Below, in pieces: positions 1 through 64,000 of a stretch of 64,000 nucleotides of DNA. The notes under the pieces were generated by a model that did no database searches, was not told where the DNA came from, and saw nothing but the letters and a program-made list of their open reading frames with translations. Source of the DNA: Nonomuraea sp. NBC_00507. GTDB taxonomy: Bacteria; Actinomycetota; Actinomycetes; Streptosporangiales; Streptosporangiaceae. A program made the translations under genes and the position numbers. Numbering within the stretch: the first letter of the stretch is position 1; every line of letters starts with the position of its first letter. The stretch lies in contig NZ_CP107853.1 of NCBI RefSeq assembly GCF_036013525.1, positions 7,688,001 to 7,752,000 on the forward strand, given 5' to 3'.

Positions 1-104
1 CAGTCCACGAAGAGGCTGTCGAACCGTCCCGCCTGCCACGACGGCTCGACCAGCAGCCGCCCGGCCTTGTGCGGCGTCCTGATGCCCGTGGCGTCGTAGC
101 TCAT
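1..104 (-). CDS. N-terminal fragment of a sugar-locus protein, cut by the window edge
   Basis: The ATG at 104-102 overlaps the stop of the upstream GH78 gene (ATGA, 4-nt overlap), so translation is probably coupled and this is the last visible gene of the GH42-GH29-GH78 operon. Only 34 codons are inside the window. The peptide contains GRLLVEPSWQAG followed by RFDSLFVD, which reminds me of the first blade of five-bladed beta-propeller glycosidases (GH43/GH32-like), but so few residues cannot prove it. No signal peptide is visible. Confidence 0.5.
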   Translation of the reverse strand, partial: MSYDATGIRTPHKAGRLLVEPSWQAGRFDSLFVD

Positions 105-2530
105 CCGAACCTCCAGTGGCCCGCCGGCACCTCGAACGCCCGCGGCCCCAGCGCCACGGTCCCGGCGGGCGCGCACGCCGGGACGGGCAGGCGCACCTCG
201 GCCGTGGACCCGGGCGGCACGTCCACCTCCAGGTGGAACCCGTCCTCGTCCCGCTGCCACGCCACCGCGACCCGCCCGTACGGCGTGGCCGTGGCCGCCC
301 GCACCTCGGCCAGCTCTCCCGGTACGGCGGGCTCGACCAGCAGCCGCCGGAACCCGGCCGAACCGGGCGCCTGGCCGATGCCGGCCAGGTGCCGGTAGAA
401 CCACGCGTCGATCGCGCCGAGCATGTAGTGGTTCTGCGACAGGCCTCGCGTCGGGCCGTCCCAGGCCTCGGTGAGCGCGGTGGCGCCGTGGCGTACCTGG
501 TAGCCGTAGCTCGGGTGGTCCGTACGGCGGGCGAACTCCCACAGCTCCTCGTGCCGGCCCGCGCGGCCGAGCACGCGGAACAGCGCGGGCAGCACGACCT
601 CGCCGACGGTGACGCCGTCCTTGAGCGAGGCGCAGACGCGGTCAAGCTCGGCTTCCGGGGCCACGCCCAGGTCGAGCGCGAGCACGCCGGACGCCTGGCT
701 GCCCGGCGCGTACTCCCGGGCGAAGGCGGCGGCGACGTGGTCGGCCAGGGCATGGTAGGGCTTGGCGTCGCGGCCGAGGACCTCGGCGGCGCGGGCCATG
801 GTGCGGACGGCCCGCCAGTAGCCCCACGTCGACACCAGTTCGACGGGCGTGGTCGGGTCGGGGGCGAGCCAGTCGCCCAGACCGTGGCGCAGCAGGCCGC
901 CGTCGGCGCGGCCGGTGAGGTAGCCGACGTACCGCGCCATGGCGTCGAAGTGCGTCTCCAAGGCGGTGGTGTCGCCGTACCAGCGGTAGAGCTGCCACGG
1001 CACGTGCACCAGCGCGCTGCCCCAGTTCGGGTCGTCGCGGAAGGCGCCCTCGAACACGACGTACTCGGGCGCGATGTCCGGCACCAGCCCCTCGGGCGTC
1101 TGCGCCTCGGCGATCGTGACCAGCAGCTCGCGGCAGTAGGCGGCCACGTCGTAGTTGTAGGCGACCACGTCGAAGAGCAGGTGGACCTGCTCCAGCCAGC
1201 CCAGCTTCTCCCGGTGCGGGCAGTCGGTCAGGACGCTGTACATGTTGCCCTGGATCGCCCGGTCGATGATGGTGTGGATGCCGTTGATCAGCTCGTCGGA
1301 GGTGCCGAACTCGCCGGTCCTGGCATTGCCCGCGCGCAGCACCAGCCCGGTGAGCGCGCCCTTGCCCGCGGGGAGGCCCTGGACCTCGACGTAGCGGAAC
1401 CCGTCGTAGCGAAAGCGCGGATGCCAGGTCTGGGCGCCGTCGCGGGTGATGTAGGTGTTGAAGATCGGCGCGCCGGTCGTGGGCTTGGACTGCACCACCC
1501 GCCCGTAGGCGTCGAGCTGGTCGCCGGGGACGACGCGCAGGTGGTGCCCGGCGGGCAGGTCCAGCTCCAGCTCCGGCCAGCCGGCGATCACCGTGCCGAC
1601 GTCGAACACCGGCGTGCCGTCCGCCGCCGCCAGCCGTACGCCCGGCAGCCGGTCCACGACCGTGATCGGCGGGCGGAGGCTGGAGCGCAGGGCGGTGGCA
1701 GGGGCGTCCACCACGGCCGCCGGCCGCCGGCCGGACGGCTCTCTGCGCGCGTCGTGGTCCTCCCCGCCGTACCAGTGCGAGCGGATCGTCGCGCTCCCGG
1801 CCGCCCGCCACGACGCGTCGGTGCAGATGCGCGTGGAGCCCGCCTCCAGCTGGGCGATCGCGCGCGGCGCGGCCTGGGAGCCGAAGAACTTCATGTACCG
1901 GTCCTGGTGCGGGTAGACGTGCGTGATCCCGGGCCCGAGCTCGATGACGAGCTCGTTCGTCCCGGGCCGCAGCAGGTCGGTGACGTCGTGCGTGGCGTAG
2001 ACGACGCGCTTGCGGGCATCCGTGTACGGCGGCGCCAGCGCGTCGCTCACCACGGCGTCGTTCAGCGTGGCGACGTAGATCCCCAGGCCGGCGATGTGCA
2101 GGCGGGCGCTGTCCACGGGCTCGTCCAGGGTGAACTCCCTGGCCAGCAGCGGCAGCGGATGGCCCTCACCCCCGCGCGGGTCGTCGACCGGCCAGTCCGG
2201 GTGGGTGATCCAGGAGGCCGTCCAGTCCTCCTCGTGAAGCAGGCCCATCTCGAATCGGGCACTCTCGCTCCAACCCGACCAGCGGCCCTGGGGGTCGCGC
2301 ACCCGCACCCGCCAGGTCGCCCTTTCGCGGCTGCCCAGCGGCGTCCCGTCATAGGCGACGCGCTGATCGGGGCTGACGACCTCGCCGGAGTCCCACAGCC
2401 CGTCGACCACCACGTGGTAGGCGGTCTGCGCGCCCTCGGTGAGCTGCCAGCTCAGGACCGGCCGGGCCGTCTCCACGCCCAGCGGGTCGGTCATGTCGCA
2501 CGTGCGCGGGTTCGTCGCGTCCATCGCCAT
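101..2530 (-). CDS. alpha-L-rhamnosidase, GH78
   Basis: The 809-residue protein would remove terminal alpha-L-rhamnose from pectic oligosaccharides. The N-terminus has the Fn3-like start of GH78 enzymes (LGVETARPVLSWQL), followed by the beta-sandwich carbohydrate-binding region (residues about 110-290) and the (alpha/alpha)6 catalytic barrel from about 400. The catalytic signature is DCPHREKLGWLE: Asp436 and Glu441 align with the GH78 catalytic Asp and Glu. The segment is one residue shorter than the usual DCPxRDERxGWTxD and lacks its last Asp, so this is a divergent subfamily. There is no signal peptide, so it is probably cytoplasmic and acts after oligosaccharide import. It lies 3 nt after the GH29 stop, in the same operon. 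Confidence 0.85.
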   Translation of the reverse strand: MAMDATNPRTCDMTDPLGVETARPVLSWQLTEGAQTAYHVVVDGLWDSGEVVSPDQRVAYDGTPLGSRERATWRVRVRDPQGRWSGWSESARFEMGLLHEEDWTASWITHPDWPVDDPRGGEGHPLPLLAREFTLDEPVDSARLHIAGLGIYVATLNDAVVSDALAPPYTDARKRVVYATHDVTDLLRPGTNELVIELGPGITHVYPHQDRYMKFFGSQAAPRAIAQLEAGSTRICTDASWRAAGSATIRSHWYGGEDHDARREPSGRRPAAVVDAPATALRSSLRPPITVVDRLPGVRLAAADGTPVFDVGTVIAGWPELELDLPAGHHLRVVPGDQLDAYGRVVQSKPTTGAPIFNTYITRDGAQTWHPRFRYDGFRYVEVQGLPAGKGALTGLVLRAGNARTGEFGTSDELINGIHTIIDRAIQGNMYSVLTDCPHREKLGWLEQVHLLFDVVAYNYDVAAYCRELLVTIAEAQTPEGLVPDIAPEYVVFEGAFRDDPNWGSALVHVPWQLYRWYGDTTALETHFDAMARYVGYLTGRADGGLLRHGLGDWLAPDPTTPVELVSTWGYWRAVRTMARAAEVLGRDAKPYHALADHVAAAFAREYAPGSQASGVLALDLGVAPEAELDRVCASLKDGVTVGEVVLPALFRVLGRAGRHEELWEFARRTDHPSYGYQVRHGATALTEAWDGPTRGLSQNHYMLGAIDAWFYRHLAGIGQAPGSAGFRRLLVEPAVPGELAEVRAATATPYGRVAVAWQRDEDGFHLEVDVPPGSTAEVRLPVPACAPAGTVALGPRAFEVPAGHWRFG

Positions 2531-2533
2531 CCT

Positions 2534-3958
2534 TCACGTGATCTTGAGCATGTACGCGGCCGTCGTAGGCGGCTCGGGCGGGAGGTCGGCGTGCAGCGCT
2601 TCGGGGGCCAGCCGCCAGCCGACCGGGCCGTGGCCGAGCAGCTCCACCCGCCGCGGCCTGCGCCGCAGGAGGCCGGTGGTGGTGCCCAGGCTGGTGATCG
2701 AGGCCGTTCCGCGTGGCCAGCCGAGCAGGGTGGCGTAGAGCGTCTCGCCGCGGCGGGTGAAGCGGACGTCGCCCGGGCCGTAGGCGTGGTCGGCCTCGTT
2801 GTAGCCCTCGTAGCCGCGGGTGCCGCCCAGCCCGGTGGCGCCCTCGCCGGCGCGCAGCCAGGGGGTCGTGCCGTACACGCCCTCGCCGCACACCTCCAGC
2901 CACGCGCCCACCTCGGCCAGGAGGGTGCGCGCGCGGTCGTCGACCGTGCCGTCCGCGCGCTGCGGGATGTTGAGGAGCAGGCAGCCGTTCTTGCTGACCA
3001 CGTCGATGAGCGTGTGGATGATCTGGCGCGACGTCTTGCGCGGGTGGAACAGATCGCTGTCGTCTTCGCAGTCGAACCACTCACCGTCGCTGGTGTCGAA
3101 CTGCCACGGGTGCGGCTGGATGTCGTCGAGCTGGCGGCGCTCGCAGTCGAGGACCACGGCGGTGCGGTCCTCGTCGGGGACCTGCTTGATCGTGACGATG
3201 CCCTCGGGGTTCTTGTCGTAGTAGTCGCGCAGCAGCTCCAGCCCGAGCGGGCTGGGCGGGTCGCACTCGACCACGCTGCCCTCGTCGAACGGCATGCGGG
3301 TGTCGTCGAGGTAGACGAGGTCGGGCCGGTAGCGGCCGAGGGCCTCGCGGACCCGGGCGTAAAAGTGCTCGGCGACGTGCTGGGGCGGCTTGGCGCCCGG
3401 CGGGTGCTCCTCCGGGTAGAGGTCGGCCGGGTCGAGGCCGGTGCCGTCCCACGCCCGGTCGGTGGCCACGTCCAGCCAGCGCCACGTCCAGTTCTGGTGG
3501 AAGCTCAGCCCGAAAGGGAGCCCGGCCTCGCGGGCCGCCCGCCGCCACGCGCCGACGATGTCGCGGCGCGGGCCGACGCGGACGGAGTTCCACGGGTGCA
3601 GGCGGGAGTCCCACAGGTCGAAGTTGTCGCAGTGGGTGGCCAGGGCGACGAAGTAGCGCGCTCCGGCGGCAGTGTAGAGGTCCATGAGCTCGCCGGGGTC
3701 GAAACGCTCGGCGCGCCAGCGGGAGAACAGGTCCTTCGCGCCGCCCCGGCCGAAGTGCTTCTCGTGGTGGGCCTGCTGGCGTTCGGCGCGGCGCCGCTCC
3801 CACGGCTCCGATCCGGGGCGCATGCCGTACAGGTGGCGGGCGTACCAGTCGCCCGAGCGGCCCACCGACTGCGGGCCCCAGTGCGACCAAATGCCGAACT
3901 TGGCCGCGGCGAACCACTCCGGCACGCGCGCCCGCCGTAAGGAAGCCCAGTCGCTCAT
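2534..3958 (-). CDS. alpha-L-fucosidase, GH29
   Basis: This 474-residue protein is a GH29 retaining alpha-L-fucosidase. The N-terminus has the family pattern of a short helix followed by AAKFGIWSHWGPQSV, then the (beta/alpha)8 barrel with YFVALATHCDNFDLWDS near residues 110-130. PDLVYLDD carries the probable nucleophile Asp218. No signal peptide is present, so it should act in the cytoplasm on fucosylated oligosaccharides; RG-II and some xyloglucans carry such residues. The start overlaps the GH42 stop by 4 nt (ATGA), which fixes the start and indicates coupled translation. Confidence 0.88.
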   Translation of the reverse strand: MSDWASLRRARVPEWFAAAKFGIWSHWGPQSVGRSGDWYARHLYGMRPGSEPWERRRAERQQAHHEKHFGRGGAKDLFSRWRAERFDPGELMDLYTAAGARYFVALATHCDNFDLWDSRLHPWNSVRVGPRRDIVGAWRRAAREAGLPFGLSFHQNWTWRWLDVATDRAWDGTGLDPADLYPEEHPPGAKPPQHVAEHFYARVREALGRYRPDLVYLDDTRMPFDEGSVVECDPPSPLGLELLRDYYDKNPEGIVTIKQVPDEDRTAVVLDCERRQLDDIQPHPWQFDTSDGEWFDCEDDSDLFHPRKTSRQIIHTLIDVVSKNGCLLLNIPQRADGTVDDRARTLLAEVGAWLEVCGEGVYGTTPWLRAGEGATGLGGTRGYEGYNEADHAYGPGDVRFTRRGETLYATLLGWPRGTASITSLGTTTGLLRRRPRRVELLGHGPVGWRLAPEALHADLPPEPPTTAAYMLKIT

Positions 3959-5913
3959 GCCCGGATCACCCGCACGTCGCAGGGGCCCAGCCGGAGGGGG
4001 CCGGCGGCGACGGGCTCACGGGAACCCGTCACTTCGATACCCGGCGCGGCGAGGGTCACCGCGGTCTCCCGATCGGACCAGTTGTGCGCGAACCACAGCC
4101 GTTCGCCGCGCCTGTTGACCGCCGATCGGAGGGTCACGCGCGGGTCGTCCGAGGCGAGTCGAGGCTGGGCAATCTCACGGAACAGTTGCCTGAGCGTGTC
4201 CCTGTCCGGCAGCGTGCCGACGTAGGTGACGGTGCCGTTCCGGGTGATGGCGGGCCAGCGGCCGAAGTGCGGGTGGTCGTACCAGTCCAGCGGCTCGGCG
4301 TCGTCGGTTTCCAGGCCGTCCGCCCAGCGGGTCGCCTGCCCGCCGCCGCGCAGCGGGACCGGCCGGAGCAGGGTCGAGTACTCCAGGTAGCGCACGCCCG
4401 CCAGCTCCCGCAGCGGCCCGGGGGCGACCTCGGCGCGGGCTCGCGCCTCGGCGTCGGCGTACCCGGACAGGAACGTGAGCACCAGGTGCCCGCCCCCTTC
4501 CACATAAGCCTTGAGCGCCTCGGCCAGCTCCGGCGTCAGGCAGTACAACGCAGGCGCCACCAGGACGGGCAGGGCCGGGTCCGGCTCGGACAGGAACCGC
4601 GCCTGCAGCCCGGCGTCGGCGGCACCTCGGTACAAGGCGGCCACCACGCTCTCGTAGGCGTCGTCGAAGGGCGGCTGGAAACCCAGCGCCCACTTGCTGT
4701 CGTGCGAGTAGAGGAAACCCACCTCAGCGTCCGGGACGAGCCCGCTCACGTCGTCACCAGCCGTTTCGAGTTCGGCGCCCAGTGTCGCGATCTCCTTGTA
4801 GACCCGCCCCGGCTCCAGGCTGTGACCGAGGATCCCGCCCCAGTACGTCTCCGCCCCGAAGTGCAGCGTGTGCCAGTGCCAGTAGGAGACCATCTCGGCG
4901 CCGCGCGCGATCAGCGCCCACGCCGCCTGGCGGAGCTGGCCGTCGTACGGCGGCAGGTTCAGCCCGGGACCGGCGATGGAGGTCGCGTTCGTCTCGGTCA
5001 CCCAGAACCGCCCCTGCTTGGAGGCGTACATCCGGTCGGCCGACTGGAACAGCGCGGTCGGGCTCGAGGTGTACCAGGTGTGCTCGCCCGGCTCGTCGGC
5101 GGTCAGCGCGTCCTGGGTGAGGTAGTAGGCGTTGCCGCTGGTGATCGTCAGGTGCCGCGACAGCTCCATGTCGTGCAGGGCGGGCCGCTGGTAGGCCAGG
5201 CACGTCGTCAGGACGCGGTCCGCCGGGACCAGCTCGCGCACGATCTCCGCCTGCCACCCGATGAACTCGGTGGTCAGCTCGGCCTGGAAACGCCGCCAGG
5301 CCAGATCGTAGGACGGCGTCGTGTTGCCCTCCGGCCGCCACAGCTCGGCCCAGTCGCCGATCCGGTGCGACCAGTACGTCAGGCCCCACTCCTCGTTGAG
5401 CCGGTCCACGTCGTCGTACCGCTTGGCCAGCCAGTCGGTGAAGCGCTCGAAGACGGTCTCGTTGTGCATGAGGTGCAGGCCCGGCTCGTTGTCGAGCTGG
5501 ACGCCGATCACGGCCGGGTGGCCGCCGTGCCGCCGGATGACGGTCCTGATGACCCGCTCGGCGTAGTGCAGGAAGAGCGGCGAGGTGAAGTCGGCCTCCT
5601 GCCGCGCGCCCCACGGGATGCGGCCGCCGCCGGGCCGGACGATCGCCAGCTCCGGGTGCTTGCGCTGCAGCCACGGCGGGATCGCGTAGGTCGGCGTGCC
5701 CAGCAGAACGCCGATGCCGCGCTCGTGCGCGCCGTCCAGGACGGGCGTCATCCAGTCCAGGTGGAACTCGCCGTCGCGCGGCTCCCACGTCGACCAGACC
5801 GACTCGCCGACCCGGATCGTGTTGATGCCCGCCTCGGCCATGAGATCGAGGTCACGGTCGAGGCGGGGGTCCGGCATGTACTCCAGGTAGTACGAGGTGC
5901 CGAAGCGGATCAT
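3955..5913 (-). CDS. beta-galactosidase, GH42
   Basis: The 652-residue protein begins directly with the TIM barrel (IRFGTSYYLEYMP, then RVGESVWSTWEP), as in GH42. The acid/base is Glu143 in QLDNEPG and the nucleophile is Glu307 in WVTETNAT. The trimerisation (class I glutamine amidotransferase-like) domain follows from about residue 390, and a short C-terminal beta domain ends the protein. No signal peptide is visible. It is the first gene of a minus-strand operon (GH42-GH29-GH78-partial gene) whose start lies only 22 bp from the divergent GH2 gene. No Shine-Dalgarno sequence precedes the ATG, so the transcript may be leaderless. Likely substrate: beta-galactosides released from pectic galactan or RG side chains. 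Confidence 0.9.
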   Translation of the reverse strand: MIRFGTSYYLEYMPDPRLDRDLDLMAEAGINTIRVGESVWSTWEPRDGEFHLDWMTPVLDGAHERGIGVLLGTPTYAIPPWLQRKHPELAIVRPGGGRIPWGARQEADFTSPLFLHYAERVIRTVIRRHGGHPAVIGVQLDNEPGLHLMHNETVFERFTDWLAKRYDDVDRLNEEWGLTYWSHRIGDWAELWRPEGNTTPSYDLAWRRFQAELTTEFIGWQAEIVRELVPADRVLTTCLAYQRPALHDMELSRHLTITSGNAYYLTQDALTADEPGEHTWYTSSPTALFQSADRMYASKQGRFWVTETNATSIAGPGLNLPPYDGQLRQAAWALIARGAEMVSYWHWHTLHFGAETYWGGILGHSLEPGRVYKEIATLGAELETAGDDVSGLVPDAEVGFLYSHDSKWALGFQPPFDDAYESVVAALYRGAADAGLQARFLSEPDPALPVLVAPALYCLTPELAEALKAYVEGGGHLVLTFLSGYADAEARARAEVAPGPLRELAGVRYLEYSTLLRPVPLRGGGQATRWADGLETDDAEPLDWYDHPHFGRWPAITRNGTVTYVGTLPDRDTLRQLFREIAQPRLASDDPRVTLRSAVNRRGERLWFAHNWSDRETAVTLAAPGIEVTGSREPVAAGPLRLGPCDVRVIRA

Positions 5914-5935
5914 GCCGTGATGGTATATTTATTCA
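5914..5935. promoter_or_regulatory. 22-bp AT-rich divergent promoter between GH42 and GH2
   Basis: The whole space between two divergent start codons is TGATGGTATATTTATTCA plus four flanking bases. TATATT/AATATA can serve as a -10 element on either strand at a distance that suits leaderless transcripts, and neither gene has a Shine-Dalgarno sequence. TTTATTCA (5928-5935) recurs upstream of the PL1 operon (35602-35609). Promoter function is inferred. Confidence 0.5.
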
Positions 5936-8896
5936 ATGGCGCATGTCAATGCACATGATCTTCATGAGGACCCGTCGCCGGGCTCGGGACGGCGGGCTCC
6001 ACGGGCCGACTTCCTCTCCGACGCCCCGCGGCTCTCCCTCAACGGCACCTGGCGCTTCCGGCTGTCTCCCACCGCCGCGGGGAGCGACGCCCCGCTGTCG
6101 GATCCCGGGTGGGGCACGATCCGCGTCCCGTCGCACTGGGTGCTGGAAGGGTACGACCGGCCGCTCTACACCAACACGGCCTACCCGTTCCCGATCGACC
6201 CGCCGTACCTGCCGGACGACAACCCCACCGGCGACTACCGGCTGGTCTTCGACCTGCCCTCCGGGTGGCCGCCTGGAAGGAGCGTGCTGCGTTTCCAGGG
6301 GGTGGATTCCTGCGGTACGGCATGGCTGAACGGTCACCTGCTCGGGCACTCGAAGGGGAGCCGGTTACCGTTTGAGTTCGACGTCACCGGGATCGTGCGG
6401 CCGCGGGGGAACGTGCTGGCGGTCCGGGTACAGCGGTGGTCGTCGGGGTCGTATCTCGAGGACCAAGACATGTGGTGGTTGCCCGGGATTTTTCGGGATG
6501 TGGAGCTTTTATCCCGTCCGGTGGGCGGTATCGACGACTTCACGGTTGTGGCGTCCTTCTCCGGCGGCACAGGTCGGCTCCTGGTCACCTCGTCCTCCCC
6601 TGGGCTCGTCGAGATCCCCTTGCTCGGCCTCGCCGTACCGACCGGACAGGAGGTCACGATCCCGCACGTCGAGCCGTGGAGCGCCGAGCGGCCGCACCTC
6701 TACCACGGGACGCTGTCGGCCGCGGGAGAGACGATCTCCCTGGCGATCGGCTTCCGCACCGTGGCGGTTTCCGGGGGCCGGTTGCTGGTCAACGGGGCGC
6801 CGGTGTTCCTGCGCGGGGTGAACCGGCACGAGCACGATCCCACTCGCGGGCGGGCACTGGACCGGGACACGATGATCCGCGACATCGTGCTGATGAAGCG
6901 GCACAACATCAACGCCGTCCGCACCGCGCACTACCCGCCGCACCCGGAGTTCCTGCGGCTGTGTGACGAGTACGGATTGTGGGTGGTCGAGGAGTGCGAC
7001 ATCGAGACGCACGGATTCATCTACGCGGGATGGGAGGGAAACCCGCCGGACGAGCCGATGTGGCGGGAGGCGCTGCTGGACCGGACACGGCGCATGGTGG
7101 AGCGGGACAAGAACCATCCGAGCGTGATCATCTGGTCGCTGGCGAACGAGAGCATGGGCGGTTCGGCGTTCGCGGAGATCGAGTCGTGGATCCGCGCCCG
7201 GGACCCCGGACGGCCACTGCACTACGAACGCGATCCCACCTACCGGCACTCGGACTTCTACAGCCTCATGTACCCGTCGCTGGACGACCTCGCCCGCATC
7301 GGCACACGGACGGAACCCGCGCCCGACGGCATCTCGCCGTCCGACGACTCGCGGCGGCGGGGGTTGCCGTTCCTGCTGTGCGAGTACGCGCACGCGATGG
7401 GGAACGGGCCCGGGTCGCTGCAGGACTTCCAGGAGATCCTCGAGTCGTCGGAACGCTTCTGCGGGGCGTTCGTCTGGGAGTGGATCGACCACGGACTGAC
7501 CGGGGTGGACGCCTCGGGGCATACGTACTTCCGGCACGGCGGCGACATCGACGCCCAGCCGAACGGCGGCACGTACTGCCTGGACGGGCTCCTGTTCCCG
7601 GACCGCACACCGTCGCCGGGCCTGGCCTCGCTGGCCGCGGCCCTCGCGCCCGTGGGGATCGCCTTCGGGGACGATCACCTGACGATCATCAACAAGTACG
7701 ATATTTCCGGACTCGACCACCTCGCCTTCCGCTGGCGCGTAGAGGTGGACGGCATCCCCACCTCCAGCGGCGACCTCCCGGCACCGCCCTGCCCACCCCA
7801 CGAGACCATCCACATACCCCTCCCCGCCCCCGCCATCGGGCCCGCCGCCGCGCCCCGCATCCCGGAGCGGCAGGGGGAGGCCTGGCTCACGGTGGAGGCT
7901 GTGCTGGCCGCCGACACGCCGTGGGCTTCGGCCGGTCACGTCGTCGCCTTCGCTCAGACCCAGCTCGCCCCACGCACACGCCACCAGCGCGCCTCCGAGC
8001 CTCCTGAGACGGCCTCCGCGTCCGGGCGCCCAGCAGATGCCCCTTCGACCGGCGGGGACGTGCTGCGGCTCGGGGAGGCGACGTTCGACCCGCGTACCGG
8101 ACGCCTGGTCCGGGTGGGGGACGTCGAGGTGGACGGGCCCGTGCTGGACGTGTGGCGAGCGCCCACCGAGAACGACCGCGGCCAAGGCGACAGGAACGCG
8201 CTGGCCGCCGACTGGGACGCGGTCGGGCTGGACCGGTTCGTGCACCGTACGAGCAGCGTCCACCGCCCGGACCCAGACACCCTCGTGGTATGCGGAAGGA
8301 GCGGACCCGCCACCCGGACGCTCGGGTTCCGCACCACGTACACCTGGCAGTGGCGGGCGGAGGTGCTGCGGCTAACCGTGACGGCCGATCCGGTGGGCGA
8401 CTGGGAGGACACCGCCTACGGTCACCTCCGGGTGAACCCGCCCCGGATGGGGGCACGGTTCCGGCTGCCCGGCGGATATCGGGACGTGACGTGGTTTGGA
8501 CGCGGCCCCGGCGAGTCCTATGCCGACAGCCTGGGCGGCACCCGGATCGGACGGTTCGCGGCGGCGATCGACGACCTGCAGACGCCGTACGTGGTGCCGC
8601 AGGAGAACGGGAACCACATGGGCACCCGATGGCTGGAGCTGTCCGGGCCGGGGCTGGCGACGGTGCGCGTGGACGCGGAGCCGTACGTGGACTTCACCGC
8701 CCGCCGGTGGACCAGCGAGGCGTTGCGGGCAGCCCGCCACGTGCACGAACTGTGTGACTCGGGACATGTTTGGCTCAACCTGGACCACGGCCAGCAGGGA
8801 ATCGGGAGCGCCTCCTGCGGTCCGGCCCTTCCCGAGCGCTACCGGCTGGCCGTCCGGTCCTTCTCCTGGTCGATGACGTGGAAGGTATGCGCATGA
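5936..8896 (+). CDS. beta-galactosidase or related glycosidase, GH2 (LacZ-like)
   Basis: At 986 residues the protein has the full five-domain LacZ layout: jelly roll ([27 protein letters not shown]), immunoglobulin-like domain, TIM barrel from about 290 ([10 protein letters not shown]), linker, and a C-terminal Bgal_small_N sandwich ([11 protein letters not shown]). The acid/base is Glu405 in SLANES and the nucleophile Glu483 in [10 protein letters not shown]. No signal peptide, so it is cytoplasmic. GH2 also includes glucuronidases and arabinopyranosidases; the length and small-chain domain favour a LacZ-type enzyme. Residues about 685-705 form a low-complexity Ser/Pro/Ala linker before the last domain. 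The stop overlaps the next start (ATGA), so the two genes form an operon. Confidence 0.88.
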
Positions 8897-10587
8897 AACT
8901 GGACTACTGCCCTTGGTTGTACTGGGACCACGCGACGGAGGAGGACCGGCGGGCGCAGGAGTTGCACCTGGCCGAGCTCGCCGAGCGGATGGAACTGGAG
9001 GCCGCGGAGAAGATCTTCGTCTCGCCGCTGGCGGCCGTGCTCGCGGATCGGCTGGAGATGGGGGATTTCAGCTACATCGCGGCGCAGGTGTACGTCACGG
9101 ATGAGCTCGTCATGGGGCGTGACTGCACGCTCAATCCCTATGCCGTGGCACGCGGGCGGGTGGTGATGGGGGCGGGGGTTCGCGTGGGGGCGCACACGTC
9201 GCTGCTGGGGTTCAACCATCAGGCGGCACCGGATCGGCCGGTGTTCCGGCAGCCCATCGTGTCGCGGGGGATCGAGATCGGGGACGACGTGTGGATCGGG
9301 TCGCACGTCGTGGTGCTCGACGGGGTACACATCGGCGACCACGCCGTCGTGGGGGCGGGGGCGGTGGTCACCAAGGACGTTCCGGCCTGGGCGGTGGTGG
9401 CGGGGAATCCGGCGCGCCGGATCCGCGACCGCCGGGATCCGCGGCCGGGTCCGGGCTCCGCGGGAGAGGCCGAAGCCGCTTCCCCGGTACGCCGGGAGGA
9501 CAGTGCTTCCCTGATACGCCGCGAGGACGGTGGCCTGGAAGGGCGCCTTTCCGCGTTTGCCGATCTGGCGAGGGAGCAGGTGGCCGACGTCCTCGGCCGG
9601 ACCTGGACCGGCGAACGGTACCTGGACCGGCCAGGCGCCGCCCCGACGGTTCGCGCCTGGTGTGACGCCGTGGAGATCGCCGACCTGCTGCTCGGCACTC
9701 CGCCCCCGCAGTCGTCACGGGACGAGATCGTGGCGTTCCTGCGTGACCGCCAGGATCCCCGCACCGGCCTGGTACCGGAGGTCGCCGGAGGCGGTGGCGG
9801 GCTGGAGCTGTCCGGCGTCGCCGCCTATCACGTGCTGTGCGTCGGCTACGCGCTCGACCTGCTGGGTACCGGATTCCAGCACCCGGTGCGCGCGGTCGGC
9901 GAGCTCGGCTCGGCGGACCTGGTGAAACTGCTGGACGGGCTCGACTGGCGGCGTGCAGCGTGGACGTCCGGGTCGATCGTGGACGCCGTCGGGACCGGGC
10001 TGTACTGGGACCTCGCCACGTTCGGCCGGCGCGGGGAGATCGAGACCCTGTACGGCTGGCTGCTCACCCGCTGCCGCCAGGAGCACGGGATGTGGGGCGA
10101 TCCGGACCCCGGCTCCGGATGGCTGCACGTCGTCAACGGGTTCTACCGGCTCACGCGCGGGACGTACGCGCAGTTCGGGCTGCCGGTCCCGTATCCGGAG
10201 CGGGCCGTCGACACCGTGCTGACACAGGCGAGGGATTCGCGCTACTTCCGTCCGGGGGAGGGGAACGCCTGCAACGTCCTCGACGTCATTCACCCGCTCT
10301 GGCTGCTGGGACGGCAGACGCCGTACCGGCGGAGCGAGGGGGAGACGTGGGCGCGGACGCAGCTCGACCGGGCGCTCGGCGGGTGGCGGGACGGCGCGGG
10401 ATGCTCCTTCGAGCTCGACGGCGGTGTGCCCCGGCTTCAGGGCACGGAGATGTGGCTGGCCATCATCTGGCTGCTCGCCGACTATCTGGGGGTTTCGGGG
10501 GCGCTCGGCTACCGGCCGCGCGGCATCCACCGCCCGGAACCAGCCCTTCACCTGCCCGATTTCAGGGCTGAGCAAGGCGGTCGCTGA
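8893..10587 (+). CDS. hexapeptide acyltransferase fused to an alpha-helical C-terminal domain
   Basis: I place the start at 8893, where ATGA overlaps the GH2 stop and GAAGG lies 8 nt upstream; this gives 564 residues. Residues about 1-185 are a left-handed beta-helix acetyltransferase of the maltose/galactoside O-acetyltransferase type (repeats such as [17 protein letters not shown]; end [12 protein letters not shown]). A linker rich in Ala, Ser and Arg follows. Residues about 225-564 are helical, with repeats resembling an alpha/alpha toroid ([40 protein letters not shown]), and match no family I can name. Coupling to GH2 suggests acetylation or handling of a released sugar. The second domain's role is unknown. 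Confidence 0.7.
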
Positions 10588-10623
10588 GCGTCGGCCACCG
10601 CCGAGTCAGCCATGCGAAACCTT

Positions 10624-10636
10624 TGGCACTTTGCCA
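10624..10636. promoter_or_regulatory. short inverted repeat upstream of the kinase pseudogene
   Basis: TGGCA-CTT-TGCCA is a perfect 5-3-5 inverted repeat 40 bp upstream of the kinase start. CATAAT (10635-10640) could be a -10 element. An AGGTGAGG ribosome binding site sits at 10665-10672. An operator role is only a guess. Confidence 0.3.
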
Positions 10637-10676
10637 TAATCCGTCGTCAAGGGCCCGTCGAAGCAGGTGAGGCCGT

Positions 10677-12061
10677 ATGCCGCAGCGCCGACCGCTGGGC
10701 GCGGGAGACTCGACACACCTCGGTGCCTATCGTCTGACCGCGGTTCTGGGTGAGGGCGGCCAGGGCAGCGTCTACCTGGCCCAGGCCCCGGACGGGCAGC
10801 AGGTGGCGATCAAGGTGCTGCACGCCCGGCTGACCACCCATCCCGCCGAGAGGCGCCGATTCCGGCGCGAAGCGGAGATCGTGTCTAGCGGTGGCCACGC
10901 TGACCGCGCTGGATGCCATCCACCGGGCCGGGATCATCCACCGCGATTTCAAGCCCAGCAATGTGATCATGGGGCCGGTCGGGCCGATAGTCGTCGATTT
11001 CGGCATCGCCCGCCTGGCCGAGCGCCTCACGACCCGCTCCGTGACTGTCGGCACCCTGGCCTACCTGGCCCCCGAGCAGCTGGCCAACCAGTCGGCCAGC
11101 CCTGCCTCGGACGTGTTCGCCTGGGCCGCCACGATGGTGTTCGCGGCAACCGGGCACCGGGCCTTCCCCGGCGACCATGCCGCCGCGGTGATGGCCGCCA
11201 TCCTCACGCAGGAGCCGGACCTGGACGGCCTGCCCGGGTGGCTGCGTCGACTGCAGCGGCACACCCCAGCCGGTTCCCCCGCCCCAGTCGATGTCCCACC
11301 TGTCAGGGACCGGCCCCTGCGCGTGGTGCTGGCTCTCCTGCTGGCGCTTCTGCTGGCGGCGATCCCGATCGGGATCCTCCAGCCGTGGGCTCCAACGGAT
11401 GATCCACCCTCCGCCCGTACGCAGCTCCCCGGCTTCGGCGAGCGCATCGGTGGCCCCCTCAAAGTCCGGCCCCATGACATTCTGGACAACCCCGTGTTCA
11501 CGCTGGTGCTCGGGAAGTTGAACGGGAAGAGCATCGCCGTCACCGGACAGAGTTCGAGCACCGTGGTGTGGGACCTGGCCACGGCCCAGATGCTGAGAAG
11601 GCTCCACACGGGAGCGGTGAGGGCGATCGGAAGACTGAACGACAAGCAGGTCGCCATCACCAACGGCCTCGACCGCAGGGGCACGCTTCGGGTGTGGGAT
11701 CTCGCGACCGGCGAGATGCTGCGGACGCTGTCCGGCAACCCGGTGGATGTCTACGCCGTGGCGATTGACGCTTCCCGACCACAGCCGCGTAAGTGCGTTG
11801 GCGATCGGTCAGCAGGTCGCTGTCACCGGCGACAGCGACGGCACGGTCCGTGCGTGGGACCTTGCCACCGGGAAGCGACTGCAGTCGCTCACCGGTCTCA
11901 GCGACCCGACCGGTTCGGTGGGGCTCGGGGAGCTGAACGGCAAGCAGATCGTCATGGCCTCGACCGCCGCGGGAGACGGCGTCACCGACGGCGTCACCTG
12001 CGATGCCTACGGAGACGTTCAGCTGTGGAGCCTGGCCGGGCCCGTCCCGACACCGCGTTAG
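10677..12061 (+). pseudogene. Ser/Thr protein kinase with C-terminal WD40 repeats, broken
   Basis: Three consecutive frames are needed to read this gene. Frame 1 (10677 to about 10885) has the glycine-rich loop LGEGGQGSVYLA and the ATP-binding lysine (VAIKVL). Frame 2 (about 10886-11770) resumes at ATLTALDAIHRAG, then the catalytic loop IHRDFKPSN, the DFG motif and GTLAYLAPEQ, a transmembrane helix (about 11321-11385) and WD-like repeats. Frame 3 (about 11770-12061) holds further WD repeats. Roughly 60 residues of the N-lobe/hinge are missing at the first junction and the C-lobe is shortened. The family is a membrane-anchored actinobacterial signalling kinase; this copy cannot be active as one chain. 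It is unrelated to the sugar genes and overlaps the end of GH127 by 4 nt. Confidence 0.75.
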
Positions 12062-13839
12062 CAGTGCATGGGCGTCCACACCCGCATCGGGCCGGCGCCG
12101 CGGTTGGCCCAGGTGTGGTAGGGAACGAACGTCAGCTCGACCGGATCGCCGTGCTCGGCCTCCCGCGGTGCCGTCGCGGTCCGGTACGGCCAGCCGCCTT
12201 CGTCGCCGTGGACGTGGCGGCGACCTGGGGCGGTCACCGTACCGGCCGGCCCGTCACGAAGGTCCGAGGCGGCCACGCACAGGTCGTCCACGCTCACGCC
12301 CGGGTGGTCGGCCTGTTCCAGGCAGTAGACGAGCGGGCCGCGCTCCACGGCCACCTCGCCGCGCGCCACGTCCAGGCGGGGCACGGCGGCCGTCAGGCGG
12401 GGGCGTACGTCCAGGTCGAGGACGATCCGGTCGCCCGGCCGCCAGTGGCGGCGGATCCGGTGGTAGGCGCCGGGCGCGGCGGGGTCGCCGTCCACTCCGG
12501 CGTTCGCGGCCCAGGCGGGGATGCGGGCCGACAGCGTCCACGGCCGGTCCGGGGTCTCGCGGACCGTCACCTCGACGCGGCCGCTCCACGGGTAGTCGGT
12601 CTCGACGTCCGCGTGCAGCCCGCCCGCCTGGACGGAGCCGGTGGCGTACTGGTGGAGCTGGATCCCGTCGGCGTCCTGGGTGGCCAGGTAGTGGCCGAGG
12701 GAGGCGAGCGTGCGCATGACGTTGGGCGGGCAGCAGGCGGTGCCGTACCACTCCTGGCGGCCGCGGGCGGGCGTGCGCAGGTCGTCGGGGTCGGCGCCGG
12801 CGCGCACGCGCAGCGGGTTGGTGTAGAAGAACAGGGTCCCGTCGCCGGACACGCCGGAGAGGATCGCGTTGAACAGGGTCCGCTCGATCAGGTCGGCGTA
12901 GGCGGGGTCGCCGGTGGCCAGGAGCATGCGCCACGACCATTGGAGGCTGCCGATGGCCGCGCAGGTCTCGGCGTAGGCGGTGTCGGGCGCGAGCTCGTCG
13001 AGCCCGCCGAACGCCTCGCCGTACCAGAGGGAACCCAGCCCGCCGGTGAGGTAGGTCTTGTGGGCGACCATGCTGCGCCACTGCCGTTCGAGGGCGGCGA
13101 GCAGCCTGGTGTCGCCGGTTTCGACGGCGACGTCGGCGGCGCCCGCGGCCAGGTACATGGCGCGGACGGCGTGGCCCTCGACGGTGTCGGCGTCGAGCAG
13201 CGGCACCCCGTCCTGGCGCCAGCCGGGGCCGTGGTGGCCCTTGAGGGTGATCGTGGCGTGGCCGCGCTCGCGCACGTGCCGGGCGGCCAGGTCGAGGTGG
13301 CGGCGCTCGCCGGTCTGGCGGTAGAGCTCGACCAGGCCCATCTCGACGACCGGGTGGCCGTCCAGGCCGTGCGGCGTCTGAGCCAGGTGGTCGGCGAAGC
13401 GGGTGGCGACCTTCAGCAGCCCTTCCTCGCCCGCGGCCCGGCTGCCGGCGACGGCGGCCTGCATGAGGTGGCCCGCGCAATAGAGCTCGTGGTTGGAGGC
13501 CATGTCGGCGTAGCGGTCGCGCACGGCGGTGTTGAGGTAGCCGTCGGGGTGCTGCGCGCCGGCGACGAGCGCCACGGTGTCCGGCTCCCGGCCGCCCGAC
13601 CAGTGGACCGCCTCCAGCCACTTGTAGACGTCGGAGTCGGCGAACACCTTGCCGCGATGGGCCGCGCCGGGGCGGAAGTTGCCGAACGCGCCGGACTCCT
13701 CGAGCCGTTCCCGGCCCAGCGGGATGGTGATCTCCTGGTTGATCCACCGCCGTTCGCCCCAGAAGCCGCCGCCGATGCTCCCGCGCGCCGGGCGGAGCGC
13801 CGTGGCCGCCCGCGGTTCCACCACCGAAAAAGCCGTCAT
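12058..13839 (-). CDS. beta-L-arabinofuranosidase-type glycosidase, GH127
   Basis: The 593-residue protein matches GH127 along its length: GSIGGGFWGER near the N-terminus, the (alpha/alpha)6 barrel, then two beta domains. The family's zinc/cysteine site is present: Glu291 and Cys293 in YAETCAAIG and the pair Cys369-Cys370 in GTACCPPN. By analogy with the characterised HypBA1 enzyme, Glu291 is the acid/base and Cys369 the nucleophile. It would release beta-L-arabinofuranose from plant oligosaccharides. The start at 13839 (MTAFSVVEPR) is preferred over an in-frame ATG at 13851; neither has a Shine-Dalgarno sequence. It is divergent from a distant GH127-like gene with a 42-bp AT-rich gap. Confidence 0.88.
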   Translation of the reverse strand: MTAFSVVEPRAATALRPARGSIGGGFWGERRWINQEITIPLGRERLEESGAFGNFRPGAAHRGKVFADSDVYKWLEAVHWSGGREPDTVALVAGAQHPDGYLNTAVRDRYADMASNHELYCAGHLMQAAVAGSRAAGEEGLLKVATRFADHLAQTPHGLDGHPVVEMGLVELYRQTGERRHLDLAARHVRERGHATITLKGHHGPGWRQDGVPLLDADTVEGHAVRAMYLAAGAADVAVETGDTRLLAALERQWRSMVAHKTYLTGGLGSLWYGEAFGGLDELAPDTAYAETCAAIGSLQWSWRMLLATGDPAYADLIERTLFNAILSGVSGDGTLFFYTNPLRVRAGADPDDLRTPARGRQEWYGTACCPPNVMRTLASLGHYLATQDADGIQLHQYATGSVQAGGLHADVETDYPWSGRVEVTVRETPDRPWTLSARIPAWAANAGVDGDPAAPGAYHRIRRHWRPGDRIVLDLDVRPRLTAAVPRLDVARGEVAVERGPLVYCLEQADHPGVSVDDLCVAASDLRDGPAGTVTAPGRRHVHGDEGGWPYRTATAPREAEHGDPVELTFVPYHTWANRGAGPMRVWTPMHC

Positions 13840-13881
13840 GACATCTAGCATATACAACGATATATGAATATATATAACAGT
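13840..13881. promoter_or_regulatory. AT-rich divergent promoter between the two GH127-type genes
   Basis: The 42 bp between the chosen starts are strikingly AT-rich in a GC-rich region (CATATACAACGATATATG, then AATATATATAACAG). Several TATAAC/TATATG hexamers can act as -10 boxes on both strands, and no ribosome binding site is visible for either gene, which suggests leaderless transcripts. TGAATA at 13865-13870 relates it to the other divergent promoters in the locus. Confidence 0.5.
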
Positions 13882-15540
13882 ATGATCCCTGACACCCTGC
13901 TGCTGGAGGAGCGCGCCGCGCTGGCGATGAACGCGGTGGCCGGGTTGCCCGACCCGGACCTGGGCGGCGTGCCGTACTTCTGGGCGAACCTGCTGGCGCG
14001 GCCGGCCTCCCTCGCGCACGGCGACTGGGACTACGGCTCCAGCCACGGCCGGCTCCTCGACGCGTGCCTGCTGGCCAGGCACATGACCGGCCGGGACGAC
14101 TGGAAGGAGGTGGAGGCCGGGTTCAAGGAGCGGCTGCCGACCTTCTTCGGGCCCGACGGGCTGAGTTACCGGCGGCGCAACCCCCACGCCGACTGGGAGC
14201 CCAACGCCAACCTCATCGACCAGCGCGCCGTCATCCTGTCCCTCACCACCTGGTACGTCAGCGACGGCGACCCGGAGGCCAGACGCCTGGCCGACCGGCA
14301 CGTGGCCGCGCTCAAGCGGATCGCGATCAAAGAACGGGACGCCTGGTACTACCCGGCCTCGGAGTACACGCCCGACGGCTGGCCCTCGGGCAACGCCGTG
14401 CAACTGCACCTGGCTCCGGATCCGGCCTCCTTCTGCGGCCGGCTCATCATGCCGCTGCTGCGCTACCACCAGGCGACCGGCAACGAGGACGCGCTGGAGC
14501 TGTGCGCCTGGTTCGCCCGGCTGATCGTCGACCGCAGCGGGGTGTTCCTGCCCGACGGCGGTTTCAACGCGGCGCTGGCCTACCGCAGCGGCCACTTCCA
14601 CACCCGGCTCGGCACGCTGGAAGGGCTGGCCCGCTACGCCGCCCACGTCGGCGACCATGCCCTGACCGCCTTCGTGAAGCGCTCCTACGACTGGGCACTC
14701 GGCCAGGCCACCGCCTTCGGCTGGACGCCCGGCGACCTGGCCGGGCAGCGGTACGAGCACGAGAGCTGCTCGCTGGTCGACCTCATCGGCGTGGGCACGA
14801 CGCTGGCGCGCAGCGGGCACACCGAATACTGGGGCGTGGTCGAGCGCTTCCTGCGCAACCACCTCACCGAGTCGCAGCTGCTGGACCTGGACTGGGTGGA
14901 GTCGGGCCCCGACGCCTCGGCCGACGTGCCCGGGTGGGTGACGCACGTGCGGGTGGGCGAGCGGCTGCGCGGGGCCTTCGCCGGGTACGGCGCGCCGAAC
15001 GACTTCGTCTGCGACGTCGAGCTGGGCCGCGGCCACACCGCCGACGTCCAGGCGTGCTGCGTCGGCTCCGGGGTGCGCGGGCTGTTCTGGGGCTGGAACT
15101 CGATCGTGACGGGCAACCGGATCAACCTGCTGCTCACCCGGGCCACCCGGCGACTCACCGTGCTCAGCCACCTGCCGCACGAGGGGCGCGTCGACGTCGA
15201 GGTCCACGAGGAGCTGCCCGAGGTGCGGATGCGCATCCCCGCGTGGGCCGGGTACGCCAAGGTGCGCGTGGACGGCCGGGAGCCGGAGTGGGCGGCCGAC
15301 GGCTACCTGCTGGTCCGTGTCCCGCGCGGGCGCTTCACGATCACCTTCCCGGTCGCCGAGACGACGTCCACCGAGGTCGCGGCGGATCGGGAGTATCGGG
15401 TGCGGTGGCGGGGCGACGACGTCGTCGGCATCAGCCCCGAGGGCACGGCGCGGCCCATGTACAGCGGGCGCAAGGTCCATCCCTCCGCGCCCGTGCGCGA
15501 ATACGCCCTGAACCGTCCAGTTTCGGAGATCTCATGGTGA
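13882..15540 (+). CDS. GH127-like (alpha/alpha)6-barrel glycosidase, divergent
   Basis: I start at 13882 (MIPDTLLLEERAAL); an ATG at 13864 would add six residues encoded by the AT-rich promoter. The 552-residue protein has little overall similarity to its GH127 neighbour but keeps the same site pattern: Glu294-x-Cys296 in EHESCSLVD and Cys392-Cys393 in VQACCVGSG, with a C-terminal beta domain (MRIPAWAGYAKVRVDG). This is what a divergent GH127-superfamily member would look like, possibly a cysteine glycosidase with another furanoside as substrate. No signal peptide. Its last 7 nt overlap the GH78 start, so the two are co-transcribed. Confidence 0.7.
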   Translation: MIPDTLLLEERAALAMNAVAGLPDPDLGGVPYFWANLLARPASLAHGDWDYGSSHGRLLDACLLARHMTGRDDWKEVEAGFKERLPTFFGPDGLSYRRRNPHADWEPNANLIDQRAVILSLTTWYVSDGDPEARRLADRHVAALKRIAIKERDAWYYPASEYTPDGWPSGNAVQLHLAPDPASFCGRLIMPLLRYHQATGNEDALELCAWFARLIVDRSGVFLPDGGFNAALAYRSGHFHTRLGTLEGLARYAAHVGDHALTAFVKRSYDWALGQATAFGWTPGDLAGQRYEHESCSLVDLIGVGTTLARSGHTEYWGVVERFLRNHLTESQLLDLDWVESGPDASADVPGWVTHVRVGERLRGAFAGYGAPNDFVCDVELGRGHTADVQACCVGSGVRGLFWGWNSIVTGNRINLLLTRATRRLTVLSHLPHEGRVDVEVHEELPEVRMRIPAWAGYAKVRVDGREPEWAADGYLLVRVPRGRFTITFPVAETTSTEVAADREYRVRWRGDDVVGISPEGTARPMYSGRKVHPSAPVREYALNRPVSEISW

Positions 15541-18146
15541 ACCCGTATGACCTGAGGTGCGAGCACCGCCGTACCCCTGGCGAGATCGCCGTCGCGGCGC
15601 CCCGGCTGAGCTGGCGGCTGGAGGGCTCGGAAGACCCGTCCGCGTACCGGATCGAGGTGCGGCGAGAGGACGGCACGCGGGTCTGGGACAGCGGCTGGGT
15701 GGACGGCCGGGACGTCTGGGCCGACTACGGCGGCGCGCCGCTGGCCTCGTTCGCCCGCTACAGCTGGCAGGTGTCCGTCCAGCCGTCCGGGGCGAGCGCC
15801 ACGTCGTGGTTCGGCACCGGGGTGCTGCACGCCGACGAGTGGGACGCCGCGTGGATCGGGCACGACCCGGACACCGAGCCGCCGTTCGAGCCGCCGACCG
15901 ACTCGCGTGAGCCGCGCAGCCGGGGTACGGCGTCGCTCCCGGCGCCACGGCTGCTGCGCCGGTCGCTGGAGATCACGCGGCCGGTGGTCTCGGCCCGCGT
16001 CGCGTGCAGCGCCCGGGGGTTGTACGAGCTGCGGGTGAACGGGCAGCGGGTGGGCGATGCCGAGCTGGCCCCAGGGTGGACCGATTATCGGTACCGCGTG
16101 CCGTACCAGGTGTATGACGTCACCTCGCTGCTGCGGGAGGGCGCGAACTGCGTGGCGGCGATCCTGGCCGACGGGTGGTGGTCGGGGAGCCTGGGGTGGG
16201 ACAAGCGGCAGGCGGCGCAGAGATACGGGCGGCATCCGCAGTTCCTGGCGCAGCTCGTCATCGATCACGCGGACGGCTCGCGTACCGTCGTCGGGACCGA
16301 CGCGTCGTGGCGGGAGCGCACCGGGCCGTTCCTTTACGCGGACCTGCTGATGGGTGAGTACTACGACGCGCGGCTGGAGATCACGGGCTGGGATTCTCCC
16401 GGCTTCTCCGACGACGGCTGGGCGCCGTGCCGGGTCGTGGACACCTCGCTCGACGTGCTCGTCCCGGCCGGGGCGCAGCCGGTGCGGGTGACGGAGGAGC
16501 TGGCTCCGGTGGAGGTGCGCGACCTGGGCGGGCGGTGGATCGTCGATCTGGGGCAGAACATCTCCGGGCGGGTACGGATCACGCTACGTGATGCCCCGCC
16601 GGGGACGCGGGTGCGGATCCGGCACGGGGAGGCCCTGGACGAGAAGGGCGAGCTGTACACGGCCAACCTGCGTTCGGCCGAGGCGACCGACGTGTACGTG
16701 GCTCGCGGGGGCGCCGTCGAGACGTACGAGCCGCGGTTCACCGTGCACGGGTTCCGTTACGCCGAGATCAGCGGGTGGGCGTGCGAGGTGGCCGGGCGGG
16801 TGCTGCACTCCGACACGCCTCCCGCAGGGGAGTTCGCCTGCTCCGACGCGCAGGTGACGCGGTTGACGAGCAACATCCGGTGGAGCCAGCGGGACAACTT
16901 CGTGTCCGTGCCCACCGACTGCCCGCAGCGTGACGAGCGGCTCGGGTGGACGGCGGACGCCCAGGTCTTCCTGCCCACGGCGTGCTTCAACGCCGACGTG
17001 GCGGCGTTCTTCACGAACTGGCTGGCCGATCTGCGGCACGGGCAGTTGCCGGACGGCGCGGTGCCGGACGTCGTGCCGCACGTGATCACCGAGCGACACG
17101 GGGCGCCGGCGTGGGGGGATGCGGCGACCGGGGTGCCGTGGCACCTGTACACGGTGTACGGAGATGAGCGGATATTGCGGGACAGCCTGCCGAGCATGCG
17201 GGCATGGGTGGACTACGTGCACCGGCACAACCCTTCGCTGGTGTGGCGGCAGAAGACCGGCAGCCACTACGGGGACTGGCTCCAGGCCGGGGTGACGACG
17301 TCGCGGGAGGTGCTGGCGACCGCGTACTTCGCGCTCAGCGCGTCGTTGACGGCGCGAGCGGCGGAGGTGGTCGGCTCGCCCGAAATTTCGCGATATTACA
17401 TCCAGTTGCGGGATGAGATCGGTGCGGCGTTCGCCCGCGAGTTCATCGCGCCCGACGGCCGGGTCACCGGCGACACGCAGACCGGCTACCTGCTGGCCCT
17501 GGCGTTCGACCTCGTCCCCCAGGACCTCGTCGAGGCGTCGGTCGGCCACCTCGTCGCCGACCTTGAGCGACGCGGGCGCCGCCTCACGACGGGCTTCGCC
17601 GGAGTGGCCCTGCTCTGCCCGATCCTGACCCGGTACGGCCACGCCGACCTGGCCTACGACCTTCTCCATGACGACCGGTACCCGTCGTGGGGGTATTCGA
17701 TCCAGCGGGGAGCGACCACGATCTGGGAGCGGTGGGACGGGTGGACGGAGGAGCACGGCTTCGGGCCCGTGGCGATGAACTCCTTCAACCACTACGCGCT
17801 CGGCTCCGTGGGGGCATGGTTGTACGGCGGGGTCGCGGGTCTGGGACAGGAGTCGGCCGGGTTCCAGCGTCCGGTGATCCGCCCGGTGCCGGGCGGGCGG
17901 CTGACGTGGGCCTCGGCGGCCTACGAGACGCCGCTGGGGCGGCTGAGCAGCCGGTGGGAGATCGCGGACGGGACTCTCACGCTGGACGTGGGTATCCCGC
18001 CGGGGGCGGAGGCCACCGTCCACGTTCCCACCACCGCGCCGTCATCCGTGCGCGGGCCCGGGCATGTCGTGGCGCCCGGGGTGTTCCGCACGGGTGCGGG
18101 GACGTTCCGGTACACGGCGGAATGGGAGGTCAGGTGCCCACGCTGA
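15534..18146 (+). CDS. alpha-L-rhamnosidase, GH78 (canonical)
   Basis: The ATG at 15534 has GGAG 5 nt upstream and lies inside the end of the preceding gene. The 870-residue protein has the complete GH78 architecture: N-terminal Fn3-like domain (APRLSWRLEG), the rhamnosidase N domain with LYELRVNGQRVGD (residues about 165-180), the concanavalin-like domain, the (alpha/alpha)6 barrel and a C-terminal beta-sandwich. The signature DCPQRDERLGWTAD supplies Asp462, Glu468 and Asp475; a later Glu in the barrel (TIWERWDGW) matches the family's general base region. It is unlike the GH78 at 101-2530, which has a shortened signature, so the two probably cut different rhamnosyl linkages. No signal peptide is seen. 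Confidence 0.92.
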   Translation: MVNPYDLRCEHRRTPGEIAVAAPRLSWRLEGSEDPSAYRIEVRREDGTRVWDSGWVDGRDVWADYGGAPLASFARYSWQVSVQPSGASATSWFGTGVLHADEWDAAWIGHDPDTEPPFEPPTDSREPRSRGTASLPAPRLLRRSLEITRPVVSARVACSARGLYELRVNGQRVGDAELAPGWTDYRYRVPYQVYDVTSLLREGANCVAAILADGWWSGSLGWDKRQAAQRYGRHPQFLAQLVIDHADGSRTVVGTDASWRERTGPFLYADLLMGEYYDARLEITGWDSPGFSDDGWAPCRVVDTSLDVLVPAGAQPVRVTEELAPVEVRDLGGRWIVDLGQNISGRVRITLRDAPPGTRVRIRHGEALDEKGELYTANLRSAEATDVYVARGGAVETYEPRFTVHGFRYAEISGWACEVAGRVLHSDTPPAGEFACSDAQVTRLTSNIRWSQRDNFVSVPTDCPQRDERLGWTADAQVFLPTACFNADVAAFFTNWLADLRHGQLPDGAVPDVVPHVITERHGAPAWGDAATGVPWHLYTVYGDERILRDSLPSMRAWVDYVHRHNPSLVWRQKTGSHYGDWLQAGVTTSREVLATAYFALSASLTARAAEVVGSPEISRYYIQLRDEIGAAFAREFIAPDGRVTGDTQTGYLLALAFDLVPQDLVEASVGHLVADLERRGRRLTTGFAGVALLCPILTRYGHADLAYDLLHDDRYPSWGYSIQRGATTIWERWDGWTEEHGFGPVAMNSFNHYALGSVGAWLYGGVAGLGQESAGFQRPVIRPVPGGRLTWASAAYETPLGRLSSRWEIADGTLTLDVGIPPGAEATVHVPTTAPSSVRGPGHVVAPGVFRTGAGTFRYTAEWEVRCPR

Positions 18147-19401
18147 CCCCGGTGATCGACAGGTTCTCGACGTCGCTGGCCACGTCCGCGCGCAGCACGT
18201 GTGCGAACGTGCTGTCGGAGACCGAGATCCCGCGCAGTGGCTGCTCCGGATACCCGCGCAGCAGGTAGGCGCTGCGCGTCCGGTCGCTGCGGATCCCCGC
18301 CACGTGGATGTCGCGCACCACGGGCGGCTCGTCGCCTGTGTGGCCGTCGCCGTGGTAGAGGTCGATGGAGATCGCCTCCTTGGTCAGCTCGCTGATCTCC
18401 ACGTCCTTGACGTGCACGTTCTCCACGAAGCCGCCGCGCACGGAGTTCGTCTTGATGTAGAGCCCGAAATACAGCCCCGGCCCGCCCCACCGGCAGCGGC
18501 GGACGAACACGTTGCGTATGCCGCCGGTGGTGTCGGTGCCGATCGCGACCGACCCGTACCGGTAGCGCATGTCGCAGTCCTCGATCAGCACGTCCTCGCA
18601 CGGCACGTTCACCCGCCGCCCGTCCGGCCCGCGGCCTGCCTTGATCGCGATGCAGTCGTCACCCACGTCGAACGTGCACCCCGAGATCACCACCGAGCGG
18701 CACGACTCGGGGTCGCAGCCGTCGTTGTTGGGCCCGCGCGAGAAGATCGAGACATCGCGGACCAGGACGTTCTCGCACAGCACCGGATGGATCTCCCACA
18801 TCGGGGAGCGGACGATCGTGACGCCCTCCACCAGCACGTTGCGGCACCGGTAGGGCTGGATCATGTTGGGCCGCAGGTAGTGCCCGGCGCCGAAGACGCG
18901 CTCCTCCACCGGTACGCCGTCGGCGGCCATCCGCTGCAGTGCGGCCCAGTCGGCCTCCTCGTGCGGCGTGCCGGGCCGCCAGCCGAACTCGGGCGTGCCC
19001 ACCCACGGCCACCAGTTCTCGGGACCGGCGCTGCCGTCCAGCACGCCCGAGCCGGTGATCGCGATGTTCTCCTGGCCGTAGGCGTAGATGAAGGGCGAGT
19101 AGTTGAAGCACTCGATGGCCGAGAAACGGGTGTAGACGGCGGGCAGGTAGGCGGCCGGGTCGGTGCTGAACACGACGCGCGCCCCGTCGGCCACGTGCAG
19201 GTCGACGTTGCTGAGCAGGTGGACGGCCCCGGTGTGGTGCTCGCCCGGCGGCACCAGGACGTGCCCGCCTCCGGCGTCGTGGCAGGCGCGGATGGCCTCG
19301 CCGAAGGAGCCGTGGTCGGTGACGTCGAACCAGCGGTCCGGGAACTCCGGCGGCGTCACCCGCGCCTTCAACTCGTCGGCGTAGGTCCAGGGGTCGTGCA
19401 T
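18130..19401 (-). CDS. polygalacturonase-like glycosidase, GH28, with altered active-site motifs
   Basis: This 423-residue right-handed beta-helix protein would hydrolyse galacturonosyl or rhamnosyl-galacturonosyl linkages. It has the GH28 motif NNDGCDP (Asp227) and the catalytic pair Asp248-Asp249 in VGDDCIAIKAG. The usual GHG motif is replaced by RYG (in RYGSVAIGTDTTGG, about residue 282) and the RIK motif reads YIK (LYIKTNSVRGG). These changes suggest altered specificity or mechanism. There is no signal peptide, so it probably acts inside the cell on imported oligomers. It is the last gene of the long minus-strand run, 2 nt downstream of the preceding stop, and its end overlaps the convergent GH78 gene by 17 nt. 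Confidence 0.85.
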   Translation of the reverse strand: MHDPWTYADELKARVTPPEFPDRWFDVTDHGSFGEAIRACHDAGGGHVLVPPGEHHTGAVHLLSNVDLHVADGARVVFSTDPAAYLPAVYTRFSAIECFNYSPFIYAYGQENIAITGSGVLDGSAGPENWWPWVGTPEFGWRPGTPHEEADWAALQRMAADGVPVEERVFGAGHYLRPNMIQPYRCRNVLVEGVTIVRSPMWEIHPVLCENVLVRDVSIFSRGPNNDGCDPESCRSVVISGCTFDVGDDCIAIKAGRGPDGRRVNVPCEDVLIEDCDMRYRYGSVAIGTDTTGGIRNVFVRRCRWGGPGLYFGLYIKTNSVRGGFVENVHVKDVEISELTKEAISIDLYHGDGHTGDEPPVVRDIHVAGIRSDRTRSAYLLRGYPEQPLRGISVSDSTFAHVLRADVASDVENLSITGVSVGT

Positions 19402-19403
19402 CG

Positions 19404-21176
19404 TCAGTCCCACCTCAGGGCGTGATAGAGCGGCAGCGCGATCACCCAGGACGGGTTCCACGTGTTCGCCTCGCCCTTGCGCTGCCAGTTGGTCTGGAAG
19501 AACCCCTCGCCTTGCTCGCCGGGCGTGGCGAACCCCCAGTCGCCGGGCTCGCGGCAGATGCCCTGGCCCAGGGCGTGCATGATCCGGTCCGCCGCCGCCA
19601 CGTAGCGGTCGTTCCCGGTCGCCAGGCCGAAGTGCCGCAGCTCGGCGGTGGGGAAGAAGACGTCGAGGTGATGGTTCTGCACGCTGACCGCCGGCCAGCC
19701 GCTGGCCTTGAAGCCGCGCCGGTGGAACGTGCTGTCCGCGTCGAACTCCGGCGACCACGTGTAGACGAAGGTGAGCAGCCAGTCGGCGGCCGCCTCGGCC
19801 CACCGGGCGTACCGGTCGTCGCCGGTGAGCTGGAACAGCTCGGTGACCGCCTCGAAGTAGGCCATGCCCGCCTCCTTGTCCTCGCCGGAGGCGTCGAGGG
19901 TGGCGTGGGCGAAGGGCCGCTCGAAGGTCTCGGCGTGCCGGCGGTGATAGGCCGCGACCAGCTCGGCGGCCCGCCGGAGCCACACCTTGTCGCCGGTCAG
20001 CCGGTGGGCGCCGAGCATGGCCCGCGCGCACGGGATCCCCGCGGCTCCCTCGGGCCCGGGCACCGGCGTGCCGGACGGGGTCCAGCCGAGCGGCAGGATG
20101 CCCCCGTGCCGCCAGAAGAACTCGGCGGCCTCCACGACGGCCTCCGTCCACTCACCGAACTCCTCGGCGAGCAGGGCCAGGTCCGCGATCGTCTCGCCGT
20201 AGGCGCGGCTGGAGACGAACGGTTGCCCCTTCCGGTCGAACATGGCCCAGCGCTCCTCATCCAGCAGGTAGCGGCCGTGCCGCAGCCCGGGCACGGGCGT
20301 ACCGCTGCCGGAGACGTAGAACTCGGCCGCCGCGAAAGCCCGGTCGGGACGGCCGAGCCGGGCATCGCACCAGGCGAGCTTGAGGCACTGCCCGGTCCAC
20401 CCGTACAGGAACGTGCGCGGGCGCGGCCGGGTGGGGGAGGCGTAGGCCAGGTAGCCACCGGCCGGGTCCCACCGCGCGTCCAGGGCGTTCGCCTTCAGCC
20501 GGATGATCTCGGCGATCGTGAGCGGCCTGGCCCCCTCCTCGGCGACGGCCTCCTTGACCAGCGCGCGGAAACCGAAGCCGCGCGGCTCCACCCTCCCGGT
20601 GTCCAGCCGGTAGCGCGAGGTGATCGAGGCGCCGGGCGCGAGGTCCGCGTAGCCGATCTCCATCGGCGTGGTCTCGGCCTTGCTGGTGTAGCAGACGTCG
20701 GGCCGCCCGTCGAACATGATCACGCCGCTCATCGCCGCGATCACCGGCCCGTCCAGGATCCCGAGCGAGCCGTAGGCGACGGTCCCGTCGGCCGCCCGGC
20801 GCGCGACCGGCTGGGCGTACAGCGTCACGTACTGCCCGTCCCAGGCGGCGTTGACCGCCGGGATGGGCAGCCGGTGCTCCTCGCATACGAACCCCGATCG
20901 CGGCACCTCCAGCGCCGGGTCGGAGGAAGGATTGCCGTTGTAGAGCACGCCGGGGATGGTCACGTACGCGTCGTCCGTCGGCAGCTCCAGCAGGAGCCCC
21001 GCCGCGACGTCGCGGACGGTCCGCGTGCCCTCGTTGCGCCAGGTGAGGGTGAGGCTCTTGTCCGAAATCTCCAGCAGGGCGGTCAGCGGCCCCACCCCGG
21101 CCGGTACGCCGGGCGAGACGTCGACAGGGGCGACCCGCCAGGGCCGCCCCGTCGACAGCGTCAGCCGAAGCCTCAC
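19404..21176 (-). CDS. alpha/alpha-toroid protein of unknown function
   Basis: I cannot assign a family to this 590-residue protein. Residues about 1-200 look like a beta-sandwich (SLTLTWRNEGTRTVRDVAAG) and residues about 210-590 contain helical repeats rich in Trp, Tyr, His and acidic residues (FLYGWTGQCLKLAW; EDKEAGMAYFEAVTELFQLT; SVQNHHLDVFFPTAELRH), as in six-hairpin glycosidases, lyases and epimerases. It sits between GH28 and the dead apiosidase paralogue, overlapping the latter by 4 nt, so it belongs to the pectin operon. It may be an unrecognised glycosidase or unsaturated-uronide enzyme. No signal peptide. Confidence 0.6.
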   Translation of the reverse strand: MRLRLTLSTGRPWRVAPVDVSPGVPAGVGPLTALLEISDKSLTLTWRNEGTRTVRDVAAGLLLELPTDDAYVTIPGVLYNGNPSSDPALEVPRSGFVCEEHRLPIPAVNAAWDGQYVTLYAQPVARRAADGTVAYGSLGILDGPVIAAMSGVIMFDGRPDVCYTSKAETTPMEIGYADLAPGASITSRYRLDTGRVEPRGFGFRALVKEAVAEEGARPLTIAEIIRLKANALDARWDPAGGYLAYASPTRPRPRTFLYGWTGQCLKLAWCDARLGRPDRAFAAAEFYVSGSGTPVPGLRHGRYLLDEERWAMFDRKGQPFVSSRAYGETIADLALLAEEFGEWTEAVVEAAEFFWRHGGILPLGWTPSGTPVPGPEGAAGIPCARAMLGAHRLTGDKVWLRRAAELVAAYHRRHAETFERPFAHATLDASGEDKEAGMAYFEAVTELFQLTGDDRYARWAEAAADWLLTFVYTWSPEFDADSTFHRRGFKASGWPAVSVQNHHLDVFFPTAELRHFGLATGNDRYVAAADRIMHALGQGICREPGDWGFATPGEQGEGFFQTNWQRKGEANTWNPSWVIALPLYHALRWD

Positions 21177-22132
21177 GGCACCCGCCGCACCCGGATGGCC
21201 TGGTGCTCGGCCGCCGGCAGCGGCACGGTCACCGTGCCGCCGCCGTCGTGCACGCCCAGCGACCGGACCGTCATCTCCCAGGCGTCGATCACCTCGACCG
21301 CGTACCGGCCCTCAGGAAGCTCGTGCTCCCGCTGCGGGAAGCGGTGCTCCCCGCAGAACTCCAGGTAGTACTCCCCGTCCAGGGCCAGCATCGGCGCGTC
21401 CCGGTCGCGGTAGACGGCCTCCCGCGGCGTCTGGCCGACGATCCCGTCCAGCAGGCGCAGCCGCTCGACCGCCGCCCCGCGCAGCGTGCCGCCGTCGGCG
21501 GACCAGGTCAGCCCGTCGTCGTCGGCGTACCACTCGCCGTGCGTGACCGGCCGCCGCCGCAGCGCGCCGTCCCACGCCTGGTCCACGACCTCCTCGGCGG
21601 TGAGGCTCTGCCACGGCTCGTCGCCGTCGCCCTCGTAGCCGCTCTGGTCGATGTGCACCGGCTTCCAGTGGTCGCGGGTGGCCACCCACGCCTGACGCGG
21701 GCTCGCCCCCACGACGCTGCCGTGGGTGAAGATCCGCCGCCACAGCAGCGGCGAATCCTGTGCCGCCGAGATCGACAGCGGGTGGTGCCCGTGGTCCTCC
21801 TCGGCGACCAGCTCGGCCAGGCGCACCCACTCGTGCTCGCCGACCTCGGGGAAGAGCGCGGCGTCCGCGGCCAGCGACCACCAGACGTTCTCGTGCCCGG
21901 ACAGGCGTCCGACCACGTCGCGCACGTGCTCCTCGGTGGCCGGCGGCGCGAGCACGAGCTCGGCCGTCACCTCGATCGCGGCCAGCTCCGCCACCCGCTC
22001 CTCCAGGGAGACGGCGGGGAAGGCCGCCATCCTCACCCGGTCGAACGGCGAGGCCGCCAGCGTGGCCAGCGTCCGCGCGCGGCGCTTGTCCTCGTGCAGG
22101 TGCCACCCGAGCGCGGTGGTGGCCATGCCCAT
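21173..22132 (-). CDS. apiosidase-like paralogue lacking both catalytic glutamates
   Basis: The 319-residue protein aligns with the TIM barrel and C-terminal domain of the next gene (TTALGWHLHEDKRRARTL against TTCYHWTHDMDRDRERETL; then ASPFDRVRM against ESPFNKIRM) but lacks its N-terminal beta domain. The acid/base segment SVANEYDF has become SLAADAAL (Glu to Asp90, preceding Asn to Ala), and the nucleophile segment VIDEISYEG has become HIDQSGYEG (Glu to Gln163). The frame is intact, conserved elsewhere and translationally linked on both sides, so it looks like a maintained non-catalytic or altered-function protein. Possible roles are a binding or scaffold partner of the active enzyme. Confidence 0.75.
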   Translation of the reverse strand: MGMATTALGWHLHEDKRRARTLATLAASPFDRVRMAAFPAVSLEERVAELAAIEVTAELVLAPPATEEHVRDVVGRLSGHENVWWSLAADAALFPEVGEHEWVRLAELVAEEDHGHHPLSISAAQDSPLLWRRIFTHGSVVGASPRQAWVATRDHWKPVHIDQSGYEGDGDEPWQSLTAEEVVDQAWDGALRRRPVTHGEWYADDDGLTWSADGGTLRGAAVERLRLLDGIVGQTPREAVYRDRDAPMLALDGEYYLEFCGEHRFPQREHELPEGRYAVEVIDAWEMTVRSLGVHDGGGTVTVPLPAAEHQAIRVRRVP

Positions 22133-22133
22133 G

Positions 22134-23507
22134 TCAGACCCTCCTCATCCGCAGCGCCAGGTACGGCCGGCCGGGCAGCCCGACGCGCACCCGGTCGCGG
22201 TGCGTGCCGGCGACCGCCTCGATCGTCATGTTCCAGGTGTCGACCAGGTCCACCTGGTAGTCGGCGCCGGGCGGCAGTTCCACGTTGACCACGGCGGGCT
22301 GGCGCCGGCCGAGATATCGGAACCCGCCGCCCTCCTCCATGAGCCGGCGCAGGAACGCGATGCGCGGCGGGCTCTGGCCGTGCAGGGACCCGCCGTTGCC
22401 GATCCAGGGCCGGCCGGGCGAGTCGATGTACACCTCGCCGTGCCCGGCGTAGCCGCCCCGGGTCATGGCCTCCCAGAAGCGCGCGACCAGCTCCTGCGCG
22501 CTCACGTTGCCCCACCGCCGGGTCGCGTCGCCCTCGTAGGAGATCTCGTCGATCACCACGGGTTTGCCGGTCTTGACCCACTCCGTGGTGAGCGTGGCGT
22601 CCCAGTGCTGGATGCTCTGGTGCGTCACCCACGGCTTGGCGAAGTCGTACACCGAGGCGACCTCGTACATGCGAGTCCCGTTGTGGATCGACAGGAGCCG
22701 CTCGTAGGGGTCATGGCGCTTGACGGTACGCAGCAGGTCGTCCCAGTCGTCCATCGTCTTGTCGCGGTTGAAGTCGTACTCGTTGGCCACCGACCACCAC
22801 ACGTTCCGGAAAGCCGCCAGGCGGGCCACGACGTACCGGACGTAGGCGTGGTCGAGCTCGCGCCCCATGTTCTCCAGCCCGCGCCGGCCGCGGTCGTAGG
22901 GGTGGAAGAGGATCACGTCCGCCTCCACGCCGATCGCGCACAGGTCGGCGATCCGCGCCTCCAGGTGCCGGAAGAACACCGGGTTGTACCGGGTCTTGTC
23001 CTCGCCGGCGAACGGCAGCTCCGGCGGGTCCATCTGGCCGGTCGGCAGCACGCACATCCGGATCTTGTTGAACGGCGACTCGGCCAGCGACCGCAGCGTC
23101 TCCCGCTCGCGGTCGCGGTCCATGTCGTGCGTCCAGTGGTAGCAGGTCGTGCCGAACGACAGGTGGGGCGTGCCGTCGGCGTACTCGAATCTGGTGCCCA
23201 CGGCGCGGACCGGCCCGCGAGAGGTCGCCGGAGTGGCCTCGAAGGCCCCGGTGTAGCCGTCGAGCTCGGGCACGTTGCTCCGGGTGACGAACTCCCAGGA
23301 ACCCTCCCGGTCCGGCATGAAGCGGATCCGGTAGACGCCGTCGCCGTCGTAGAAGCCCTCCGCCTCCACCGTCCGGTTGCGGTAGGTGTAGCGGGCCGAC
23401 AGCTCCACCTCGGCGAACGGGTTGCCGTCCGAGGGCCCGGTCAGCTCGATCTCGTGGACGCACCAGCGCTCCACCGAGCGCTGGTGCTTCATCCGGGGCG
23501 GCGTCAC
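22134..23507 (-). CDS. apiosidase-like glycosidase (DUF5060-DUF4038-DUF5605, GH140-like)
   Basis: This 457-residue protein has an N-terminal DUF5060 beta domain (VERWCVHEIELTGP; residues about 10-95), a DUF4038-type TIM barrel (YHWTHDMDRDRERETLRSLA onward) and a C-terminal DUF5605-like beta domain. Candidate catalytic residues are Glu243 in SVANEYDF and Glu321 in VIDEISYEG. Relatives include GH140 enzymes that cut the apiose-galacturonic acid bond of RG-II. Apiose as substrate is supported by the apiose-type catabolic genes in the same locus, but is inferred. No signal peptide. It lies 1 nt before the paralogue and overlaps the binding-protein gene by 4 nt. Confidence 0.78.
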   Translation of the reverse strand: MTPPRMKHQRSVERWCVHEIELTGPSDGNPFAEVELSARYTYRNRTVEAEGFYDGDGVYRIRFMPDREGSWEFVTRSNVPELDGYTGAFEATPATSRGPVRAVGTRFEYADGTPHLSFGTTCYHWTHDMDRDRERETLRSLAESPFNKIRMCVLPTGQMDPPELPFAGEDKTRYNPVFFRHLEARIADLCAIGVEADVILFHPYDRGRRGLENMGRELDHAYVRYVVARLAAFRNVWWSVANEYDFNRDKTMDDWDDLLRTVKRHDPYERLLSIHNGTRMYEVASVYDFAKPWVTHQSIQHWDATLTTEWVKTGKPVVIDEISYEGDATRRWGNVSAQELVARFWEAMTRGGYAGHGEVYIDSPGRPWIGNGGSLHGQSPPRIAFLRRLMEEGGGFRYLGRRQPAVVNVELPPGADYQVDLVDTWNMTIEAVAGTHRDRVRVGLPGRPYLALRMRRV

Positions 23508-24922
23508 CAGTCCTTACCCGCCGCGGCCTGCGCCTTGATGTAGGCGGGGATGCCCTCCTGCTCGGTCACGGTCAGCGACTGCTCCGGCGTCATGCCGTCG
23601 CGCAGGACGTGCTGGCGGAAGACCTGCCACAGCGGCAGGTCCCAGTATTCGGTGTTCTGGTAGTTGGAGACGGCGGCGTTCTGGCCCCAGTAGACGGCCG
23701 AGGTGTCGATCTTGGCCAGCTCGGGCACGGCCGTGCCGAAGGCGGCCTTCACCGCGTCGGTCTGCAGGACGCCCTTCATGCCCTGCTTGGAGAGCTCGAC
23801 CTGGCCCTCCTCCGACACCAGCCACTTGATGATCGCCAGCGCCTGGTCCTTCTTGGCCGAGGCGGGCGGGATGAAGGCGGCCCGGGTGTTCGGCTGGTAG
23901 ATGCTCGTCGAGCCCGCCTTCAGCACCGGCACCGCGGCCACCCCGATGTCGACGTTGGCGGTGTCCTGCTTGAACTGCTCCTCGTCGCCGTCCTCGATGA
24001 ACAGCTCGCGCCCGGCGTACATATTCAGCCGCGACAGCGTGTCCACCGCCATCGCCAGGTGGCCCGGCTTGGCCATGTCGCCGCGCAGGAAGTCGTTGAC
24101 CGTGGTGAACTCGTTGCGCGGGATCATCAGGAATCGGTACAGGCTCTCCACCTGTTGCTTCCAGCCGGCGGAGGTGATGTTCACCTTGACCTCCTCCGGC
24201 TTGGGCTGCTCGCTCGTCGTCGGCAGGAACGGGTAGAGGCCGAGCTGGTTGAACTCCAGATACTGGTCCGGGTGCTGCATGTAGCCCTTGTAGTGGTCCA
24301 GGCCGTCGTCCCGGGTGAGCTGCTTGGCCAGGCGGTAGGCCTCGTCGTAGGTCATGCCGGGCTTGGGGTACTTCACCCGGAACTTGTCGAAGATCTTCTT
24401 GTTGTAGAGCAGGATGTGCTCGTCGACGAAGAGCGGCACGCCGTAGACGCCGCCGTCCGAGCGTGACTTGACCAGCTCGACCGCGGCCTTGTTCAGCGTG
24501 TTGAGGTCGATGCCGGCCTGCTGCAGGGCCGGGGTGAGGTCGCCGACCCAGCCCAGCGGCTCCAGGTCACGGTCGATGCGGGTGCGCGGATCGTCGATGA
24601 CGATGTCGGGGGTGACGCCGGCCGCCTTGAGGTTCTCGTAGCGGATCGGGTAGTCCCACGTGGCGTACTTGATCTTGACGCCCGGGAAGGCGGCGCGCAG
24701 CTTGTTGCCGATGACCTCGTCGAAGACCTTGGTGGCCTGCCGGTCGGCGTCGCTCGCGGTGGCCTCGAAGGGCTTGTAGTTGGCGGCGAAGATGAACAGC
24801 TCGTCATCGCACACGCTGAACGGCTTGTTGTACTTGTTGGGGACGTCCGTGCAGGCGGCGGCCGTCGTGGCGGCGGGCACGACCGTGGTGGCCGCCAGGG
24901 TGAGCGCGAGCAGGGCCTTCAT
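23504..24922 (-). CDS. extracellular sugar-binding protein of an ABC transporter (family 1)
   Basis: The 472-residue protein begins with a signal peptide (MKALLALTLAATTVVPAATT) ending in AAAC, an imperfect lipobox, so it may be a lipoprotein. The body is a family 1 solute-binding protein (VFDEVIGNKLRAAFPGVKIK near the N-terminus; NTRAAFIPPASAKKDQALAI and VSEEGQVELSKQGM in the second half). It would capture a pectic oligosaccharide outside the cell. No CUT1 permease is next to it; the nearest permeases are the Opp pair and the CUT1 pair at 50.3-52.0 kb, so it is an orphan here. It directly abuts the BNR gene (0-nt gap). Confidence 0.85.
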   Translation of the reverse strand: MKALLALTLAATTVVPAATTAAACTDVPNKYNKPFSVCDDELFIFAANYKPFEATASDADRQATKVFDEVIGNKLRAAFPGVKIKYATWDYPIRYENLKAAGVTPDIVIDDPRTRIDRDLEPLGWVGDLTPALQQAGIDLNTLNKAAVELVKSRSDGGVYGVPLFVDEHILLYNKKIFDKFRVKYPKPGMTYDEAYRLAKQLTRDDGLDHYKGYMQHPDQYLEFNQLGLYPFLPTTSEQPKPEEVKVNITSAGWKQQVESLYRFLMIPRNEFTTVNDFLRGDMAKPGHLAMAVDTLSRLNMYAGRELFIEDGDEEQFKQDTANVDIGVAAVPVLKAGSTSIYQPNTRAAFIPPASAKKDQALAIIKWLVSEEGQVELSKQGMKGVLQTDAVKAAFGTAVPELAKIDTSAVYWGQNAAVSNYQNTEYWDLPLWQVFRQHVLRDGMTPEQSLTVTEQEGIPAYIKAQAAAGKDW

Positions 24923-26083
24923 CTACTTCACCTTCCAGGAGCACTCGTCGACGACGTTCTTCCTGATGCCGTTCTTGAACTCGGTCGTGGTGTAGCCGGG
25001 GTAGTTCGAGATCAGCCCGACGGCGTCCTTCAGGTAGGCCTCGTTGAAGACGACGTGGCGGATGGTGTTGCGGTTGTTGGAATAGACCAGGTGGATCGAG
25101 CCGTCGCCGCCCTGGACCAGCGCCGGGTAGGTGAACTGCGGCCCCGACTTCGCCTCGACGTCCACGGTGTTCTCCCAGGTGCGCCCGTTGTCGGGCGACA
25201 GCGACAGCCGCATGGGGGAGCGGTGCTGGACGTAGGGGTTGTAGGCCAGCACGAGCTTGCCGGTGTTCAGCTTGGTCATCGCGATGCGCGAGTTGGGGTT
25301 GCCGATGTCGTGCGGCACCGGCGCGCTCCACGTGCGCGCGTAGTCCTTGGACTCGCTCTGGTAGATGCGCCCGTCACCGGTCCGCATGTACGCCAGCAGA
25401 TGCCCCGGCGTCGCGAGCTCCACCACGGTCGGCTGGATGGAGCCGCTGGGGGAGCGGATCCACTTCCCCGGCTCCGGGAAGGCCTGCCACGACGACAGGT
25501 CGGGCGTGAAGACGTAGAAGCCGGAGGTGGACTCCTCCTCGTCGTAGATCGGCAGCAGCAGCTCCCCGTTCGACATGCGGATCGGCTGCGTGCCCGTCAT
25601 CCACCCCCACTCCTGGCGGATCCACGTCGGCTGACTCCACGTACGGCCCGCGTCGTCGGAGGTGATCAGCCGCAGCCCGGACTCGCCCCAGCCGTGCCCG
25701 AAGATCGTGGCGAAGAACAGGTAGAGCCGCTTGCCGTCCGACCACAGCACCGGGTTGCCGTCGGCCTTGCCCGGCTCGTCGAAGACCACCTCCGGAGCGC
25801 TCCAGGTGTGCTTGCCCCGGCCCAGCCGCGAGATGTAGAGCGCCTGGTCGGCCGAGCCCTCGTTGTAGCCGCCGTAGAACACTGTCAGGATGTCGCCGCC
25901 CGGCGCCTCGGCGACCGTGGCCGCGTGCACCCTGCGGTACTTCTCGGCGTCCGGTTTCATGACGTCCTGGCGGCAGGCGTAGGAAGCGGTCGGTTCCACC
26001 CGCACCTCGCCGTCGTCACCGCTCAGTGTCAGGTACGGCACCGCCGCCACCGTCAGCGCCAGCAGGCCATGCGATAACTTCAT
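24923..26083 (-). CDS. secreted BNR-repeat (sialidase-fold) protein
   Basis: The 386-residue protein starts with a signal peptide ([20 protein letters not shown]) and folds as a six-bladed propeller judging from Asp-boxes such as SDDAGRTW and SPDNGRTW. The F/Y-RIP motif of true sialidases is absent; the equivalent region reads KYRRVHAATV. The end of the propeller has NNRNTIRHVVF, shared with the next gene. In a pectin locus such proteins may act on rhamnosyl, Kdo or Dha linkages, or as lyases; I cannot choose among these. Its first 68 nt overlap the end of the upstream BNR gene, an unusually long overlap, but both frames keep family motifs across it. Confidence 0.75.
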   Translation of the reverse strand: MKLSHGLLALTVAAVPYLTLSGDDGEVRVEPTASYACRQDVMKPDAEKYRRVHAATVAEAPGGDILTVFYGGYNEGSADQALYISRLGRGKHTWSAPEVVFDEPGKADGNPVLWSDGKRLYLFFATIFGHGWGESGLRLITSDDAGRTWSQPTWIRQEWGWMTGTQPIRMSNGELLLPIYDEEESTSGFYVFTPDLSSWQAFPEPGKWIRSPSGSIQPTVVELATPGHLLAYMRTGDGRIYQSESKDYARTWSAPVPHDIGNPNSRIAMTKLNTGKLVLAYNPYVQHRSPMRLSLSPDNGRTWENTVDVEAKSGPQFTYPALVQGGDGSIHLVYSNNRNTIRHVVFNEAYLKDAVGLISNYPGYTTTEFKNGIRKNVVDECSWKVK

Positions 26084-27050
26084 GTCTGATCGTCTTTCGT
26101 AGGTAGGAATAAGCGACGTGGATGCGGCCGCGGACCTCGGCGACGGACGGGTAGGAGTAGCCGTACTCGTTGTCCCAGTACTCGTCGTCGGTCTTCCGGA
26201 CGACGACGCGTGACGGCCAGCTCTTCCCGCCGTCGGCGGAGACGGCGACGTTCAGCGGCGTCCGCAGCGCCTTCTTGCGCCGCTGCCCGTCCTTGGTCAC
26301 CCAGCGGTACTGCTCGAGACTGGCGTGGTTGTAGACCAGCGCCAGCCGCCCGTCACGCAGGGCCAGGAGCTGCACCGAGGAGTCGTTGTTGGGGAGTTCG
26401 GTGGGTTCGGGGATCGACCAGGTCAGGCCGTCGGCCGAGACCGAGGCGTAAATGGAGTCGGCGCGGCGGCTGCGGAACAGCCCGAGCAGGGTGCCGTCGC
26501 CGCGGTCGGCGATCGTCATCTGGACCAGGCCCTCGCTGCCCGGCACCGGGTGCTCGGCCCAGGTCTCGCCATGGTCCGCGGAGACCATCACCGAGCTGGC
26601 CGCGCCGTACACGGGAAGGATCCACGCGTCGTCCCGGATCAGCGGGGGATGGCGGACGATCGTGCGGTCGAAGAGCACCCACGGGGCGCTCCAGGTCCGG
26701 CCGCCGTCGCGCGAGGTGCGGGCGACGACGTGGGCGGTGGGCAGGTCGTACGGCTCGCTGGAGGTGTGCAGCAGCCAGATCGTGCCATCGGCCTCGAAGA
26801 GCACCGGGTTCTGCTCGCTCCTGGCCGGGTCGGCGGCGATCACCTGGGGTTCGGACCAGGTGTCGCCCTCCAGGCCGGACAGCAGCACGTCCGTGCCCGG
26901 GTGGCCCTCCTCCGGGCCGCTGAACCAGGTGCACAGCAGGTCGCCGCCCGTCGTGTGGAGGAGGTTGGCGGCGTGGCTGTCGGGGCCGTGCGGGGCGGGC
27001 AGGAAGGCGCCGCCGTACCGCAGGACACCGTCGAAACGCGGATCCGTCAC
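26016..27050 (-). CDS. second BNR-repeat (sialidase-fold) protein, cytoplasmic form
   Basis: The GTG at 27050 overlaps the OppF stop (GTGA), which sets a 344-residue product. It has three clear Asp-boxes ([24 protein letters not shown]) and ends its propeller with [11 protein letters not shown], parallel to the secreted neighbour. It lacks a signal peptide and the RIP motif. It therefore looks like an intracellular partner of the secreted BNR protein, each processing the same kind of linkage on its own side of the membrane. The last 20 or so residues (Ala/Gly-rich) lie in the region overlapping the next gene and may be a recent extension. Confidence 0.75.
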
Positions 27051-28069
27051 GACACCCCCGCCTGGACGGTGACGCCCCGCAGGCTCAGATCGCTCGCCAG
27101 ATGGCAGGCCACCTGGCGACCCTGGATCTCCCGCAGCGGCGGCACGTCGGTCCGGCACACGTCCTGGGCGTAGGCGCAGCGCGGGTGGAACGGGCAGCCC
27201 GGCGGCGGGCTGGCCGGATCGGCCGGGTCGCCGCGCAGCACCACCCGGTCGCGCCGCTTGGCCGAAGGATCCGGGTCAGGGACCGCCGACAGCAGCGCCT
27301 CGGTGTAGGGGTGCAGCGGCCGCTCGTAGAGCGACTCCTTGGGGGCGAGCTCCACGACCCGGCCCACGTACATGACCGCCACCACGTCGGCCACGTGCTC
27401 GATAACGCTCAGGTCGTGGCTGATGAACAGGTAGCTCAGGCCCGACTCCTCCTGCAGGTCCATCAGCAGGTTGAGGATCTGCGCCCGCACCGACACGTCC
27501 AGCGCGCTGACCGCCTCGTCGGCGACCACCAGCCGGGGCGAGAGGGCCAGCGCCCGCGCGATGCCGACGCGCTGGCGCTCGCCCCCGCTGAACGCGTGCG
27601 GATAGCGGTCGGCGTACTCGGGCCGCAGCCCCACCCGCCGCAGCAGCTCGCGCACCCGGTCGCCGATCTCGTCCTTGGTGCCGTAGCCGTGCACGCGCAT
27701 GGGCTCGCCGATGATCTCCCGCAGCGTCTTGCGCGGGTTGAGCGAGGAGTGCGGATCCTGGAAGATCATCCGGACCTCGGCGCGGTACGGCTTGAGCTCC
27801 TTCTCCTTCAGCGCCGCCAGGTCCACCTGCGTGCCGTCGGCCCGGTGGAACAGGATCCGGCCGCCGGTCGGCTCGTAGGCGCGCACCACGCAGCGGCCGA
27901 GCGTGGTCTTGCCGCTGCCCGACTCACCGACCATGCCCAGCGTGCTGCCGGCGCGGATGGTCAGGCTCACGCCGTCGACGGCCTTCACCAGGCCGACCTG
28001 CCGGCCGAGCAGGCCGCTGCGGATCGGGAAGTGCTTGGTCAGGCCGTCGATCTCCAGCAAACCGCTCAT
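27047..28069 (-). CDS. oppF: oligopeptide/oligosaccharide ABC transporter ATP-binding protein, OppF type
   Basis: The 340-residue ATPase of the peptide/nickel/opine family has Walker [11 protein letters not shown]-loop [11 protein letters not shown], signature FSGGERQR and Walker B LVVADE, followed by the typical C-terminal cysteine-rich Opp/Dpp extension ([12 protein letters not shown], with further Cys) that may bind an Fe-S cluster. The start at 28069 overlaps the OppD stop by 4 nt. With OppD it powers an importer encoded by the same operon. The gene context indicates pectic oligosaccharides rather than peptides as cargo, as is known for several plant-cell-wall loci. Confidence 0.92.
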
Positions 28070-29061
28070 GAGGACTCCGAGTCGTACAGGAGGCAGGACA
28101 CGCGCCCGCCGTTCACCGGGAAGCTGCCGGGCACCTCGACGTCGCACCGCCCGGCCTGGAAGCTGTCGCAGCGCGGGTGGAACGGGCAGCCGGCCGGCCG
28201 GTCGTAGGGCGGCGGCACCATGCCCCTGATCGCCTCCAGCCGGGTCCGTGAGGGCCGGCCGAGGCGCGGGATCGACTGCAGCAGCGCCTGGGTGTAGGGG
28301 TGTTTCGGCGCGCTGAGCACCTGCTCGGCCCGGCCGTACTCGACGACCCTGCCCAGGTACATCACCGCCATGGTGTCGGCCACCTGCGCGGCCACCCCCA
28401 GGTCGTGGGTGATGAGCATGACGGCCATGCCGAACTCGCCCTGCAGGTCCTTCAGCAGCTCCAGGATCTGCGCCTGCGTGGTGACGTCGAGCGCGGTCGT
28501 CGGCTCGTCGGCGATGAGCAGGCTCGGCCGGCAGACCAGCGCCATCGCGATCATCGCCCGCTGGCGCATGCCGCCGCTCAGCTCGAAGGGGTAGGCGTCC
28601 ACGCGCCGGTCCGGGTCCGGGATGCCGACCCGGTCCAGGATCTCGATCGCGCGTTTGCGCGCCACCTTCTTGTCCACGCGCTCGTGCAGCCGGACCGCCT
28701 CGACGATCTGGCTGCCGATCGTGTGCACCAGGCTCAGCGAGGCCATCGGCTCCTGGAAGACCATCGCGATCTCCTGCCACCGGACCTGGCGCAGCAGCTT
28801 GCTCTCGGCGCCGACCAGCTCGACGCGGCCGCCGTCCCGGTGCAGGACGATCCGCCCGCTCTCGATGTGCCCGGCCCGGTCCACCAGGCGCAGGATCGAG
28901 CGGGCCATCACGCTCTTGCCGCAGCCCGACTCGCCCACCACCGCCAGCGTCTCGCCGCGGTGGACGCGCAGGTCCACGCCGTCCACCGCGCGCACGACGC
29001 CCTCGTCCATGTGGAACTGCGTGCGCAGGTCCTCGATCTCAAGCAGCACGTCCGCGGGCAC
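28066..29061 (-). CDS. oppD: oligopeptide/oligosaccharide ABC transporter ATP-binding protein, OppD type
   Basis: This 331-residue ATPase has Walker [10 protein letters not shown]-loop FQEPMASL, signature LSGGMRQR and Walker [13 protein letters not shown], plus the C-terminal GCPFHPRC cysteine motif. It starts with GTG at 29061, with GGGAGG about 10 nt upstream, and overlaps the end of the OppC frame by 23 nt. It forms the heterodimeric ATPase pair with OppF. The operon order A-B-C-D-F is the classical one. Confidence 0.92.
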
Positions 29062-30322
29062 GCCGCCTCACCCTCCCCGATCGACTGTGTGGAATGGTCG
29101 CGCTCCCTAGTCGCCCTCCGCGGTTACGCCTAAAGGGCTGCCATCTCCGGGCTCGGCTCGCCGCTCCATGTTGAATGGTCGCGCTCCCTGGTCGCCCTCC
29201 GCGGTTACGCCTAAAGGGCTGCCATCTCCGGGCTCGGCTCGCCGCTCCATACGGATCGGCGGCGTCTCTCAGCCCGTCGCCGAAGAAGTTCATCGCCACG
29301 ACCACGACCACCACAGCCACGCCCGGGGCCAGCAGCCACGGGGCCGTCGCCACCACGCGCACGTTCTGCGCCGCCTCCAGCAGCACGCCCCAGCTCACCG
29401 CCGGCGACTGCAGGCCGAGGCCCAGGAAGCTGAGGCTGGTCTCGCCGAGGATCATCGCCGGGATCGCCAGCGACAGCGAGGCGATGATGTGGCTGGCGAA
29501 CGACGGAACCATGTGCCGGAAGATGATCGACAACCGGCCGAGGCCGTCCAGCCGGGCGGCGGTCACGAAGTCCTCCTCGCGCAGGGCCAGGAAGCGGCCG
29601 CGCACGTCCCGGGCCAGCCCGGTCCACCCGATGAGCGACAGGATCACCGTGATGGCGAAATATCGTGTCAAGGGGCCCCAGTCTTGGGGGACCGCCGCCG
29701 ACAGCGCCATCCACAGCGGCAGCGTCGGGATCGAGATGATGAACTCGATGCACCGCTGCACCACATTGTCGACGCCGCCGCCGAGATAGCCGGAGACCCC
29801 GCCGATCAGCATGCCGAGCACGAAGCTGACCGCCACCCCCACCAGCCCGATCGACAGCGACACCTGCGCGCCGTAGATCAGCCGGGACAGCAGGTCGCGC
29901 CCGTTGCCGTCCGCGCCGAGCGGGAAGAACGGATCGCCCTTGTTCACCGGGCCGAACAGGTGGATGTCGGCCGGGATGAACCCCAGGATCGTGTACGGCT
30001 CGCCCTCGACGAAGAAGCCGACTCGGATCGGCTTGCTCTCGTCGATCGTGAACGTCTGCTCGAAGGTCTCCGCGTCCCGCTCGCTGCGGTAGCCGTAGAC
30101 GTGCAGGCCGTGCTCACCGGAGTAGCGCACCAGCTGCGGCGGCGCGTAGGTGAGGCTGGTGTGCGCGTCAGTGCTGGTGGTGGGCGCGAAGAACCCGGCG
30201 AAGACCGCCACCACGTAGACCGGGATGAGGATGGCCATGCCGGCCATGGCCAGCCGATGGCGGCGGAACTGCCGCCACATCAGCTTCCACTGCGGAAGCG
30301 TCGCCGTTTGGCTGCCGTGCAT
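29039..30322 (-). CDS. oppC: ABC transporter permease, OppC type, with a repeat-derived C-terminal tail
   Basis: The 427-residue inner-membrane permease starts MHGSQTATLPQW, has a first transmembrane helix at about residues 28-48, a long external loop, then five helices with the EAA-type motif (REEDFVTAARLDGLGRLSI). Homologues end soon after NFFGDGLRDAADP. Here about 70 extra residues follow, made of two 27-residue repeats (each containing ASRARRWQPFRRNRGGR) encoded by an 81-bp tandem DNA duplication at 29088-29250 and a basic tail. The tail is arginine-rich and lies on the C-terminal side after the last helix. It probably arose by insertion and duplication and may not affect transport. Confidence 0.88.
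   Translation of the reverse strand: MHGSQTATLPQWKLMWRQFRRHRLAMAGMAILIPVYVVAVFAGFFAPTTSTDAHTSLTYAPPQLVRYSGEHGLHVYGYRSERDAETFEQTFTIDESKPIRVGFFVEGEPYTILGFIPADIHLFGPVNKGDPFFPLGADGNGRDLLSRLIYGAQVSLSIGLVGVAVSFVLGMLIGGVSGYLGGGVDNVVQRCIEFIISIPTLPLWMALSAAVPQDWGPLTRYFAITVILSLIGWTGLARDVRGRFLALREEDFVTAARLDGLGRLSIIFRHMVPSFASHIIASLSLAIPAMILGETSLSFLGLGLQSPAVSWGVLLEAAQNVRVVATAPWLLAPGVAVVVVVVAMNFFGDGLRDAADPYGAASRARRWQPFRRNRGGRPGSATIQHGAASRARRWQPFRRNRGGRLGSATIPHSRSGRVRRRARGRAA
29088..29250. repeat. 81-bp direct tandem repeat, two copies, inside the 3' end of oppC
   Basis: Two head-to-tail copies (about 29088-29169 and 29169-29250) differ at only a few positions (for example 29091/29172 and one A/G in CTCCCTAGTCG versus CTCCCTGGTCG). 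The 81-bp period is 27 codons, so the oppC frame stays open and the protein gains a repeated arginine-rich tail. High identity suggests recent duplication. The unit looks unlike permease coding sequence and could be a dispersed element. Confidence 0.85.
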
Positions 30323-30324
30323 CG

Positions 30325-31323
30325 CTACTCTCTCTTGTATCGCTTGCGGATGCGCGGATCCCACCAGGCCAGCGCGAGGTCGCTGATCATCGTCCCGATG
30401 ACCGTCAGCGTGCTGAGGATGATGATGAAGCTGCCCACCAGATACATGTCCTGGGCCATCACGCCGCTGAGCAGCAGCGGGCCGCCCGTGGGCAGGCTCA
30501 TCACGACCGACACGATCGTCTCGCCGCCGATCAGGCCGGGCAGCAGCCACCCGACCGTGCTGAAGAACGGGCTGAGCGACATGCGCACCGGATACTTCAG
30601 CAGCAGCTTCCACTCAGGCAGCCCCTTGGCCCGGGCCGTCGCGACGTACGGGCGGTAGAGCTCGTCCAGCAGGTTCGCGCGGGTGACCCGGATCATCCCC
30701 GCCGTGCCCGAGACGCCGATCACCAGGATCGGCACCCACAGGTGGCCGATGAGATCGAGGACCTTCCCCAGGTTCCAGTCCGCGTCGGCGAACTCCGGGG
30801 AGAACAACCCGCCCACGCTCTGCCCGAAGAAGCGGAACCCGACGTACATCAGCACCAGCGCCAGCATGAACTCCGGGATCGCCATGCCGATGAACCCGAG
30901 GAACGAGGCGGAGTAGTCGCCCCAGGAGTACTGCTTGACCGCGCTGTAGATGCCGATCGGGAAGGCGATCGCCCACACCAGCAGCAGCGAGCTGATCGAC
31001 AGGGTGGCCGACAGGGCCACCCGCTCGCCGATCAGGCCCGCCACCGGCTGGTTCCAGGCGAACGACTGCCCGAAGTCGCCGTGGAAGATGATCGCGGAGA
31101 ACCACTTCCAGTACTGCACGAGGATCGGCTCGTCCAGGCCGTACCGCGCCTTCAGCGCGATGACCTCGGCGTTCGTCACCTCCTCGCCCCGCGCCGACGC
31201 CTGGGCGACCAGCGTGGAGACGTAGTCGCCCGGCGGCAGGTTGATGATGACGAACGTGACGATCGAGATGACCCAGAGCGTGACGACGACGTAGAGCAGG
31301 CGGCGCAGGAAATAGTGGATCAT
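30325..31323 (-). CDS. oppB: ABC transporter permease, OppB type
   Basis: The 332-residue permease begins MIHYFLRRLLYVVVTLWVIS with the family's typical first helix, followed by the periplasmic loop (ALKARYGLDEPILVQYWKW) and five further helices. The EAA-type loop is RPYVATARAKGLPEWKLL. It pairs with OppC to form the channel. Its start overlaps the OppA stop by 4 nt and its stop is 2 nt from the OppC start. Confidence 0.92.
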   Translation of the reverse strand: MIHYFLRRLLYVVVTLWVISIVTFVIINLPPGDYVSTLVAQASARGEEVTNAEVIALKARYGLDEPILVQYWKWFSAIIFHGDFGQSFAWNQPVAGLIGERVALSATLSISSLLLVWAIAFPIGIYSAVKQYSWGDYSASFLGFIGMAIPEFMLALVLMYVGFRFFGQSVGGLFSPEFADADWNLGKVLDLIGHLWVPILVIGVSGTAGMIRVTRANLLDELYRPYVATARAKGLPEWKLLLKYPVRMSLSPFFSTVGWLLPGLIGGETIVSVVMSLPTGGPLLLSGVMAQDMYLVGSFIIILSTLTVIGTMISDLALAWWDPRIRKRYKRE

Positions 31324-33317
31324 CGGATGAAGTACTGCTCGGGCTGCGTCGGCCCGGGAGAGACCGCGGCGCTGGCGATCTTGTCGGGCACGTTGTGGAA
31401 GTTCTCCCTGGCCACGCCGTACTCGTTGGGGAAGGTGCTGATGCCGATCGCGTAGAACTGCTCCTGCGAGATCCGCAGCACCTCCTTGGCCGCGTCGAGC
31501 GCCTCGGTGTAGTCGAAGGTCGTGCGCATCTTGGTGAACGCCTCGAGCTGCTTCTTCACCTCCGCGGGCGGCTCCTCGCCACCCGGCGCCTTGACGTACC
31601 ACAGGGCCCACTTGATGGCGTAGCGCGCGCTGCCGGAGTTGCTCGGCACGTAGTAGTGGTCGCCGCCGGTGCCGGTGATCAGGTCGAAGTCGCTGCAGGT
31701 GTAGGTGGAACACTGCGGGTCGTTGCCCTCGCTGCGCTCCACGAACAGCTCGGGGGCCACCGGGTCGGCGCGCAGCCCGACGCCGACCGCCTTCCACGCC
31801 TTCGCCACGAACTCCAGCGCCTCCACGTGGTGCGGGAACTCGGTGCTGGCCATGACGGTGATCGTCAGCGGCTCGCCGTCGGGGCCGAGCCGCATCCCGT
31901 CGGAGTCCTTCTTCGTCAGCCCCGCCTTGTCGAGGTACTCGTTGGCCTTGGCCGCGTCGAATTCGGTGTACTGCTTGGCCAGCGTCTCATTGAAGACCGC
32001 GTTCGACCGGGACGGCGCCGCCTGCCAGGGCTGGCCCTGCCCGGCGTAGACGCCGTCGATGATCTCCTGCCGGTTGATCGCGTGGGACAGGCCGATGCGG
32101 AAGTCCTTGTTGCGGAACAGTTCGCGCAGGTCCTTGTCCGCGTGGGTCTGGTTGAACTGCAGGATCATCGTGTTGACCAGCCGGTTCTCCACGTCGATCA
32201 GCCGGTACTTGCCGGTGGTCCGGTTCTTGCCGACCAGCGGCTTGTTCTCCGGCGTGGAGAAGTTGCGGAACTGCAGATCCAGCTCGCCGTTCATCACCCG
32301 CAGCAGCTCGACCTGGACGTCCTGGAAGATCTCCGTCCGGAACGTGTCGATGTAGGGGAGCTGCCGGCCCTGCTCGTCGACCTTCCAGTAGTACGGGTTG
32401 CGCTGCGCGATCAGCGCGGGGCCCTTGCCGATGGCGTTGGTCACCTTCCAGGCGTTCAATGTCGGCTGGTCGGCGTTGTGCCAGGGGTCCTGCTTCTGGG
32501 CGAACAGCACCGTCCAGCTGTCGAGCTGCGCCTCCTTGGCCAGCTTGTCGGCGTCCGGGTTGTACTTCTTGTGGAACTGCTTGAGGTAGTGCTTGGGCAA
32601 CAGGAAGCCGACCGGGCCGGGCCGCTCGAAGGTCGCGTTCGCCACCTGGAACAGCAGCCCGGCCTTCGGCTCCTTGTAGAGGTAGCGGACGGTCCGCTCG
32701 TCCAGCTTCTCCACCTTCACCAGCTCGTCGAGGCTGCCGTTCTCCAGGAACAGGTCGTAGATGCCGGTCGGGTGCAGGTCCTTGTCGACCTGGACGTCCT
32801 CGAAGGCGAACAGCAGGTCGTCGGCGGTGCACGGCTGGCCGTCGGACCACTTGAGCCCTTCACGCAGGCGGAAGACGTACTCCCTGCCGTCTTGTTTCAC
32901 CTCGAACTCGGCCACGTTGGGAACGATGTCGTCGGGGCCCTTCTGGCCGTTCGTGCCCGGCTTGAGCCGGACGACCGGCTCGTAGCCGATGGTGTTGGTC
33001 AGCCAGCCGATGTCCTCCTCGCCGACCATGGCGTTGCGCCACGTCCCGCCGTAGACGCCCGCTTCCTTGTACGGCTTGACGACCAGCGGGTTCTTCGGCA
33101 GCCGCTCGGCCAGCGGGGGCAGCTTGCCCTGCTTGACGAGCTCGGCCAGCGACGGGGCCTCCTTGGCGTTGAGGTCCACCGCCTGCGCGGCGCCGCCGCC
33201 CGTGCTCGGCTTGGTGTCGAAGAACCCGCAGCCGGCCGCGGCCGAGGTCAGCAGGAACAGGCCGCCTCCATACAGGAGCTCGCGCCGTGACGGTCGTGGG
33301 GGGTGGTGTGCGTGCAT
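31320..33317 (-). CDS. oppA: ABC transporter substrate-binding lipoprotein, family 5 (OppA type)
   Basis: This 665-residue protein carries a Tat-like lipoprotein signal: SRRELLYGGGLFLLTS followed by AAAGC, where Cys would be lipidated. The mature part is a family 5 binding protein (YGGTWRNAMVGEED; WSDGQPCTADDLLFAFEDV; FRIGLSHAINRQEIIDGVY). It captures the cargo for OppBCDF. Its length, above the usual 500-600 for peptide binders, fits the longer group often found in plant polysaccharide loci. It lies 10 nt after the pectate lyase stop, so enzyme and importer are co-transcribed. Confidence 0.9.
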   Translation of the reverse strand: MHAHHPPRPSRRELLYGGGLFLLTSAAAGCGFFDTKPSTGGGAAQAVDLNAKEAPSLAELVKQGKLPPLAERLPKNPLVVKPYKEAGVYGGTWRNAMVGEEDIGWLTNTIGYEPVVRLKPGTNGQKGPDDIVPNVAEFEVKQDGREYVFRLREGLKWSDGQPCTADDLLFAFEDVQVDKDLHPTGIYDLFLENGSLDELVKVEKLDERTVRYLYKEPKAGLLFQVANATFERPGPVGFLLPKHYLKQFHKKYNPDADKLAKEAQLDSWTVLFAQKQDPWHNADQPTLNAWKVTNAIGKGPALIAQRNPYYWKVDEQGRQLPYIDTFRTEIFQDVQVELLRVMNGELDLQFRNFSTPENKPLVGKNRTTGKYRLIDVENRLVNTMILQFNQTHADKDLRELFRNKDFRIGLSHAINRQEIIDGVYAGQGQPWQAAPSRSNAVFNETLAKQYTEFDAAKANEYLDKAGLTKKDSDGMRLGPDGEPLTITVMASTEFPHHVEALEFVAKAWKAVGVGLRADPVAPELFVERSEGNDPQCSTYTCSDFDLITGTGGDHYYVPSNSGSARYAIKWALWYVKAPGGEEPPAEVKKQLEAFTKMRTTFDYTEALDAAKEVLRISQEQFYAIGISTFPNEYGVARENFHNVPDKIASAAVSPGPTQPEQYFIR

Positions 33318-33327
33318 GGATACTCCG

Positions 33328-35550
33328 TTACTGGGTGATCTTCACGGCGCTGAACCGGGCGGTCGTGTAGCTGTGGACCGCGTTCGCCTCCTGGCCGCCG
33401 TCGACGGCCAGGCCGATGAAGAACCGGCTGGGATTGATGTAGATGCGCTCGTAGCCGATGCGGGTCCATGCCAGGGACTCATCGGCCAGGAAGGCCTGGA
33501 ACTCGGTGTCGCCGCCGGGCAGGAGCTTGGCGACCAGGCGCAGCCAGTGCCGCTTGCCCGCGTCGAGGGGGTCCTCGGCGATCGGCGGGTACGGCCCGGC
33601 GGCCATCGTGCTGCCCTTCTGCGCGACGCGCAGCGCCATCCCGCGCTTGCCGCCCTCGTAGAAGGTGAGGCCGCCCATCATGAAGGGGGAGTCGGGCTCG
33701 AGGCTCTCCCGGATCATGACGCCCGCGACCGCGCCGGCGTAGGCCCGGCTCAAGCTCTCGGCGCGGGCGATGATCTCCACCTGCCCCTTGGACTCGACCT
33801 GCTGGTGCAGGAAGAAGAAGGAGTCACGCCACCCGGCGACCTTCCCCGAGCCGCGCACCGTGATGACGTCGCCGTCGATGGCCGCCGTTCCCGGGATCGG
33901 CACCCGGCCGACGTCCCGCCCCTGCCAGGCCCCGGTCGCGGTGGTGGTCACCACGTGCAGCGGCACCATCGAGGACGCGGTCATCGTCCCGGTGGAGTCG
34001 GTGGCGCGCGCGGTGAGATGGTGCGTGCCCTCGCTGAGGTTCGCCCAGGTCATCCGGTACGGCGCAGCCGCCGCCTCACCGATCTTCTCGTCCTCGGCGA
34101 AGAACTCCACCTTGGCGATCGCGGCGCCGTCCAGAGCCTTGGCCCTGGCCTCCAGGGTGAGGCTCTTGCCCGCGGTGAGGACCTGGTCGGGGTGCTGGGT
34201 CAGCGCGACCTCGGGGTTGCGGGCGCCGGCGCGCCGGATGGAGTTCAGGTAGCGCTCGAGGTTGGTGTAGCCGTCGCGGCCGACCGTGTTGCGGTCGGCG
34301 GGATCGGCCGGGTTCAGGCCCTGCGCGCGCTCCCAGTCGTCCGGCATGCCGTCGTGGTCGCCGTCGGCGGGCGGTTCCTCCTGGGGGAGCAGCGCCCAGC
34401 CGCCGACCTCGCGCTGGGAGTTGATGACCCGCCCGGTGCCGGTCCGCACCTCGTTGATCAGCCGGGCGTCGATCGAGTCGCGCCGCGGCAGGATCGCGCC
34501 CGCGCCCTCCAGCACCGCGGCGTACGCCTGGGCGGGCGTCTGCGCGTCGATGCCGTGCTCGAACGGCACCGGCTGCGGCAGCAGCGTGATGCCGCCGGTG
34601 GGGAAGGTGATGCCCTTGACGTTGTCGCGGGTGACCTCGGGGTGGTCCTCGACGTGGTTGCCGGAGACGTGCCACTTGCCGAAGCGGCCCGGCGCCACGA
34701 TCACGGGGGCGATCGCGGCCAAGGTGTTGGGCCCCGGCTTGTAGTAGTTGCCGACCATGTTGACGCCGTTGGCCCACTCGCCGCCGTAGCAGGAGGTGAA
34801 CCCGTGGTTGTAGATCACGTTGTTGCGGTGGTCGACGATCATGTCCAGGCCCTCGGTGAAGCTGAAGCGAGGGTTCCGCGAGGAGTTGTGGACCAGCAGG
34901 TTGTGGTGGTAGGTGATGTGGTCGCCGCCCCACAGTCCGCCCATGCCGTGCCGGTCCTTGGGGTGCACCGACATGTCCAGGCCCTCGGAGATGACGCACC
35001 ACTGCACGGTCACGTTGGTGCAGCCGTAGACGGATAAGCACTCGTCCACGCCCCAGCTGATCGAGCAGTGGTCGATGACGATGTCCCGCACGCCCCGCCC
35101 GGTCAGCGTGTCGATCGGGGTGCCGAGCACGTCGCCGCCGCGGAAGCGCAGGTAGCGGATGATGATGTTGTTTCCGGCGATCTTCGTCTCGTTGCCGACG
35201 ACGCTGATGCCGTGACCGGGCGCGGTCTGGCCGGCGATCGTGATGTTCGACCCGGTGATGTCCAGGCCGCCCTTGATGTGGATGTTGCCGGAGACGCGGA
35301 AGACGATCGTCCGGTCCGAGCCGGCCACCGCCTCGCGCAACGAGCCGGGGCCGGAGTCGTCGAGCGTGGTCACCTCGACGACCTCGCCGCCCCGGCCGCC
35401 GGTGGCGTACATCCCCGCGCCCTCGGCAGCGGGGAAGGCGGGCACGGCGGCTCCTGTCGAGGCACTGGCTGATTTCGTTGTCCAGGCGACGGCGGGCGCC
35501 GCCAACGCTGCGGAACGCACAAAATCGCGACGGTTGATTTCCAAGTCCAT
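33328..35550 (-). CDS. secreted pectate lyase, PL1
   Basis: The ATG at 35550 has GGAAGGTGAG upstream. The 740-residue product begins with a Tat signal (NRRDFVRSAALAAPAVAW), so it is exported folded. Residues about 45-350 form the PL1 right-handed beta-helix (AFPAAEGAGMYATGGRGGEV; DIVIDHCSISWGVDECLSV; YHHNLLVHNSSRNPRFS). A calcium-binding-like segment follows (DGDHDGMPDDWERAQGLNP), then an Ig-like domain (about 470-560) and a C-terminal jelly-roll/concanavalin-like domain that may bind polysaccharide. It cleaves polygalacturonate by beta-elimination outside the cell. It is the first gene of the 17-kb minus-strand operon running to GH28. Confidence 0.9.
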   Translation of the reverse strand: MDLEINRRDFVRSAALAAPAVAWTTKSASASTGAAVPAFPAAEGAGMYATGGRGGEVVEVTTLDDSGPGSLREAVAGSDRTIVFRVSGNIHIKGGLDITGSNITIAGQTAPGHGISVVGNETKIAGNNIIIRYLRFRGGDVLGTPIDTLTGRGVRDIVIDHCSISWGVDECLSVYGCTNVTVQWCVISEGLDMSVHPKDRHGMGGLWGGDHITYHHNLLVHNSSRNPRFSFTEGLDMIVDHRNNVIYNHGFTSCYGGEWANGVNMVGNYYKPGPNTLAAIAPVIVAPGRFGKWHVSGNHVEDHPEVTRDNVKGITFPTGGITLLPQPVPFEHGIDAQTPAQAYAAVLEGAGAILPRRDSIDARLINEVRTGTGRVINSQREVGGWALLPQEEPPADGDHDGMPDDWERAQGLNPADPADRNTVGRDGYTNLERYLNSIRRAGARNPEVALTQHPDQVLTAGKSLTLEARAKALDGAAIAKVEFFAEDEKIGEAAAAPYRMTWANLSEGTHHLTARATDSTGTMTASSMVPLHVVTTTATGAWQGRDVGRVPIPGTAAIDGDVITVRGSGKVAGWRDSFFFLHQQVESKGQVEIIARAESLSRAYAGAVAGVMIRESLEPDSPFMMGGLTFYEGGKRGMALRVAQKGSTMAAGPYPPIAEDPLDAGKRHWLRLVAKLLPGGDTEFQAFLADESLAWTRIGYERIYINPSRFFIGLAVDGGQEANAVHSYTTARFSAVKITQ

Positions 35551-35592
35551 GTGAGCGCTCACCTTCCGCCCCGAATATGCGAGCGGCGTCTC

Positions 35593-35610
35593 GTGAGAAT
35601 GTTTATTCAC
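35593..35610. promoter_or_regulatory. inverted-repeat operator candidate upstream of the PL1-opp operon
   Basis: GTGAGAATGTTTATTCAC has arms GTGA/TCAC and GAAT/ATTC around a short AT-rich centre, 43 bp upstream of the PL1 start. A looser repeat GAAT-N8-ATTC follows at about 35615-35631. The core TTTATTCA also occurs between GH42 and GH2. Binding by a locus regulator (the SorC or the GntR protein) is plausible but unproven. The rest of 35551-35674 shows no gene. Confidence 0.45.
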
Positions 35611-35674
35611 GCTTGAATGGCTGCGATTCATCACATCGTGAACGACACAGATGTGACTGTCAAGACACGAAAAG

Positions 35675-35704
35675 AAACCGCCGTGGATTTCCACGGCGGT
35701 TTCG
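35675..35704 (-). terminator. intrinsic terminator of the PME-to-SorC operon
   Basis: A perfect 13-bp stem (GAAACCGCCGTGG / CCACGGCGGTTTC) with a 4-nt loop lies 13 nt after the SorC stop. Read on the minus strand it is followed by TTTTCG, giving a U-rich tail. It separates the upstream operon from the PL1 operon promoter. Confidence 0.85.
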
Positions 35705-35716
35705 GGGGTGGGCGCG

Positions 35717-36721
35717 TCAGTCCTTGAGCAGCTGCTCCGCGACGCCCACGTCGGTGATGAGCGTGTTCACCCAGCCTCCGCGCAGCGCCGCGCGGATGGC
35801 GGCGGTCTTGCGCCGTCCGCCGGCGATCGCGATGCGCCGTGGCACCCGCAGCAGGTCGGCGGTGGGGATGCCGAGGACGCACTCCTCCAGCGGGGAGCTC
35901 ACCGGGCGCCCGTCGGCGTCGAAGAAGCGCAGGCAGACGTCACCCACCGCGCCCAGGCTGCGCATGGCCTCCATCTCCTCCTCGGATATGGCGTTGCCGC
36001 TGTCGCGCAGCAGCGGCGAGGGGTCGAGGCTGCCGATGCCGACCAGCACGGTCGTCAGCCGCCCCCACCCCTCCACGACCTGGCGCACCACAGGGTCGTC
36101 CAGCAGCGCCTCGCGCGCCGCCGGCGAGCTGACCAGGCCAGGCGCGGGCAGGAAGACCGGCTCGGCGCCGGTGAGGTCGGCCAGATGCGCCGCCAGCCGG
36201 GTGGCCTGGACCTGCGCCGAGCCCTTCCCCACGCCGCCGAGGAGCTGGATGACCTCCTCGGCCACGTGGACCGGCCGCCGCTGCATCGCCTCGACCGTGG
36301 CCAGCAGGCTCGTGCTCCACGAGGAGATGCCCAGGTGCTCGCCGCCGATCAAGGTGGTGTCGAGATAGGTGGCGCCGGCCACGCCCAGCGCCGCCACCAC
36401 CTCGCGGTCGTCGCCGAGCGCGTCGACGACGACGATCTGCTGCAGGCCGTACTTGCGCTCGAGATCCTCCTCCAGCAGCGCGTGCACGCCGCTGGGCACC
36501 ACGACCACGGTGCGGACGATGCCCAACTCCGCGGCCTCCTTGAGCAGCCGCGACACCCGGGGCTGCGAGATGTGCAGCTGGGCGGCGATCTGCGGCTGCC
36601 GGACGCCGTGCTCGTGGTAGAGGCGGGCCACGCGCACCAGCAGGCGCATCCGCTCCGCCTCCTGGCCGAGCCGGCGGCCGCTGAGGCGCACGCCCCGCTC
36701 GGACTGACTGTCAGCTGCCAC
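35717..36721 (-). CDS. SorC/DeoR-type sugar-responsive transcriptional regulator
   Basis: The 334-residue protein has an N-terminal helix-turn-helix (LYHEHGVRQPQIAAQLHISQ then PRVSRLLKEA; residues about 34-70) and a SorC-type sugar-phosphate-binding domain (about 90-330; VLVGIGSLDPSPLLRDSG). Members sense phosphorylated sugars and control adjacent catabolic genes. Its position after the isomerase/transketolase/kinase genes suggests the ligand is a product of that pathway, such as apulose phosphate. Since those genes are damaged, the cognate inducer may no longer be made. It overlaps the kinase stop by 11 nt and ends just before a strong terminator. Confidence 0.88.
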   Translation of the reverse strand: MAADSQSERGVRLSGRRLGQEAERMRLLVRVARLYHEHGVRQPQIAAQLHISQPRVSRLLKEAAELGIVRTVVVVPSGVHALLEEDLERKYGLQQIVVVDALGDDREVVAALGVAGATYLDTTLIGGEHLGISSWSTSLLATVEAMQRRPVHVAEEVIQLLGGVGKGSAQVQATRLAAHLADLTGAEPVFLPAPGLVSSPAAREALLDDPVVRQVVEGWGRLTTVLVGIGSLDPSPLLRDSGNAISEEEMEAMRSLGAVGDVCLRFFDADGRPVSSPLEECVLGIPTADLLRVPRRIAIAGGRRKTAAIRAALRGGWVNTLITDVGVAEQLLKD

Positions 36722-38042
36722 GATCGCCGGCCTCCGCTCCGGTGGTGCGGTGGCGCGCCCTGGCCACCGCGGAATGCCATTGTGCGAGCAGGTCGCCGCG
36801 CTCGCGCGGCGACAGGCCCGGCGTGTAGCGCCGGCTGTGCCGCGGCAGGCGCGCCAGCTCCTCGCGTGACCAGACCCCCGCCGCCGCTCCGGCCAGGTGC
36901 GCGGCCCCCAGTGCGGACAGCTCCGGCCGCCGGGCGGCGCGGACCGGCTGCCCCGTCACGTCGGCGTGCCACTGCATGAGGTCGGCGTTGCCGCTCGGCC
37001 CCCCATCGGCCAGCAGTTCACCGACGGGACCCGCCGCCCGCTCTATGGCCGCCACGACGTCGCCCACCTGGAGCCCGATCGAGTCGACCGCTGCCCGGGC
37101 CATGTCCTCCCGCCTGGTGTCGAGGCCGAAGCCCGTCATGATCGCCACTGCCTGCTCGTCCCACCACGGCGCGCCTAAGCCGCCGAAGGCCGGGACGATG
37201 TGCAGCTTACTCCTGCGGCCCCCGGCCGCGAGCCGCGCCACCTCGGCCGGCTCCACGTCCAGCACGCCCGCCAGCCAGGTGAGGGTGGCGCCGGTGGACA
37301 GGATGTTGCCCTCCAGCGCGTACGCCGGGACATCCTCCTGCCAGGCCACCGACAGACATAGGCCGTCCGCGAGGCCCGTGAAGGGGTCCTTATCGACCAG
37401 GCCCATGACCGACGAGCCCGTGCCGTAGGTGACCTTGACCTTGCCCGGCTCCCAGGCCGCGTGGGCGAACAGGGCCGCGTGCGAGTCGCCCAGCACCGCC
37501 GTGACCGGGGCCCCGGCCAGGCCGGGATGGAGCCCGCCCGCGTCGGCGAGCGTCCCGCACGACGGGACGACCTCCGGCAGCGTCTCCTCCGCCACGCCGA
37601 AGAGCTTCAGCAACGCGGGGCTCCAGCGGCGTTCACGCACGTCCAGCAGCTGCGTCCGGGACGCGCAACCCACCTCGATCACGTGGCCGCCACCCAGGCG
37701 GAACAGCAGCCACGAGTCGACCGTCCCCAGGCACAACCGCCCCTGGCCGTGGGATCCGCCATGGTGCCCGAGCAGCCAGGCCGCTCGCGAGGCCGAGAAC
37801 ATCGGGTCCAGCGGCAGCCCGCTGATCTCCCGCACCAGCCCGGCGCCGACGCCGACCAGGTCCTGCTCGGCGATGCCGACGTTGACCAACCGGTCGGGGA
37901 ACTCCGCCGCGAACGGCCCGAGCTTGCTCGACCCCACCGAGTCGTTGCAGACCGCGACGATCCGGCTGTCGAGGCGGGCCAGCCGTACCAGCTCCTCGGA
38001 GAAGGCGTCGCGGCAGTCGTGCAGCACCCCCGCCGTGGTCAC
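36711..38042 (-). CDS. chimera: transketolase beta-subunit N-terminus joined to an FGGY kinase lacking its N-terminus
   Basis: The GTG at 38042 overlaps the transketolase-alpha stop (GTGA). The 443-residue frame is open. Residues 1 to about 72 are the start of a two-subunit transketolase's second subunit (AFSEELVRLARLDSRIV; CNDSVGSSKLG; NVGIAEQDLVGVGAGL). From about 73 (SGLPLDPMFSASRAAWLL) it becomes the middle and C-terminal part of an FGGY carbohydrate kinase, including TVDSWLLF, GDSHAALFAHA with the catalytic Asp, and GTGSSVMG. The kinase lacks its first roughly 140 residues with the phosphate-binding DxGT motif, so it is probably inactive. An in-frame deletion from about 37830 explains it. 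In the non-oxidative apiose pathway these would be AptB and AplK. Confidence 0.8.
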   Translation of the reverse strand: MTTAGVLHDCRDAFSEELVRLARLDSRIVAVCNDSVGSSKLGPFAAEFPDRLVNVGIAEQDLVGVGAGLVREISGLPLDPMFSASRAAWLLGHHGGSHGQGRLCLGTVDSWLLFRLGGGHVIEVGCASRTQLLDVRERRWSPALLKLFGVAEETLPEVVPSCGTLADAGGLHPGLAGAPVTAVLGDSHAALFAHAAWEPGKVKVTYGTGSSVMGLVDKDPFTGLADGLCLSVAWQEDVPAYALEGNILSTGATLTWLAGVLDVEPAEVARLAAGGRRSKLHIVPAFGGLGAPWWDEQAVAIMTGFGLDTRREDMARAAVDSIGLQVGDVVAAIERAAGPVGELLADGGPSGNADLMQWHADVTGQPVRAARRPELSALGAAHLAGAAAGVWSREELARLPRHSRRYTPGLSPRERGDLLAQWHSAVARARHRTTGAEAGDRGS

Positions 38043-38774
38043 CGCAGTTCCTCCAGGGCGGCCCTGGCCTGCGCGGCGTCGGGCACCCGGTGGTGCCACT
38101 CCACCCTGTTCTCCATGAACGACACTCCTCGCCCCTTCACGGTCCTGGCGATGACGCACCTCGGGCGGGTGCGCGGCGCGGTGACGGCCTCCAGCAGGGC
38201 CAGGTGGTCGTGGCCGTCGACCTCGGTGGTCTCCCAGCCGAAGGCCCGGAACTTGGCTGCCAGCGGCTCCAGGTCGTTGGTCTCCCGGGTGGAGGCGCCC
38301 TGTTGCAGTCCGTTGCGGTCGACGATCGCGGTCAGCCCGGTCAGCCGGTGGTGTGCCGCCGCCATGGCGGCCTCCCAGTTGCTGCCCTCTTGCAGCTCGC
38401 CGTCGCCCAGCACCACGACGGTGCGCGCGGGCGAGCCGCGCAGCCGCAGCCCGACCGCGGCGCCTACGCCGACGGGCAGGCCGTGCCCGAGCGGCCCGGT
38501 GCTGGTCTCCACTCCGGGTACGGCACGGCGGCTCGGATGCCCGTTGAGCGGCGACATCGGGGCGGCGAAGGTCGCCAGCCGGTCGGCGGGGAAGAACCCG
38601 CAGGCGGCGAGCGTGGCGTAGAGGGCGACCGAGGATGCCGCCGGCCAGCTCGGCCAGCACCGCCGCCCGGCCGCGGGCGTCGGCGGCGGCCAGCCGGGCC
38701 CGCAGCAGCCGCCACGCCTCGACGGCGCCGGGGTCGGACGTGAGAAGGTCTCCGGCCGCGTGCGTGAGCGTCAC
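38039..38774 (-). pseudogene. transketolase alpha subunit (AptA-like), internal deletion and frameshift
   Basis: The GTG at 38774 overlaps the isomerase stop. About 45 codons (THAAGDLLTSDPGAVEAWRL, then AAVLAELAG) are followed at about 38635 by a jump to another frame that reads SSVALYATLAACGFFPADRL and continues through VEMSTG-like GVETSTGPLGHG, LGDGELQEGSNWEAAM and the stop at 38039. The missing stretch (about 60-70 residues) is the thiamine-diphosphate-binding start of the domain (usually SGHxGGS and LSKGH). It cannot be functional as read. The family catalyses two-carbon ketol transfer; here probably apulose-4-phosphate cleavage. Confidence 0.78.
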
Positions 38775-39570
38775 CGCGCTCCGATCGCCGACCACAGCAC
38801 CTCTTGCGCGGCGAGCGCGTCCTGCCGGTCCTGGGCGGCGCGCAGCTCGTCCAGGTCGATCCGATCGCAGACCTCTTCCAGGCGGCGGATCGCGGTGATG
38901 CTGGCCGACAGCGCCCGCACCGGATCCTCGCGGAAGGCGAACTGGTCGAGCAGCACGGGCTCGGTCCACCCGATGCGCCGGACGGCCAGCAGGAACTCGA
39001 TGGTCTCGAACAAGTGCACCGAGGCGACCGGCAGGTCGTCGTCCCAGCCCCGCCAGCTGTCGTTGAGCTCGACCGACACCAGCTTGCCGCGCCGGTGCAC
39101 GAGTTGCAGCGCCTCTGCCGGCGTCTCCCCGGCCAGCAGTGAGTGGCCGAAGTCCAGCACGATGCCGACGTTGTCCACTCCCGCCTCGTCGATGGCCAGC
39201 AGGGTGCGCGCCGCGTCGGCGAGCGTGATCCGTACCCGCGGCTCCTTGGCCTTGTACTCGATCGCGAACTGCACGTCGGGGTGGGCGGAGGCGGGGTCGC
39301 GGATCGCGGTCACCGTGAGGTCCCACAGCTGGGCGTAGTCGGCCTGGCCGGGCAGGTCGAAACCGTCCTGGCCGGGGCGCGGAGCCCGCGATCGGCCAGG
39401 TCCGCCCGGGTGAGTGTGGTCGGCACGTTGACGTCGAGGCACTCCAGGCCGTCGACGGCCGCCGCCAGGTCGAGCATCTCCGGCTCGGTCCTGGCCGGGC
39501 CGTAGCCGTCGGTGGCGTATCTGTCGATGATCTGCCCGAACGCCCAGATCCCGGCACCGAACGTTGTCAT
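38771..39570 (-). pseudogene. xylose-isomerase-like TIM-barrel sugar isomerase (apiose isomerase candidate), internal deletion
   Basis: The ATG at 39570 overlaps the nucleoside-hydrolase-like stop. The first frame gives MTTFGAGIWAFGQIIDRYAT and DGLECLDVNVP, then at about 39380 the homology moves to another frame (GQDGFDLPGQADYAQLWDLT; FAIEYKAKEPR; GIVLDFGHSLLAGETPAEA; VELNDSWRGWDDDL; LDQFAFREDPVRA), ending at 38771. The gap in homology is roughly 60-70 residues, so an out-of-frame deletion rather than a single base change is likely. Glu, Asp and His residues of the metal site are in the retained part. In the known D-apiose route this fold converts apiose to apulose. Confidence 0.78.
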
Positions 39571-40442
39571 GGTTGTCCGTCCCCTCCTGTGAAGGCCCGC
39601 AGCTTGGCGAAGAAGTCCTCGTGGATGAAGCGCGCGTCGATCGACTCGTAGACGCGGATCGGCCGGTTGTCCCCGGAGAAGTCCGGTGTCCCGTCGTAGC
39701 GGAAGGTGGGCGCGGGCCGTTCCGCCCACTGGCCGCAGTCCGGGTGGAGCAGCAGCCCGACCGCGGGGGAGTCGCCGAGCACGCGGAACTCGATCGACCC
39801 GCCGTGCGCGCGCTCGTTCCACTCCACGAGCTGCCGGACCAGGTAGGCGCCGATCTCGCCGCACGGGGCGACCTTGGCGTCCAGCTCGGCGTAGCCGACG
39901 GCCATCATCCGGTACGTCGCGCTCGGCACCTGCCACACCTTCAGCCGCGAGGAGAACACCAGGTTGGCGGCGACGATGTCGTTGGACAGGTTGAACTCCG
40001 GCCCCGCGCCGCCGCCGATCCAGACGACCGTCACGTCGCGCTCGGCGATGCGCGGCTCCAGCAGCAGGGCGGAGGCCATGTCGGTCAGCGGTCCGAAGAA
40101 GGCGACGTAGAGCGGCTCCGGCACGTCGCGCATCGCCTCGTCGATGATCAGCCGGGCGCCTTCCGACTCGACCGGCCTGCGGACGTCGGGCAGCGCGTAC
40201 GGCGCGCCGTTCACGACGTTCGCCTCCAGCTTCATCAGCCGCAGCAGGAGATCGATCTCCTCGCGGCTCTCCTCCATGCTGCGGCGGGTGCGCCGGTTAC
40301 CGAAATGCGCGGCGATGAATCCGCGAATGTCCAGGCTCGGGGAAAGCAGCGCGTGCACGATCGCGAATTGGTCGTCGGCCTCGTTTTTGGCGTCGGTGTC
40401 GATTATCACCCGACGCCGGTTGAAAAATTCTCTATTCGGCAT
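39567..40442 (-). CDS. nucleoside-hydrolase-superfamily protein
   Basis: The 291-residue protein has the calcium-binding N-terminus in the variant form IIDTDAKNEADDQFA (residues about 13-27), typical of the branch annotated as nucleoside-hydrolase-like rather than classical IunH. Further family pieces are YVAFFGPLTDMASALL and VVWIGGGAGPEFN. The superfamily hydrolyses furanosyl bonds, chiefly N-ribosides. Inside an apiose/arabinofuranose locus it may act on a furanoside of the pathway, which is speculation. No signal peptide. It overlaps the alpha/beta hydrolase by 11 nt and the isomerase by 4 nt. Confidence 0.8.
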   Translation of the reverse strand: MPNREFFNRRRVIIDTDAKNEADDQFAIVHALLSPSLDIRGFIAAHFGNRRTRRSMEESREEIDLLLRLMKLEANVVNGAPYALPDVRRPVESEGARLIIDEAMRDVPEPLYVAFFGPLTDMASALLLEPRIAERDVTVVWIGGGAGPEFNLSNDIVAANLVFSSRLKVWQVPSATYRMMAVGYAELDAKVAPCGEIGAYLVRQLVEWNERAHGGSIEFRVLGDSPAVGLLLHPDCGQWAERPAPTFRYDGTPDFSGDNRPIRVYESIDARFIHEDFFAKLRAFTGGDGQP

Positions 40443-41598
40443 TGTCGAGATCCCAGAGAATGACGGAGAGCGCGTATGGGGAAATGGTGTGACCGCCGTG
40501 CGTCGCGTCTTCGAGAATGTCCCAGCGCCCGCCCAGCAGCGCGGCGCGATCGCGGACGGGAAGGTGGTAGACGCGGTGACCGACCCCGTTGAAGCAGCAC
40601 TCGTCGAAGCGGTTGAGGATCTGCAGCTGCCCGCGATCCCGGCCGACGGCGGCCATCACGTACATGTCCAGGTAGTCCACTCCGGCGTAGAAGCCGGGCA
40701 GCGCGTCCCGGGTCTGCTCGAAGTCGCCGATCGTCGGCCGCGGCTTGGGCGAGGCGGGGCGCAGGAAGAACGGCAGCGACCCGGCCGCGTGGTAGCTCCG
40801 GGTGATCCGCGGGTCGAGCGCGGAGTAGACCGTGGTCGTCCAGCCGCCGCCGGACAGCCCGATCATCTCCACCGACAGGGGCCGGTAGGCGTCCAAGGCG
40901 TAGTTGAGCGTGACGGTCAGCGGCTCCAGGAAGAACGTCAGCGTCGAGAACCCCGCCGACTCCCACGGGGGGAGCTCCCGGTGGGAGGGGCCGGGCAGCA
41001 GCTTGCCGGGATCGTTGGGGTCGGCGATCTGCTGGGCGTTCCAGTGATGGAACGGCATCGCGTACGCCATCACCCGGTAGCCGCGATCGAGCAGCGCCTG
41101 GACCGTGCGGAGCATGGTGTCCGGCGGCTCGCCGTGGCCGTTGTGGTAGAGCGCCAGCCGATGGTTCCAGGCGCGGCGCGGCACGATGTCGTACACCTTG
41201 TTGGCCACCCGGTAGCCGAGCGGCACGGTCAGCTGGTCGATCCGCTTCACCCCGGTCAGGGAGGCGAACTGCTCGGGGCCCGTCACGTCCTGCTCGACCG
41301 CGGGCATGCTCCGGGGCAGGCCCGCGCCCTTCCAGATGTAGTCGGCCATGGCGGCGCGCTTGGCCTCGATGTCGCCCAGCGTGTTGACGCCGATGAGCGG
41401 CTCCATGTCCACGCCGACCACCGCGGCGGGCAGCGTCTTGTACTCGGCGCCGAACTGGGCGGCCACCTCCTGGTTGACGGGTGCGACCGGCCGCGGCCCG
41501 CCCTTGGCCGCGAGCGCCGGGGTCGCGGTCACCGCCGGCGCTGTTACACCCATGACCGTTGCCGCGCCGAGCAAGCTCCGCCTCGATAACCTGTCCAT
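40432..41598 (-). CDS. Tat-exported alpha/beta hydrolase (esterase candidate)
   Basis: The 388-residue protein starts with a Tat signal (RLSRRSLLGAATVMGVTA) and has an alpha/beta hydrolase core with the nucleophile elbow GLSGGGW (Ser249), an oxyanion-side LALYHNGHGE near residue 140, and a likely catalytic His in ATHGGHTIS near the C-terminus. Secreted esterases next to pectinesterase often remove acetyl or other acyl groups from pectin, so a pectin/RG acetylesterase role is plausible; peptidase activity is not excluded. It lies 2 nt after the CE8 gene. Confidence 0.75.
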   Translation of the reverse strand: MDRLSRRSLLGAATVMGVTAPAVTATPALAAKGGPRPVAPVNQEVAAQFGAEYKTLPAAVVGVDMEPLIGVNTLGDIEAKRAAMADYIWKGAGLPRSMPAVEQDVTGPEQFASLTGVKRIDQLTVPLGYRVANKVYDIVPRRAWNHRLALYHNGHGEPPDTMLRTVQALLDRGYRVMAYAMPFHHWNAQQIADPNDPGKLLPGPSHRELPPWESAGFSTLTFFLEPLTVTLNYALDAYRPLSVEMIGLSGGGWTTTVYSALDPRITRSYHAAGSLPFFLRPASPKPRPTIGDFEQTRDALPGFYAGVDYLDMYVMAAVGRDRGQLQILNRFDECCFNGVGHRVYHLPVRDRAALLGGRWDILEDATHGGHTISPYALSVILWDLDNAE

Positions 41599-41600
41599 TC

Positions 41601-43040
41601 CTACCCCTTCTTCTCGGGATCCCAGCCGCCCAGGACGAACTCCGGGTCGCTCCACCGCTCCGCCTCGGCCGCCGTGAGCTGCCGCGAGCAGGCCAGCCGC
41701 TGCGACACGTCGATCGGCCGCCCGGCCGGGTCGGCGCTGCCGTACTCCCAGAAGGCCAGGTCCGGGGCCTTGGCGCAGTCGTCGGGATCGATCAGCCAGC
41801 CCTTGAGGGAGATGTGCGCGTCCATCACGGTGTCGATGAACACCGTCTGGCTGTGCGTGAAGCGCCACACCGCGCTGCGGCTGAGCACGACCGAGCCGTC
41901 GGGGACGCCGGGCGCCCGCGTCAGCCGGGTACGGACGAACACCGTGCCGGGCCGCGTGGCGTCGTTGCGGCTCTGCGAGATGTAGCCGGGGCCGGTCGAC
42001 TCCAGCACCGAGTCCTGGATGAAGACGGTGCCGGTGCCCCAGACGAAGTCCACCTGGCCGCTGATGCGGCTGCGCGAGACGAAGCCCTTGCCTTGCAGGC
42101 GCAGTGTGTCCTGCTGGCTGCGCAGGTCCACGCGGTCCAGCGCGATGCGCTCGTTGTTGCCGCGGAACGCCTCGGCCTGCGAGCCGCCGCTGGGCGTGGT
42201 GTTGTGCAGGGTGAGGTCGCTGAGCCGGAAGTCGGCCGCGTCCACCCCGAACATCGCCCGCCAGCAGTTGTGCACGTCGGAGGTCTCCAGCACGCGGCGC
42301 GGGCACACGTCGGCGGGCCCGCCGCTCTCGCGCAGCGCCGCGTCGCCGTTGCGCAGGTCGTTGTTGGCGTAGCGGATCACGGTACGGCCCGCGCCCGCGC
42401 CGCGGACGGTGATGTGCGGCCGGTCCTCGCGGACGTAGACGATCTCGGTGTAGACCCCGGGTCGCACGTCGATCGTCACGGGCCTGGTGTTGCCGAGGGG
42501 CACCGCGTCGACGGCGCCCTGCACGGTGCAGAAGTCGCCGGTCCCCGCCGCCGCGACGGTCAGGTGGCGAGGCTGCCGCGGCGCCTGCTTCCTGGTGGAG
42601 AAGCGCCAGGAACCCGAGTATCCCGGGAAGACGCCGGGGTCGACGGTGACGGTGTAGTCCTGGCCGTAGTCGAGCTGCCGGTGCAGGTGGACGCGGGCCG
42701 TGCGGCCCTCGACCATGATCGACTCGTAGGAGAAGTCGTGCGGCAGCCCGGTGTCGGAGACCGCCTGGCCGATGTTCTTCCTGTCGGCCTTGGCCGTGGC
42801 CGCCTCCACGCGGTCGGCCAACGACCCGTCCGCGCGGCGCACCTCGATCACGCCCGCCGTCCCGGGCGCGGGCCGCGCCGGGAAGGTGAACTCCAGGGGC
42901 GCGTCCACGCACGCGCCGTCCGCGCCGCCGGGCGCCGCGAAGCGGACGCCCTCCGCCTCCGCCTCCGCCTGCGCCGGCCCCGGCCCCGGCCCCGGCCACA
43001 GGGCTAACACCACCGTGGCGAGGGCTGCCGTGATCCGCAC
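41601..43040 (-). CDS. secreted pectin methylesterase, CE8
   Basis: I use the GTG at 43040, which has GGGAGG 6 nt upstream; an ATG at 43118 would place the promoter inside the gene. The 479-residue product has a signal peptide (VRITAALATVVLALWPG) ending near AQA, an extra N-terminal beta domain (about 30-150), then the CE8 beta-helix. Active-site Asp311 lies in SQQDTLRLQ and Asp331 in SGQVDFVWGTG, both in the family motifs. It removes methyl esters from homogalacturonan, making the backbone accessible to PL1 and GH28. First gene of the operon that ends with the SorC regulator. Confidence 0.9.
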   Translation of the reverse strand: MRITAALATVVLALWPGPGPGPAQAEAEAEGVRFAAPGGADGACVDAPLEFTFPARPAPGTAGVIEVRRADGSLADRVEAATAKADRKNIGQAVSDTGLPHDFSYESIMVEGRTARVHLHRQLDYGQDYTVTVDPGVFPGYSGSWRFSTRKQAPRQPRHLTVAAAGTGDFCTVQGAVDAVPLGNTRPVTIDVRPGVYTEIVYVREDRPHITVRGAGAGRTVIRYANNDLRNGDAALRESGGPADVCPRRVLETSDVHNCWRAMFGVDAADFRLSDLTLHNTTPSGGSQAEAFRGNNERIALDRVDLRSQQDTLRLQGKGFVSRSRISGQVDFVWGTGTVFIQDSVLESTGPGYISQSRNDATRPGTVFVRTRLTRAPGVPDGSVVLSRSAVWRFTHSQTVFIDTVMDAHISLKGWLIDPDDCAKAPDLAFWEYGSADPAGRPIDVSQRLACSRQLTAAEAERWSDPEFVLGGWDPEKKG

Positions 43041-43128
43041 CCTGAACCTCCCGGCTGAATGTCTAACGTATAATGAATATGTATTCGGCACCCTATGTAT
43101 GCGGAAGTGATCGGTCAAGAGCGCGGGC
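43041..43128 (-). promoter_or_regulatory. promoter region of the PME operon with a GAATA-TG-TATTC palindrome
   Basis: Between the GH106 stop and the PME start lies an AT-rich patch. GAATATGTATTC (43075-43086) has 5-bp inverted arms around TG. TTATAC on the minus strand (about 43068-43073) could be a -10 box, placing the palindrome over the core promoter, as expected of a repressor site. The TGAATA core recalls other promoters of this locus. Confidence 0.45.
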
Positions 43129-45830
43129 TCAGCCGAGCGCGGCCTCGCCGTAGGGCACCAGTCGCACCGGGCCGAGCAGCCCGTACGGCTGGCGGGCCAG
43201 ACCGCTGTAGACCGCGGGGTCGGCCACCCGGAGCCGGTTGCCGAGCGGGGTGGCGACCTCGACCTCGACGGTGTTGCGCCCGGACCGCAGGTACGGCCCC
43301 GCGTCCACCACCCGGACGATCTGGTCGACGGGGTCGAGCCGCCGGCCGTTGATCCGCACCCGGCAGGTGTCGGTCACCTCGCCCAGCTCCAGGTAAGCCC
43401 CGTCCGCCCGCACGTCCTCCACCCGCAACCGCCACGACGACAGCTCGACGGGCTCGGGGACCGGCCCGATGACGGAGGTGACCACGCGCCCGCCGGCCAG
43501 AGTGGTGGCGTAGGCGCCGGCTCGCGACACGCGGGCCACCAGGCGGCCGCCGGCGTACCGGACGAGGTCGGCCTCCGTGGCGACGGCGTGCGGGAGCCTG
43601 CCCCCCGTGCCGGGGCGTCCGACGGCCACGATCGTGGCCTGCCCAGGCTGCAACGCCACCCGCAGCCGGATCCCGTCGGCCTCCTCCGCATACAGCGCGA
43701 TCGGCTCGACCCTGCCGCTCCACGAGTCCATCCGGTACGGCACGCCGCCGCCGCGGGGCAGCGTGACGTCGTGGTCGATGGGCGCCACCGGCGGTTTGAC
43801 GTTCTCGCCGTGCTTGCCGTTGCAGAAGTAGTAGTAGTCGGCCTCCCCGGTCGTCCGGCGCGCGTGGAGCAGCGTGGAGGAGGTGGCGTAGCGCACGTCC
43901 GGCCGGACGCCGAGCTCGGCCAGCGCCTGGGGCACGTCGGCCTGTGCGGCGACCACCCGCACCGACGGCCGCGCCAGCAGGTCTGCCAGGAGCGCGCGCA
44001 GCTCGGCCGGATCCCCGAGGCCCGGCAGCGAGGCCTGGTGCCAGGCACCGAGCAGCACGATCGGCAACCCCTCGGCGGCGTATTCCAGCAGCCGCCGCGC
44101 CACCGCGACGGTCATCGTGCACTCGTTGGCGGCGAAGCGGTCGCCCTCCACGAACAGCGCCTTGTATCGCGGCCGCCCGAGCCTGCCGTGGGTGACCCGC
44201 GCCAAGTCGAGCAGAGGTTCGCTGACGAACTGGTGGGTCCAGCCGGTGGGGATGCCGCTCGCGGTGAACCAGGCGGCGCCGATGCCGGTCTTGGTGTAGC
44301 CGGTCTGCCGGAAGACCGCCACGTCGGCGCGGGGTTCGCCCTGCCGCATGGCGAGCTGAACCCGGGCGACATATCCCGAAATGTCGGGCGTGTGGCGCCA
44401 GGTGGGATGGCCGCCGCGTACGCGCCGCCCATCGTCCGCAGCAGCTTCGTCCAGGTCGTGGTATAGGCCCCGCCCTGGTACGCCCCGGCCTCGCAGGACA
44501 GCAGCTCGTGCCCGGCCACGTCCCTGCCTCCGGCCAGGCAGCGGTAGTCGTCGAGGTTCTTGAACCCCAGCGACTCGCCCTCGGGGATGTCGAGGATGGC
44601 CGCGCTGGCGATCGCGTCCGTCTGCAGCCCGTACGGCTGGGCCCGCAGCCGCAGGCCCAGCGAGTGCGCCCAGTCGCGCAGCGCGGTCACGTGGTGCTCG
44701 TTGAACAGCTCCGAGACCGTGTCCCAGTAGTCCTTGCGTACGTGCCTGGTCAGCACGGGCTCGAAGGTGAAGACCGGGTCCTCGTCGCGCAGCAGGACGA
44801 CCGGCAGGTAAGGCGTCAGGTCGTAGCCCCTGCGCCTGCGGAACTCCGCGGGCAGGGCGGGCGTCCACTGCAGCGCGTCGGTCTCCAGCTCGATGGAGTC
44901 CTCGAACAGCGCGCCGCCCGAGCGCCGCAGCAACCTGCGTATCGAAGGGGTGAGCAGGCGCGACTCCCAGAAGTCGACCACCGCCTGGGTTCCGGCCCTG
45001 CTGAAGTGATCGACCACGTACGACTCGGGCGCGGTGTGCGGCCCGGATTCGGGCCGCTGTCCCGAGCCTCGTTCCCAGCAGGCGATCAGCACCCACTCGC
45101 CCTCGCCCGGCGCGGTCCAGGTCACCGTGCCGCCCGTGACGGGCACCTCGGTGACGGAGGCGGCCTCGAGCCCGGTCTCCTCGCGGGTGGACAGGGCCGG
45201 GTCGATCCTGGCGGCCAGAACGATCACGAGCTTCGCCGTGGCACTGGTGAGAGGAGGCGGCATCGGCCCGGAGTAGGTGGCGCCCGCGGCTGGAGGTGGC
45301 GGCACAGGCCCGGCGTACGTGGCGCCCCCGGCGACGGTGACCGTCCCGTGGGCGAGCTCCTTGGCGGCTCCCTCGCTGTCGGGCGTGATCGTCGGAACGG
45401 CCGCCGGCCAGGAGGGGCCGATCGTGAGGTCGATCGCGATGCCGCGCCGCGCCGCCTGGTCGAGCGCCGCCTCGACCGCCTCGACCCAGGCGGAGGTGCC
45501 CCAGCCGCGGGCGGCCGGGTCGAGCACGGACTTGTCGCGGATGCTGTGGTGCGCCGCGGCGATCTCCGCGCCGCCGAACCCGGCGTCCGCGATCTGGTCC
45601 ACCTCGCGCCGGATCTCCGCGGGGTCGACCTGCGCGTCCGGCCACCACCAGCGCACCATCGGCCGGGCGGCGGTGCCCGGCCTGGCGAACCAGGACCCGG
45701 GTGCGGCGGATGCGGGCGAGGCGGACCTGGGCGAAGCAGACCCGGGTGTGGCGGATGCGGGCGCGGCGGACAGGGCCAGCGGGGAGACCGCCGCCGCGGC
45801 CAGGAAGCCGCGGCGGGTCAGGCCGTTCAC
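43129..45830 (-). pseudogene. GH106-type alpha-L-rhamnosidase, internal deletion and frameshift
   Basis: The GTG at 45830 overlaps the GH141-like stop. The protein begins with a Tat-type signal (LTRRGFLAAAAVSPLALS) and GH106-like sequence (MVRWWWPDAQVDPAEIRREV; GGAEIAAAHHSI; DSIELETDALQWTPALPAEF). At about 44410, after LRTMGGAYAA, the frame changes and homology resumes at HPTWRHTPDISGYVARVQLA, continuing to YGLLGPVRLVPYGEA at 43129. Homologues have about 50 residues between these points (a segment rich in aromatic residues and Gly), so a deletion has occurred. Without it the gene would encode about 900 residues. GH106 enzymes remove rhamnose from RG-II side chains. Confidence 0.75.
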
Positions 45831-47614
45831 GGGATCGGGTAGGGGAAGGCGGCGGTCACGCCGATCTTGTCGTACTCCATCTTCGAGGCGTCGAAGCCGG
45901 CCTGCCAGTTGCCGTTCTTGACCTCGTTGCACTGGTAGGCCTGGTACTTGTCGTCACTGACCTGCCCCACCTCGACGTTCTCGATCGAGAAGCCGCAGCC
46001 ACCGGCGTCCATGTGCACGCCGCGGGTGCCGCTGTCGGGCATCTTCCCGGCTGGGTCGTTGAGCACGTCGCCGATCACCATCTGCGAGACGAAGTTGTCG
46101 ATCGGATGCGGCTCGGTGTTGTGCACGCCGTAGGTGTAGAACGCGCCCATGTCGCCGCTGTCCAGCCCTGCCTCCTCGATGCGGATGTAGGAGAAGCGGT
46201 TGTTGCGCGCGTAGTTGTCCTCGTTCTTGACCTCGGGCCGGACCTCCAGGCTGATGCCGTACCGGGCGCTGTGCTTGACGACGACGTTGCTGACGGTGTT
46301 GTTGCCGGTGTTCATCAGCTCGATGCCGGAGGCGTCGCCGGGGACGAGCTCGCCCACGTGGGAGATGTAGGTGTTGGAAATCATGTGATGTCCGGTGATG
46401 TCGCCTTCGCCGGGGTAGCCGCCCTCCACCTTGATGCCGTCGCCGCCGAGGTTGACCAGCAGGCTGTCGGTCACCTTGATCCGCTGATTGGCGAAGAGCA
46501 GGAAGATGCCGGTGAAACCGGAGTCGGAGATGTTCAGGCGGGTGAGGTCGACGTCGCGGGAGTTCGTCACCGTGATCATGCCGAAGCGGTTGCGCGGCAT
46601 CTCGATCTGCCGGTCGTACACCGGATACTTGTGCGGGTAGCCCGAGTCGCCCGCGGCGTTCCAGCCGTAGCGATACCAGTCGACGAAGTCGGAATACTGC
46701 AGCGCCAGCCCGTCGAGCGCCACGTCGTGCACCCCGTCCAGCGAGAAGATCGTCTTGACGGTCGGCGCCATCACCTTGTCGATCGAGCCGCGCGGCCAGT
46801 AGTAGACCTCGCCGCCGGCGAAGTCGAAGTAGTACTCACCCGGCTGGTCCAGGAAGCGCAGCGTGTTCTGCAGGAAGTAGCGTGAGCCGCTGCGGCTGTT
46901 GACCAGGTGGAAGCGGGCGTCGTAGCTCAGGGTGAAGAAGTTCTTGCGGAAGTCGGCGCCGCCTAGCGGCACGGTGTCGGTGAACCAGCTCCACGACCCG
47001 CCCGACCAGACGACCATCTGGGCGTTCTTGTCGAAGTCGGGGTCCCACTCCTTCGGCACGTCCTTGGGGTCGAAGAAGAGCCAGTTGTGCACCGCCTGAT
47101 ACTCCGCCTCCGGCAGCACCGAGAACAGGTAGGGCGACCAGAGGTCGTCGCTGGTGCGGTTGGGGTAGCGGGCGGTGGTGGCGCGCTTGCCGTCCTCGAA
47201 GAGCGTGTAGGAGGTCCGGTCGATCTTGGTCTTGTAGACGTTCTCGTCGTGCTTCTGCCAGCCGGTCAGCGGCCTGGCCCCGAGGAAACGGGCCTTGCCC
47301 GGCCCGTCGGCGCTCCGGTAGATGATCTTGTGGCCGTTCTCGCCCGAGTCGGCCGCGCCGAACGCGATCGTCTTGTCGACGACGTAGTCGCCGCCCTTGA
47401 CGTTGACCACGATGTCGCACTTCTGCTGGCGCTTGAGGACGCGGATCGCGTCGCGGGCCTGCTCGATGGACTTCCACGGGCGCCGCGCGCTGCCGTCGCC
47501 CCGGCCGTCGGCCGACGGGGAGACGTAGTAGTCGCACTGCGCCATGGTGGCCGACGCCGGTGCGGTCAGCGCGGCCAGCAATAAGACGACCGCGGTCAAG
47601 CCCTTGATGATCAC
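45827..47614 (-). CDS. secreted right-handed beta-helix glycosidase, GH141-like
   Basis: The GTG at 47614 overlaps the RraA-like stop (GTGA). The 595-residue protein has a signal peptide (IIKGLTAVVLLLAALTAPAS) and starts its mature part YYVSPSADGRGDGSARRPWK, SIEQARDAIR, the layout of GH141 and related parallel beta-helix proteins. A middle insertion (about 150-260) is followed by helix repeats with Asn/Asp ladders (ISNTYISHVGELVPGDASG; VVKHSARYGISLEV). GH141 includes an RG-II alpha-L-fucosidase, so fucose release is a reasonable guess; other beta-helix lyases or hydrolases remain possible. It belongs to the CUT1 operon. Confidence 0.7.
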   Translation of the reverse strand: MIIKGLTAVVLLLAALTAPASATMAQCDYYVSPSADGRGDGSARRPWKSIEQARDAIRVLKRQQKCDIVVNVKGGDYVVDKTIAFGAADSGENGHKIIYRSADGPGKARFLGARPLTGWQKHDENVYKTKIDRTSYTLFEDGKRATTARYPNRTSDDLWSPYLFSVLPEAEYQAVHNWLFFDPKDVPKEWDPDFDKNAQMVVWSGGSWSWFTDTVPLGGADFRKNFFTLSYDARFHLVNSRSGSRYFLQNTLRFLDQPGEYYFDFAGGEVYYWPRGSIDKVMAPTVKTIFSLDGVHDVALDGLALQYSDFVDWYRYGWNAAGDSGYPHKYPVYDRQIEMPRNRFGMITVTNSRDVDLTRLNISDSGFTGIFLLFANQRIKVTDSLLVNLGGDGIKVEGGYPGEGDITGHHMISNTYISHVGELVPGDASGIELMNTGNNTVSNVVVKHSARYGISLEVRPEVKNEDNYARNNRFSYIRIEEAGLDSGDMGAFYTYGVHNTEPHPIDNFVSQMVIGDVLNDPAGKMPDSGTRGVHMDAGGCGFSIENVEVGQVSDDKYQAYQCNEVKNGNWQAGFDASKMEYDKIGVTAAFPYPIP

Positions 47615-48369
47615 TGTGTTTCCTTCCACCGCTCGTACTCGGCGCGGGTCTCGGGGGTGAGGGGGTAGTAGTCCGACAGGGCTCCGCCGTCCTCGATGCG
47701 GGCGCGGCTGTAGCGCTCCCACTGCTCGTGCTCGGCCGCGGCGGCCAGCACCGATTCGGCGCGGCGGAGCGGGACGACGACGGCGCCGTCGTCGTCGGCG
47801 ACGACCAGGTCGCCGGGAAGCGCCAGCGCCCCGCCGACGGCCACGGGCACGTCGTACGCCCAGGGGAACAGCTCGGCCTGGGAGGCGTAGTGCGGGGTCG
47901 AGCCGGTGCACCAGATCGGCACGTCCAGCCCGGATACCCGCGGCTCGTCCCGGATCCGGCCGTCCACGACGATGCCCGCCCCGCCCTTGCGTTTGAAGTA
48001 GCGCACCAGCATGTCGCCGAAGCAGCCCGTGCGGGCGCTGCCGTACGCCTGGACCACCAGCACGTCGCCGGGCCTGATGTCCTCCAGGACCGCCCAGAGC
48101 GCGGTGTGCCGCTCCACGTACTCCTGGCCGAGACCGGAGGCGACGTCCTCGCGCTGCGGCATGAACTGCAGCGTCCGGACCCGGCCGGCGACCTTCTGCC
48201 CGCGCGTCAGCGGCCGCGGGCCCTCGACGAAGGTGCGCCGGATTCCCTGGGCGTGCAGCTTGGCGCAGGCGGTGGCCGAACTGATCCGGGCCAGCCCGGT
48301 TACGAGGGCGGGATCGGGTTCTGCGGGCAGCTGCCCGCGAACGGGAAGATCCCAGATGGCCTCGTCCAT
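47611..48369 (-). CDS. RraA-like / HMG-aldolase-superfamily protein
   Basis: The ATG at 48369 is preceded by GAGGAG. The 252-residue protein has the RraA fold motifs: ISSATACAKLH near residue 30, GDVLVVQAYGSARTGCFGDM around 100-120 and IVVDGRIRDEPRVSG, where the Gly-Asp and Arg-Asp residues make up the aldolase site (metal-binding Asp after the VVDG-x-RD motif). Family members are class II pyruvate-forming aldolases or proteins of unknown role; those in sugar operons often cleave ulosonic-type or branched acids. It could act on a product from Kdo/Dha- or apionate-like acids; that is inference. Confidence 0.78.
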   Translation of the reverse strand: MDEAIWDLPVRGQLPAEPDPALVTGLARISSATACAKLHAQGIRRTFVEGPRPLTRGQKVAGRVRTLQFMPQREDVASGLGQEYVERHTALWAVLEDIRPGDVLVVQAYGSARTGCFGDMLVRYFKRKGGAGIVVDGRIRDEPRVSGLDVPIWCTGSTPHYASQAELFPWAYDVPVAVGGALALPGDLVVADDDGAVVVPLRRAESVLAAAAEHEQWERYSRARIEDGGALSDYYPLTPETRAEYERWKETQ

Positions 48370-48377
48370 GTGACTCC

Positions 48378-50282
48378 TCAGTAGTGCTGGTGCGACGGCG
48401 TGCGGGCGCGCGCGGTCGTGTGCAGGTCGAGCCGGATGCGGCGGCCGGGCGGCAGCTCGACGAGGAGCCGCGGCCCGGCCACGAGCACCTCGCGCTCGGC
48501 CTGGGCGATGGGGGGTGCGGTGTAGGCGCGGGGGTCGCCGGGGTAGTCGGAGGCGGCCTGCGTCACCACCGCGCGGTCGATCCGGTCCTCGGCGAACGCG
48601 CCCGCCTGCACCACGACCTTGCGTGTACGGCCCAGCCCCAGGTTGACCAGCTCGACGCGGACGTGACCCGGCTCGACGACGTCGACCAGCGCGGCCACAT
48701 CCGGCGGGAGCCCGGGGCGGCGGCGCTCGGCGTCGAAGTAGGCCAGCCGCGCCGGCAGCAGCCCGCCGTTGTAGAGGACCTGCGGCGTCCCGGTCACCAG
48801 CTGCAGCAGCGCCTCGGTGACCACCGGGTTGAGCCGCTGCCAGTGGTGCACGTGGATCGTGGCGAGGTCGGCGTCGTCGGCCTCGATGAGCGCCATCCGC
48901 CGCTGCACCTGGCTGAGCGCTGCGCTGAGCATGGCCTCGGGGAAGCCGGGGTTGGCGCCGCGCAGGAACTCCAGCCACGGCGCCTCGTGCCCGGCCTCCT
49001 CCTTGTTGCGGAAGTCGCGCACGGTGCCCCAGTCGTAGCCGGAGGCGGCGCGCAGCCGGTCGAGCCGGGCGGCGTCCTGCTCCGAGCGGGTCATGTGCCA
49101 CAGCCACACCGGCAGGCCGAGCTGCGGCGGCTGGAAGTCGAACCAGCCGGAGTCGTCGCGCCGGTTCGGCACCAGCATCGTCGGCTTCCCGGCCTCCTCG
49201 CCCAGCTCGGCCAGCCACCGGTCGCTGATGCTCATCTCCGTGCCGGTCACGCTGCCCTGGATCGCCTCGGCGTACACGGTCTCCAAGGGATCGCGGCCGA
49301 TCGCGACCGCGGCCGGGTCACCGGTCAGCAGGTGAGCGTTCACAGCGGCGATCGCGGCGGCGGCGCCCACGCTGTAGAGGCCGTGCGGCCACTGCCAGCC
49401 GTAGGTGCCGCCGTACCAGCGGCCGCCGTGCAGCTCGCCCACTTCGCCGGACGGGCCGACGTTGTCGGGGATGACCCCGCCGTTGGCGGCGGCCCGCCGC
49501 TGCCAGGCGTCGATGTAGCGCAGCGCCCAGTCGCGGTAGAGGTCGTCGCCGTCGTACAGCCAGGCGTTGACGGCCAGGCTGGTGGCGGCCAGGTTGATCG
49601 CCACGTCGCCGCGGCCGAGCCGCTCGCTCATCGCCGCGCCCATGCGGGCGGCGTTGCGGGGGTCGCCCAGGTCCTCCCAGGCCGCGATGCCCGGCAGGTC
49701 GCGTAACGGCAGGCCGTAGATCCGCATGCTGGTCAGGTCGGTGTGGTAGGAGGCCCACTCCCACTGCAGGCCGTAGCGGGGGCCGGCCGCGCCGTTGTGC
49801 GGGGCGCGGATGAGGTCGTGCTCGGCGTCGTAGTTCGCCGAGCCCGGCAGGTAGAGGCCGGCGAAGCGGCGGGCCCGCTCGCGGAAGAACTCGTCGCGCG
49901 GGTCGGCCGCGCAGATGCCGTAGAACAGCAGCATCGACTCGCCCTGGTGGAACCAGTCGTAGCCGCGCTCGTACTCGTCGACCAGGTAGCCCAGCTCGGT
50001 GAGCTGCGCGGTCACGCCCTCCCAGTGGTGCTTGGCGGCGTCGAGCAGGTCGTCGGCCCCGCCGAGCTGGTAGAGCGTCGGCCAGTTGAAGAAGGCCTCG
50101 TAGAAGTCGTCGGCGCCGTCGCGGTCGGCGGCGGGACCGTGGTAGGTGAGCCGCCCGTCGGGCTCGCAGTAGCGGGTCTCGAAGGCCCGCCAGGCCTCGT
50201 CCAGGACGTCGAACAGCCGGCGCTCGAGCACCGCCCACGCGGGCGGCGTCCCGAGCGGGACGGTCGCGGTGAGTCGCAGCAT
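48378..50282 (-). CDS. alpha/alpha-toroid protein of unknown function next to the CUT1 transporter
   Basis: This 634-residue protein has a helical N-terminal two-thirds (FYEAFFNWPTLYQLGGADDL; EYERGYDWFHQGESMLLFYG; YGLQWEWASYHTDL; YGGTYGWQWPHGLYSVG), the texture of an (alpha/alpha)6 glycosidase rich in Trp, Tyr and Glu, and a beta-sandwich end (VVEPGHVRVELVNLGLGRTR). I recognise no named family. No signal peptide, so it would work in the cytoplasm on what the neighbouring transporter imports. It lies 1 nt after the permease stop and 8 nt before the RraA-like gene. It differs from the unknown protein at 19404-21176, although both look like toroid glycosidases. Confidence 0.6.
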   Translation of the reverse strand: MLRLTATVPLGTPPAWAVLERRLFDVLDEAWRAFETRYCEPDGRLTYHGPAADRDGADDFYEAFFNWPTLYQLGGADDLLDAAKHHWEGVTAQLTELGYLVDEYERGYDWFHQGESMLLFYGICAADPRDEFFRERARRFAGLYLPGSANYDAEHDLIRAPHNGAAGPRYGLQWEWASYHTDLTSMRIYGLPLRDLPGIAAWEDLGDPRNAARMGAAMSERLGRGDVAINLAATSLAVNAWLYDGDDLYRDWALRYIDAWQRRAAANGGVIPDNVGPSGEVGELHGGRWYGGTYGWQWPHGLYSVGAAAAIAAVNAHLLTGDPAAVAIGRDPLETVYAEAIQGSVTGTEMSISDRWLAELGEEAGKPTMLVPNRRDDSGWFDFQPPQLGLPVWLWHMTRSEQDAARLDRLRAASGYDWGTVRDFRNKEEAGHEAPWLEFLRGANPGFPEAMLSAALSQVQRRMALIEADDADLATIHVHHWQRLNPVVTEALLQLVTGTPQVLYNGGLLPARLAYFDAERRRPGLPPDVAALVDVVEPGHVRVELVNLGLGRTRKVVVQAGAFAEDRIDRAVVTQAASDYPGDPRAYTAPPIAQAEREVLVAGPRLLVELPPGRRIRLDLHTTARARTPSHQHY

Positions 50283-50283
50283 G

Positions 50284-51090
50284 TCATCCCTTCGTGGCCC
50301 CGGCGGTGAGGCCGCTGATGATGTGCCGTTGCATGAAGACGAAGAAGACCAGCAGCGGGGCGATGGCCAGCAGCAGCGTCGGGAAGACCACCGTGTAGTC
50401 CGTGGCGTACTGGCTGACCGCGGCGTAGACGCCGGTGGTCACCGTGTAGAGGCCGCTGCCGGGGCCCAGGATGATCTGCGGGTTCACGAAGTCGTTCCAC
50501 ACCGAGAAGGTGTTGAGGATGACCATCGTGGCGACGGCGGGCTTCATCAGCGGGAACACGATCCGCCAGAAGGTCCGCAGCCGTCCCGCGCCGTCCACCG
50601 CGGCCGCCTGGTCGAGCACGGCCGGGATCGTGGCGATGTACCCGGCGTAGAGGAAGATGGAGAAGGGAAGGGTGAGCGTGGTCTCGAACAGCACGAACCC
50701 GCGGATCGTGCCCATCAGCCCGAGCGTCTTGAGCACGTAGACGACCGGGATGACCAGTACCTGCCCGGGGATGAACGTCCCGGCCAGGAAGAACAGCATG
50801 AGCACGCGAAAACGGCGCTTGGGGCTGCGCGCGATCACGTACGCCGCCGGCGCGGCCAGCACCACCGACAGCACGTTGACCGCCACCACGAACAGCAGCG
50901 TCACCGCGTAGCCCTTGACCACGTTGAACTGCGGGTTGGTCAGCGCCCGCCCGAGCGGCTCCAGCGTGAGCGGCCCCAGGCCGAACGGGTCGGCCAGGAT
51001 GTCCTGCTGCCCCTTGAAGGCGTTGACCGTCAGCACGTAGAGCGGGATGACCATGAACGCCGTGGTCAGCCAGAGGAAGCCCTTTCTCAC
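50284..51090 (-). CDS. sugar ABC transporter permease, CUT1 (MalG type)
   Basis: The GTG at 51090 overlaps the partner permease's stop (GTGA), giving 268 residues (VRKGFLWLTTAFMVIPLYVL). Six helices are visible, and the EAA-type loop reads IPAVLDQAAAVDGAGRLRTF with the downstream FPLMKPA. It pairs with the MalF-type permease. No ATPase is encoded here; CUT1 systems in actinomycetes commonly share a single MsiK-type ATPase encoded elsewhere. Confidence 0.92.
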   Translation of the reverse strand: MRKGFLWLTTAFMVIPLYVLTVNAFKGQQDILADPFGLGPLTLEPLGRALTNPQFNVVKGYAVTLLFVVAVNVLSVVLAAPAAYVIARSPKRRFRVLMLFFLAGTFIPGQVLVIPVVYVLKTLGLMGTIRGFVLFETTLTLPFSIFLYAGYIATIPAVLDQAAAVDGAGRLRTFWRIVFPLMKPAVATMVILNTFSVWNDFVNPQIILGPGSGLYTVTTGVYAAVSQYATDYTVVFPTLLLAIAPLLVFFVFMQRHIISGLTAGATKG

Positions 51091-52013
51091 TGGTCCACCG
51101 CCTGCTTGCGCAGCCTGGTCACGACGTAGGCGAGGGCCGCCGTCACCACCATGAGGATCACCGACTGCGCCGAGCCGAAGCCCAGGCGGCTGTCGTGGAA
51201 GGAGTTCCACAGGATCAGGTACGCCACGGTCTGGGTCTGGCCCGCCGGGCCGCCCGCGGTCAGCGACACCACCAGGTCGTACGTCTTGAGCAGCGTCACC
51301 AGCGACAGCACGATGTTCACCGTCACCGACGGGCCCAGCGCGGGCAGCGTCACGTGCCGGAACACCTGCCACCGCGTCGCACCGTCGATCCGCGCCGCCT
51401 CCACGAGCGAGTGCGGCACCGCCTGCAGCCCCGCCAAATACAGCACCACGTTGACGCCGAACCCCGCCCACACCAGGACCGCGATCATGGTCACCGTGGC
51501 CCACGCCGGGTCGGACAGGAACGGCAGCACCTGCCCGCCCCCCCTCGTGACCATGCTGTTGACCGCGCCGGTGGTGCCGAGGATCGCCGACCACAGGAAG
51601 CCGACCACCAGCGCGCTCAGCACGTGCGGGTAGAACAGCACGATCCTGAAGAAGGTGTTCAGCCGCGACGCGCCGTTCACCAGCAGCGCGAACCCGAGAC
51701 CGAGCAGGTTCAGCCCGGCCGTGCCCGCCGCGGCGACCAGCAGCGTCACCAGGGCGGCGCGGCCGAGGTCAGGGTCGTCGAGCAGCTCGGCGTAGTTGGC
51801 GGCGCCGACGAAGGCGGGGCTGGCGCTGAACCCGTCCCAGTCGGTCAAGCTCAAGTAGAGGGCGAGACCGACCGGGACGATCAGCATGACGGTGTAGAGC
51901 ACGGTGGCCGGCGCCACCATGATCGACGCGGCCAGCCACTCGCGGGTCCGCGGCCCGGCCGGTGCGGCCTGCCTGGCGGCCACGACGGGCGGTGCCTCGC
52001 TGGTCAACGTCAT
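51087..52013 (-). CDS. sugar ABC transporter permease, CUT1 (MalF type)
   Basis: The 308-residue permease starts MTLTSEAPPVVAA, has six transmembrane helices (first at about residues 28-50, APATVLYTVMLIVPVGLALY) and the EAA-type loop VPHSLVEAARIDGATRWQVF. The start overlaps the binding-protein stop by 4 nt (ATGA). Together with the downstream permease it forms the channel for an oligosaccharide importer. Confidence 0.93.
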   Translation of the reverse strand: MTLTSEAPPVVAARQAAPAGPRTREWLAASIMVAPATVLYTVMLIVPVGLALYLSLTDWDGFSASPAFVGAANYAELLDDPDLGRAALVTLLVAAAGTAGLNLLGLGFALLVNGASRLNTFFRIVLFYPHVLSALVVGFLWSAILGTTGAVNSMVTRGGGQVLPFLSDPAWATVTMIAVLVWAGFGVNVVLYLAGLQAVPHSLVEAARIDGATRWQVFRHVTLPALGPSVTVNIVLSLVTLLKTYDLVVSLTAGGPAGQTQTVAYLILWNSFHDSRLGFGSAQSVILMVVTAALAYVVTRLRKQAVDQ

Positions 52014-53278
52014 GATCGTCCGGCCAGCCAGCGGTCCACGCCCGCGGCCACGTCCTTGGGCGACTTGCCGACGTACAGCCCCTGGACCTCGGTGTTCCAC
52101 GCGGCGTTGAACCCCTTGGGCAGGGTGGCGTCGCCGTACCCCTCGCCCTGCGCGACCCCGGCGGGCGCCTTGTCGAGGATCTCCTGGACCTGCTGCTCCA
52201 GCGGGGTGAAGTCACGCTGCACGCCGGTGCGGAAGTTGCCGTCCTGCTGCAGCTGGCTCTTGACCGCCGCCGGGTCGGTGACCAGCCACTGCACCAGCTT
52301 GAGCGCCGCCGCCTGCTGCTTGCTCGACTTCATGACCATGTACGGCGCCGCGAGCGTGGCACCCTGCGGGCCGGGGTAGGCCTGGCCCTCGTTCACCGGG
52401 GCGGGGAAGACGCCGACCTCGAAGTCCTTCTTGGCCTTGGCCTCGGAGGCGGTGAACCAGCTTCCCATGACGTACATGGCCGATTTGCCGGACAGGAACG
52501 CGGTCTCGGCGTCGGCGTACTTCATGCCGAGCGCGTTCTTGTCCACATAGCCCTTGTCGATCCAGGTCTTGTAGCGCTCGAGGTACGGCAGGAGCGACTC
52601 GCCCGCCTTGAGCTTGCCGGCGGAGACGTCCTGCTGCCAGGACGGGTGCAGTTGCGCGCGGGAGGGGTTGGACAGCTGCAGCAGCTGCAGCCCCGTCAGG
52701 AAGTCGCCGCCCGTCTGCAGCGGCAGGAAGCCCGCGTCCTTCAGCTTGGCCATCGCCGCGTCGAACTCCTCGAACGTGGTCGGCGGCGCGCTGATCTTCG
52801 CCTTCTCGAAGGTGCTCTTGTTGTAGAAGACCAGCGACTGCGCCTGCACGCCGACACCGACCGCGTAGATCTTGCCGCCGAGCTTGGCCTGGTCGGCCAG
52901 CGGAGTCTGCGCGGCCCACGGCTGGCCGGTCAGGTCGAGCACCTGCGCGGCCAGCTTCTGGTCCGGCATCAGCGTCTCCACCACGTCGGGCGGGTTGCCC
53001 GCGGCCAGCTGCTGGGGGAGCGTGTCGGCCACGCCCTTGCCGGTGGGTGCCTCGATCTTGACGTCGATGCCCGGGTTGGCCTGCTCGAACGGCTTCACCA
53101 GGCCTTCCCAGTAGGCCTGGGTGAGGTTGGGGGAGATGTTGATGAGCATGCGGACGGTGGCCGTGCCGCCCGGGGACTGGCTCTGGCCCTGGCCGCCGTC
53201 GGAGAATCCGCCTCCGCCGCATCCGCTGAGGACGAGGACGGACAGCAGCGCGAGGGATGAGGGGTGGGGGGTTCGCAT
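52010..53278 (-). CDS. sugar-binding lipoprotein of the CUT1 transporter
   Basis: The 422-residue protein has a lipoprotein signal peptide with lipobox VLSGC (Cys20), a Gly/Ser/Gln linker, and a family 1 solute-binding fold (YWEGLVKPFEQANPGIDVKI; YAVGVGVQAQSLVFYNKS; MYVMGSWFTASEAKAKKDF). It is the first gene of the 10-kb minus-strand operon ending at the GH106 remnant, divergent from the GntR-type regulator. Its ligand is probably an oligosaccharide released by the secreted enzymes. Confidence 0.92.
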   Translation of the reverse strand: MRTPHPSSLALLSVLVLSGCGGGGFSDGGQGQSQSPGGTATVRMLINISPNLTQAYWEGLVKPFEQANPGIDVKIEAPTGKGVADTLPQQLAAGNPPDVVETLMPDQKLAAQVLDLTGQPWAAQTPLADQAKLGGKIYAVGVGVQAQSLVFYNKSTFEKAKISAPPTTFEEFDAAMAKLKDAGFLPLQTGGDFLTGLQLLQLSNPSRAQLHPSWQQDVSAGKLKAGESLLPYLERYKTWIDKGYVDKNALGMKYADAETAFLSGKSAMYVMGSWFTASEAKAKKDFEVGVFPAPVNEGQAYPGPQGATLAAPYMVMKSSKQQAAALKLVQWLVTDPAAVKSQLQQDGNFRTGVQRDFTPLEQQVQEILDKAPAGVAQGEGYGDATLPKGFNAAWNTEVQGLYVGKSPKDVAAGVDRWLAGRS

Positions 53279-53422
53279 CGCACCTCCAGGAGGCGACCCT
53301 CAGGTCGTACTCGATTAGCGATTATTTAATATGATGGTCACATACCCTGGTCAAGAGCCTATTCCATGTGATAAATACGTATCGAGCGGATTGCTGAGTC
53401 GTAAATACGTGAGGATCGCGAC
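53279..53422. promoter_or_regulatory. divergent control region between the CUT1 operon and its GntR-type regulator
   Basis: This 144-bp AT-rich interval holds two direct copies of TAAATACGT (53372-53380 and 53402-53410, 30 bp apart). The first overlaps a perfect palindrome, ATACGTAT (53375-53382). TTTAATAT at about 53326 suits a promoter for the minus-strand operon. The copies lie 13-51 bp upstream of the regulator's own start, which suits autoregulation. Confidence 0.5.
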
Positions 53423-54463
53423 ATGATGCTGACCGCTGAGGAAACCAACGCGTTGCGTGCCTGGGCCCGCGAGGGCGGCGGCCGGAGCCTGCGCAGCCGC
53501 ATCGTGCTGGCCTGCGCCGAGGGCCTGTCGCGCAAGGAGATCGCCGAGCGCCTGGACGTGAGCCCGGCGACGGTCGCCAAGTGGTGCGCGCGGTTCGTCG
53601 AGCGCGGCCTCGACGGGCTGTCCGACGCGCCGCGCCCGGGCCGCCCGCGCAGCGCCGAGCGGCAGGAGGCCGAGCGGGTGATCGCCGCGGCCGCCGGGCG
53701 CGTCGCCGTGCCGTCCACCCGGACCATGGCCAGGCAGCTTGGGCTGTCGCAGTCGACGGTCGCGCGCCTGCGGCAGGAGCACCGGGTCGCCCCGCCCGTG
53801 CCCGCCCAGCCGGTCGCCCGCGAGCTGCTCTCCGACCGCGTCTACGCGCAGTTGCGCGGCTGGATCGTCGCCGGCGAGCTGACCGCTGGGCAGCGGCTGG
53901 TGGAGGCCGAGGTGGCCCGCCGGGCCGGCACCAGCCAGGCGCCCGCCAGGGAGGCGATCAAGCGGCTGGCGCACGAGGGCCTGGTCGTCTCCTACCCGAA
54001 CCGGGGCAGCTACGTCGCGGAGATCTCCGACGAGCAGGCCCGCGAGGTCCGTGACGTCCGCGTGCTGCTGGAGGAATACGCCGCCCGCGAGGCCGCCACC
54101 CGCATCCAGCCCGAGACCCTGCGCCTGCTGGCCGGGGACGTGGACGAGATGCGCGCGGCCGCCGCCGGCGGCGACATCGGCGCCTTCCGCGACGCCGACC
54201 TGAGCTTCCACCGGCGGGTCTGCGGCGCGTGCGGCAACTCCTTCCTGCTGCGGCTCTGGCGGACGCTGGAGTCGAGCCTGTGGAACCTGCACGTGGTGAG
54301 CAACCCCCTCTACGACGGCGACTGGATGGTGATGGCCGGCCATCACGATGTGCTGGTGGAGGCCCTGGCGGCGGGCGACCCCGACGAGGCCGCCCGCCTG
54401 TTCGCCGCCCACGCCCGGGGCGAGGCCTCCCGCACCCCCCTGAACGTCAGGAGGCCGGCGTGA
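53423..54463 (+). CDS. GntR/FCD-family regulator with an extra N-terminal transposase-like DNA-binding domain
   Basis: The 346-residue protein contains two DNA-binding units. Residues about 1-120 resemble the N-terminal part of IS630-type transposases: [53 protein letters not shown], and a second helix-turn-helix ([19 protein letters not shown]). Residues about 132-200 are a GntR winged helix ([38 protein letters not shown]). Residues about 205-335 are an all-helical FCD ligand-binding domain with the usual Asp/His positions ([22 protein letters not shown]). It very likely regulates the divergent CUT1 operon. No DDE catalytic domain is present, so the transposase part is used only for DNA binding. 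Confidence 0.85.
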
Positions 54464-55528
54464 GGTCGTAGACGGCGCCCTGGCGGGTTTCCACGACGAT
54501 CACGCCGGGCTCCGGCCTGGAGCCCGGCACCGGCCTGCCGTGCGCGGTGACCGTGACCGGGGAGGCGGTCCGCAGCGTGAGCGTCCCGCCCAGCGGCGAA
54601 CGGACGCGCCCGCCGGTGAGCGCGCCGCCCGCCCACGACAGGTCGACCTCGAAGCCGCCGCGGGCGCGCAACCCGCGGAAGGACCCCTCCGGCCAGGCGG
54701 CGGGAAGCGCGGGCAGCAGGTGCACCTCGGACGCGTGGCTCTGCAGCAGCATCTCCGTGATCCCCGACACCCCGCCGAAGTTACCGTCGATCTGGAACGG
54801 CGGGTGCAGGTCGAACATGTCGGCGCCGACCGGGCGGGCACGAGCAGGTTCGACAGCCGCTTGTACGCCTCGGCGGGCTCCAGCAGCCGCGCCCAGAAGT
54901 TGATCTTCCAGGCGAGCGACCACCCGGCGGCGCGTCCCGCGCCCGGGCCACCCGCGGGTCCGGGTCCAGTCCGAGGACGGCGGCGGCCGAGGCGTAGGCG
55001 CCGAACAGGTCGCGCAGGATCTGCATGTCCATCGTCGGGCCGGCGCAGATGCTGACGTTCTCCCCGCCGTCCTCGTGGTGGCCCACCTCCGGCGAGTGCG
55101 ACGGGTTCGTCACCAGGTAGCCGGTCTTCGGGTCGGTCTGCAGCGTGTCGAGGAAGAACTCCACCGACCCGGCGATGAGCGGGAAGTGCTCGCGCAGCCG
55201 CTTCTCGTCGCCGGTGTAGAGGTAGTGCTCCCACAGCACCTCGTTCTGCACGGTGCCGAACGCCGTGCGGAACATGGCGATGACCTGGATCTCCCACTTC
55301 GGCGTACCGTCCCGCGTCTTCTCCTGCTCTCGGGGCGCGTCCTTGATCGGGTTGAACTTGGTCTTCGGCTCGCACGACAAAAAGGCCACACCTGCGAAGG
55401 TCGTACCAGAGGACGAGAGGGGAAGGGCCGGCGGTGGCGGCATTGGCGGTGCCGTTGACCAGCATGGATCCGGCGGTGGCCGCTAAGCCGGTGGCGAGGA
55501 CGCCTTGGCGGGTGATCCCTTCGGACAC
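54447..55528 (-). pseudogene. GH95-family glycosidase remnant (alpha-L-fucosidase/alpha-L-galactosidase)
   Basis: The GTG at 55528 (GGAG upstream) begins a Tat-less signal ([20 protein letters not shown]). After about 35 codons the frame changes and several hundred N-terminal residues of GH95 are absent. The next frame reads [40 protein letters not shown] and [12 protein letters not shown]; then another change leads to [20 protein letters not shown]; and a last frame gives [18 protein letters not shown] and the C-terminal domain to 54447. The remaining coding length is about 350 residues of a normal 750-800. It is clearly dead. The 3' end overlaps the regulator's end by 17 nt. Confidence 0.8.
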
Positions 55529-55551
55529 GGATACTCCTATCGTTACTCGAC

Positions 55552-56192
55552 ATGACTCGCATCGACGCGCACCACCACGTCTGGGACGTTTCCGCCTGAT
55601 CGCACGGCTGGCTCGAACCGGAGCCGATGGCCCCGATCCGCCGCACGTTCACCCTGGAGGACCTGGCCGGGCCCGCCGCCGCGGCGGGGGTGAGCCGGAC
55701 CCGCAGTGGCTCAACCGCGACGACGTACGCCGGGGGCTGGCCGCCGTGGCCGCGGCCGGGCTCGCCTACGACCTGCTCACCCTGCCGCACCAGCTGCCCG
55801 CCGCGATCGAGACCGTGCGCGCGCTGCCGGAGCTGACGTTCGTGCTGGACCACCTGTCCAAGCCGCCCATCGCGGCCGGCGAGCTGGAGCCGTGGCGCGC
55901 CCGCATGGTCGAACTGGCCACCTACCCGAACGTCTACTGCAAGCTGTCCGGGATGGTGACCGAGGCCGACTGGGCGTTCTGGCAGGTGGCTGATCTGCGG
56001 CCGTACGCCGAGGTGGTGCTGGAGGCGTTCGGTCCTGAGCGGGTGATGTTCGGGTCGGACTGGCCGGTCTGCCTGCTGGCCGCCGACTACCTGCAGGTCG
56101 TGTCGGCGGCTGACGAGCTCTGCGCGAACCTGTCCGCGGCCGAGCGCGAACAGGTCTTCGGTGGTACGGCTGAGCGGGCCTACCGGCTCTGA
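55552..56192 (+). pseudogene. amidohydrolase-family lactonase remnant (PF04909)
   Basis: The frame opens MTRIDAHHHVWDVSA, the metal-binding HxH start of sugar-lactone hydrolases such as L-rhamnono/L-fucono-lactonase, then meets a TGA stop at 55597-55599. The same frame goes on with MAPIRRTFTLEDLAGPAAAA. Homology resumes in another frame from about 55705 (DPQWLNRDDVRRGLAAV; LTFVLDHLSKPP; YCKLSGMVTEADW; RVMFGSDWPVCLL) to the stop at 56192. About 50 residues are missing between. A lactonase fits an oxidative sugar route, but this copy is inactive. Confidence 0.78.
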
Positions 56193-56225
56193 GTTTCCGG
56201 CAGATTGCACAAGCCGCACACTATC

Positions 56226-56283
56226 CGGATGATCCGAAGTTTCCTAGACTTCATCCGATGAAAGGGGAATTTCATCCGATGAA
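56226..56283 (+). promoter_or_regulatory. triple palindromic operator candidate at the start of the RLP operon
   Basis: CGGAT-G-ATCCG (56226-56236) is a perfect palindrome. Two identical copies of the near-palindrome TTCATCCGATGAA follow at 56250-56262 and 56271-56283, exactly 21 bp apart (two helical turns). The second covers the start codon at 56279; the first contains an alternative in-frame ATG. AGGGGA between them is the ribosome binding site. A regulator bound here would block both transcription and translation start. Confidence 0.6.
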
Positions 56284-56923
56284 GAAGCTTGGACTACTTC
56301 ATACCTCCGCCACGCTGGTCCCGGTCTTCGCCGAGCTCTGTGCCCGCCACCTGCCCGGCGTCGAGACGTACAACCTGGTGGACGACAGCCTCATCAAGAA
56401 CACGATCGCCGAGGGACGCCTGTCCCCGGCCACCGCCCGCCGGGTCGCCGCACACATCGGATCCCTGGAGGCGGCCGGCGCCGGCCACATCCTGGTCACC
56501 TGCTCCTCCATCGGCGCCGCCGTCGAGGCGGCCGAGCCGCTGACCGGCGTCCCGGTGCTGCGCGTGGACCGCCCCATGGCCGACCGGGCGGTCGCGCTCG
56601 GCCGCCGCATCGGCGTCATCGCGACCCTGGCCACCACCCTCGAACCCACGGCAGACCTGGTACGGCGGCGCGCTCTGGCGGCCGGTCGCGAGATCGACCT
56701 GACCGTCGCGGTGTGCGACGGCGCCTTCGAGGCGCTCATGGGTGGCGACCCCGAAGCACACGACGACTCCGTAGCGCGCACCCTCGACCGGCTGGGCGCC
56801 GAGGCCGACGTGATCGTGCTGGCCCAGGCGTCGATGGCGCGCGTCCTCGACCGCGTCCCCTCGCCTGTCCCGGTCCTCACCAGCCCGGCGCTGGCGATCG
56901 AGCACCTGGCGGGCGCGCTGTGA
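56279..56923 (+). CDS. Asp/Glu racemase-superfamily protein
   Basis: The start MKKLGLLHTSATLVP (56279) follows AGGGGA by about 11 nt; an in-frame ATG at 56258 would add seven residues encoded by the operator repeat. The 214-residue protein has the two half-sites of the aspartate/hydantoin/maleate racemase superfamily: ILVTCSSIGAAVEAA with Cys near residue 81 and, in the second half, VIVLAQASMARVL, where the second catalytic Cys is replaced by Ala. One-cysteine members are usually isomerases or decarboxylases rather than racemases. Being first in the RuBisCO-like/DUF1537 operon, it probably acts on an acid intermediate of that pathway. Its exact reaction is unknown. Confidence 0.75.
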   Translation: MKKLGLLHTSATLVPVFAELCARHLPGVETYNLVDDSLIKNTIAEGRLSPATARRVAAHIGSLEAAGAGHILVTCSSIGAAVEAAEPLTGVPVLRVDRPMADRAVALGRRIGVIATLATTLEPTADLVRRRALAAGREIDLTVAVCDGAFEALMGGDPEAHDDSVARTLDRLGAEADVIVLAQASMARVLDRVPSPVPVLTSPALAIEHLAGAL

Positions 56924-58215
56924 GGACGGTGGCCACGTATCGGATCCTCACCCGCCTGCCGCTGGAGCGGGCGGCGGCGGCGATCGCGGGCGAGCAGAGC
57001 ACCGGGACGTTCGTCAGCGTGCCGGGGGAGACCGCGGACCTGCGCGCACGGCACAGCGCCGTCGTGGAGGAGATCACCCCGATCCCCGCGTCCGGCGAGG
57101 CCCTCGCCGGGGCTTCCTCCGAGGCCCTGCCCGGCGCCTCCGGCGAGGCTCTTCCGAGCGCCTTCGGTGAGGCTCTTCCGGGTGCCTCCGGGGATGGCCC
57201 GCTGACCGCCGGGCTGGTGAAGATCTCCTTCCCGCTGGCCAACACCGGCCCGTCCCTCACGAACCTGCTCCCCGTGATCGCCGGCAACCTCTACGAGCTG
57301 CGCGAGCTGGCCGGGCTCAAGCTCGTCGACGTGGACCTGCCCGACGCCTTCGCCGCGGCGTACCAGCCGGCGCAGTTCGCCGTCGAGGGCACCAGACGCC
57401 TGGCCGGACGCCCCGACGGCGTGCTCGTCGGCACGATCGTCAAGCCCAATGTCGGACTGCGCCCCGACGACTACACGCGCCTCGTGCGCGAGCTCGGCCT
57501 GGCCGGCATCGATTTCATCAAGGACGACGAGGTCAACGCCGACTGCCCGCCCGCGCCCCTGCCCGACCGCGTCCGCGCCGTCACCGCGGCACTCGACGAG
57601 GTGGAACGGCTAACCGGGCGGCGCCCGATGTACGCCTTCAACATCAGCGACGAACCCGACCGGATGCTGCGCCACCACGACCTGGTCGCCGACTCCGGCG
57701 GCACCTGCGTCATGGTCACCCTCAACATCGTCGGATTCCCGGCCACGGCCATGCTCCGCCGCCACGCCCGTGTCCCCATCCACGCCCACGTCACCGGCAT
57801 CGGCGCGCTCGCCCGCCACCCCTGGCTCGGCATCGGGCACGTCGCCTACCAGAAACTCGCCCGCCTCACGGGCGTCGACCACCTGCACTGCGGGGGGTTC
57901 AGCAGCAAGTTCTACGTCACCGACGACGAGGTGGCCGCCACCGTCGAGGCCGTGCGGACGCCGCTGCTCGGCGGCTTCCCGTGCCTGCCGGTGCTGTCGT
58001 CGGCGCAGTGGGCCGGGACGGCGCCGACGACCTGGCAGCGTACCGGCACCACCGACCTGCTGGTCCTGGCCGGCGGCGGCGTGCTCGGACACCCGGACGG
58101 CGCGGCGGCGGGAGTGGTCAGCATCCGGCAGGCGTGGGCCGCCACGCTCGCCGGGGTCCCGCTGCGGGAGTCGGGGGAGCCGGAACTGGTCCGCGCCCTG
58201 GAGTACTTCGGATGA
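56920..58215 (+). CDS. RuBisCO-like protein (type IV), 3-oxo-isoapionate-4-phosphate enzyme candidate
   Basis: The GTG at 56920 overlaps the previous stop (GTGA); 431 residues. It has the RuBisCO large-subunit fold: an N-terminal alpha/beta domain, then the barrel with Lys175 in GTIVKPNVG and the metal-site series Lys201-Asp202-Asp203-Glu204 in DFIKDDEVN, so the carbamylatable lysine and its Asp/Glu partners are retained. His in HAHVTGIGA and GGG in LAGGGVLGH also fit. RLPs paired with a DUF1537 kinase are known for decarboxylating or hydrolysing 3-oxo-isoapionate-4-phosphate in D-apionate catabolism. The locus context (apiosidase, apiose genes) supports that. Residues 58-89 are a repeat-encoded insertion. 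Confidence 0.85.
   Translation: MRTVATYRILTRLPLERAAAAIAGEQSTGTFVSVPGETADLRARHSAVVEEITPIPASGEALAGASSEALPGASGEALPSAFGEALPGASGDGPLTAGLVKISFPLANTGPSLTNLLPVIAGNLYELRELAGLKLVDVDLPDAFAAAYQPAQFAVEGTRRLAGRPDGVLVGTIVKPNVGLRPDDYTRLVRELGLAGIDFIKDDEVNADCPPAPLPDRVRAVTAALDEVERLTGRRPMYAFNISDEPDRMLRHHDLVADSGGTCVMVTLNIVGFPATAMLRRHARVPIHAHVTGIGALARHPWLGIGHVAYQKLARLTGVDHLHCGGFSSKFYVTDDEVAATVEAVRTPLLGGFPCLPVLSSAQWAGTAPTTWQRTGTTDLLVLAGGGVLGHPDGAAAGVVSIRQAWAATLAGVPLRESGEPELVRALEYFG
57091..57186 (+). repeat. 24-bp in-frame minisatellite within the RLP gene, four units
   Basis: Units start at 57091, 57115, 57139 and 57163, each 24 bp, encoding variants of SGEALPGA (SGEALAGA, SSEALPGA, SGEALPSA, FGEALPGA). The copies diverge at several positions. 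The insertion lies between the N-terminal domain strands (after ITPIPA and before DGPLTAGLVKI), where related proteins have a short loop. Confidence 0.85.
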
Positions 58216-59396
58216 CCCGCTTCGCCTTCGTGGCCGACGACTTCACCGGCGCCACCGACGCCCTGTGGCAATTCCGGCGGTTCGGGCTGACGGGGTCGCT
58301 CGTCACGGACGTGGCGTGGATCTCGCCGTCGGACGACGTGGTCGGCATCGCCACCACGGCGCGGGCCGCGGCCGATCCGGTCGCGGTCGCGCTCCCGCTG
58401 CTGACGGAGCTGGCTCGGCTGGGGCCGCAGATCCTGCAGTACAAGATCTGCTCCACGTTCGACTCCGCGCCGTCGGTGGGGAGCATCGGCGCCGTCATCG
58501 CGGCCGCGCACCGGACCGGCCTGGCCCGGGGTCCCGTCCCGGTCGTGGCGGCGCAGCCCGAGCTCGGGCGGTACACCAGCTTCGCGACGCACTTCGTGCG
58601 CGTGGGCGACTCCGTCGAGCGCCTCGACCGCTATCCGCCGATGCGCGACCATCCCGTCACACCGGCCTCCGAGGCCGATCTGCGGGTACGGCTGGCCGAA
58701 CAGGGGGCCGGTCGCGTGGGCTGGTTGCCGGCGCGGGCGTCCGCGCGGGAGTTCCGGGAGCCGGCCGGATACGCGGCGCTCGTGGCCGACGCGACCACCT
58801 CGGCCGACCTGCGGGCGCTCGGCGACCTGCTGCTCGCGGAACTGCGGGACGGACCCCATCTGTGCGTCGGCTCCGGCGGGCTGAGCTACGCCCTGGCCTC
58901 CTCCCTGGGCTGCGCTGAACGTCCCGGCAGGCGGCTGGATCCGGTGGCGCCGGTGCTGGTCGTGTCGGGAAGCCGCTCGCCGATCACCCTCCGGCAGATC
59001 GAGGTGGCCGAGCGCGCCGGGTGGCGCGTGCTGGACGGGCCGGCGGGGGCGAAGGAGAGCCTGCGCGCGGGACGGCACACGATCGTCCAGACCACGCGCG
59101 GGCCCGCTCGTGACCCCGGCGACGTCGGCAAGCTGCTCGGCGCCGTCGCGCGCTCCGCCGTACGGGCCGGGCTCGTCCGGCGGCTGGTCGTGGCGGGCGG
59201 GGACACGTCGGGGCAGGTCGTAAGTGCTCTCGGAGCCCGGTCGCTGTCGGTGGTCGCGGAGCTGGCGCCGGGCGGGCCGGTGTGCGTGCTGACCTCCGGG
59301 GATCCGGCGTGCGACGGGCTCGAGGTGGCGTTGAAGGGTGGGCAGGTGGGCGGCGACGACTTCCTCCTTCGGGCGGCTGACAGAGAAAGTCCCTGA
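58212..59396 (+). CDS. four-carbon acid sugar kinase family (DUF1537), 3-oxo-isoapionate kinase candidate
   Basis: The ATG at 58212 overlaps the RLP stop (ATGA). The 394-residue protein has the DUF1537 N-terminal domain (FAFVADDFTGATDALWQFRR; YKICSTFDSAP) and nucleotide-binding C-terminal domain (LVVAGGDTSGQVVSALGAR; LTSGDPACDGLEVALKGGQV, ending GGDDFLLRA). Members phosphorylate tetronates, 3-oxo-acid sugars and 3-oxo-isoapionate. Together with the RLP it makes a two-step module: kinase first, RLP second. Translation coupling supports one pathway. Substrate assignment is inferred from the RLP pairing. Confidence 0.85.
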   Translation: MTRFAFVADDFTGATDALWQFRRFGLTGSLVTDVAWISPSDDVVGIATTARAAADPVAVALPLLTELARLGPQILQYKICSTFDSAPSVGSIGAVIAAAHRTGLARGPVPVVAAQPELGRYTSFATHFVRVGDSVERLDRYPPMRDHPVTPASEADLRVRLAEQGAGRVGWLPARASAREFREPAGYAALVADATTSADLRALGDLLLAELRDGPHLCVGSGGLSYALASSLGCAERPGRRLDPVAPVLVVSGSRSPITLRQIEVAERAGWRVLDGPAGAKESLRAGRHTIVQTTRGPARDPGDVGKLLGAVARSAVRAGLVRRLVVAGGDTSGQVVSALGARSLSVVAELAPGGPVCVLTSGDPACDGLEVALKGGQVGGDDFLLRAADRESP

Positions 59397-59672
59397 CCTT
59401 TACGCTCGGGATGTGCCGCGCTCAACGGCGGATGTCGTACTTGGCCCGGCGCTCGGGTCGCCGCCACCAGGGGCAAAGTAGCTCTACGTAATCGTGGTTC
59501 GAGTGGCTCGCAGGATGGAAAGCCAGTTTGAGATGGAGGCAATGTAACTGATTGTTGCGTCTCAGGTTCGCTACGTCGCGATCACGGCTCGGGCATACCC
59601 ATCGGTAGTCGAGTGGTTACAAACCAGCTTTCTCCTGACCCTCCGTTGGAGATCGGGAGAAAGGGTGCGGGC
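59397..59672. other. intergenic region with a stem-loop before the Tn3 remnant
   Basis: I see no gene here. CTTTCTCC (59628-59635) and GGAGAAAG (59656-59663) form an 8-bp inverted repeat, with CTCC/GGAG nested in the loop, that includes the ribosome binding site of the transposase remnant at 59673; it could be a translation-limiting hairpin. The region marks the change from the pectin island to the mobile scraps. Confidence 0.45.
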
Positions 59673-59967
59673 ATGCGACGTGACTGGGAGTTAGAGGACC
59701 TGATCGAGTGCTGGACGCTGGATGAGGAGGAGTTCGCGCTGCTGGCGAACAAGTCTGGGGCGACTCGGCTCGGGTTCGGTCTGATGCTGAAGTTCTTCGA
59801 GCTGGAAGCGAGGTTCCCTCGCCGGGGTTCCCTCGCCGGGAGGACGTGCCCCGCCGGGCGGTGGAGTTCATGGCGGGGCAGGTGAAGGTCGACGCGCAGC
59901 TGTTTGCCGCCTACGACTGGTCCGGCCGGACCATCAAGAACCATCGTGCTCAAATCCGGGAGTTCCA
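59673..59967 (+). pseudogene. Tn3-family transposase N-terminal remnant (DUF4158)
   Basis: The first frame reads MRRDWELEDLIECWTLDEEE, NKSGATRLGFGLMLKFFELE, typical of the DUF4158 N-terminus of Tn3-type transposases. A 14-bp tandem duplication (59812-59839) shifts the frame, after which homology resumes (DVPRRAVEFMAGQVKVDAQL; AAYDWSGRTIKNHRAQIREF). The gene stops there; the remaining roughly 850 residues with the DDE domain are absent. It is a dead scrap of an insertion. Confidence 0.8.
59812..59839 (+). repeat. 14-bp tandem duplication that frameshifts the transposase remnant
   Basis: GGTTCCCTCGCCGG occurs twice head to tail (59812-59825, 59826-59839). Removing one copy restores the DUF4158 reading frame, so the duplication is the inactivating event or one of them. 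Confidence 0.85.
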
Positions 59968-60029
59968 ACTCGTCGGCTGCCACGGCTGTCGCTCCCGGCG
60001 TCATGATGCTCGTAAGGAGCGCGGTGCGG

Positions 60030-60122
60030 TCAGCCGGTCCGGAGGTTGCGATCCGCACCGCGTAGCCCGCGCCGCCTGCCGTAGAACTTGGTGAGTCCCA
60101 CGGTCTCCACCACCGCTGTCAT
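60030..60122 (-). pseudogene. N-terminal scrap of an ABC transporter ATP-binding protein
   Basis: The 30-codon frame MTAVVETVGLTKFYGRRRGL (continuing RGADRNLRTG, then stop) looks like the first strand and A-loop of a drug-export type ABC ATPase, where the usual next residues lead to Walker A. The rest of the gene is missing. It faces the transposase remnant, and the truncation is probably linked to that insertion. Between 60123 and 60262 I see no other gene. Confidence 0.5.
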
Positions 60123-60262
60123 GGCTGCATCTCGCAATCTCCCGTCCTGTGCAGACAGCAGTCATGGTGCTCCGTGAAACCCTCCGCCCGGTATGCCCGA
60201 CGTCGGATAGTTGCAGGTCCGTTCCTTTCCGGCTCCCGGCAACATGCCCGAGTCGGCGCCGC

Positions 60263-61528
60263 TCAGCGAACTCCGCAACGTCGCACCGCGAGCAGCGCGA
60301 GCGCCCTGGTGGCCTCCCGCAGTTCCCTCAACTCCACCTGTTCTCTGGGCGCGTGCGCGTACCGCACGTCTCCCGGTCCGTAGTGCAGCGAGGGGATCCC
60401 TCCCGCGGTGTAGAGCCGTAGGTCGCTCCCGTACGGCGCGGCCGCCTCCACCGGTGTGCCGCCGGTCGTGTCGGCGACGGCCCTGGTCATCTCGTCGAGC
60501 AGCGGATGCCCCGCCGGCAGGCGTCCGCTGGCGAACTGACCGCCCGGCCAGGAGACGAGGGGCGGGTTCTCCCGCAGCCAGGGGTGATTGATCGTTTGGA
60601 CCGCCTCCTCGAAGGCGGAGCGGGCGTCGGCGGGGTCCTCGCCCAGCCGAACGCCCAGCCTGCCCTCGGCGACGAGCAGGTCCGGCACGCTGCTGGACCA
60701 GTCACCCGCGCGTACGGTGCCGATCTCGATCGGGTAGGGCATCGGATTGCCGTCGAAGACGGCGGGCGGCCTCGTGTTCCGTGCGGCCTCCAGTTTCCGG
60801 ATCGCCTCGAAGATCGGCAAGAAGACCTCGACGGCGCTGACGCCCTCGTACCGGGTGGCGCCGTGCGCGGCCCGACCGGCGACCTCGATGCGGAAGGTCA
60901 GCGCGCCCGCGTTGGCGGTGATCACCCTGCCGCCGGTGGGCTCGGTGATGATCGCGACCTCGCCGGTATGGCCCCTGGCCAGGGTGCCGAACGCGCCGAG
61001 CCCTCCATCCTCCTCACTGACCACGCAGTGCACCGCCAGCGGGCGCGCCGGCCGTACCGACGCTCTCTTCAGGGCCTGGACCACGACAAGATTCGCGATG
61101 AGACCGGCTTTCATGTCGCAGGCACCGCGACCGTGCAGGACGTCTCCCGTGATCCTGGGCGTGAACGGGTCGTTGCCCTGCCACTTGGCCGGATCGCCCG
61201 TCGGAACCACGTCGACGTGTCCTTGCAGGATCAGGGCCGGCTCACCCTCTCCTTCGGTGACTCCGACCACGCCGTAGCCCTCGACGCGCGGCGCCTCGGT
61301 GCCCGGGAAACCCGCCATCTCCTTGAGCGTGCCCAGGTCGAGTTTCCATACGTCGACGTCGAGGTCGGCCTCCGTGAGCAGGCGGGCACACCAGTGCTGA
61401 AGCTCGGACTCGGCGTCGGTCCCGGTGACGCTGGGGACCCGCACGGCCTCGGCCAGCAGGCTCACGGTCACGGCATCGTCGATGGCGTCCAGGACCCGGG
61501 CTTCCACCGCGCTGATGGGGCGCGCCAT
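60263..61528 (-). CDS. M20-family metallopeptidase/deacylase (ArgE/DapE type)
   Basis: The 421-residue protein has the M20 di-zinc motifs: GHVDVVPTGD (His/Asp), HGRGACDMKAGL (bridging Asp) and VSEEDGGLGA with the Glu pair, plus TEPT and a C-terminal His in LHYGPGDVRYAHAPRE. The dimerisation domain lies at about 200-310. It hydrolyses amide bonds of acylated amino acids or small peptides; the substrate is not evident. It forms an operon with the metallo-beta-lactamase gene (1-nt gap) and is divergent from a LysR regulator. It is not part of the pectin functions. Confidence 0.88.
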   Translation of the reverse strand: MARPISAVEARVLDAIDDAVTVSLLAEAVRVPSVTGTDAESELQHWCARLLTEADLDVDVWKLDLGTLKEMAGFPGTEAPRVEGYGVVGVTEGEGEPALILQGHVDVVPTGDPAKWQGNDPFTPRITGDVLHGRGACDMKAGLIANLVVVQALKRASVRPARPLAVHCVVSEEDGGLGAFGTLARGHTGEVAIITEPTGGRVITANAGALTFRIEVAGRAAHGATRYEGVSAVEVFLPIFEAIRKLEAARNTRPPAVFDGNPMPYPIEIGTVRAGDWSSSVPDLLVAEGRLGVRLGEDPADARSAFEEAVQTINHPWLRENPPLVSWPGGQFASGRLPAGHPLLDEMTRAVADTTGGTPVEAAAPYGSDLRLYTAGGIPSLHYGPGDVRYAHAPREQVELRELREATRALALLAVRRCGVR

Positions 61529-61529
61529 C

Positions 61530-62372
61530 TCAGCTCCTCCCTTGCGGCACGGGCTGCGCGCTCACACCCGGAACGCCGCCGGGCCGGACGAACGGATCGG
61601 TCATATGTGAGGTGGCGAGCCACGCATCGCGGGACCGCACCTGATCGAGAAGGGCGAGCCGGGCGGAGCGGGCGGCCTCGGCGTCCTCGTCGAAGAGGTA
61701 CGCCAGCCGCGGAGCGACCAGCTGGAGCGCGTTGAGCACGGCGTCGCCGGAGAACACCACCGTGTCGTCGCCGGATTCCAGGACCACCGAGGTGTGGCCG
61801 GGGGTATGCCCTGGCGTCGGCACCGTGGTGACACCCGGGCCGAGCCGTACCCTCCCGTCGACCAGGTCAAGCTGTCCCATCGAGGCCAGCGGCGCCAGAA
61901 TCTCGTCACGTATCCGCGGATTCAGTTCCTCGATGATGTCGTGGTCGACTTTGGGGGCCACGTACCGGGCATTCGGGAAGTACGGTCGCCCCCCGACCAC
62001 CGACCAGCCGACGTGGTCGGTGTGCAGATGGGTGAGCAACACGACGTCCACATCCTCGGGTGTCACCCCCAACGTCGCCAGGTTCTCGGGCAGCCGTCCC
62101 GGGGTCGGCGCCCAACCGCTCGCCGGCGCGTCCGCGTCACCGATTCCCGCGTCGATCAGCATCGCGCCGCCCTCGGCGGTACGTATCAGGAACGCGTGGA
62201 AGTGCAACCGCCAGCGGCCATCGGGGAGAAGAGCCTCGGGATCCAGCACGGTGGCGGCCGCGAGGTCGGCGACACCGGCCTCCGGGAATGCCGATGAGAG
62301 GGGCTCGAAGAACGTGCCGGCGCCGTCACAAAGCGCGTGGACGGAGGTCTCCCCGACCAGGAGGCTCTTCAT
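61530..62372 (-). CDS. metallo-beta-lactamase-fold hydrolase
   Basis: I start at 62372 (MKSLLVGETSVHAL), with GGGAG 8 nt upstream, rather than at a GC-poor extension beginning at 62408; this gives 280 residues. The zinc-binding signature is LLTHLHTDHVGW, followed by TPGHTPGHTS and VFSGDAVL, as in lactonase-like members (AHL lactonase or quorum-quenching relatives). The exact substrate cannot be read from sequence. It is the first gene of the pair with M20, divergent from LysR. Confidence 0.85.
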   Translation of the reverse strand: MKSLLVGETSVHALCDGAGTFFEPLSSAFPEAGVADLAAATVLDPEALLPDGRWRLHFHAFLIRTAEGGAMLIDAGIGDADAPASGWAPTPGRLPENLATLGVTPEDVDVVLLTHLHTDHVGWSVVGGRPYFPNARYVAPKVDHDIIEELNPRIRDEILAPLASMGQLDLVDGRVRLGPGVTTVPTPGHTPGHTSVVLESGDDTVVFSGDAVLNALQLVAPRLAYLFDEDAEAARSARLALLDQVRSRDAWLATSHMTDPFVRPGGVPGVSAQPVPQGRS

Positions 62373-62490
62373 CGCCTGACTCCCATCTCCAAACCTGCAC
62401 CGCACCAACCCCGTGACCTGGCATGACTATGGCAGGCATGGTTTTATGAAGTCCAGCTACCTATCCTGCAAAGACTTTTAAGATTCGCTC

Positions 62491-63399
62491 ATGATTGATG
62501 TGAAACGGCTGATCCTGTTGCGGGACCTCGCCGAGTACGGCACCGTCACGGCGGTTGCCGAGATCAATCACGTCACTCCGTCCGCGGTGTCCCAGCAATT
62601 GCGGGCGCTGGAAGCCGAGTCCGGCGCTGAGCTACTGATCCGGGAAGGCCGCTCGGTCCGGCTCACCGCGGCCGGCATCGCTCTGGCGGCCGAGTGCGAG
62701 CATGTACTGATGGCACTGGAACGCGCCCAGAGCACCGTACGGGCGCTCGACGATCAGATCAGCGGCGAGTTCGTCATCGGAAGTTTTCCCAGCGCCCTGA
62801 ATCGGGTCGTTACCCCGCTCGTCGCCGATCTGCAGAGCCGCCATCCGTTGCTGCGTCTCCGCATCGTCGAAGCCGAACCTGAGGAGAGCCTCCCCCTTCT
62901 CAGGCGGCGCGCCCTCGACCTGGCCCTGATCTACAGATACGACCAGCTGGGCACCCCGTTGCCCGGCGGTGTGACAACCCACAAGCTGTTCGACGACCCG
63001 CTCGCGCTGGCCGTGCCCGAACGTCTGCGCCCAGTGGCGGAGCGGGACGGAATCGCCGGGGTCCGGGAGAGCCCGTGGATCGCCACGCCCGAGCCCGGCC
63101 CAGGCCGCCAGATCCTGCTACACACCTGCCGGAACGCCGGGTTCACCCCCGTTATCGCACACAGCTACCGCGACCTGCACGCGGCGTTGTCCCTGGTCTC
63201 GATCGGGCTCGGGGTGACGATCCTGCCTCGCATGCTTTGTGCCAACCCGCCCGAGGGAGCGGCGATCCTCCCCCTCCCTGGAGAGGGCCGCGTCGTCGAG
63301 GCGGCCATCCGCTCCGGCACGGACGCGCATCCGCGGGTGGCCGCCGCCCTCTCAGCCCTCGCGGCCCTGCCCGCGGTCAGCGCGGGGGCGGGGACGTGA
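62491..63399 (+). CDS. LysR-family transcriptional regulator
   Basis: The 302-residue protein has the LysR winged helix (RLILLRDLAEYGTVTAVAEI then NHVTPSAVSQQLRALEAE; residues about 5-60) and a substrate-binding domain (FVIGSFPSALNRVVTPLVAD; LIYRYDQLGTPLPGG). LysR proteins usually control the divergent gene; here the MBL/M20 operon, across a 118-bp gap (62373-62490) containing TTTTATGAAG and CTTTTAAGATTCG as possible AT-rich promoter elements. Confidence 0.9.
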   Translation: MIDVKRLILLRDLAEYGTVTAVAEINHVTPSAVSQQLRALEAESGAELLIREGRSVRLTAAGIALAAECEHVLMALERAQSTVRALDDQISGEFVIGSFPSALNRVVTPLVADLQSRHPLLRLRIVEAEPEESLPLLRRRALDLALIYRYDQLGTPLPGGVTTHKLFDDPLALAVPERLRPVAERDGIAGVRESPWIATPEPGPGRQILLHTCRNAGFTPVIAHSYRDLHAALSLVSIGLGVTILPRMLCANPPEGAAILPLPGEGRVVEAAIRSGTDAHPRVAAALSALAALPAVSAGAGT

Positions 63400-63509
63400 T
63401 GACCTTCACCTTCTCGGACGTACCGCGTGAGCCGTGGTGGGCCTCGGTGGAGGCCCCGCAAATGATCGACGCCGGCCGTGGACAGCCGGACAGGCGTAAC
63501 CCGCCATGA
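63399..63509 (+). CDS. small ORF after LysR, unrecognised
   Basis: The ATG shares one nucleotide with the LysR stop (TGATG) and opens a 36-codon frame, MTFTFSDVPREPWWASVEAP onward. Coupling to LysR is the only support. It may be the remaining N-terminus of a gene truncated by the event that left the tRNA remnant downstream. No family is visible. Confidence 0.25.
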   Translation: MTFTFSDVPREPWWASVEAPQMIDAGRGQPDRRNPP

Positions 63510-63552
63510 CCGGAAATACCTGATCACGCTAGGGTTATGGCTGTTGACGTTG

Positions 63553-63600
63553 GGCGCGCCCTGAGGGATTCGAACCCCCGACCGTCGGATGAGAAGCAAG
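63553..63600 (-). tRNA. 3'-half remnant of a tRNA gene, probable integration (att) site
   Basis: Read on the minus strand, the segment has a T-arm (GGGGGTTCGAATCCCTC), the 3' acceptor strand (AGGGCGC) and a C-rich end, preceded by a sequence like the 3' side of an anticodon arm (CTTCTCATCC). No D-arm or 5' acceptor strand precedes it; the flanking sequence is not tRNA-like. Integrases recombine at tRNA 3' ends and leave such half copies. The isoacceptor is not certain. Confidence 0.6.
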
Positions 63601-63611
63601 ATCCTTTAGTG

Positions 63612-63635
63612 CCATCACGTGCCGTTGAGTGATGG
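63612..63635. repeat. inverted repeat beside the tRNA remnant
   Basis: CCATCAC (63612-63618) and GTGATGG (63629-63635) form a perfect 7-bp inverted repeat with a 10-nt loop, 12 bp from the tRNA remnant. GTGCC is repeated several times between 63618 and 63677. Such short repeats can be integrase arm sites or a terminator-like hairpin. Nothing else is seen from 63636 to 63734. Confidence 0.45.
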
Positions 63636-63734
63636 TTTGTGCCGTCTCAGCGCGTTTTACGTGCCAGGCCGTGCCGGGCCCTGACGGCGCATGACGGGGC
63701 GTACGAGCACACACCGAGCACGGCGGACACCCTG

Positions 63735-64000
63735 ATGTGGTCATTGCAGGTGGCGCCACACATTGAATTCAGCACCGCACCCGAGCGCACGTTGCGGATG
63801 AGCGTGCTCGCCGCCTTCGCCGAGGGCTCACTGGCCCGGCTGTCACAGGTCGTCGCCCGACTGGAGAAACGCGGCTGGGTGCGCCGCACACCCGACCCCG
63901 CCGACGGGCGCTTCACCCTGGCCATCCTCACCGACGCCGGCATGGACAAGGTCGTCGCCACCGCGCCCGGATACGTCGCCGAAGTCCGCCGACTGGTGTT
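63735..64000 (+). CDS. MarR-family regulator, N-terminally short, cut by the window edge
   Basis: From the ATG at 63735 the frame runs to the window end: STAPERTLRMSVLAAFAEGS, ARLSQVVARLEKRGWVRRTP, DGRFTLAILTDAG, KVVATAPGYVAEVRRLVF. This is the winged helix and wing of a MarR regulator. Normal members have about 50 more N-terminal residues, and here the sequence before PERTLRMS (MWSLQVAPHIEFST) only partly resembles them, so the start of the gene was probably replaced when the tRNA-linked element inserted or left. The C-terminus is outside the window. Confidence 0.65.
   Translation, partial: MWSLQVAPHIEFSTAPERTLRMSVLAAFAEGSLARLSQVVARLEKRGWVRRTPDPADGRFTLAILTDAGMDKVVATAPGYVAEVRRLV

Follow-up and report, generated by a model that had tools for sequence, protein, structure and literature searches.

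Aceric acid (3-C-carboxy-5-deoxy-L-xylose) is a rare branched sugar of rhamnogalacturonan II (RG-II) and, to our knowledge, the only RG-II sugar in which a tertiary carbinol carbon carries a carboxyl. Its ketose is a close analogue of 3-oxo-isoapionate, a known substrate of RuBisCO-like protein (RLP)/kinase pairs. The non-oxidative route for D-apiose consists of an isomerase, an FGGY kinase and a split transketolase, and needs neither an RLP nor a DUF1537 kinase. Our literature searches found no catabolic pathway for aceric acid. The closest described pair, OiaK and OiaT/OiaX, comes from D-apionate catabolism, in which it supplies the 3-oxo-isoapionate kinase and the RLP (Carter et al. 2018, as cited in an excerpt of PMC6302742). 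According to the passages of PMC10850190 that deal with these families, GH127 and GH146 enzymes are mostly arabinofuranosidases, and BT1003 of Bacteroides thetaiotaomicron is named aceric acid hydrolase. An excerpt of PMC12168206 describes RG-II as occurring in all plants; the same paper cites a 1983 title by Spellman that agrees with the structure of aceric acid given above.

The window analysed here, a stretch of 64,000 nucleotides, is from the soil actinomycete Nonomuraea sp. NBC_00507 (NZ_CP107853.1, 7,688,001-7,752,000), and all coordinates below are window positions. We consider it most likely, with a probability of about 0.6, that the island in this window degrades RG-II and that its triad of a racemase-like protein (RACE), an RLP and a DUF1537 kinase catabolises aceric acid, not apiose. 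The context evidence for this putative role of the triad is strong. What the analysis establishes is which genes are present, how intact they are, the clade of the RLP and the co-occurrences; the substrate, the individual reactions and the function of RACE are inferred.

Island content and the decayed apiose-type set

The island in the window is of RG-II type; its non-oxidative apiose-type set has decayed and its RLP/kinase pair is intact, much as the first-pass annotation had described it. The GH140-like apiosidase claimed there (22134..23507, minus strand) is recognised by PF13204, PF16586 and PF18310. A second GH140-like protein (21173..22132, minus), in which only the C-terminal DUF5605 is recognised, is 39% identical to a 404-aa Kribbella relative over residues 107-402. 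Also confirmed were the CE8 pectin methylesterase (41601..43118, minus; PF01095, 94 bits) and the families of the GH106 rhamnosidase (43135..45845, minus) and the GH141-like protein, while GH95 was found as a remnant (54453..55239, minus; PF22124, 28 bits for a cut-off of 27). GH28 (18130-19500, minus), GH78 (15543-18146, plus) and GH127 are present as announced, but all three lie outside the 21173..59396 interval in which they had been placed, and for the PL1 lyase proposed at 33328-35694 Pfam gave Big_7 only. The island further contains an Opp-type oligosaccharide/peptide ABC transporter (27047..33317, minus), a sugar ABC transporter with two permeases and a solute-binding protein (50284..53278, minus), and an intact RraA-like aldolase (47614..48369, minus; PF03737, NF006093 above its cut-off), 87% identical to that of G002.

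Remnants of all four enzymes of the non-oxidative set, apiose-type by family, occupy 36714-39576 on the minus strand, and each is incomplete relative to the intact island of the same genus in G037, as had been noticed before. The FGGY kinase remnant (36714..37844, minus) has lost about its first 121 residues and is fused with a transketolase piece in one open reading frame (36711-39557). The transketolase is reduced to 62 aa of the C-subunit (37836..38021, minus) and to an N-subunit remnant without its first 112 residues or so (38027..38632, minus), and the xylose-isomerase-like sugar isomerase (38780..39576, minus) survives as two pieces in different frames. The SorC-family regulator is intact (35717..36721, minus; PF04198; 85-86% identical to those of G037 and G002). 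Decay extends beyond this set, with a frame change near 44.3-44.4 kb that breaks the GH106 gene, and the loss of more than half of GH95.

An intact non-oxidative set is encoded elsewhere in the same genome (G000:C1, about 7.121-7.130 Mb). Full-length RLPs occur in 12 of 54 Nonomuraea genomes, a tally from which a thirteenth, G032, is left out (E 6e-4, 31% over 97 residues). The transketolase C-subunit of the non-oxidative-set family, counted at E up to 1e-80 only, is found in all 12 RLP-bearing genomes vs 9 of the 42 others. This retention is the opposite of replacement by an RLP route. The first-pass annotation had taken the RLP/kinase pair for a second apiose route, with a switch from one route to the other, a view that it held to depend on upstream oxidation genes in the genome. 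For one of these, ApnO (our cluster c10, which we take to be the apionate oxidoisomerase), no match was found in any of the 12 RLP-bearing Nonomuraea genomes, including that of the window, and the same search matched 7/7 ApnO-locus genomes, drawn as positive controls from the 16 ApnO genomes used. The second route is not supported, and the switch was rejected. In the window and the fetched Nonomuraea stretches, a search for ApnL-like proteins likewise gave no match (E up to 1e-20).

The RACE-RLP-DUF1537 triad

RACE is an Asp/Glu-racemase-fold protein of 221 aa (56258..56923, plus; PF01177, 83 bits), followed by the 431-aa RLP, whose GTG start overlaps the RACE stop (56920..58215, plus; PF00016/PF02788), and by the 394-aa DUF1537 acid-sugar kinase (58212..59396, plus; PF07005, 140 bits; PF17042, 86 bits). 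In the DNA the overlaps read GTGA (RACE/RLP) and ATGA (RLP/kinase), the latter spanning 4 bp, which agrees with the earlier description of an intact and tightly coupled pair. RACE, the third co-directional gene, was missing from that description.

The RLP belongs to the RuBisCO superfamily (PF00016, 190 bits for a cut-off of 30.1; 330 bits with 3nwr) and keeps K175, K201, D203, E204, H290, K330 and S361, which we take to be the equivalents of the RuBisCO catalytic residues. Its dN/dS is 0.22-0.26 relative to G002 and G037, and values across RACE, RLP and kinase are 0.22-0.36; the triad is under purifying selection. Within the RLP gene lies an in-frame 24-bp imperfect repeat of 4.3 copies (57087..57190, plus), missing from the 17 relatives aligned; in one of these, P0037, another short repeat lies close by.

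RACE resembles the Asp/Glu/hydantoin racemase superfamily in its fold (AF2 model, pLDDT 95.5) and in its first-Cys motif, TCSS, which contains the single conserved cysteine, Cys82. It differs from these racemases at the position of the second catalytic Cys, located by what we assume to be their second-Cys motif, which reads LAQ[AG]SM. The first alignment comprised 28 of 29 members (one, longer than 320 aa, was dropped) and the second 27, and these motifs are invariant in 27 aligned sequences. With only Cys82 conserved, RACE is by motif not a two-Cys cofactor-independent racemase. The PDB gave no sequence relatives at E up to 0.01.

The pair is like OiaK and OiaT/OiaX in that the RLP adjoins a DUF1537 kinase, has RuBisCO-like catalytic residues and has the phosphate of a beta-keto branched acid as its predicted substrate. 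Unlike the described pair, it is accompanied by the racemase-like gene and by a GH127-type gene in the island, and its genome gave no ApnO in our search. It also lies below both equivalog cut-offs of 700 bits, the RLP scoring 372.7 with OiaX (NF042437), as which it was therefore not filed, and the kinase 214.2 with OiaK (NF042436). ApnO-linked RLPs (451-514 bits) and kinases (499-506) miss the same cut-offs, and one pair linked to the hydrolase family c16 (see below) scores alike, at 470 (OiaX) and 495 (OiaK), so that these models alone do not decide between the assignments. No OiaT model was among the RLP matches, and some RLP relatives bear the OiaT name in their source annotation. Reading function from RLP residues was rejected as well, as only five weak positions separate ApnO-linked from GH127-linked RLPs.

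GH127-type hydrolases and the neighbourhood of the RLP

The candidate intracellular acericase, c16, is a GH127-like hydrolase of 558 aa (13864..15540, plus) encoded outside the interval first annotated. It is like BT1003 in its modelled fold and in its E300-x-C302 ... C398-C399 motif, the AF2 model (pLDDT 77) matching GH127/GH146 structures, BT_1003 included, with a TM of about 0.5. Unlike BT1003, it gave no PDB sequence match at E up to 0.1, and it has no match to the AcerHdlse model NF049879 (cut-off 950 bits). c16 could instead be a beta-L-arabinofuranosidase. The window also encodes an ordinary beta-L-arabinofuranosidase-like GH127 (12058..13773, minus; PF07944), which we rejected as acericase: it reaches 366 bits with NF049879, its best structure is 4qjy (332 bits), and 5mqo, whose entry title is 'Glycoside hydrolase BT_1003', comes third (296 bits). 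A BT1003-like enzyme was not found in the window's genome (best 321 bits, 40%).

In Microbacteriaceae and kin the corresponding family, c5, is a BT1003-like gene directly upstream of the RLP-kinase pair. The c5 protein of locus L042 scores 661 bits with 5mqo (next best GH127, 351) and 800 bits with NF049879, itself below the cut-off. Members from 20 other c5 loci are 64-94% identical to it, and those of L033 and L091 represent another GH127 subtype (21-23%). Of the c5 loci, 23 have a called RLP, and in 20 of these the GH127 gene directly precedes it on the same strand. Visual inspection of c16 and c5 N-termini (window, L048, L042) showed no signal peptide, and aceric acid would therefore probably be released inside the cell.

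The RLP tree comprises 90 of the called RLPs (over-long ORF starts trimmed) and five hand-labelled plasmid RLPs. It places the window in a clade of 40 rows, supported at 100/99. Besides the window, the fetched stretch shows a classed neighbour for 24 rows of this clade, c5 in 19 and c16 in five (the c16 labels of L120 and the window were set by hand), and none of the clade's rows has an ApnO neighbour. The 15 rows with neither c5, c16 nor ApnO are 13 Nonomuraea, L097 and L104. The RLP of L123 adjoins a GH127-like gene yet groups with ApnO-type RLPs. Across all loci, c5/c16 and ApnO co-occur at 1 of 89 (Fisher 7e-4), a count that includes L027/L116 and L028/L111, two pairs with identical RLPs that each seem to represent one genome entered twice. 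Within Nonomuraea, c16 and the full-length RLP are present in the same 12 of 54 genomes, 41-90 kb apart in the seven with both on one contig; inheritance of the island as a unit may account for this pattern.

RACE is present in 33/33 c5/c16 genomes vs 7/16 ApnO genomes, five of these strongly (Fisher 5.6e-6), the search covering 33 of the 37 c5/c16-only loci (L036, L045, L058 and L076 omitted) and 16 of the 17 ApnO loci (L083 omitted), with L091, which has c5 and ApnO, counted as ApnO. L065 gave no RACE match. In 12/12 Nonomuraea the gene immediately precedes the RLP, on the same strand, and in L105 and L106 the order is RLP-DUF1537-RACE. We know of no role for RACE in the apionate route.

At genome level the separation is less strict, and the notion that GH127 linkage means no ApnO in the genome was rejected as false for 20 of the 33 c5/c16 genomes. 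The homologues are found in 18 Microbacteriaceae and kin (36-39%), one Streptomyces (40%) and one Cohnella (two, at 53%). In all five of the 20 genomes that the inspection covered, each a Microbacterium from those 18, an ApnL-like/SDR/ApnO-like/epimerase-type/DhaK-type set lies about 11-23 kb from the RLP. As far as we know, this set needs no RLP; the gene names in use for the apiose and apionate pathways also include OiaC, LerK and ApsD.

Proposed route for aceric acid and its alternatives

In the route that we propose, a GH127-type hydrolase (c16 here, BT1003-like in Microbacteriaceae and kin) would free aceric acid, probably intracellularly. An aldose-ketose isomerase, for which RACE is the best candidate, would convert it to HOCH2-CO-C(OH)(COOH)-CHOH-CH3, and the DUF1537 kinase would phosphorylate the CH2OH of this ketose. 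The RLP may then act on the branched-carbon carboxyl, as known RLPs do with 3-oxo-isoapionate-4-phosphate; the favoured products, by transcarboxylation/hydrolysis, would be 3-phosphoglycerate and L-lactate, and the alternative ones CO2 and 5-deoxypentulose-1-phosphate. With the carboxyl of aceric acid already in place on the tertiary carbinol, the route could do without a dehydrogenase, a lactonase and an oxidoisomerase, and the candidate acericase, RACE, kinase and RLP are all encoded within the window. That these three enzymes, RACE as isomerase, the DUF1537 kinase, and the RLP as agent of carboxyl transfer and chain cleavage, form a complete pathway to 3-phosphoglycerate and L-lactate in Actinomycetota, Paenibacillaceae, Bacteroidota, Planctomycetota and Verrucomicrobiota is a tentative proposal, with the odds somewhat against it. 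If true, RLPs would gain a new natural substrate, a possible role as sugar isomerase would emerge for a PF01177 protein, and soil bacteria would be credited with a testable set of enzymes for using RG-II completely; the annotations 'ribulose-bisphosphate carboxylase' or '3-oxoisoapionate-4-phosphate transcarboxylase/hydrolase' would be corrected on some such genes.

The pair could also form the last, OiaK/OiaT-like part of D-apionate catabolism, fed with apionate made by unrecognised enzymes or outside the cell. Its best models are indeed OiaX and OiaK, the RLPs of ApnO-linked loci belong to the same superfamily and score much alike with these models, and the island encodes a GH140-like protein; the ApnO homologues in 20/33 c5/c16 genomes and the presence of RACE in 7/16 ApnO genomes are further points against an aceric acid role. 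We nevertheless regard the apionate route as rather unlikely, given the lack of ApnO matches and the retained apiose-type transketolase in all 12 RLP-bearing Nonomuraea, the clade without ApnO-linked rows, and a RACE that, as far as we know, would have no part in it. The aceric acid reading also has to face the lack of a BT1003-like enzyme in the window's own genome, the absence of a clear specificity switch in the RLP residues and the grouping of L123.

It is quite unlikely, in our judgement, that the substrate of the triad is another sugar, branched or acidic, from pectin or plant glycosides, with the GH127 link no more than a general mark of RG-II islands. The predominance of arabinofuranosidases among GH127/GH146 enzymes in the cited passages of PMC10850190 would suit such a role, as would the other settings of RLP-DUF1537 pairs, which include the c30 aldolase loci and, on plasmids, the TRAP/BKACE loci L121 and L124. 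Against it stands the direct GH127-RLP order in the c5 loci. The tertiary-carbinol carboxyl, which among RG-II sugars we know only from aceric acid, speaks against it as well. Broken adjoining genes and the repeat expansion in the RLP might suggest that, with the island in decay, the pair too is a relic, but open frames, retained catalytic residues and the low dN/dS of RACE, RLP and kinase make this very improbable.

Apiose-type sets that are independent of an RLP coexist with RLP loci, a point in favour of the aceric acid reading: in Nonomuraea, in Microbacterium, and in L041, L044 and L048, where the genes are isomerase-like (weak PF02952), transketolase and FGGY.

Organization of the RACE-RLP-kinase triad

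The gene of the RuBisCO-like protein (RLP, 56920-58215, plus strand) overlaps that of the DUF1537 acid-sugar kinase (58212-59396, plus) by ATGA, the tight coupling already recognized in the first-pass annotation. An Asp/Glu-racemase-like gene that it had missed (RACE, 56258-56923, plus) overlaps the RLP start (GTGA). The RACE protein has a single catalytic-type cysteine, C82 in TCSS, and a second motif, LAQ[AG]SM, both invariant in 27 aligned sequences, and its predicted structure (pLDDT 95.5) matches aspartate, glutamate and hydantoin racemases. RACE immediately precedes the co-directional RLP gene in all 12 RLP-bearing Nonomuraea; the order in L105 (Verrucomicrobiota) and L106 (Planctomycetota) is RLP-DUF1537-RACE, followed by a c55 gene. 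The dN/dS values relative to two other Nonomuraea genomes, G037 and G002, are 0.26-0.28 (RACE), 0.22-0.26 (RLP) and 0.27-0.36 (kinase); c16, a GH127-like gene of the window, has 0.28-0.29. On the basis of these values (0.22-0.36) all four look maintained.

The window (G000:C1:7688001-7752000) belongs to a 12.9 Mb genome of two contigs. The nearest named relatives of its RLP are from Nonomuraea, and no RLP was found in the same-species genome G046. The RLP is extended in frame by a 24-bp imperfect repeat (4.3 copies, 57087-57190), absent from 17 aligned relatives, one of which (P0037) has a different short repeat near that site. A RACE orthologue (75%) is present at G048:C321:24089-24721, in a Nonomuraea genome where no RLP was found.

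Proposed apiose routes in the island and genome

Pectin/RG-II enzymes are indeed present in the island, where Pfam recovered the GH140-like (22134-23507, minus), CE8 (41601-43118, minus), GH106 and GH141-like genes and a GH95 remnant. GH28 (18130-19500, minus), GH78 (15543-18146, plus) and GH127 (12058-13773, minus) also exist, but lie to the left of the start that had been assigned to the island. The non-oxidative apiose-type set is broken at every enzyme, as had been described: the isomerase is in two pieces in different frames, the transketolase N-subunit (TKn) lacks its first ~112 residues, the C-subunit (TKc) retains 62 residues, and the FGGY kinase lacks its first ~121. Decay is thus not confined to a single pathway, as GH106 and GH95 are likewise damaged. 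The equivalent genes are uninterrupted in the syntenic G037 island, and in those of G002 and G040 the set is absent and SorC alone remains. The window genome has intact isomerase, TKn, TKc, FGGY and SorC genes at G000:C1 ~7.121-7.130 Mb, and the non-oxidative set is therefore not lost. TKc of that family occurs in 12/12 RLP-bearing versus 9/42 other Nonomuraea genomes (Fisher 8.6e-7). The RLP and non-oxidative modules co-occur, with no replacement of one by the other, which contradicts the earlier idea of a switch between apiose routes.

The RLP and kinase had been proposed as a second, apionate, route. The RLP reaches 372.7 bits with the OiaX equivalog model and the kinase 214.2 bits with that of OiaK, both below the cut-off of 700. 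RLPs and kinases linked to ApnO also fall below these cut-offs (451-514 bits, and 506 and 499 bits, respectively), and the c16-linked pair of locus L048 scores similarly (470 and 495 bits), so these models do not decide between the two settings. The RLP residues also fail to separate the ApnO-linked from the GH127-linked group. The PF16896 proteins, which we take to be the apionate oxidoisomerase ApnO, adjoin ApnL-like lactonases (285-362 bits in 4/4 scanned, cut-off 750), which backs the name. ApnO-like proteins were detected in 0/12 RLP-bearing Nonomuraea genomes, with 7/7 controls positive, which argues against the second apiose route.

Other features of the region include a nucleoside-hydrolase-like gene (39567-40442), which is retained in the G037 and G002 islands and in G037 adjoins the apiose-type set. 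The segment at 36.0-42.0 kb has no close match in G046, only pieces with 65-86% identity. The tRNA-Arg called by ARAGORN at 3778-3863, antisense to a fucosidase gene (2534-3958, minus), is probably false.

Hydrolases associated with the RLP

RLP loci were collected from named genomes and their genes grouped into clusters. Among the best 80 of a larger number of loci, 38 contain a GH127-type gene (c5 or c16), 16 others ApnO, and 26 neither. The fetched sequence includes RACE in 22/38, 1/16 and 3/26 of these, respectively. At the genome level, RACE is present in 33/33 c5/c16 genomes searched and in 7/16 ApnO genomes (strongly in 5 of the 7). No fetched locus has both c5 and c16, and only L091 combines c5 with ApnO. 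L090 has two adjacent RLP ORFs with DUF1537, GH140-like and ApnO genes.

The c5 hydrolase immediately precedes the RLP, in the same orientation, in 20 of the 23 c5 loci where an RLP was called. It is BT1003-like in 21/25 loci, namely L042 and another 20 whose c5 proteins are 64-94% identical to that of L042; those of L102 and L106 have 43-46% identity to L042, and those of L033 and L091 21-23%. The L042 protein scores 661 bits to 5mqo ('Glycoside hydrolase BT_1003'), versus 351 for the next GH127. A passage of PMC10850190 describes BT1003 as an aceric acid hydrolase, related enzymes being otherwise characterized as beta-L-arabinofuranosidases. No BT1003-like enzyme is present in the window genome.

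The window holds a c16 member (13864-15540, plus), with 56-68% identity to the full-length c16 proteins encoded at RLP loci of Kribbella, Streptomyces, Paenibacillus and Cohnella. Its Pfam signal is nearly nil (GH127M, 23.8 bits, cut-off 24.2), and it retains the E-x-C and CC motifs (E300, C302, C398, C399), the same and in the same order as in the GH127/GH146 Cys3-Glu zinc site, as given in a passage of PMC10850190. All PDB matches of its model (pLDDT 77) at ranks 1 to 21 are GH127/GH146, including BT_1003, with TM ~0.5. We found c16 in exactly the 12 of 54 Nonomuraea genomes with a full-length RLP; where a single contig carries both (7 genomes), 41-90 kb separate them, so one large island could also explain the co-occurrence. 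Rather than releasing aceric acid, c16 may act on the same side chain as a beta-L-arabinofuranosidase.

In a tree of 95 rows the window RLP falls in a 40-row clade (support 100/99) that contains no ApnO locus. Of the other rows of this clade, 19 carry c5 and 5 carry c16 within the sequence fetched, and those with neither are 13 Nonomuraea, L097 and L104. An ApnO homologue is nevertheless found in 20/33 c5/c16 genomes, which counts against a simple story: 18 Microbacteriaceae and kin (36-39% identity), one Streptomyces (40%) and one Cohnella (two copies, 53%). In the five of these 18 that were inspected, all Microbacterium, the ApnO-like gene is ~11-23 kb from the RLP, grouped with an ApnL-like lactonase (202 bits to ApnL in the one scanned, cut-off 750), an SDR, an epimerase-type protein and a DhaK-type kinase; triose-phosphate-isomerase and RpiB-type genes occur in one scanned locus each. 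This set presumably represents the decarboxylase/erythrulose branch of apiose catabolism, for which neither RLP nor DUF1537 is required. The inspected bacteria therefore seem to use apiose without an RLP, and their hydrolase-RLP-kinase operon would serve another purpose.

Proposed degradation of aceric acid

Gene context and chemistry point to aceric acid as the probable substrate of the triad. The 2-ketose of aceric acid, HOCH2-CO-C(OH)(COOH)-CHOH-CH3, differs from 3-oxo-isoapionate, HOCH2-CO-C(OH)(COOH)-CH2OH, solely in having CHOH-CH3 in place of CH2OH. RLPs decarboxylate or transcarboxylate/hydrolyse 3-oxo-isoapionate-4-phosphate, according to a passage of PMC6302742. With the ketose-1-phosphate of aceric acid, transcarboxylation/hydrolysis would yield 3-phosphoglycerate and L-lactate, and decarboxylation CO2 and 5-deoxypentulose-1-phosphate. 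One extra step would be required, the aldose-ketose isomerization of aceric acid, for which we propose RACE with modest confidence, since it is the commonest gene of c5/c16 loci beyond RLP and kinase, excluding glycosidases and transporters. No catabolic pathway for aceric acid appeared among the matches listed from the open-licence literature.

Other settings were also observed. In L123 (Croceibacterium plasmid, 6175-10528), an RG-II-like locus, a distant GH127-like gene directly precedes and overlaps RLP-DUF1537; the RLP groups with ApnO-type RLPs and the GH127-like protein is another subtype. In L121 (Azospirillum plasmid) and L124 (Bradyrhizobium plasmid), RLP-DUF1537 is near TRAP transporters and '3-keto-5-aminohexanoate cleavage' proteins, another RLP setting, which matches neither apiose nor aceric acid. 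The window genome encodes a second DUF1537 protein (L118:9954-12287, ~7.353-7.355 Mb), which carries a fused PdxA-like domain (above the cut-off of the PdxA model) and adjoins an apparent transporter, a setting that resembles a pathway for four-carbon acid sugars.
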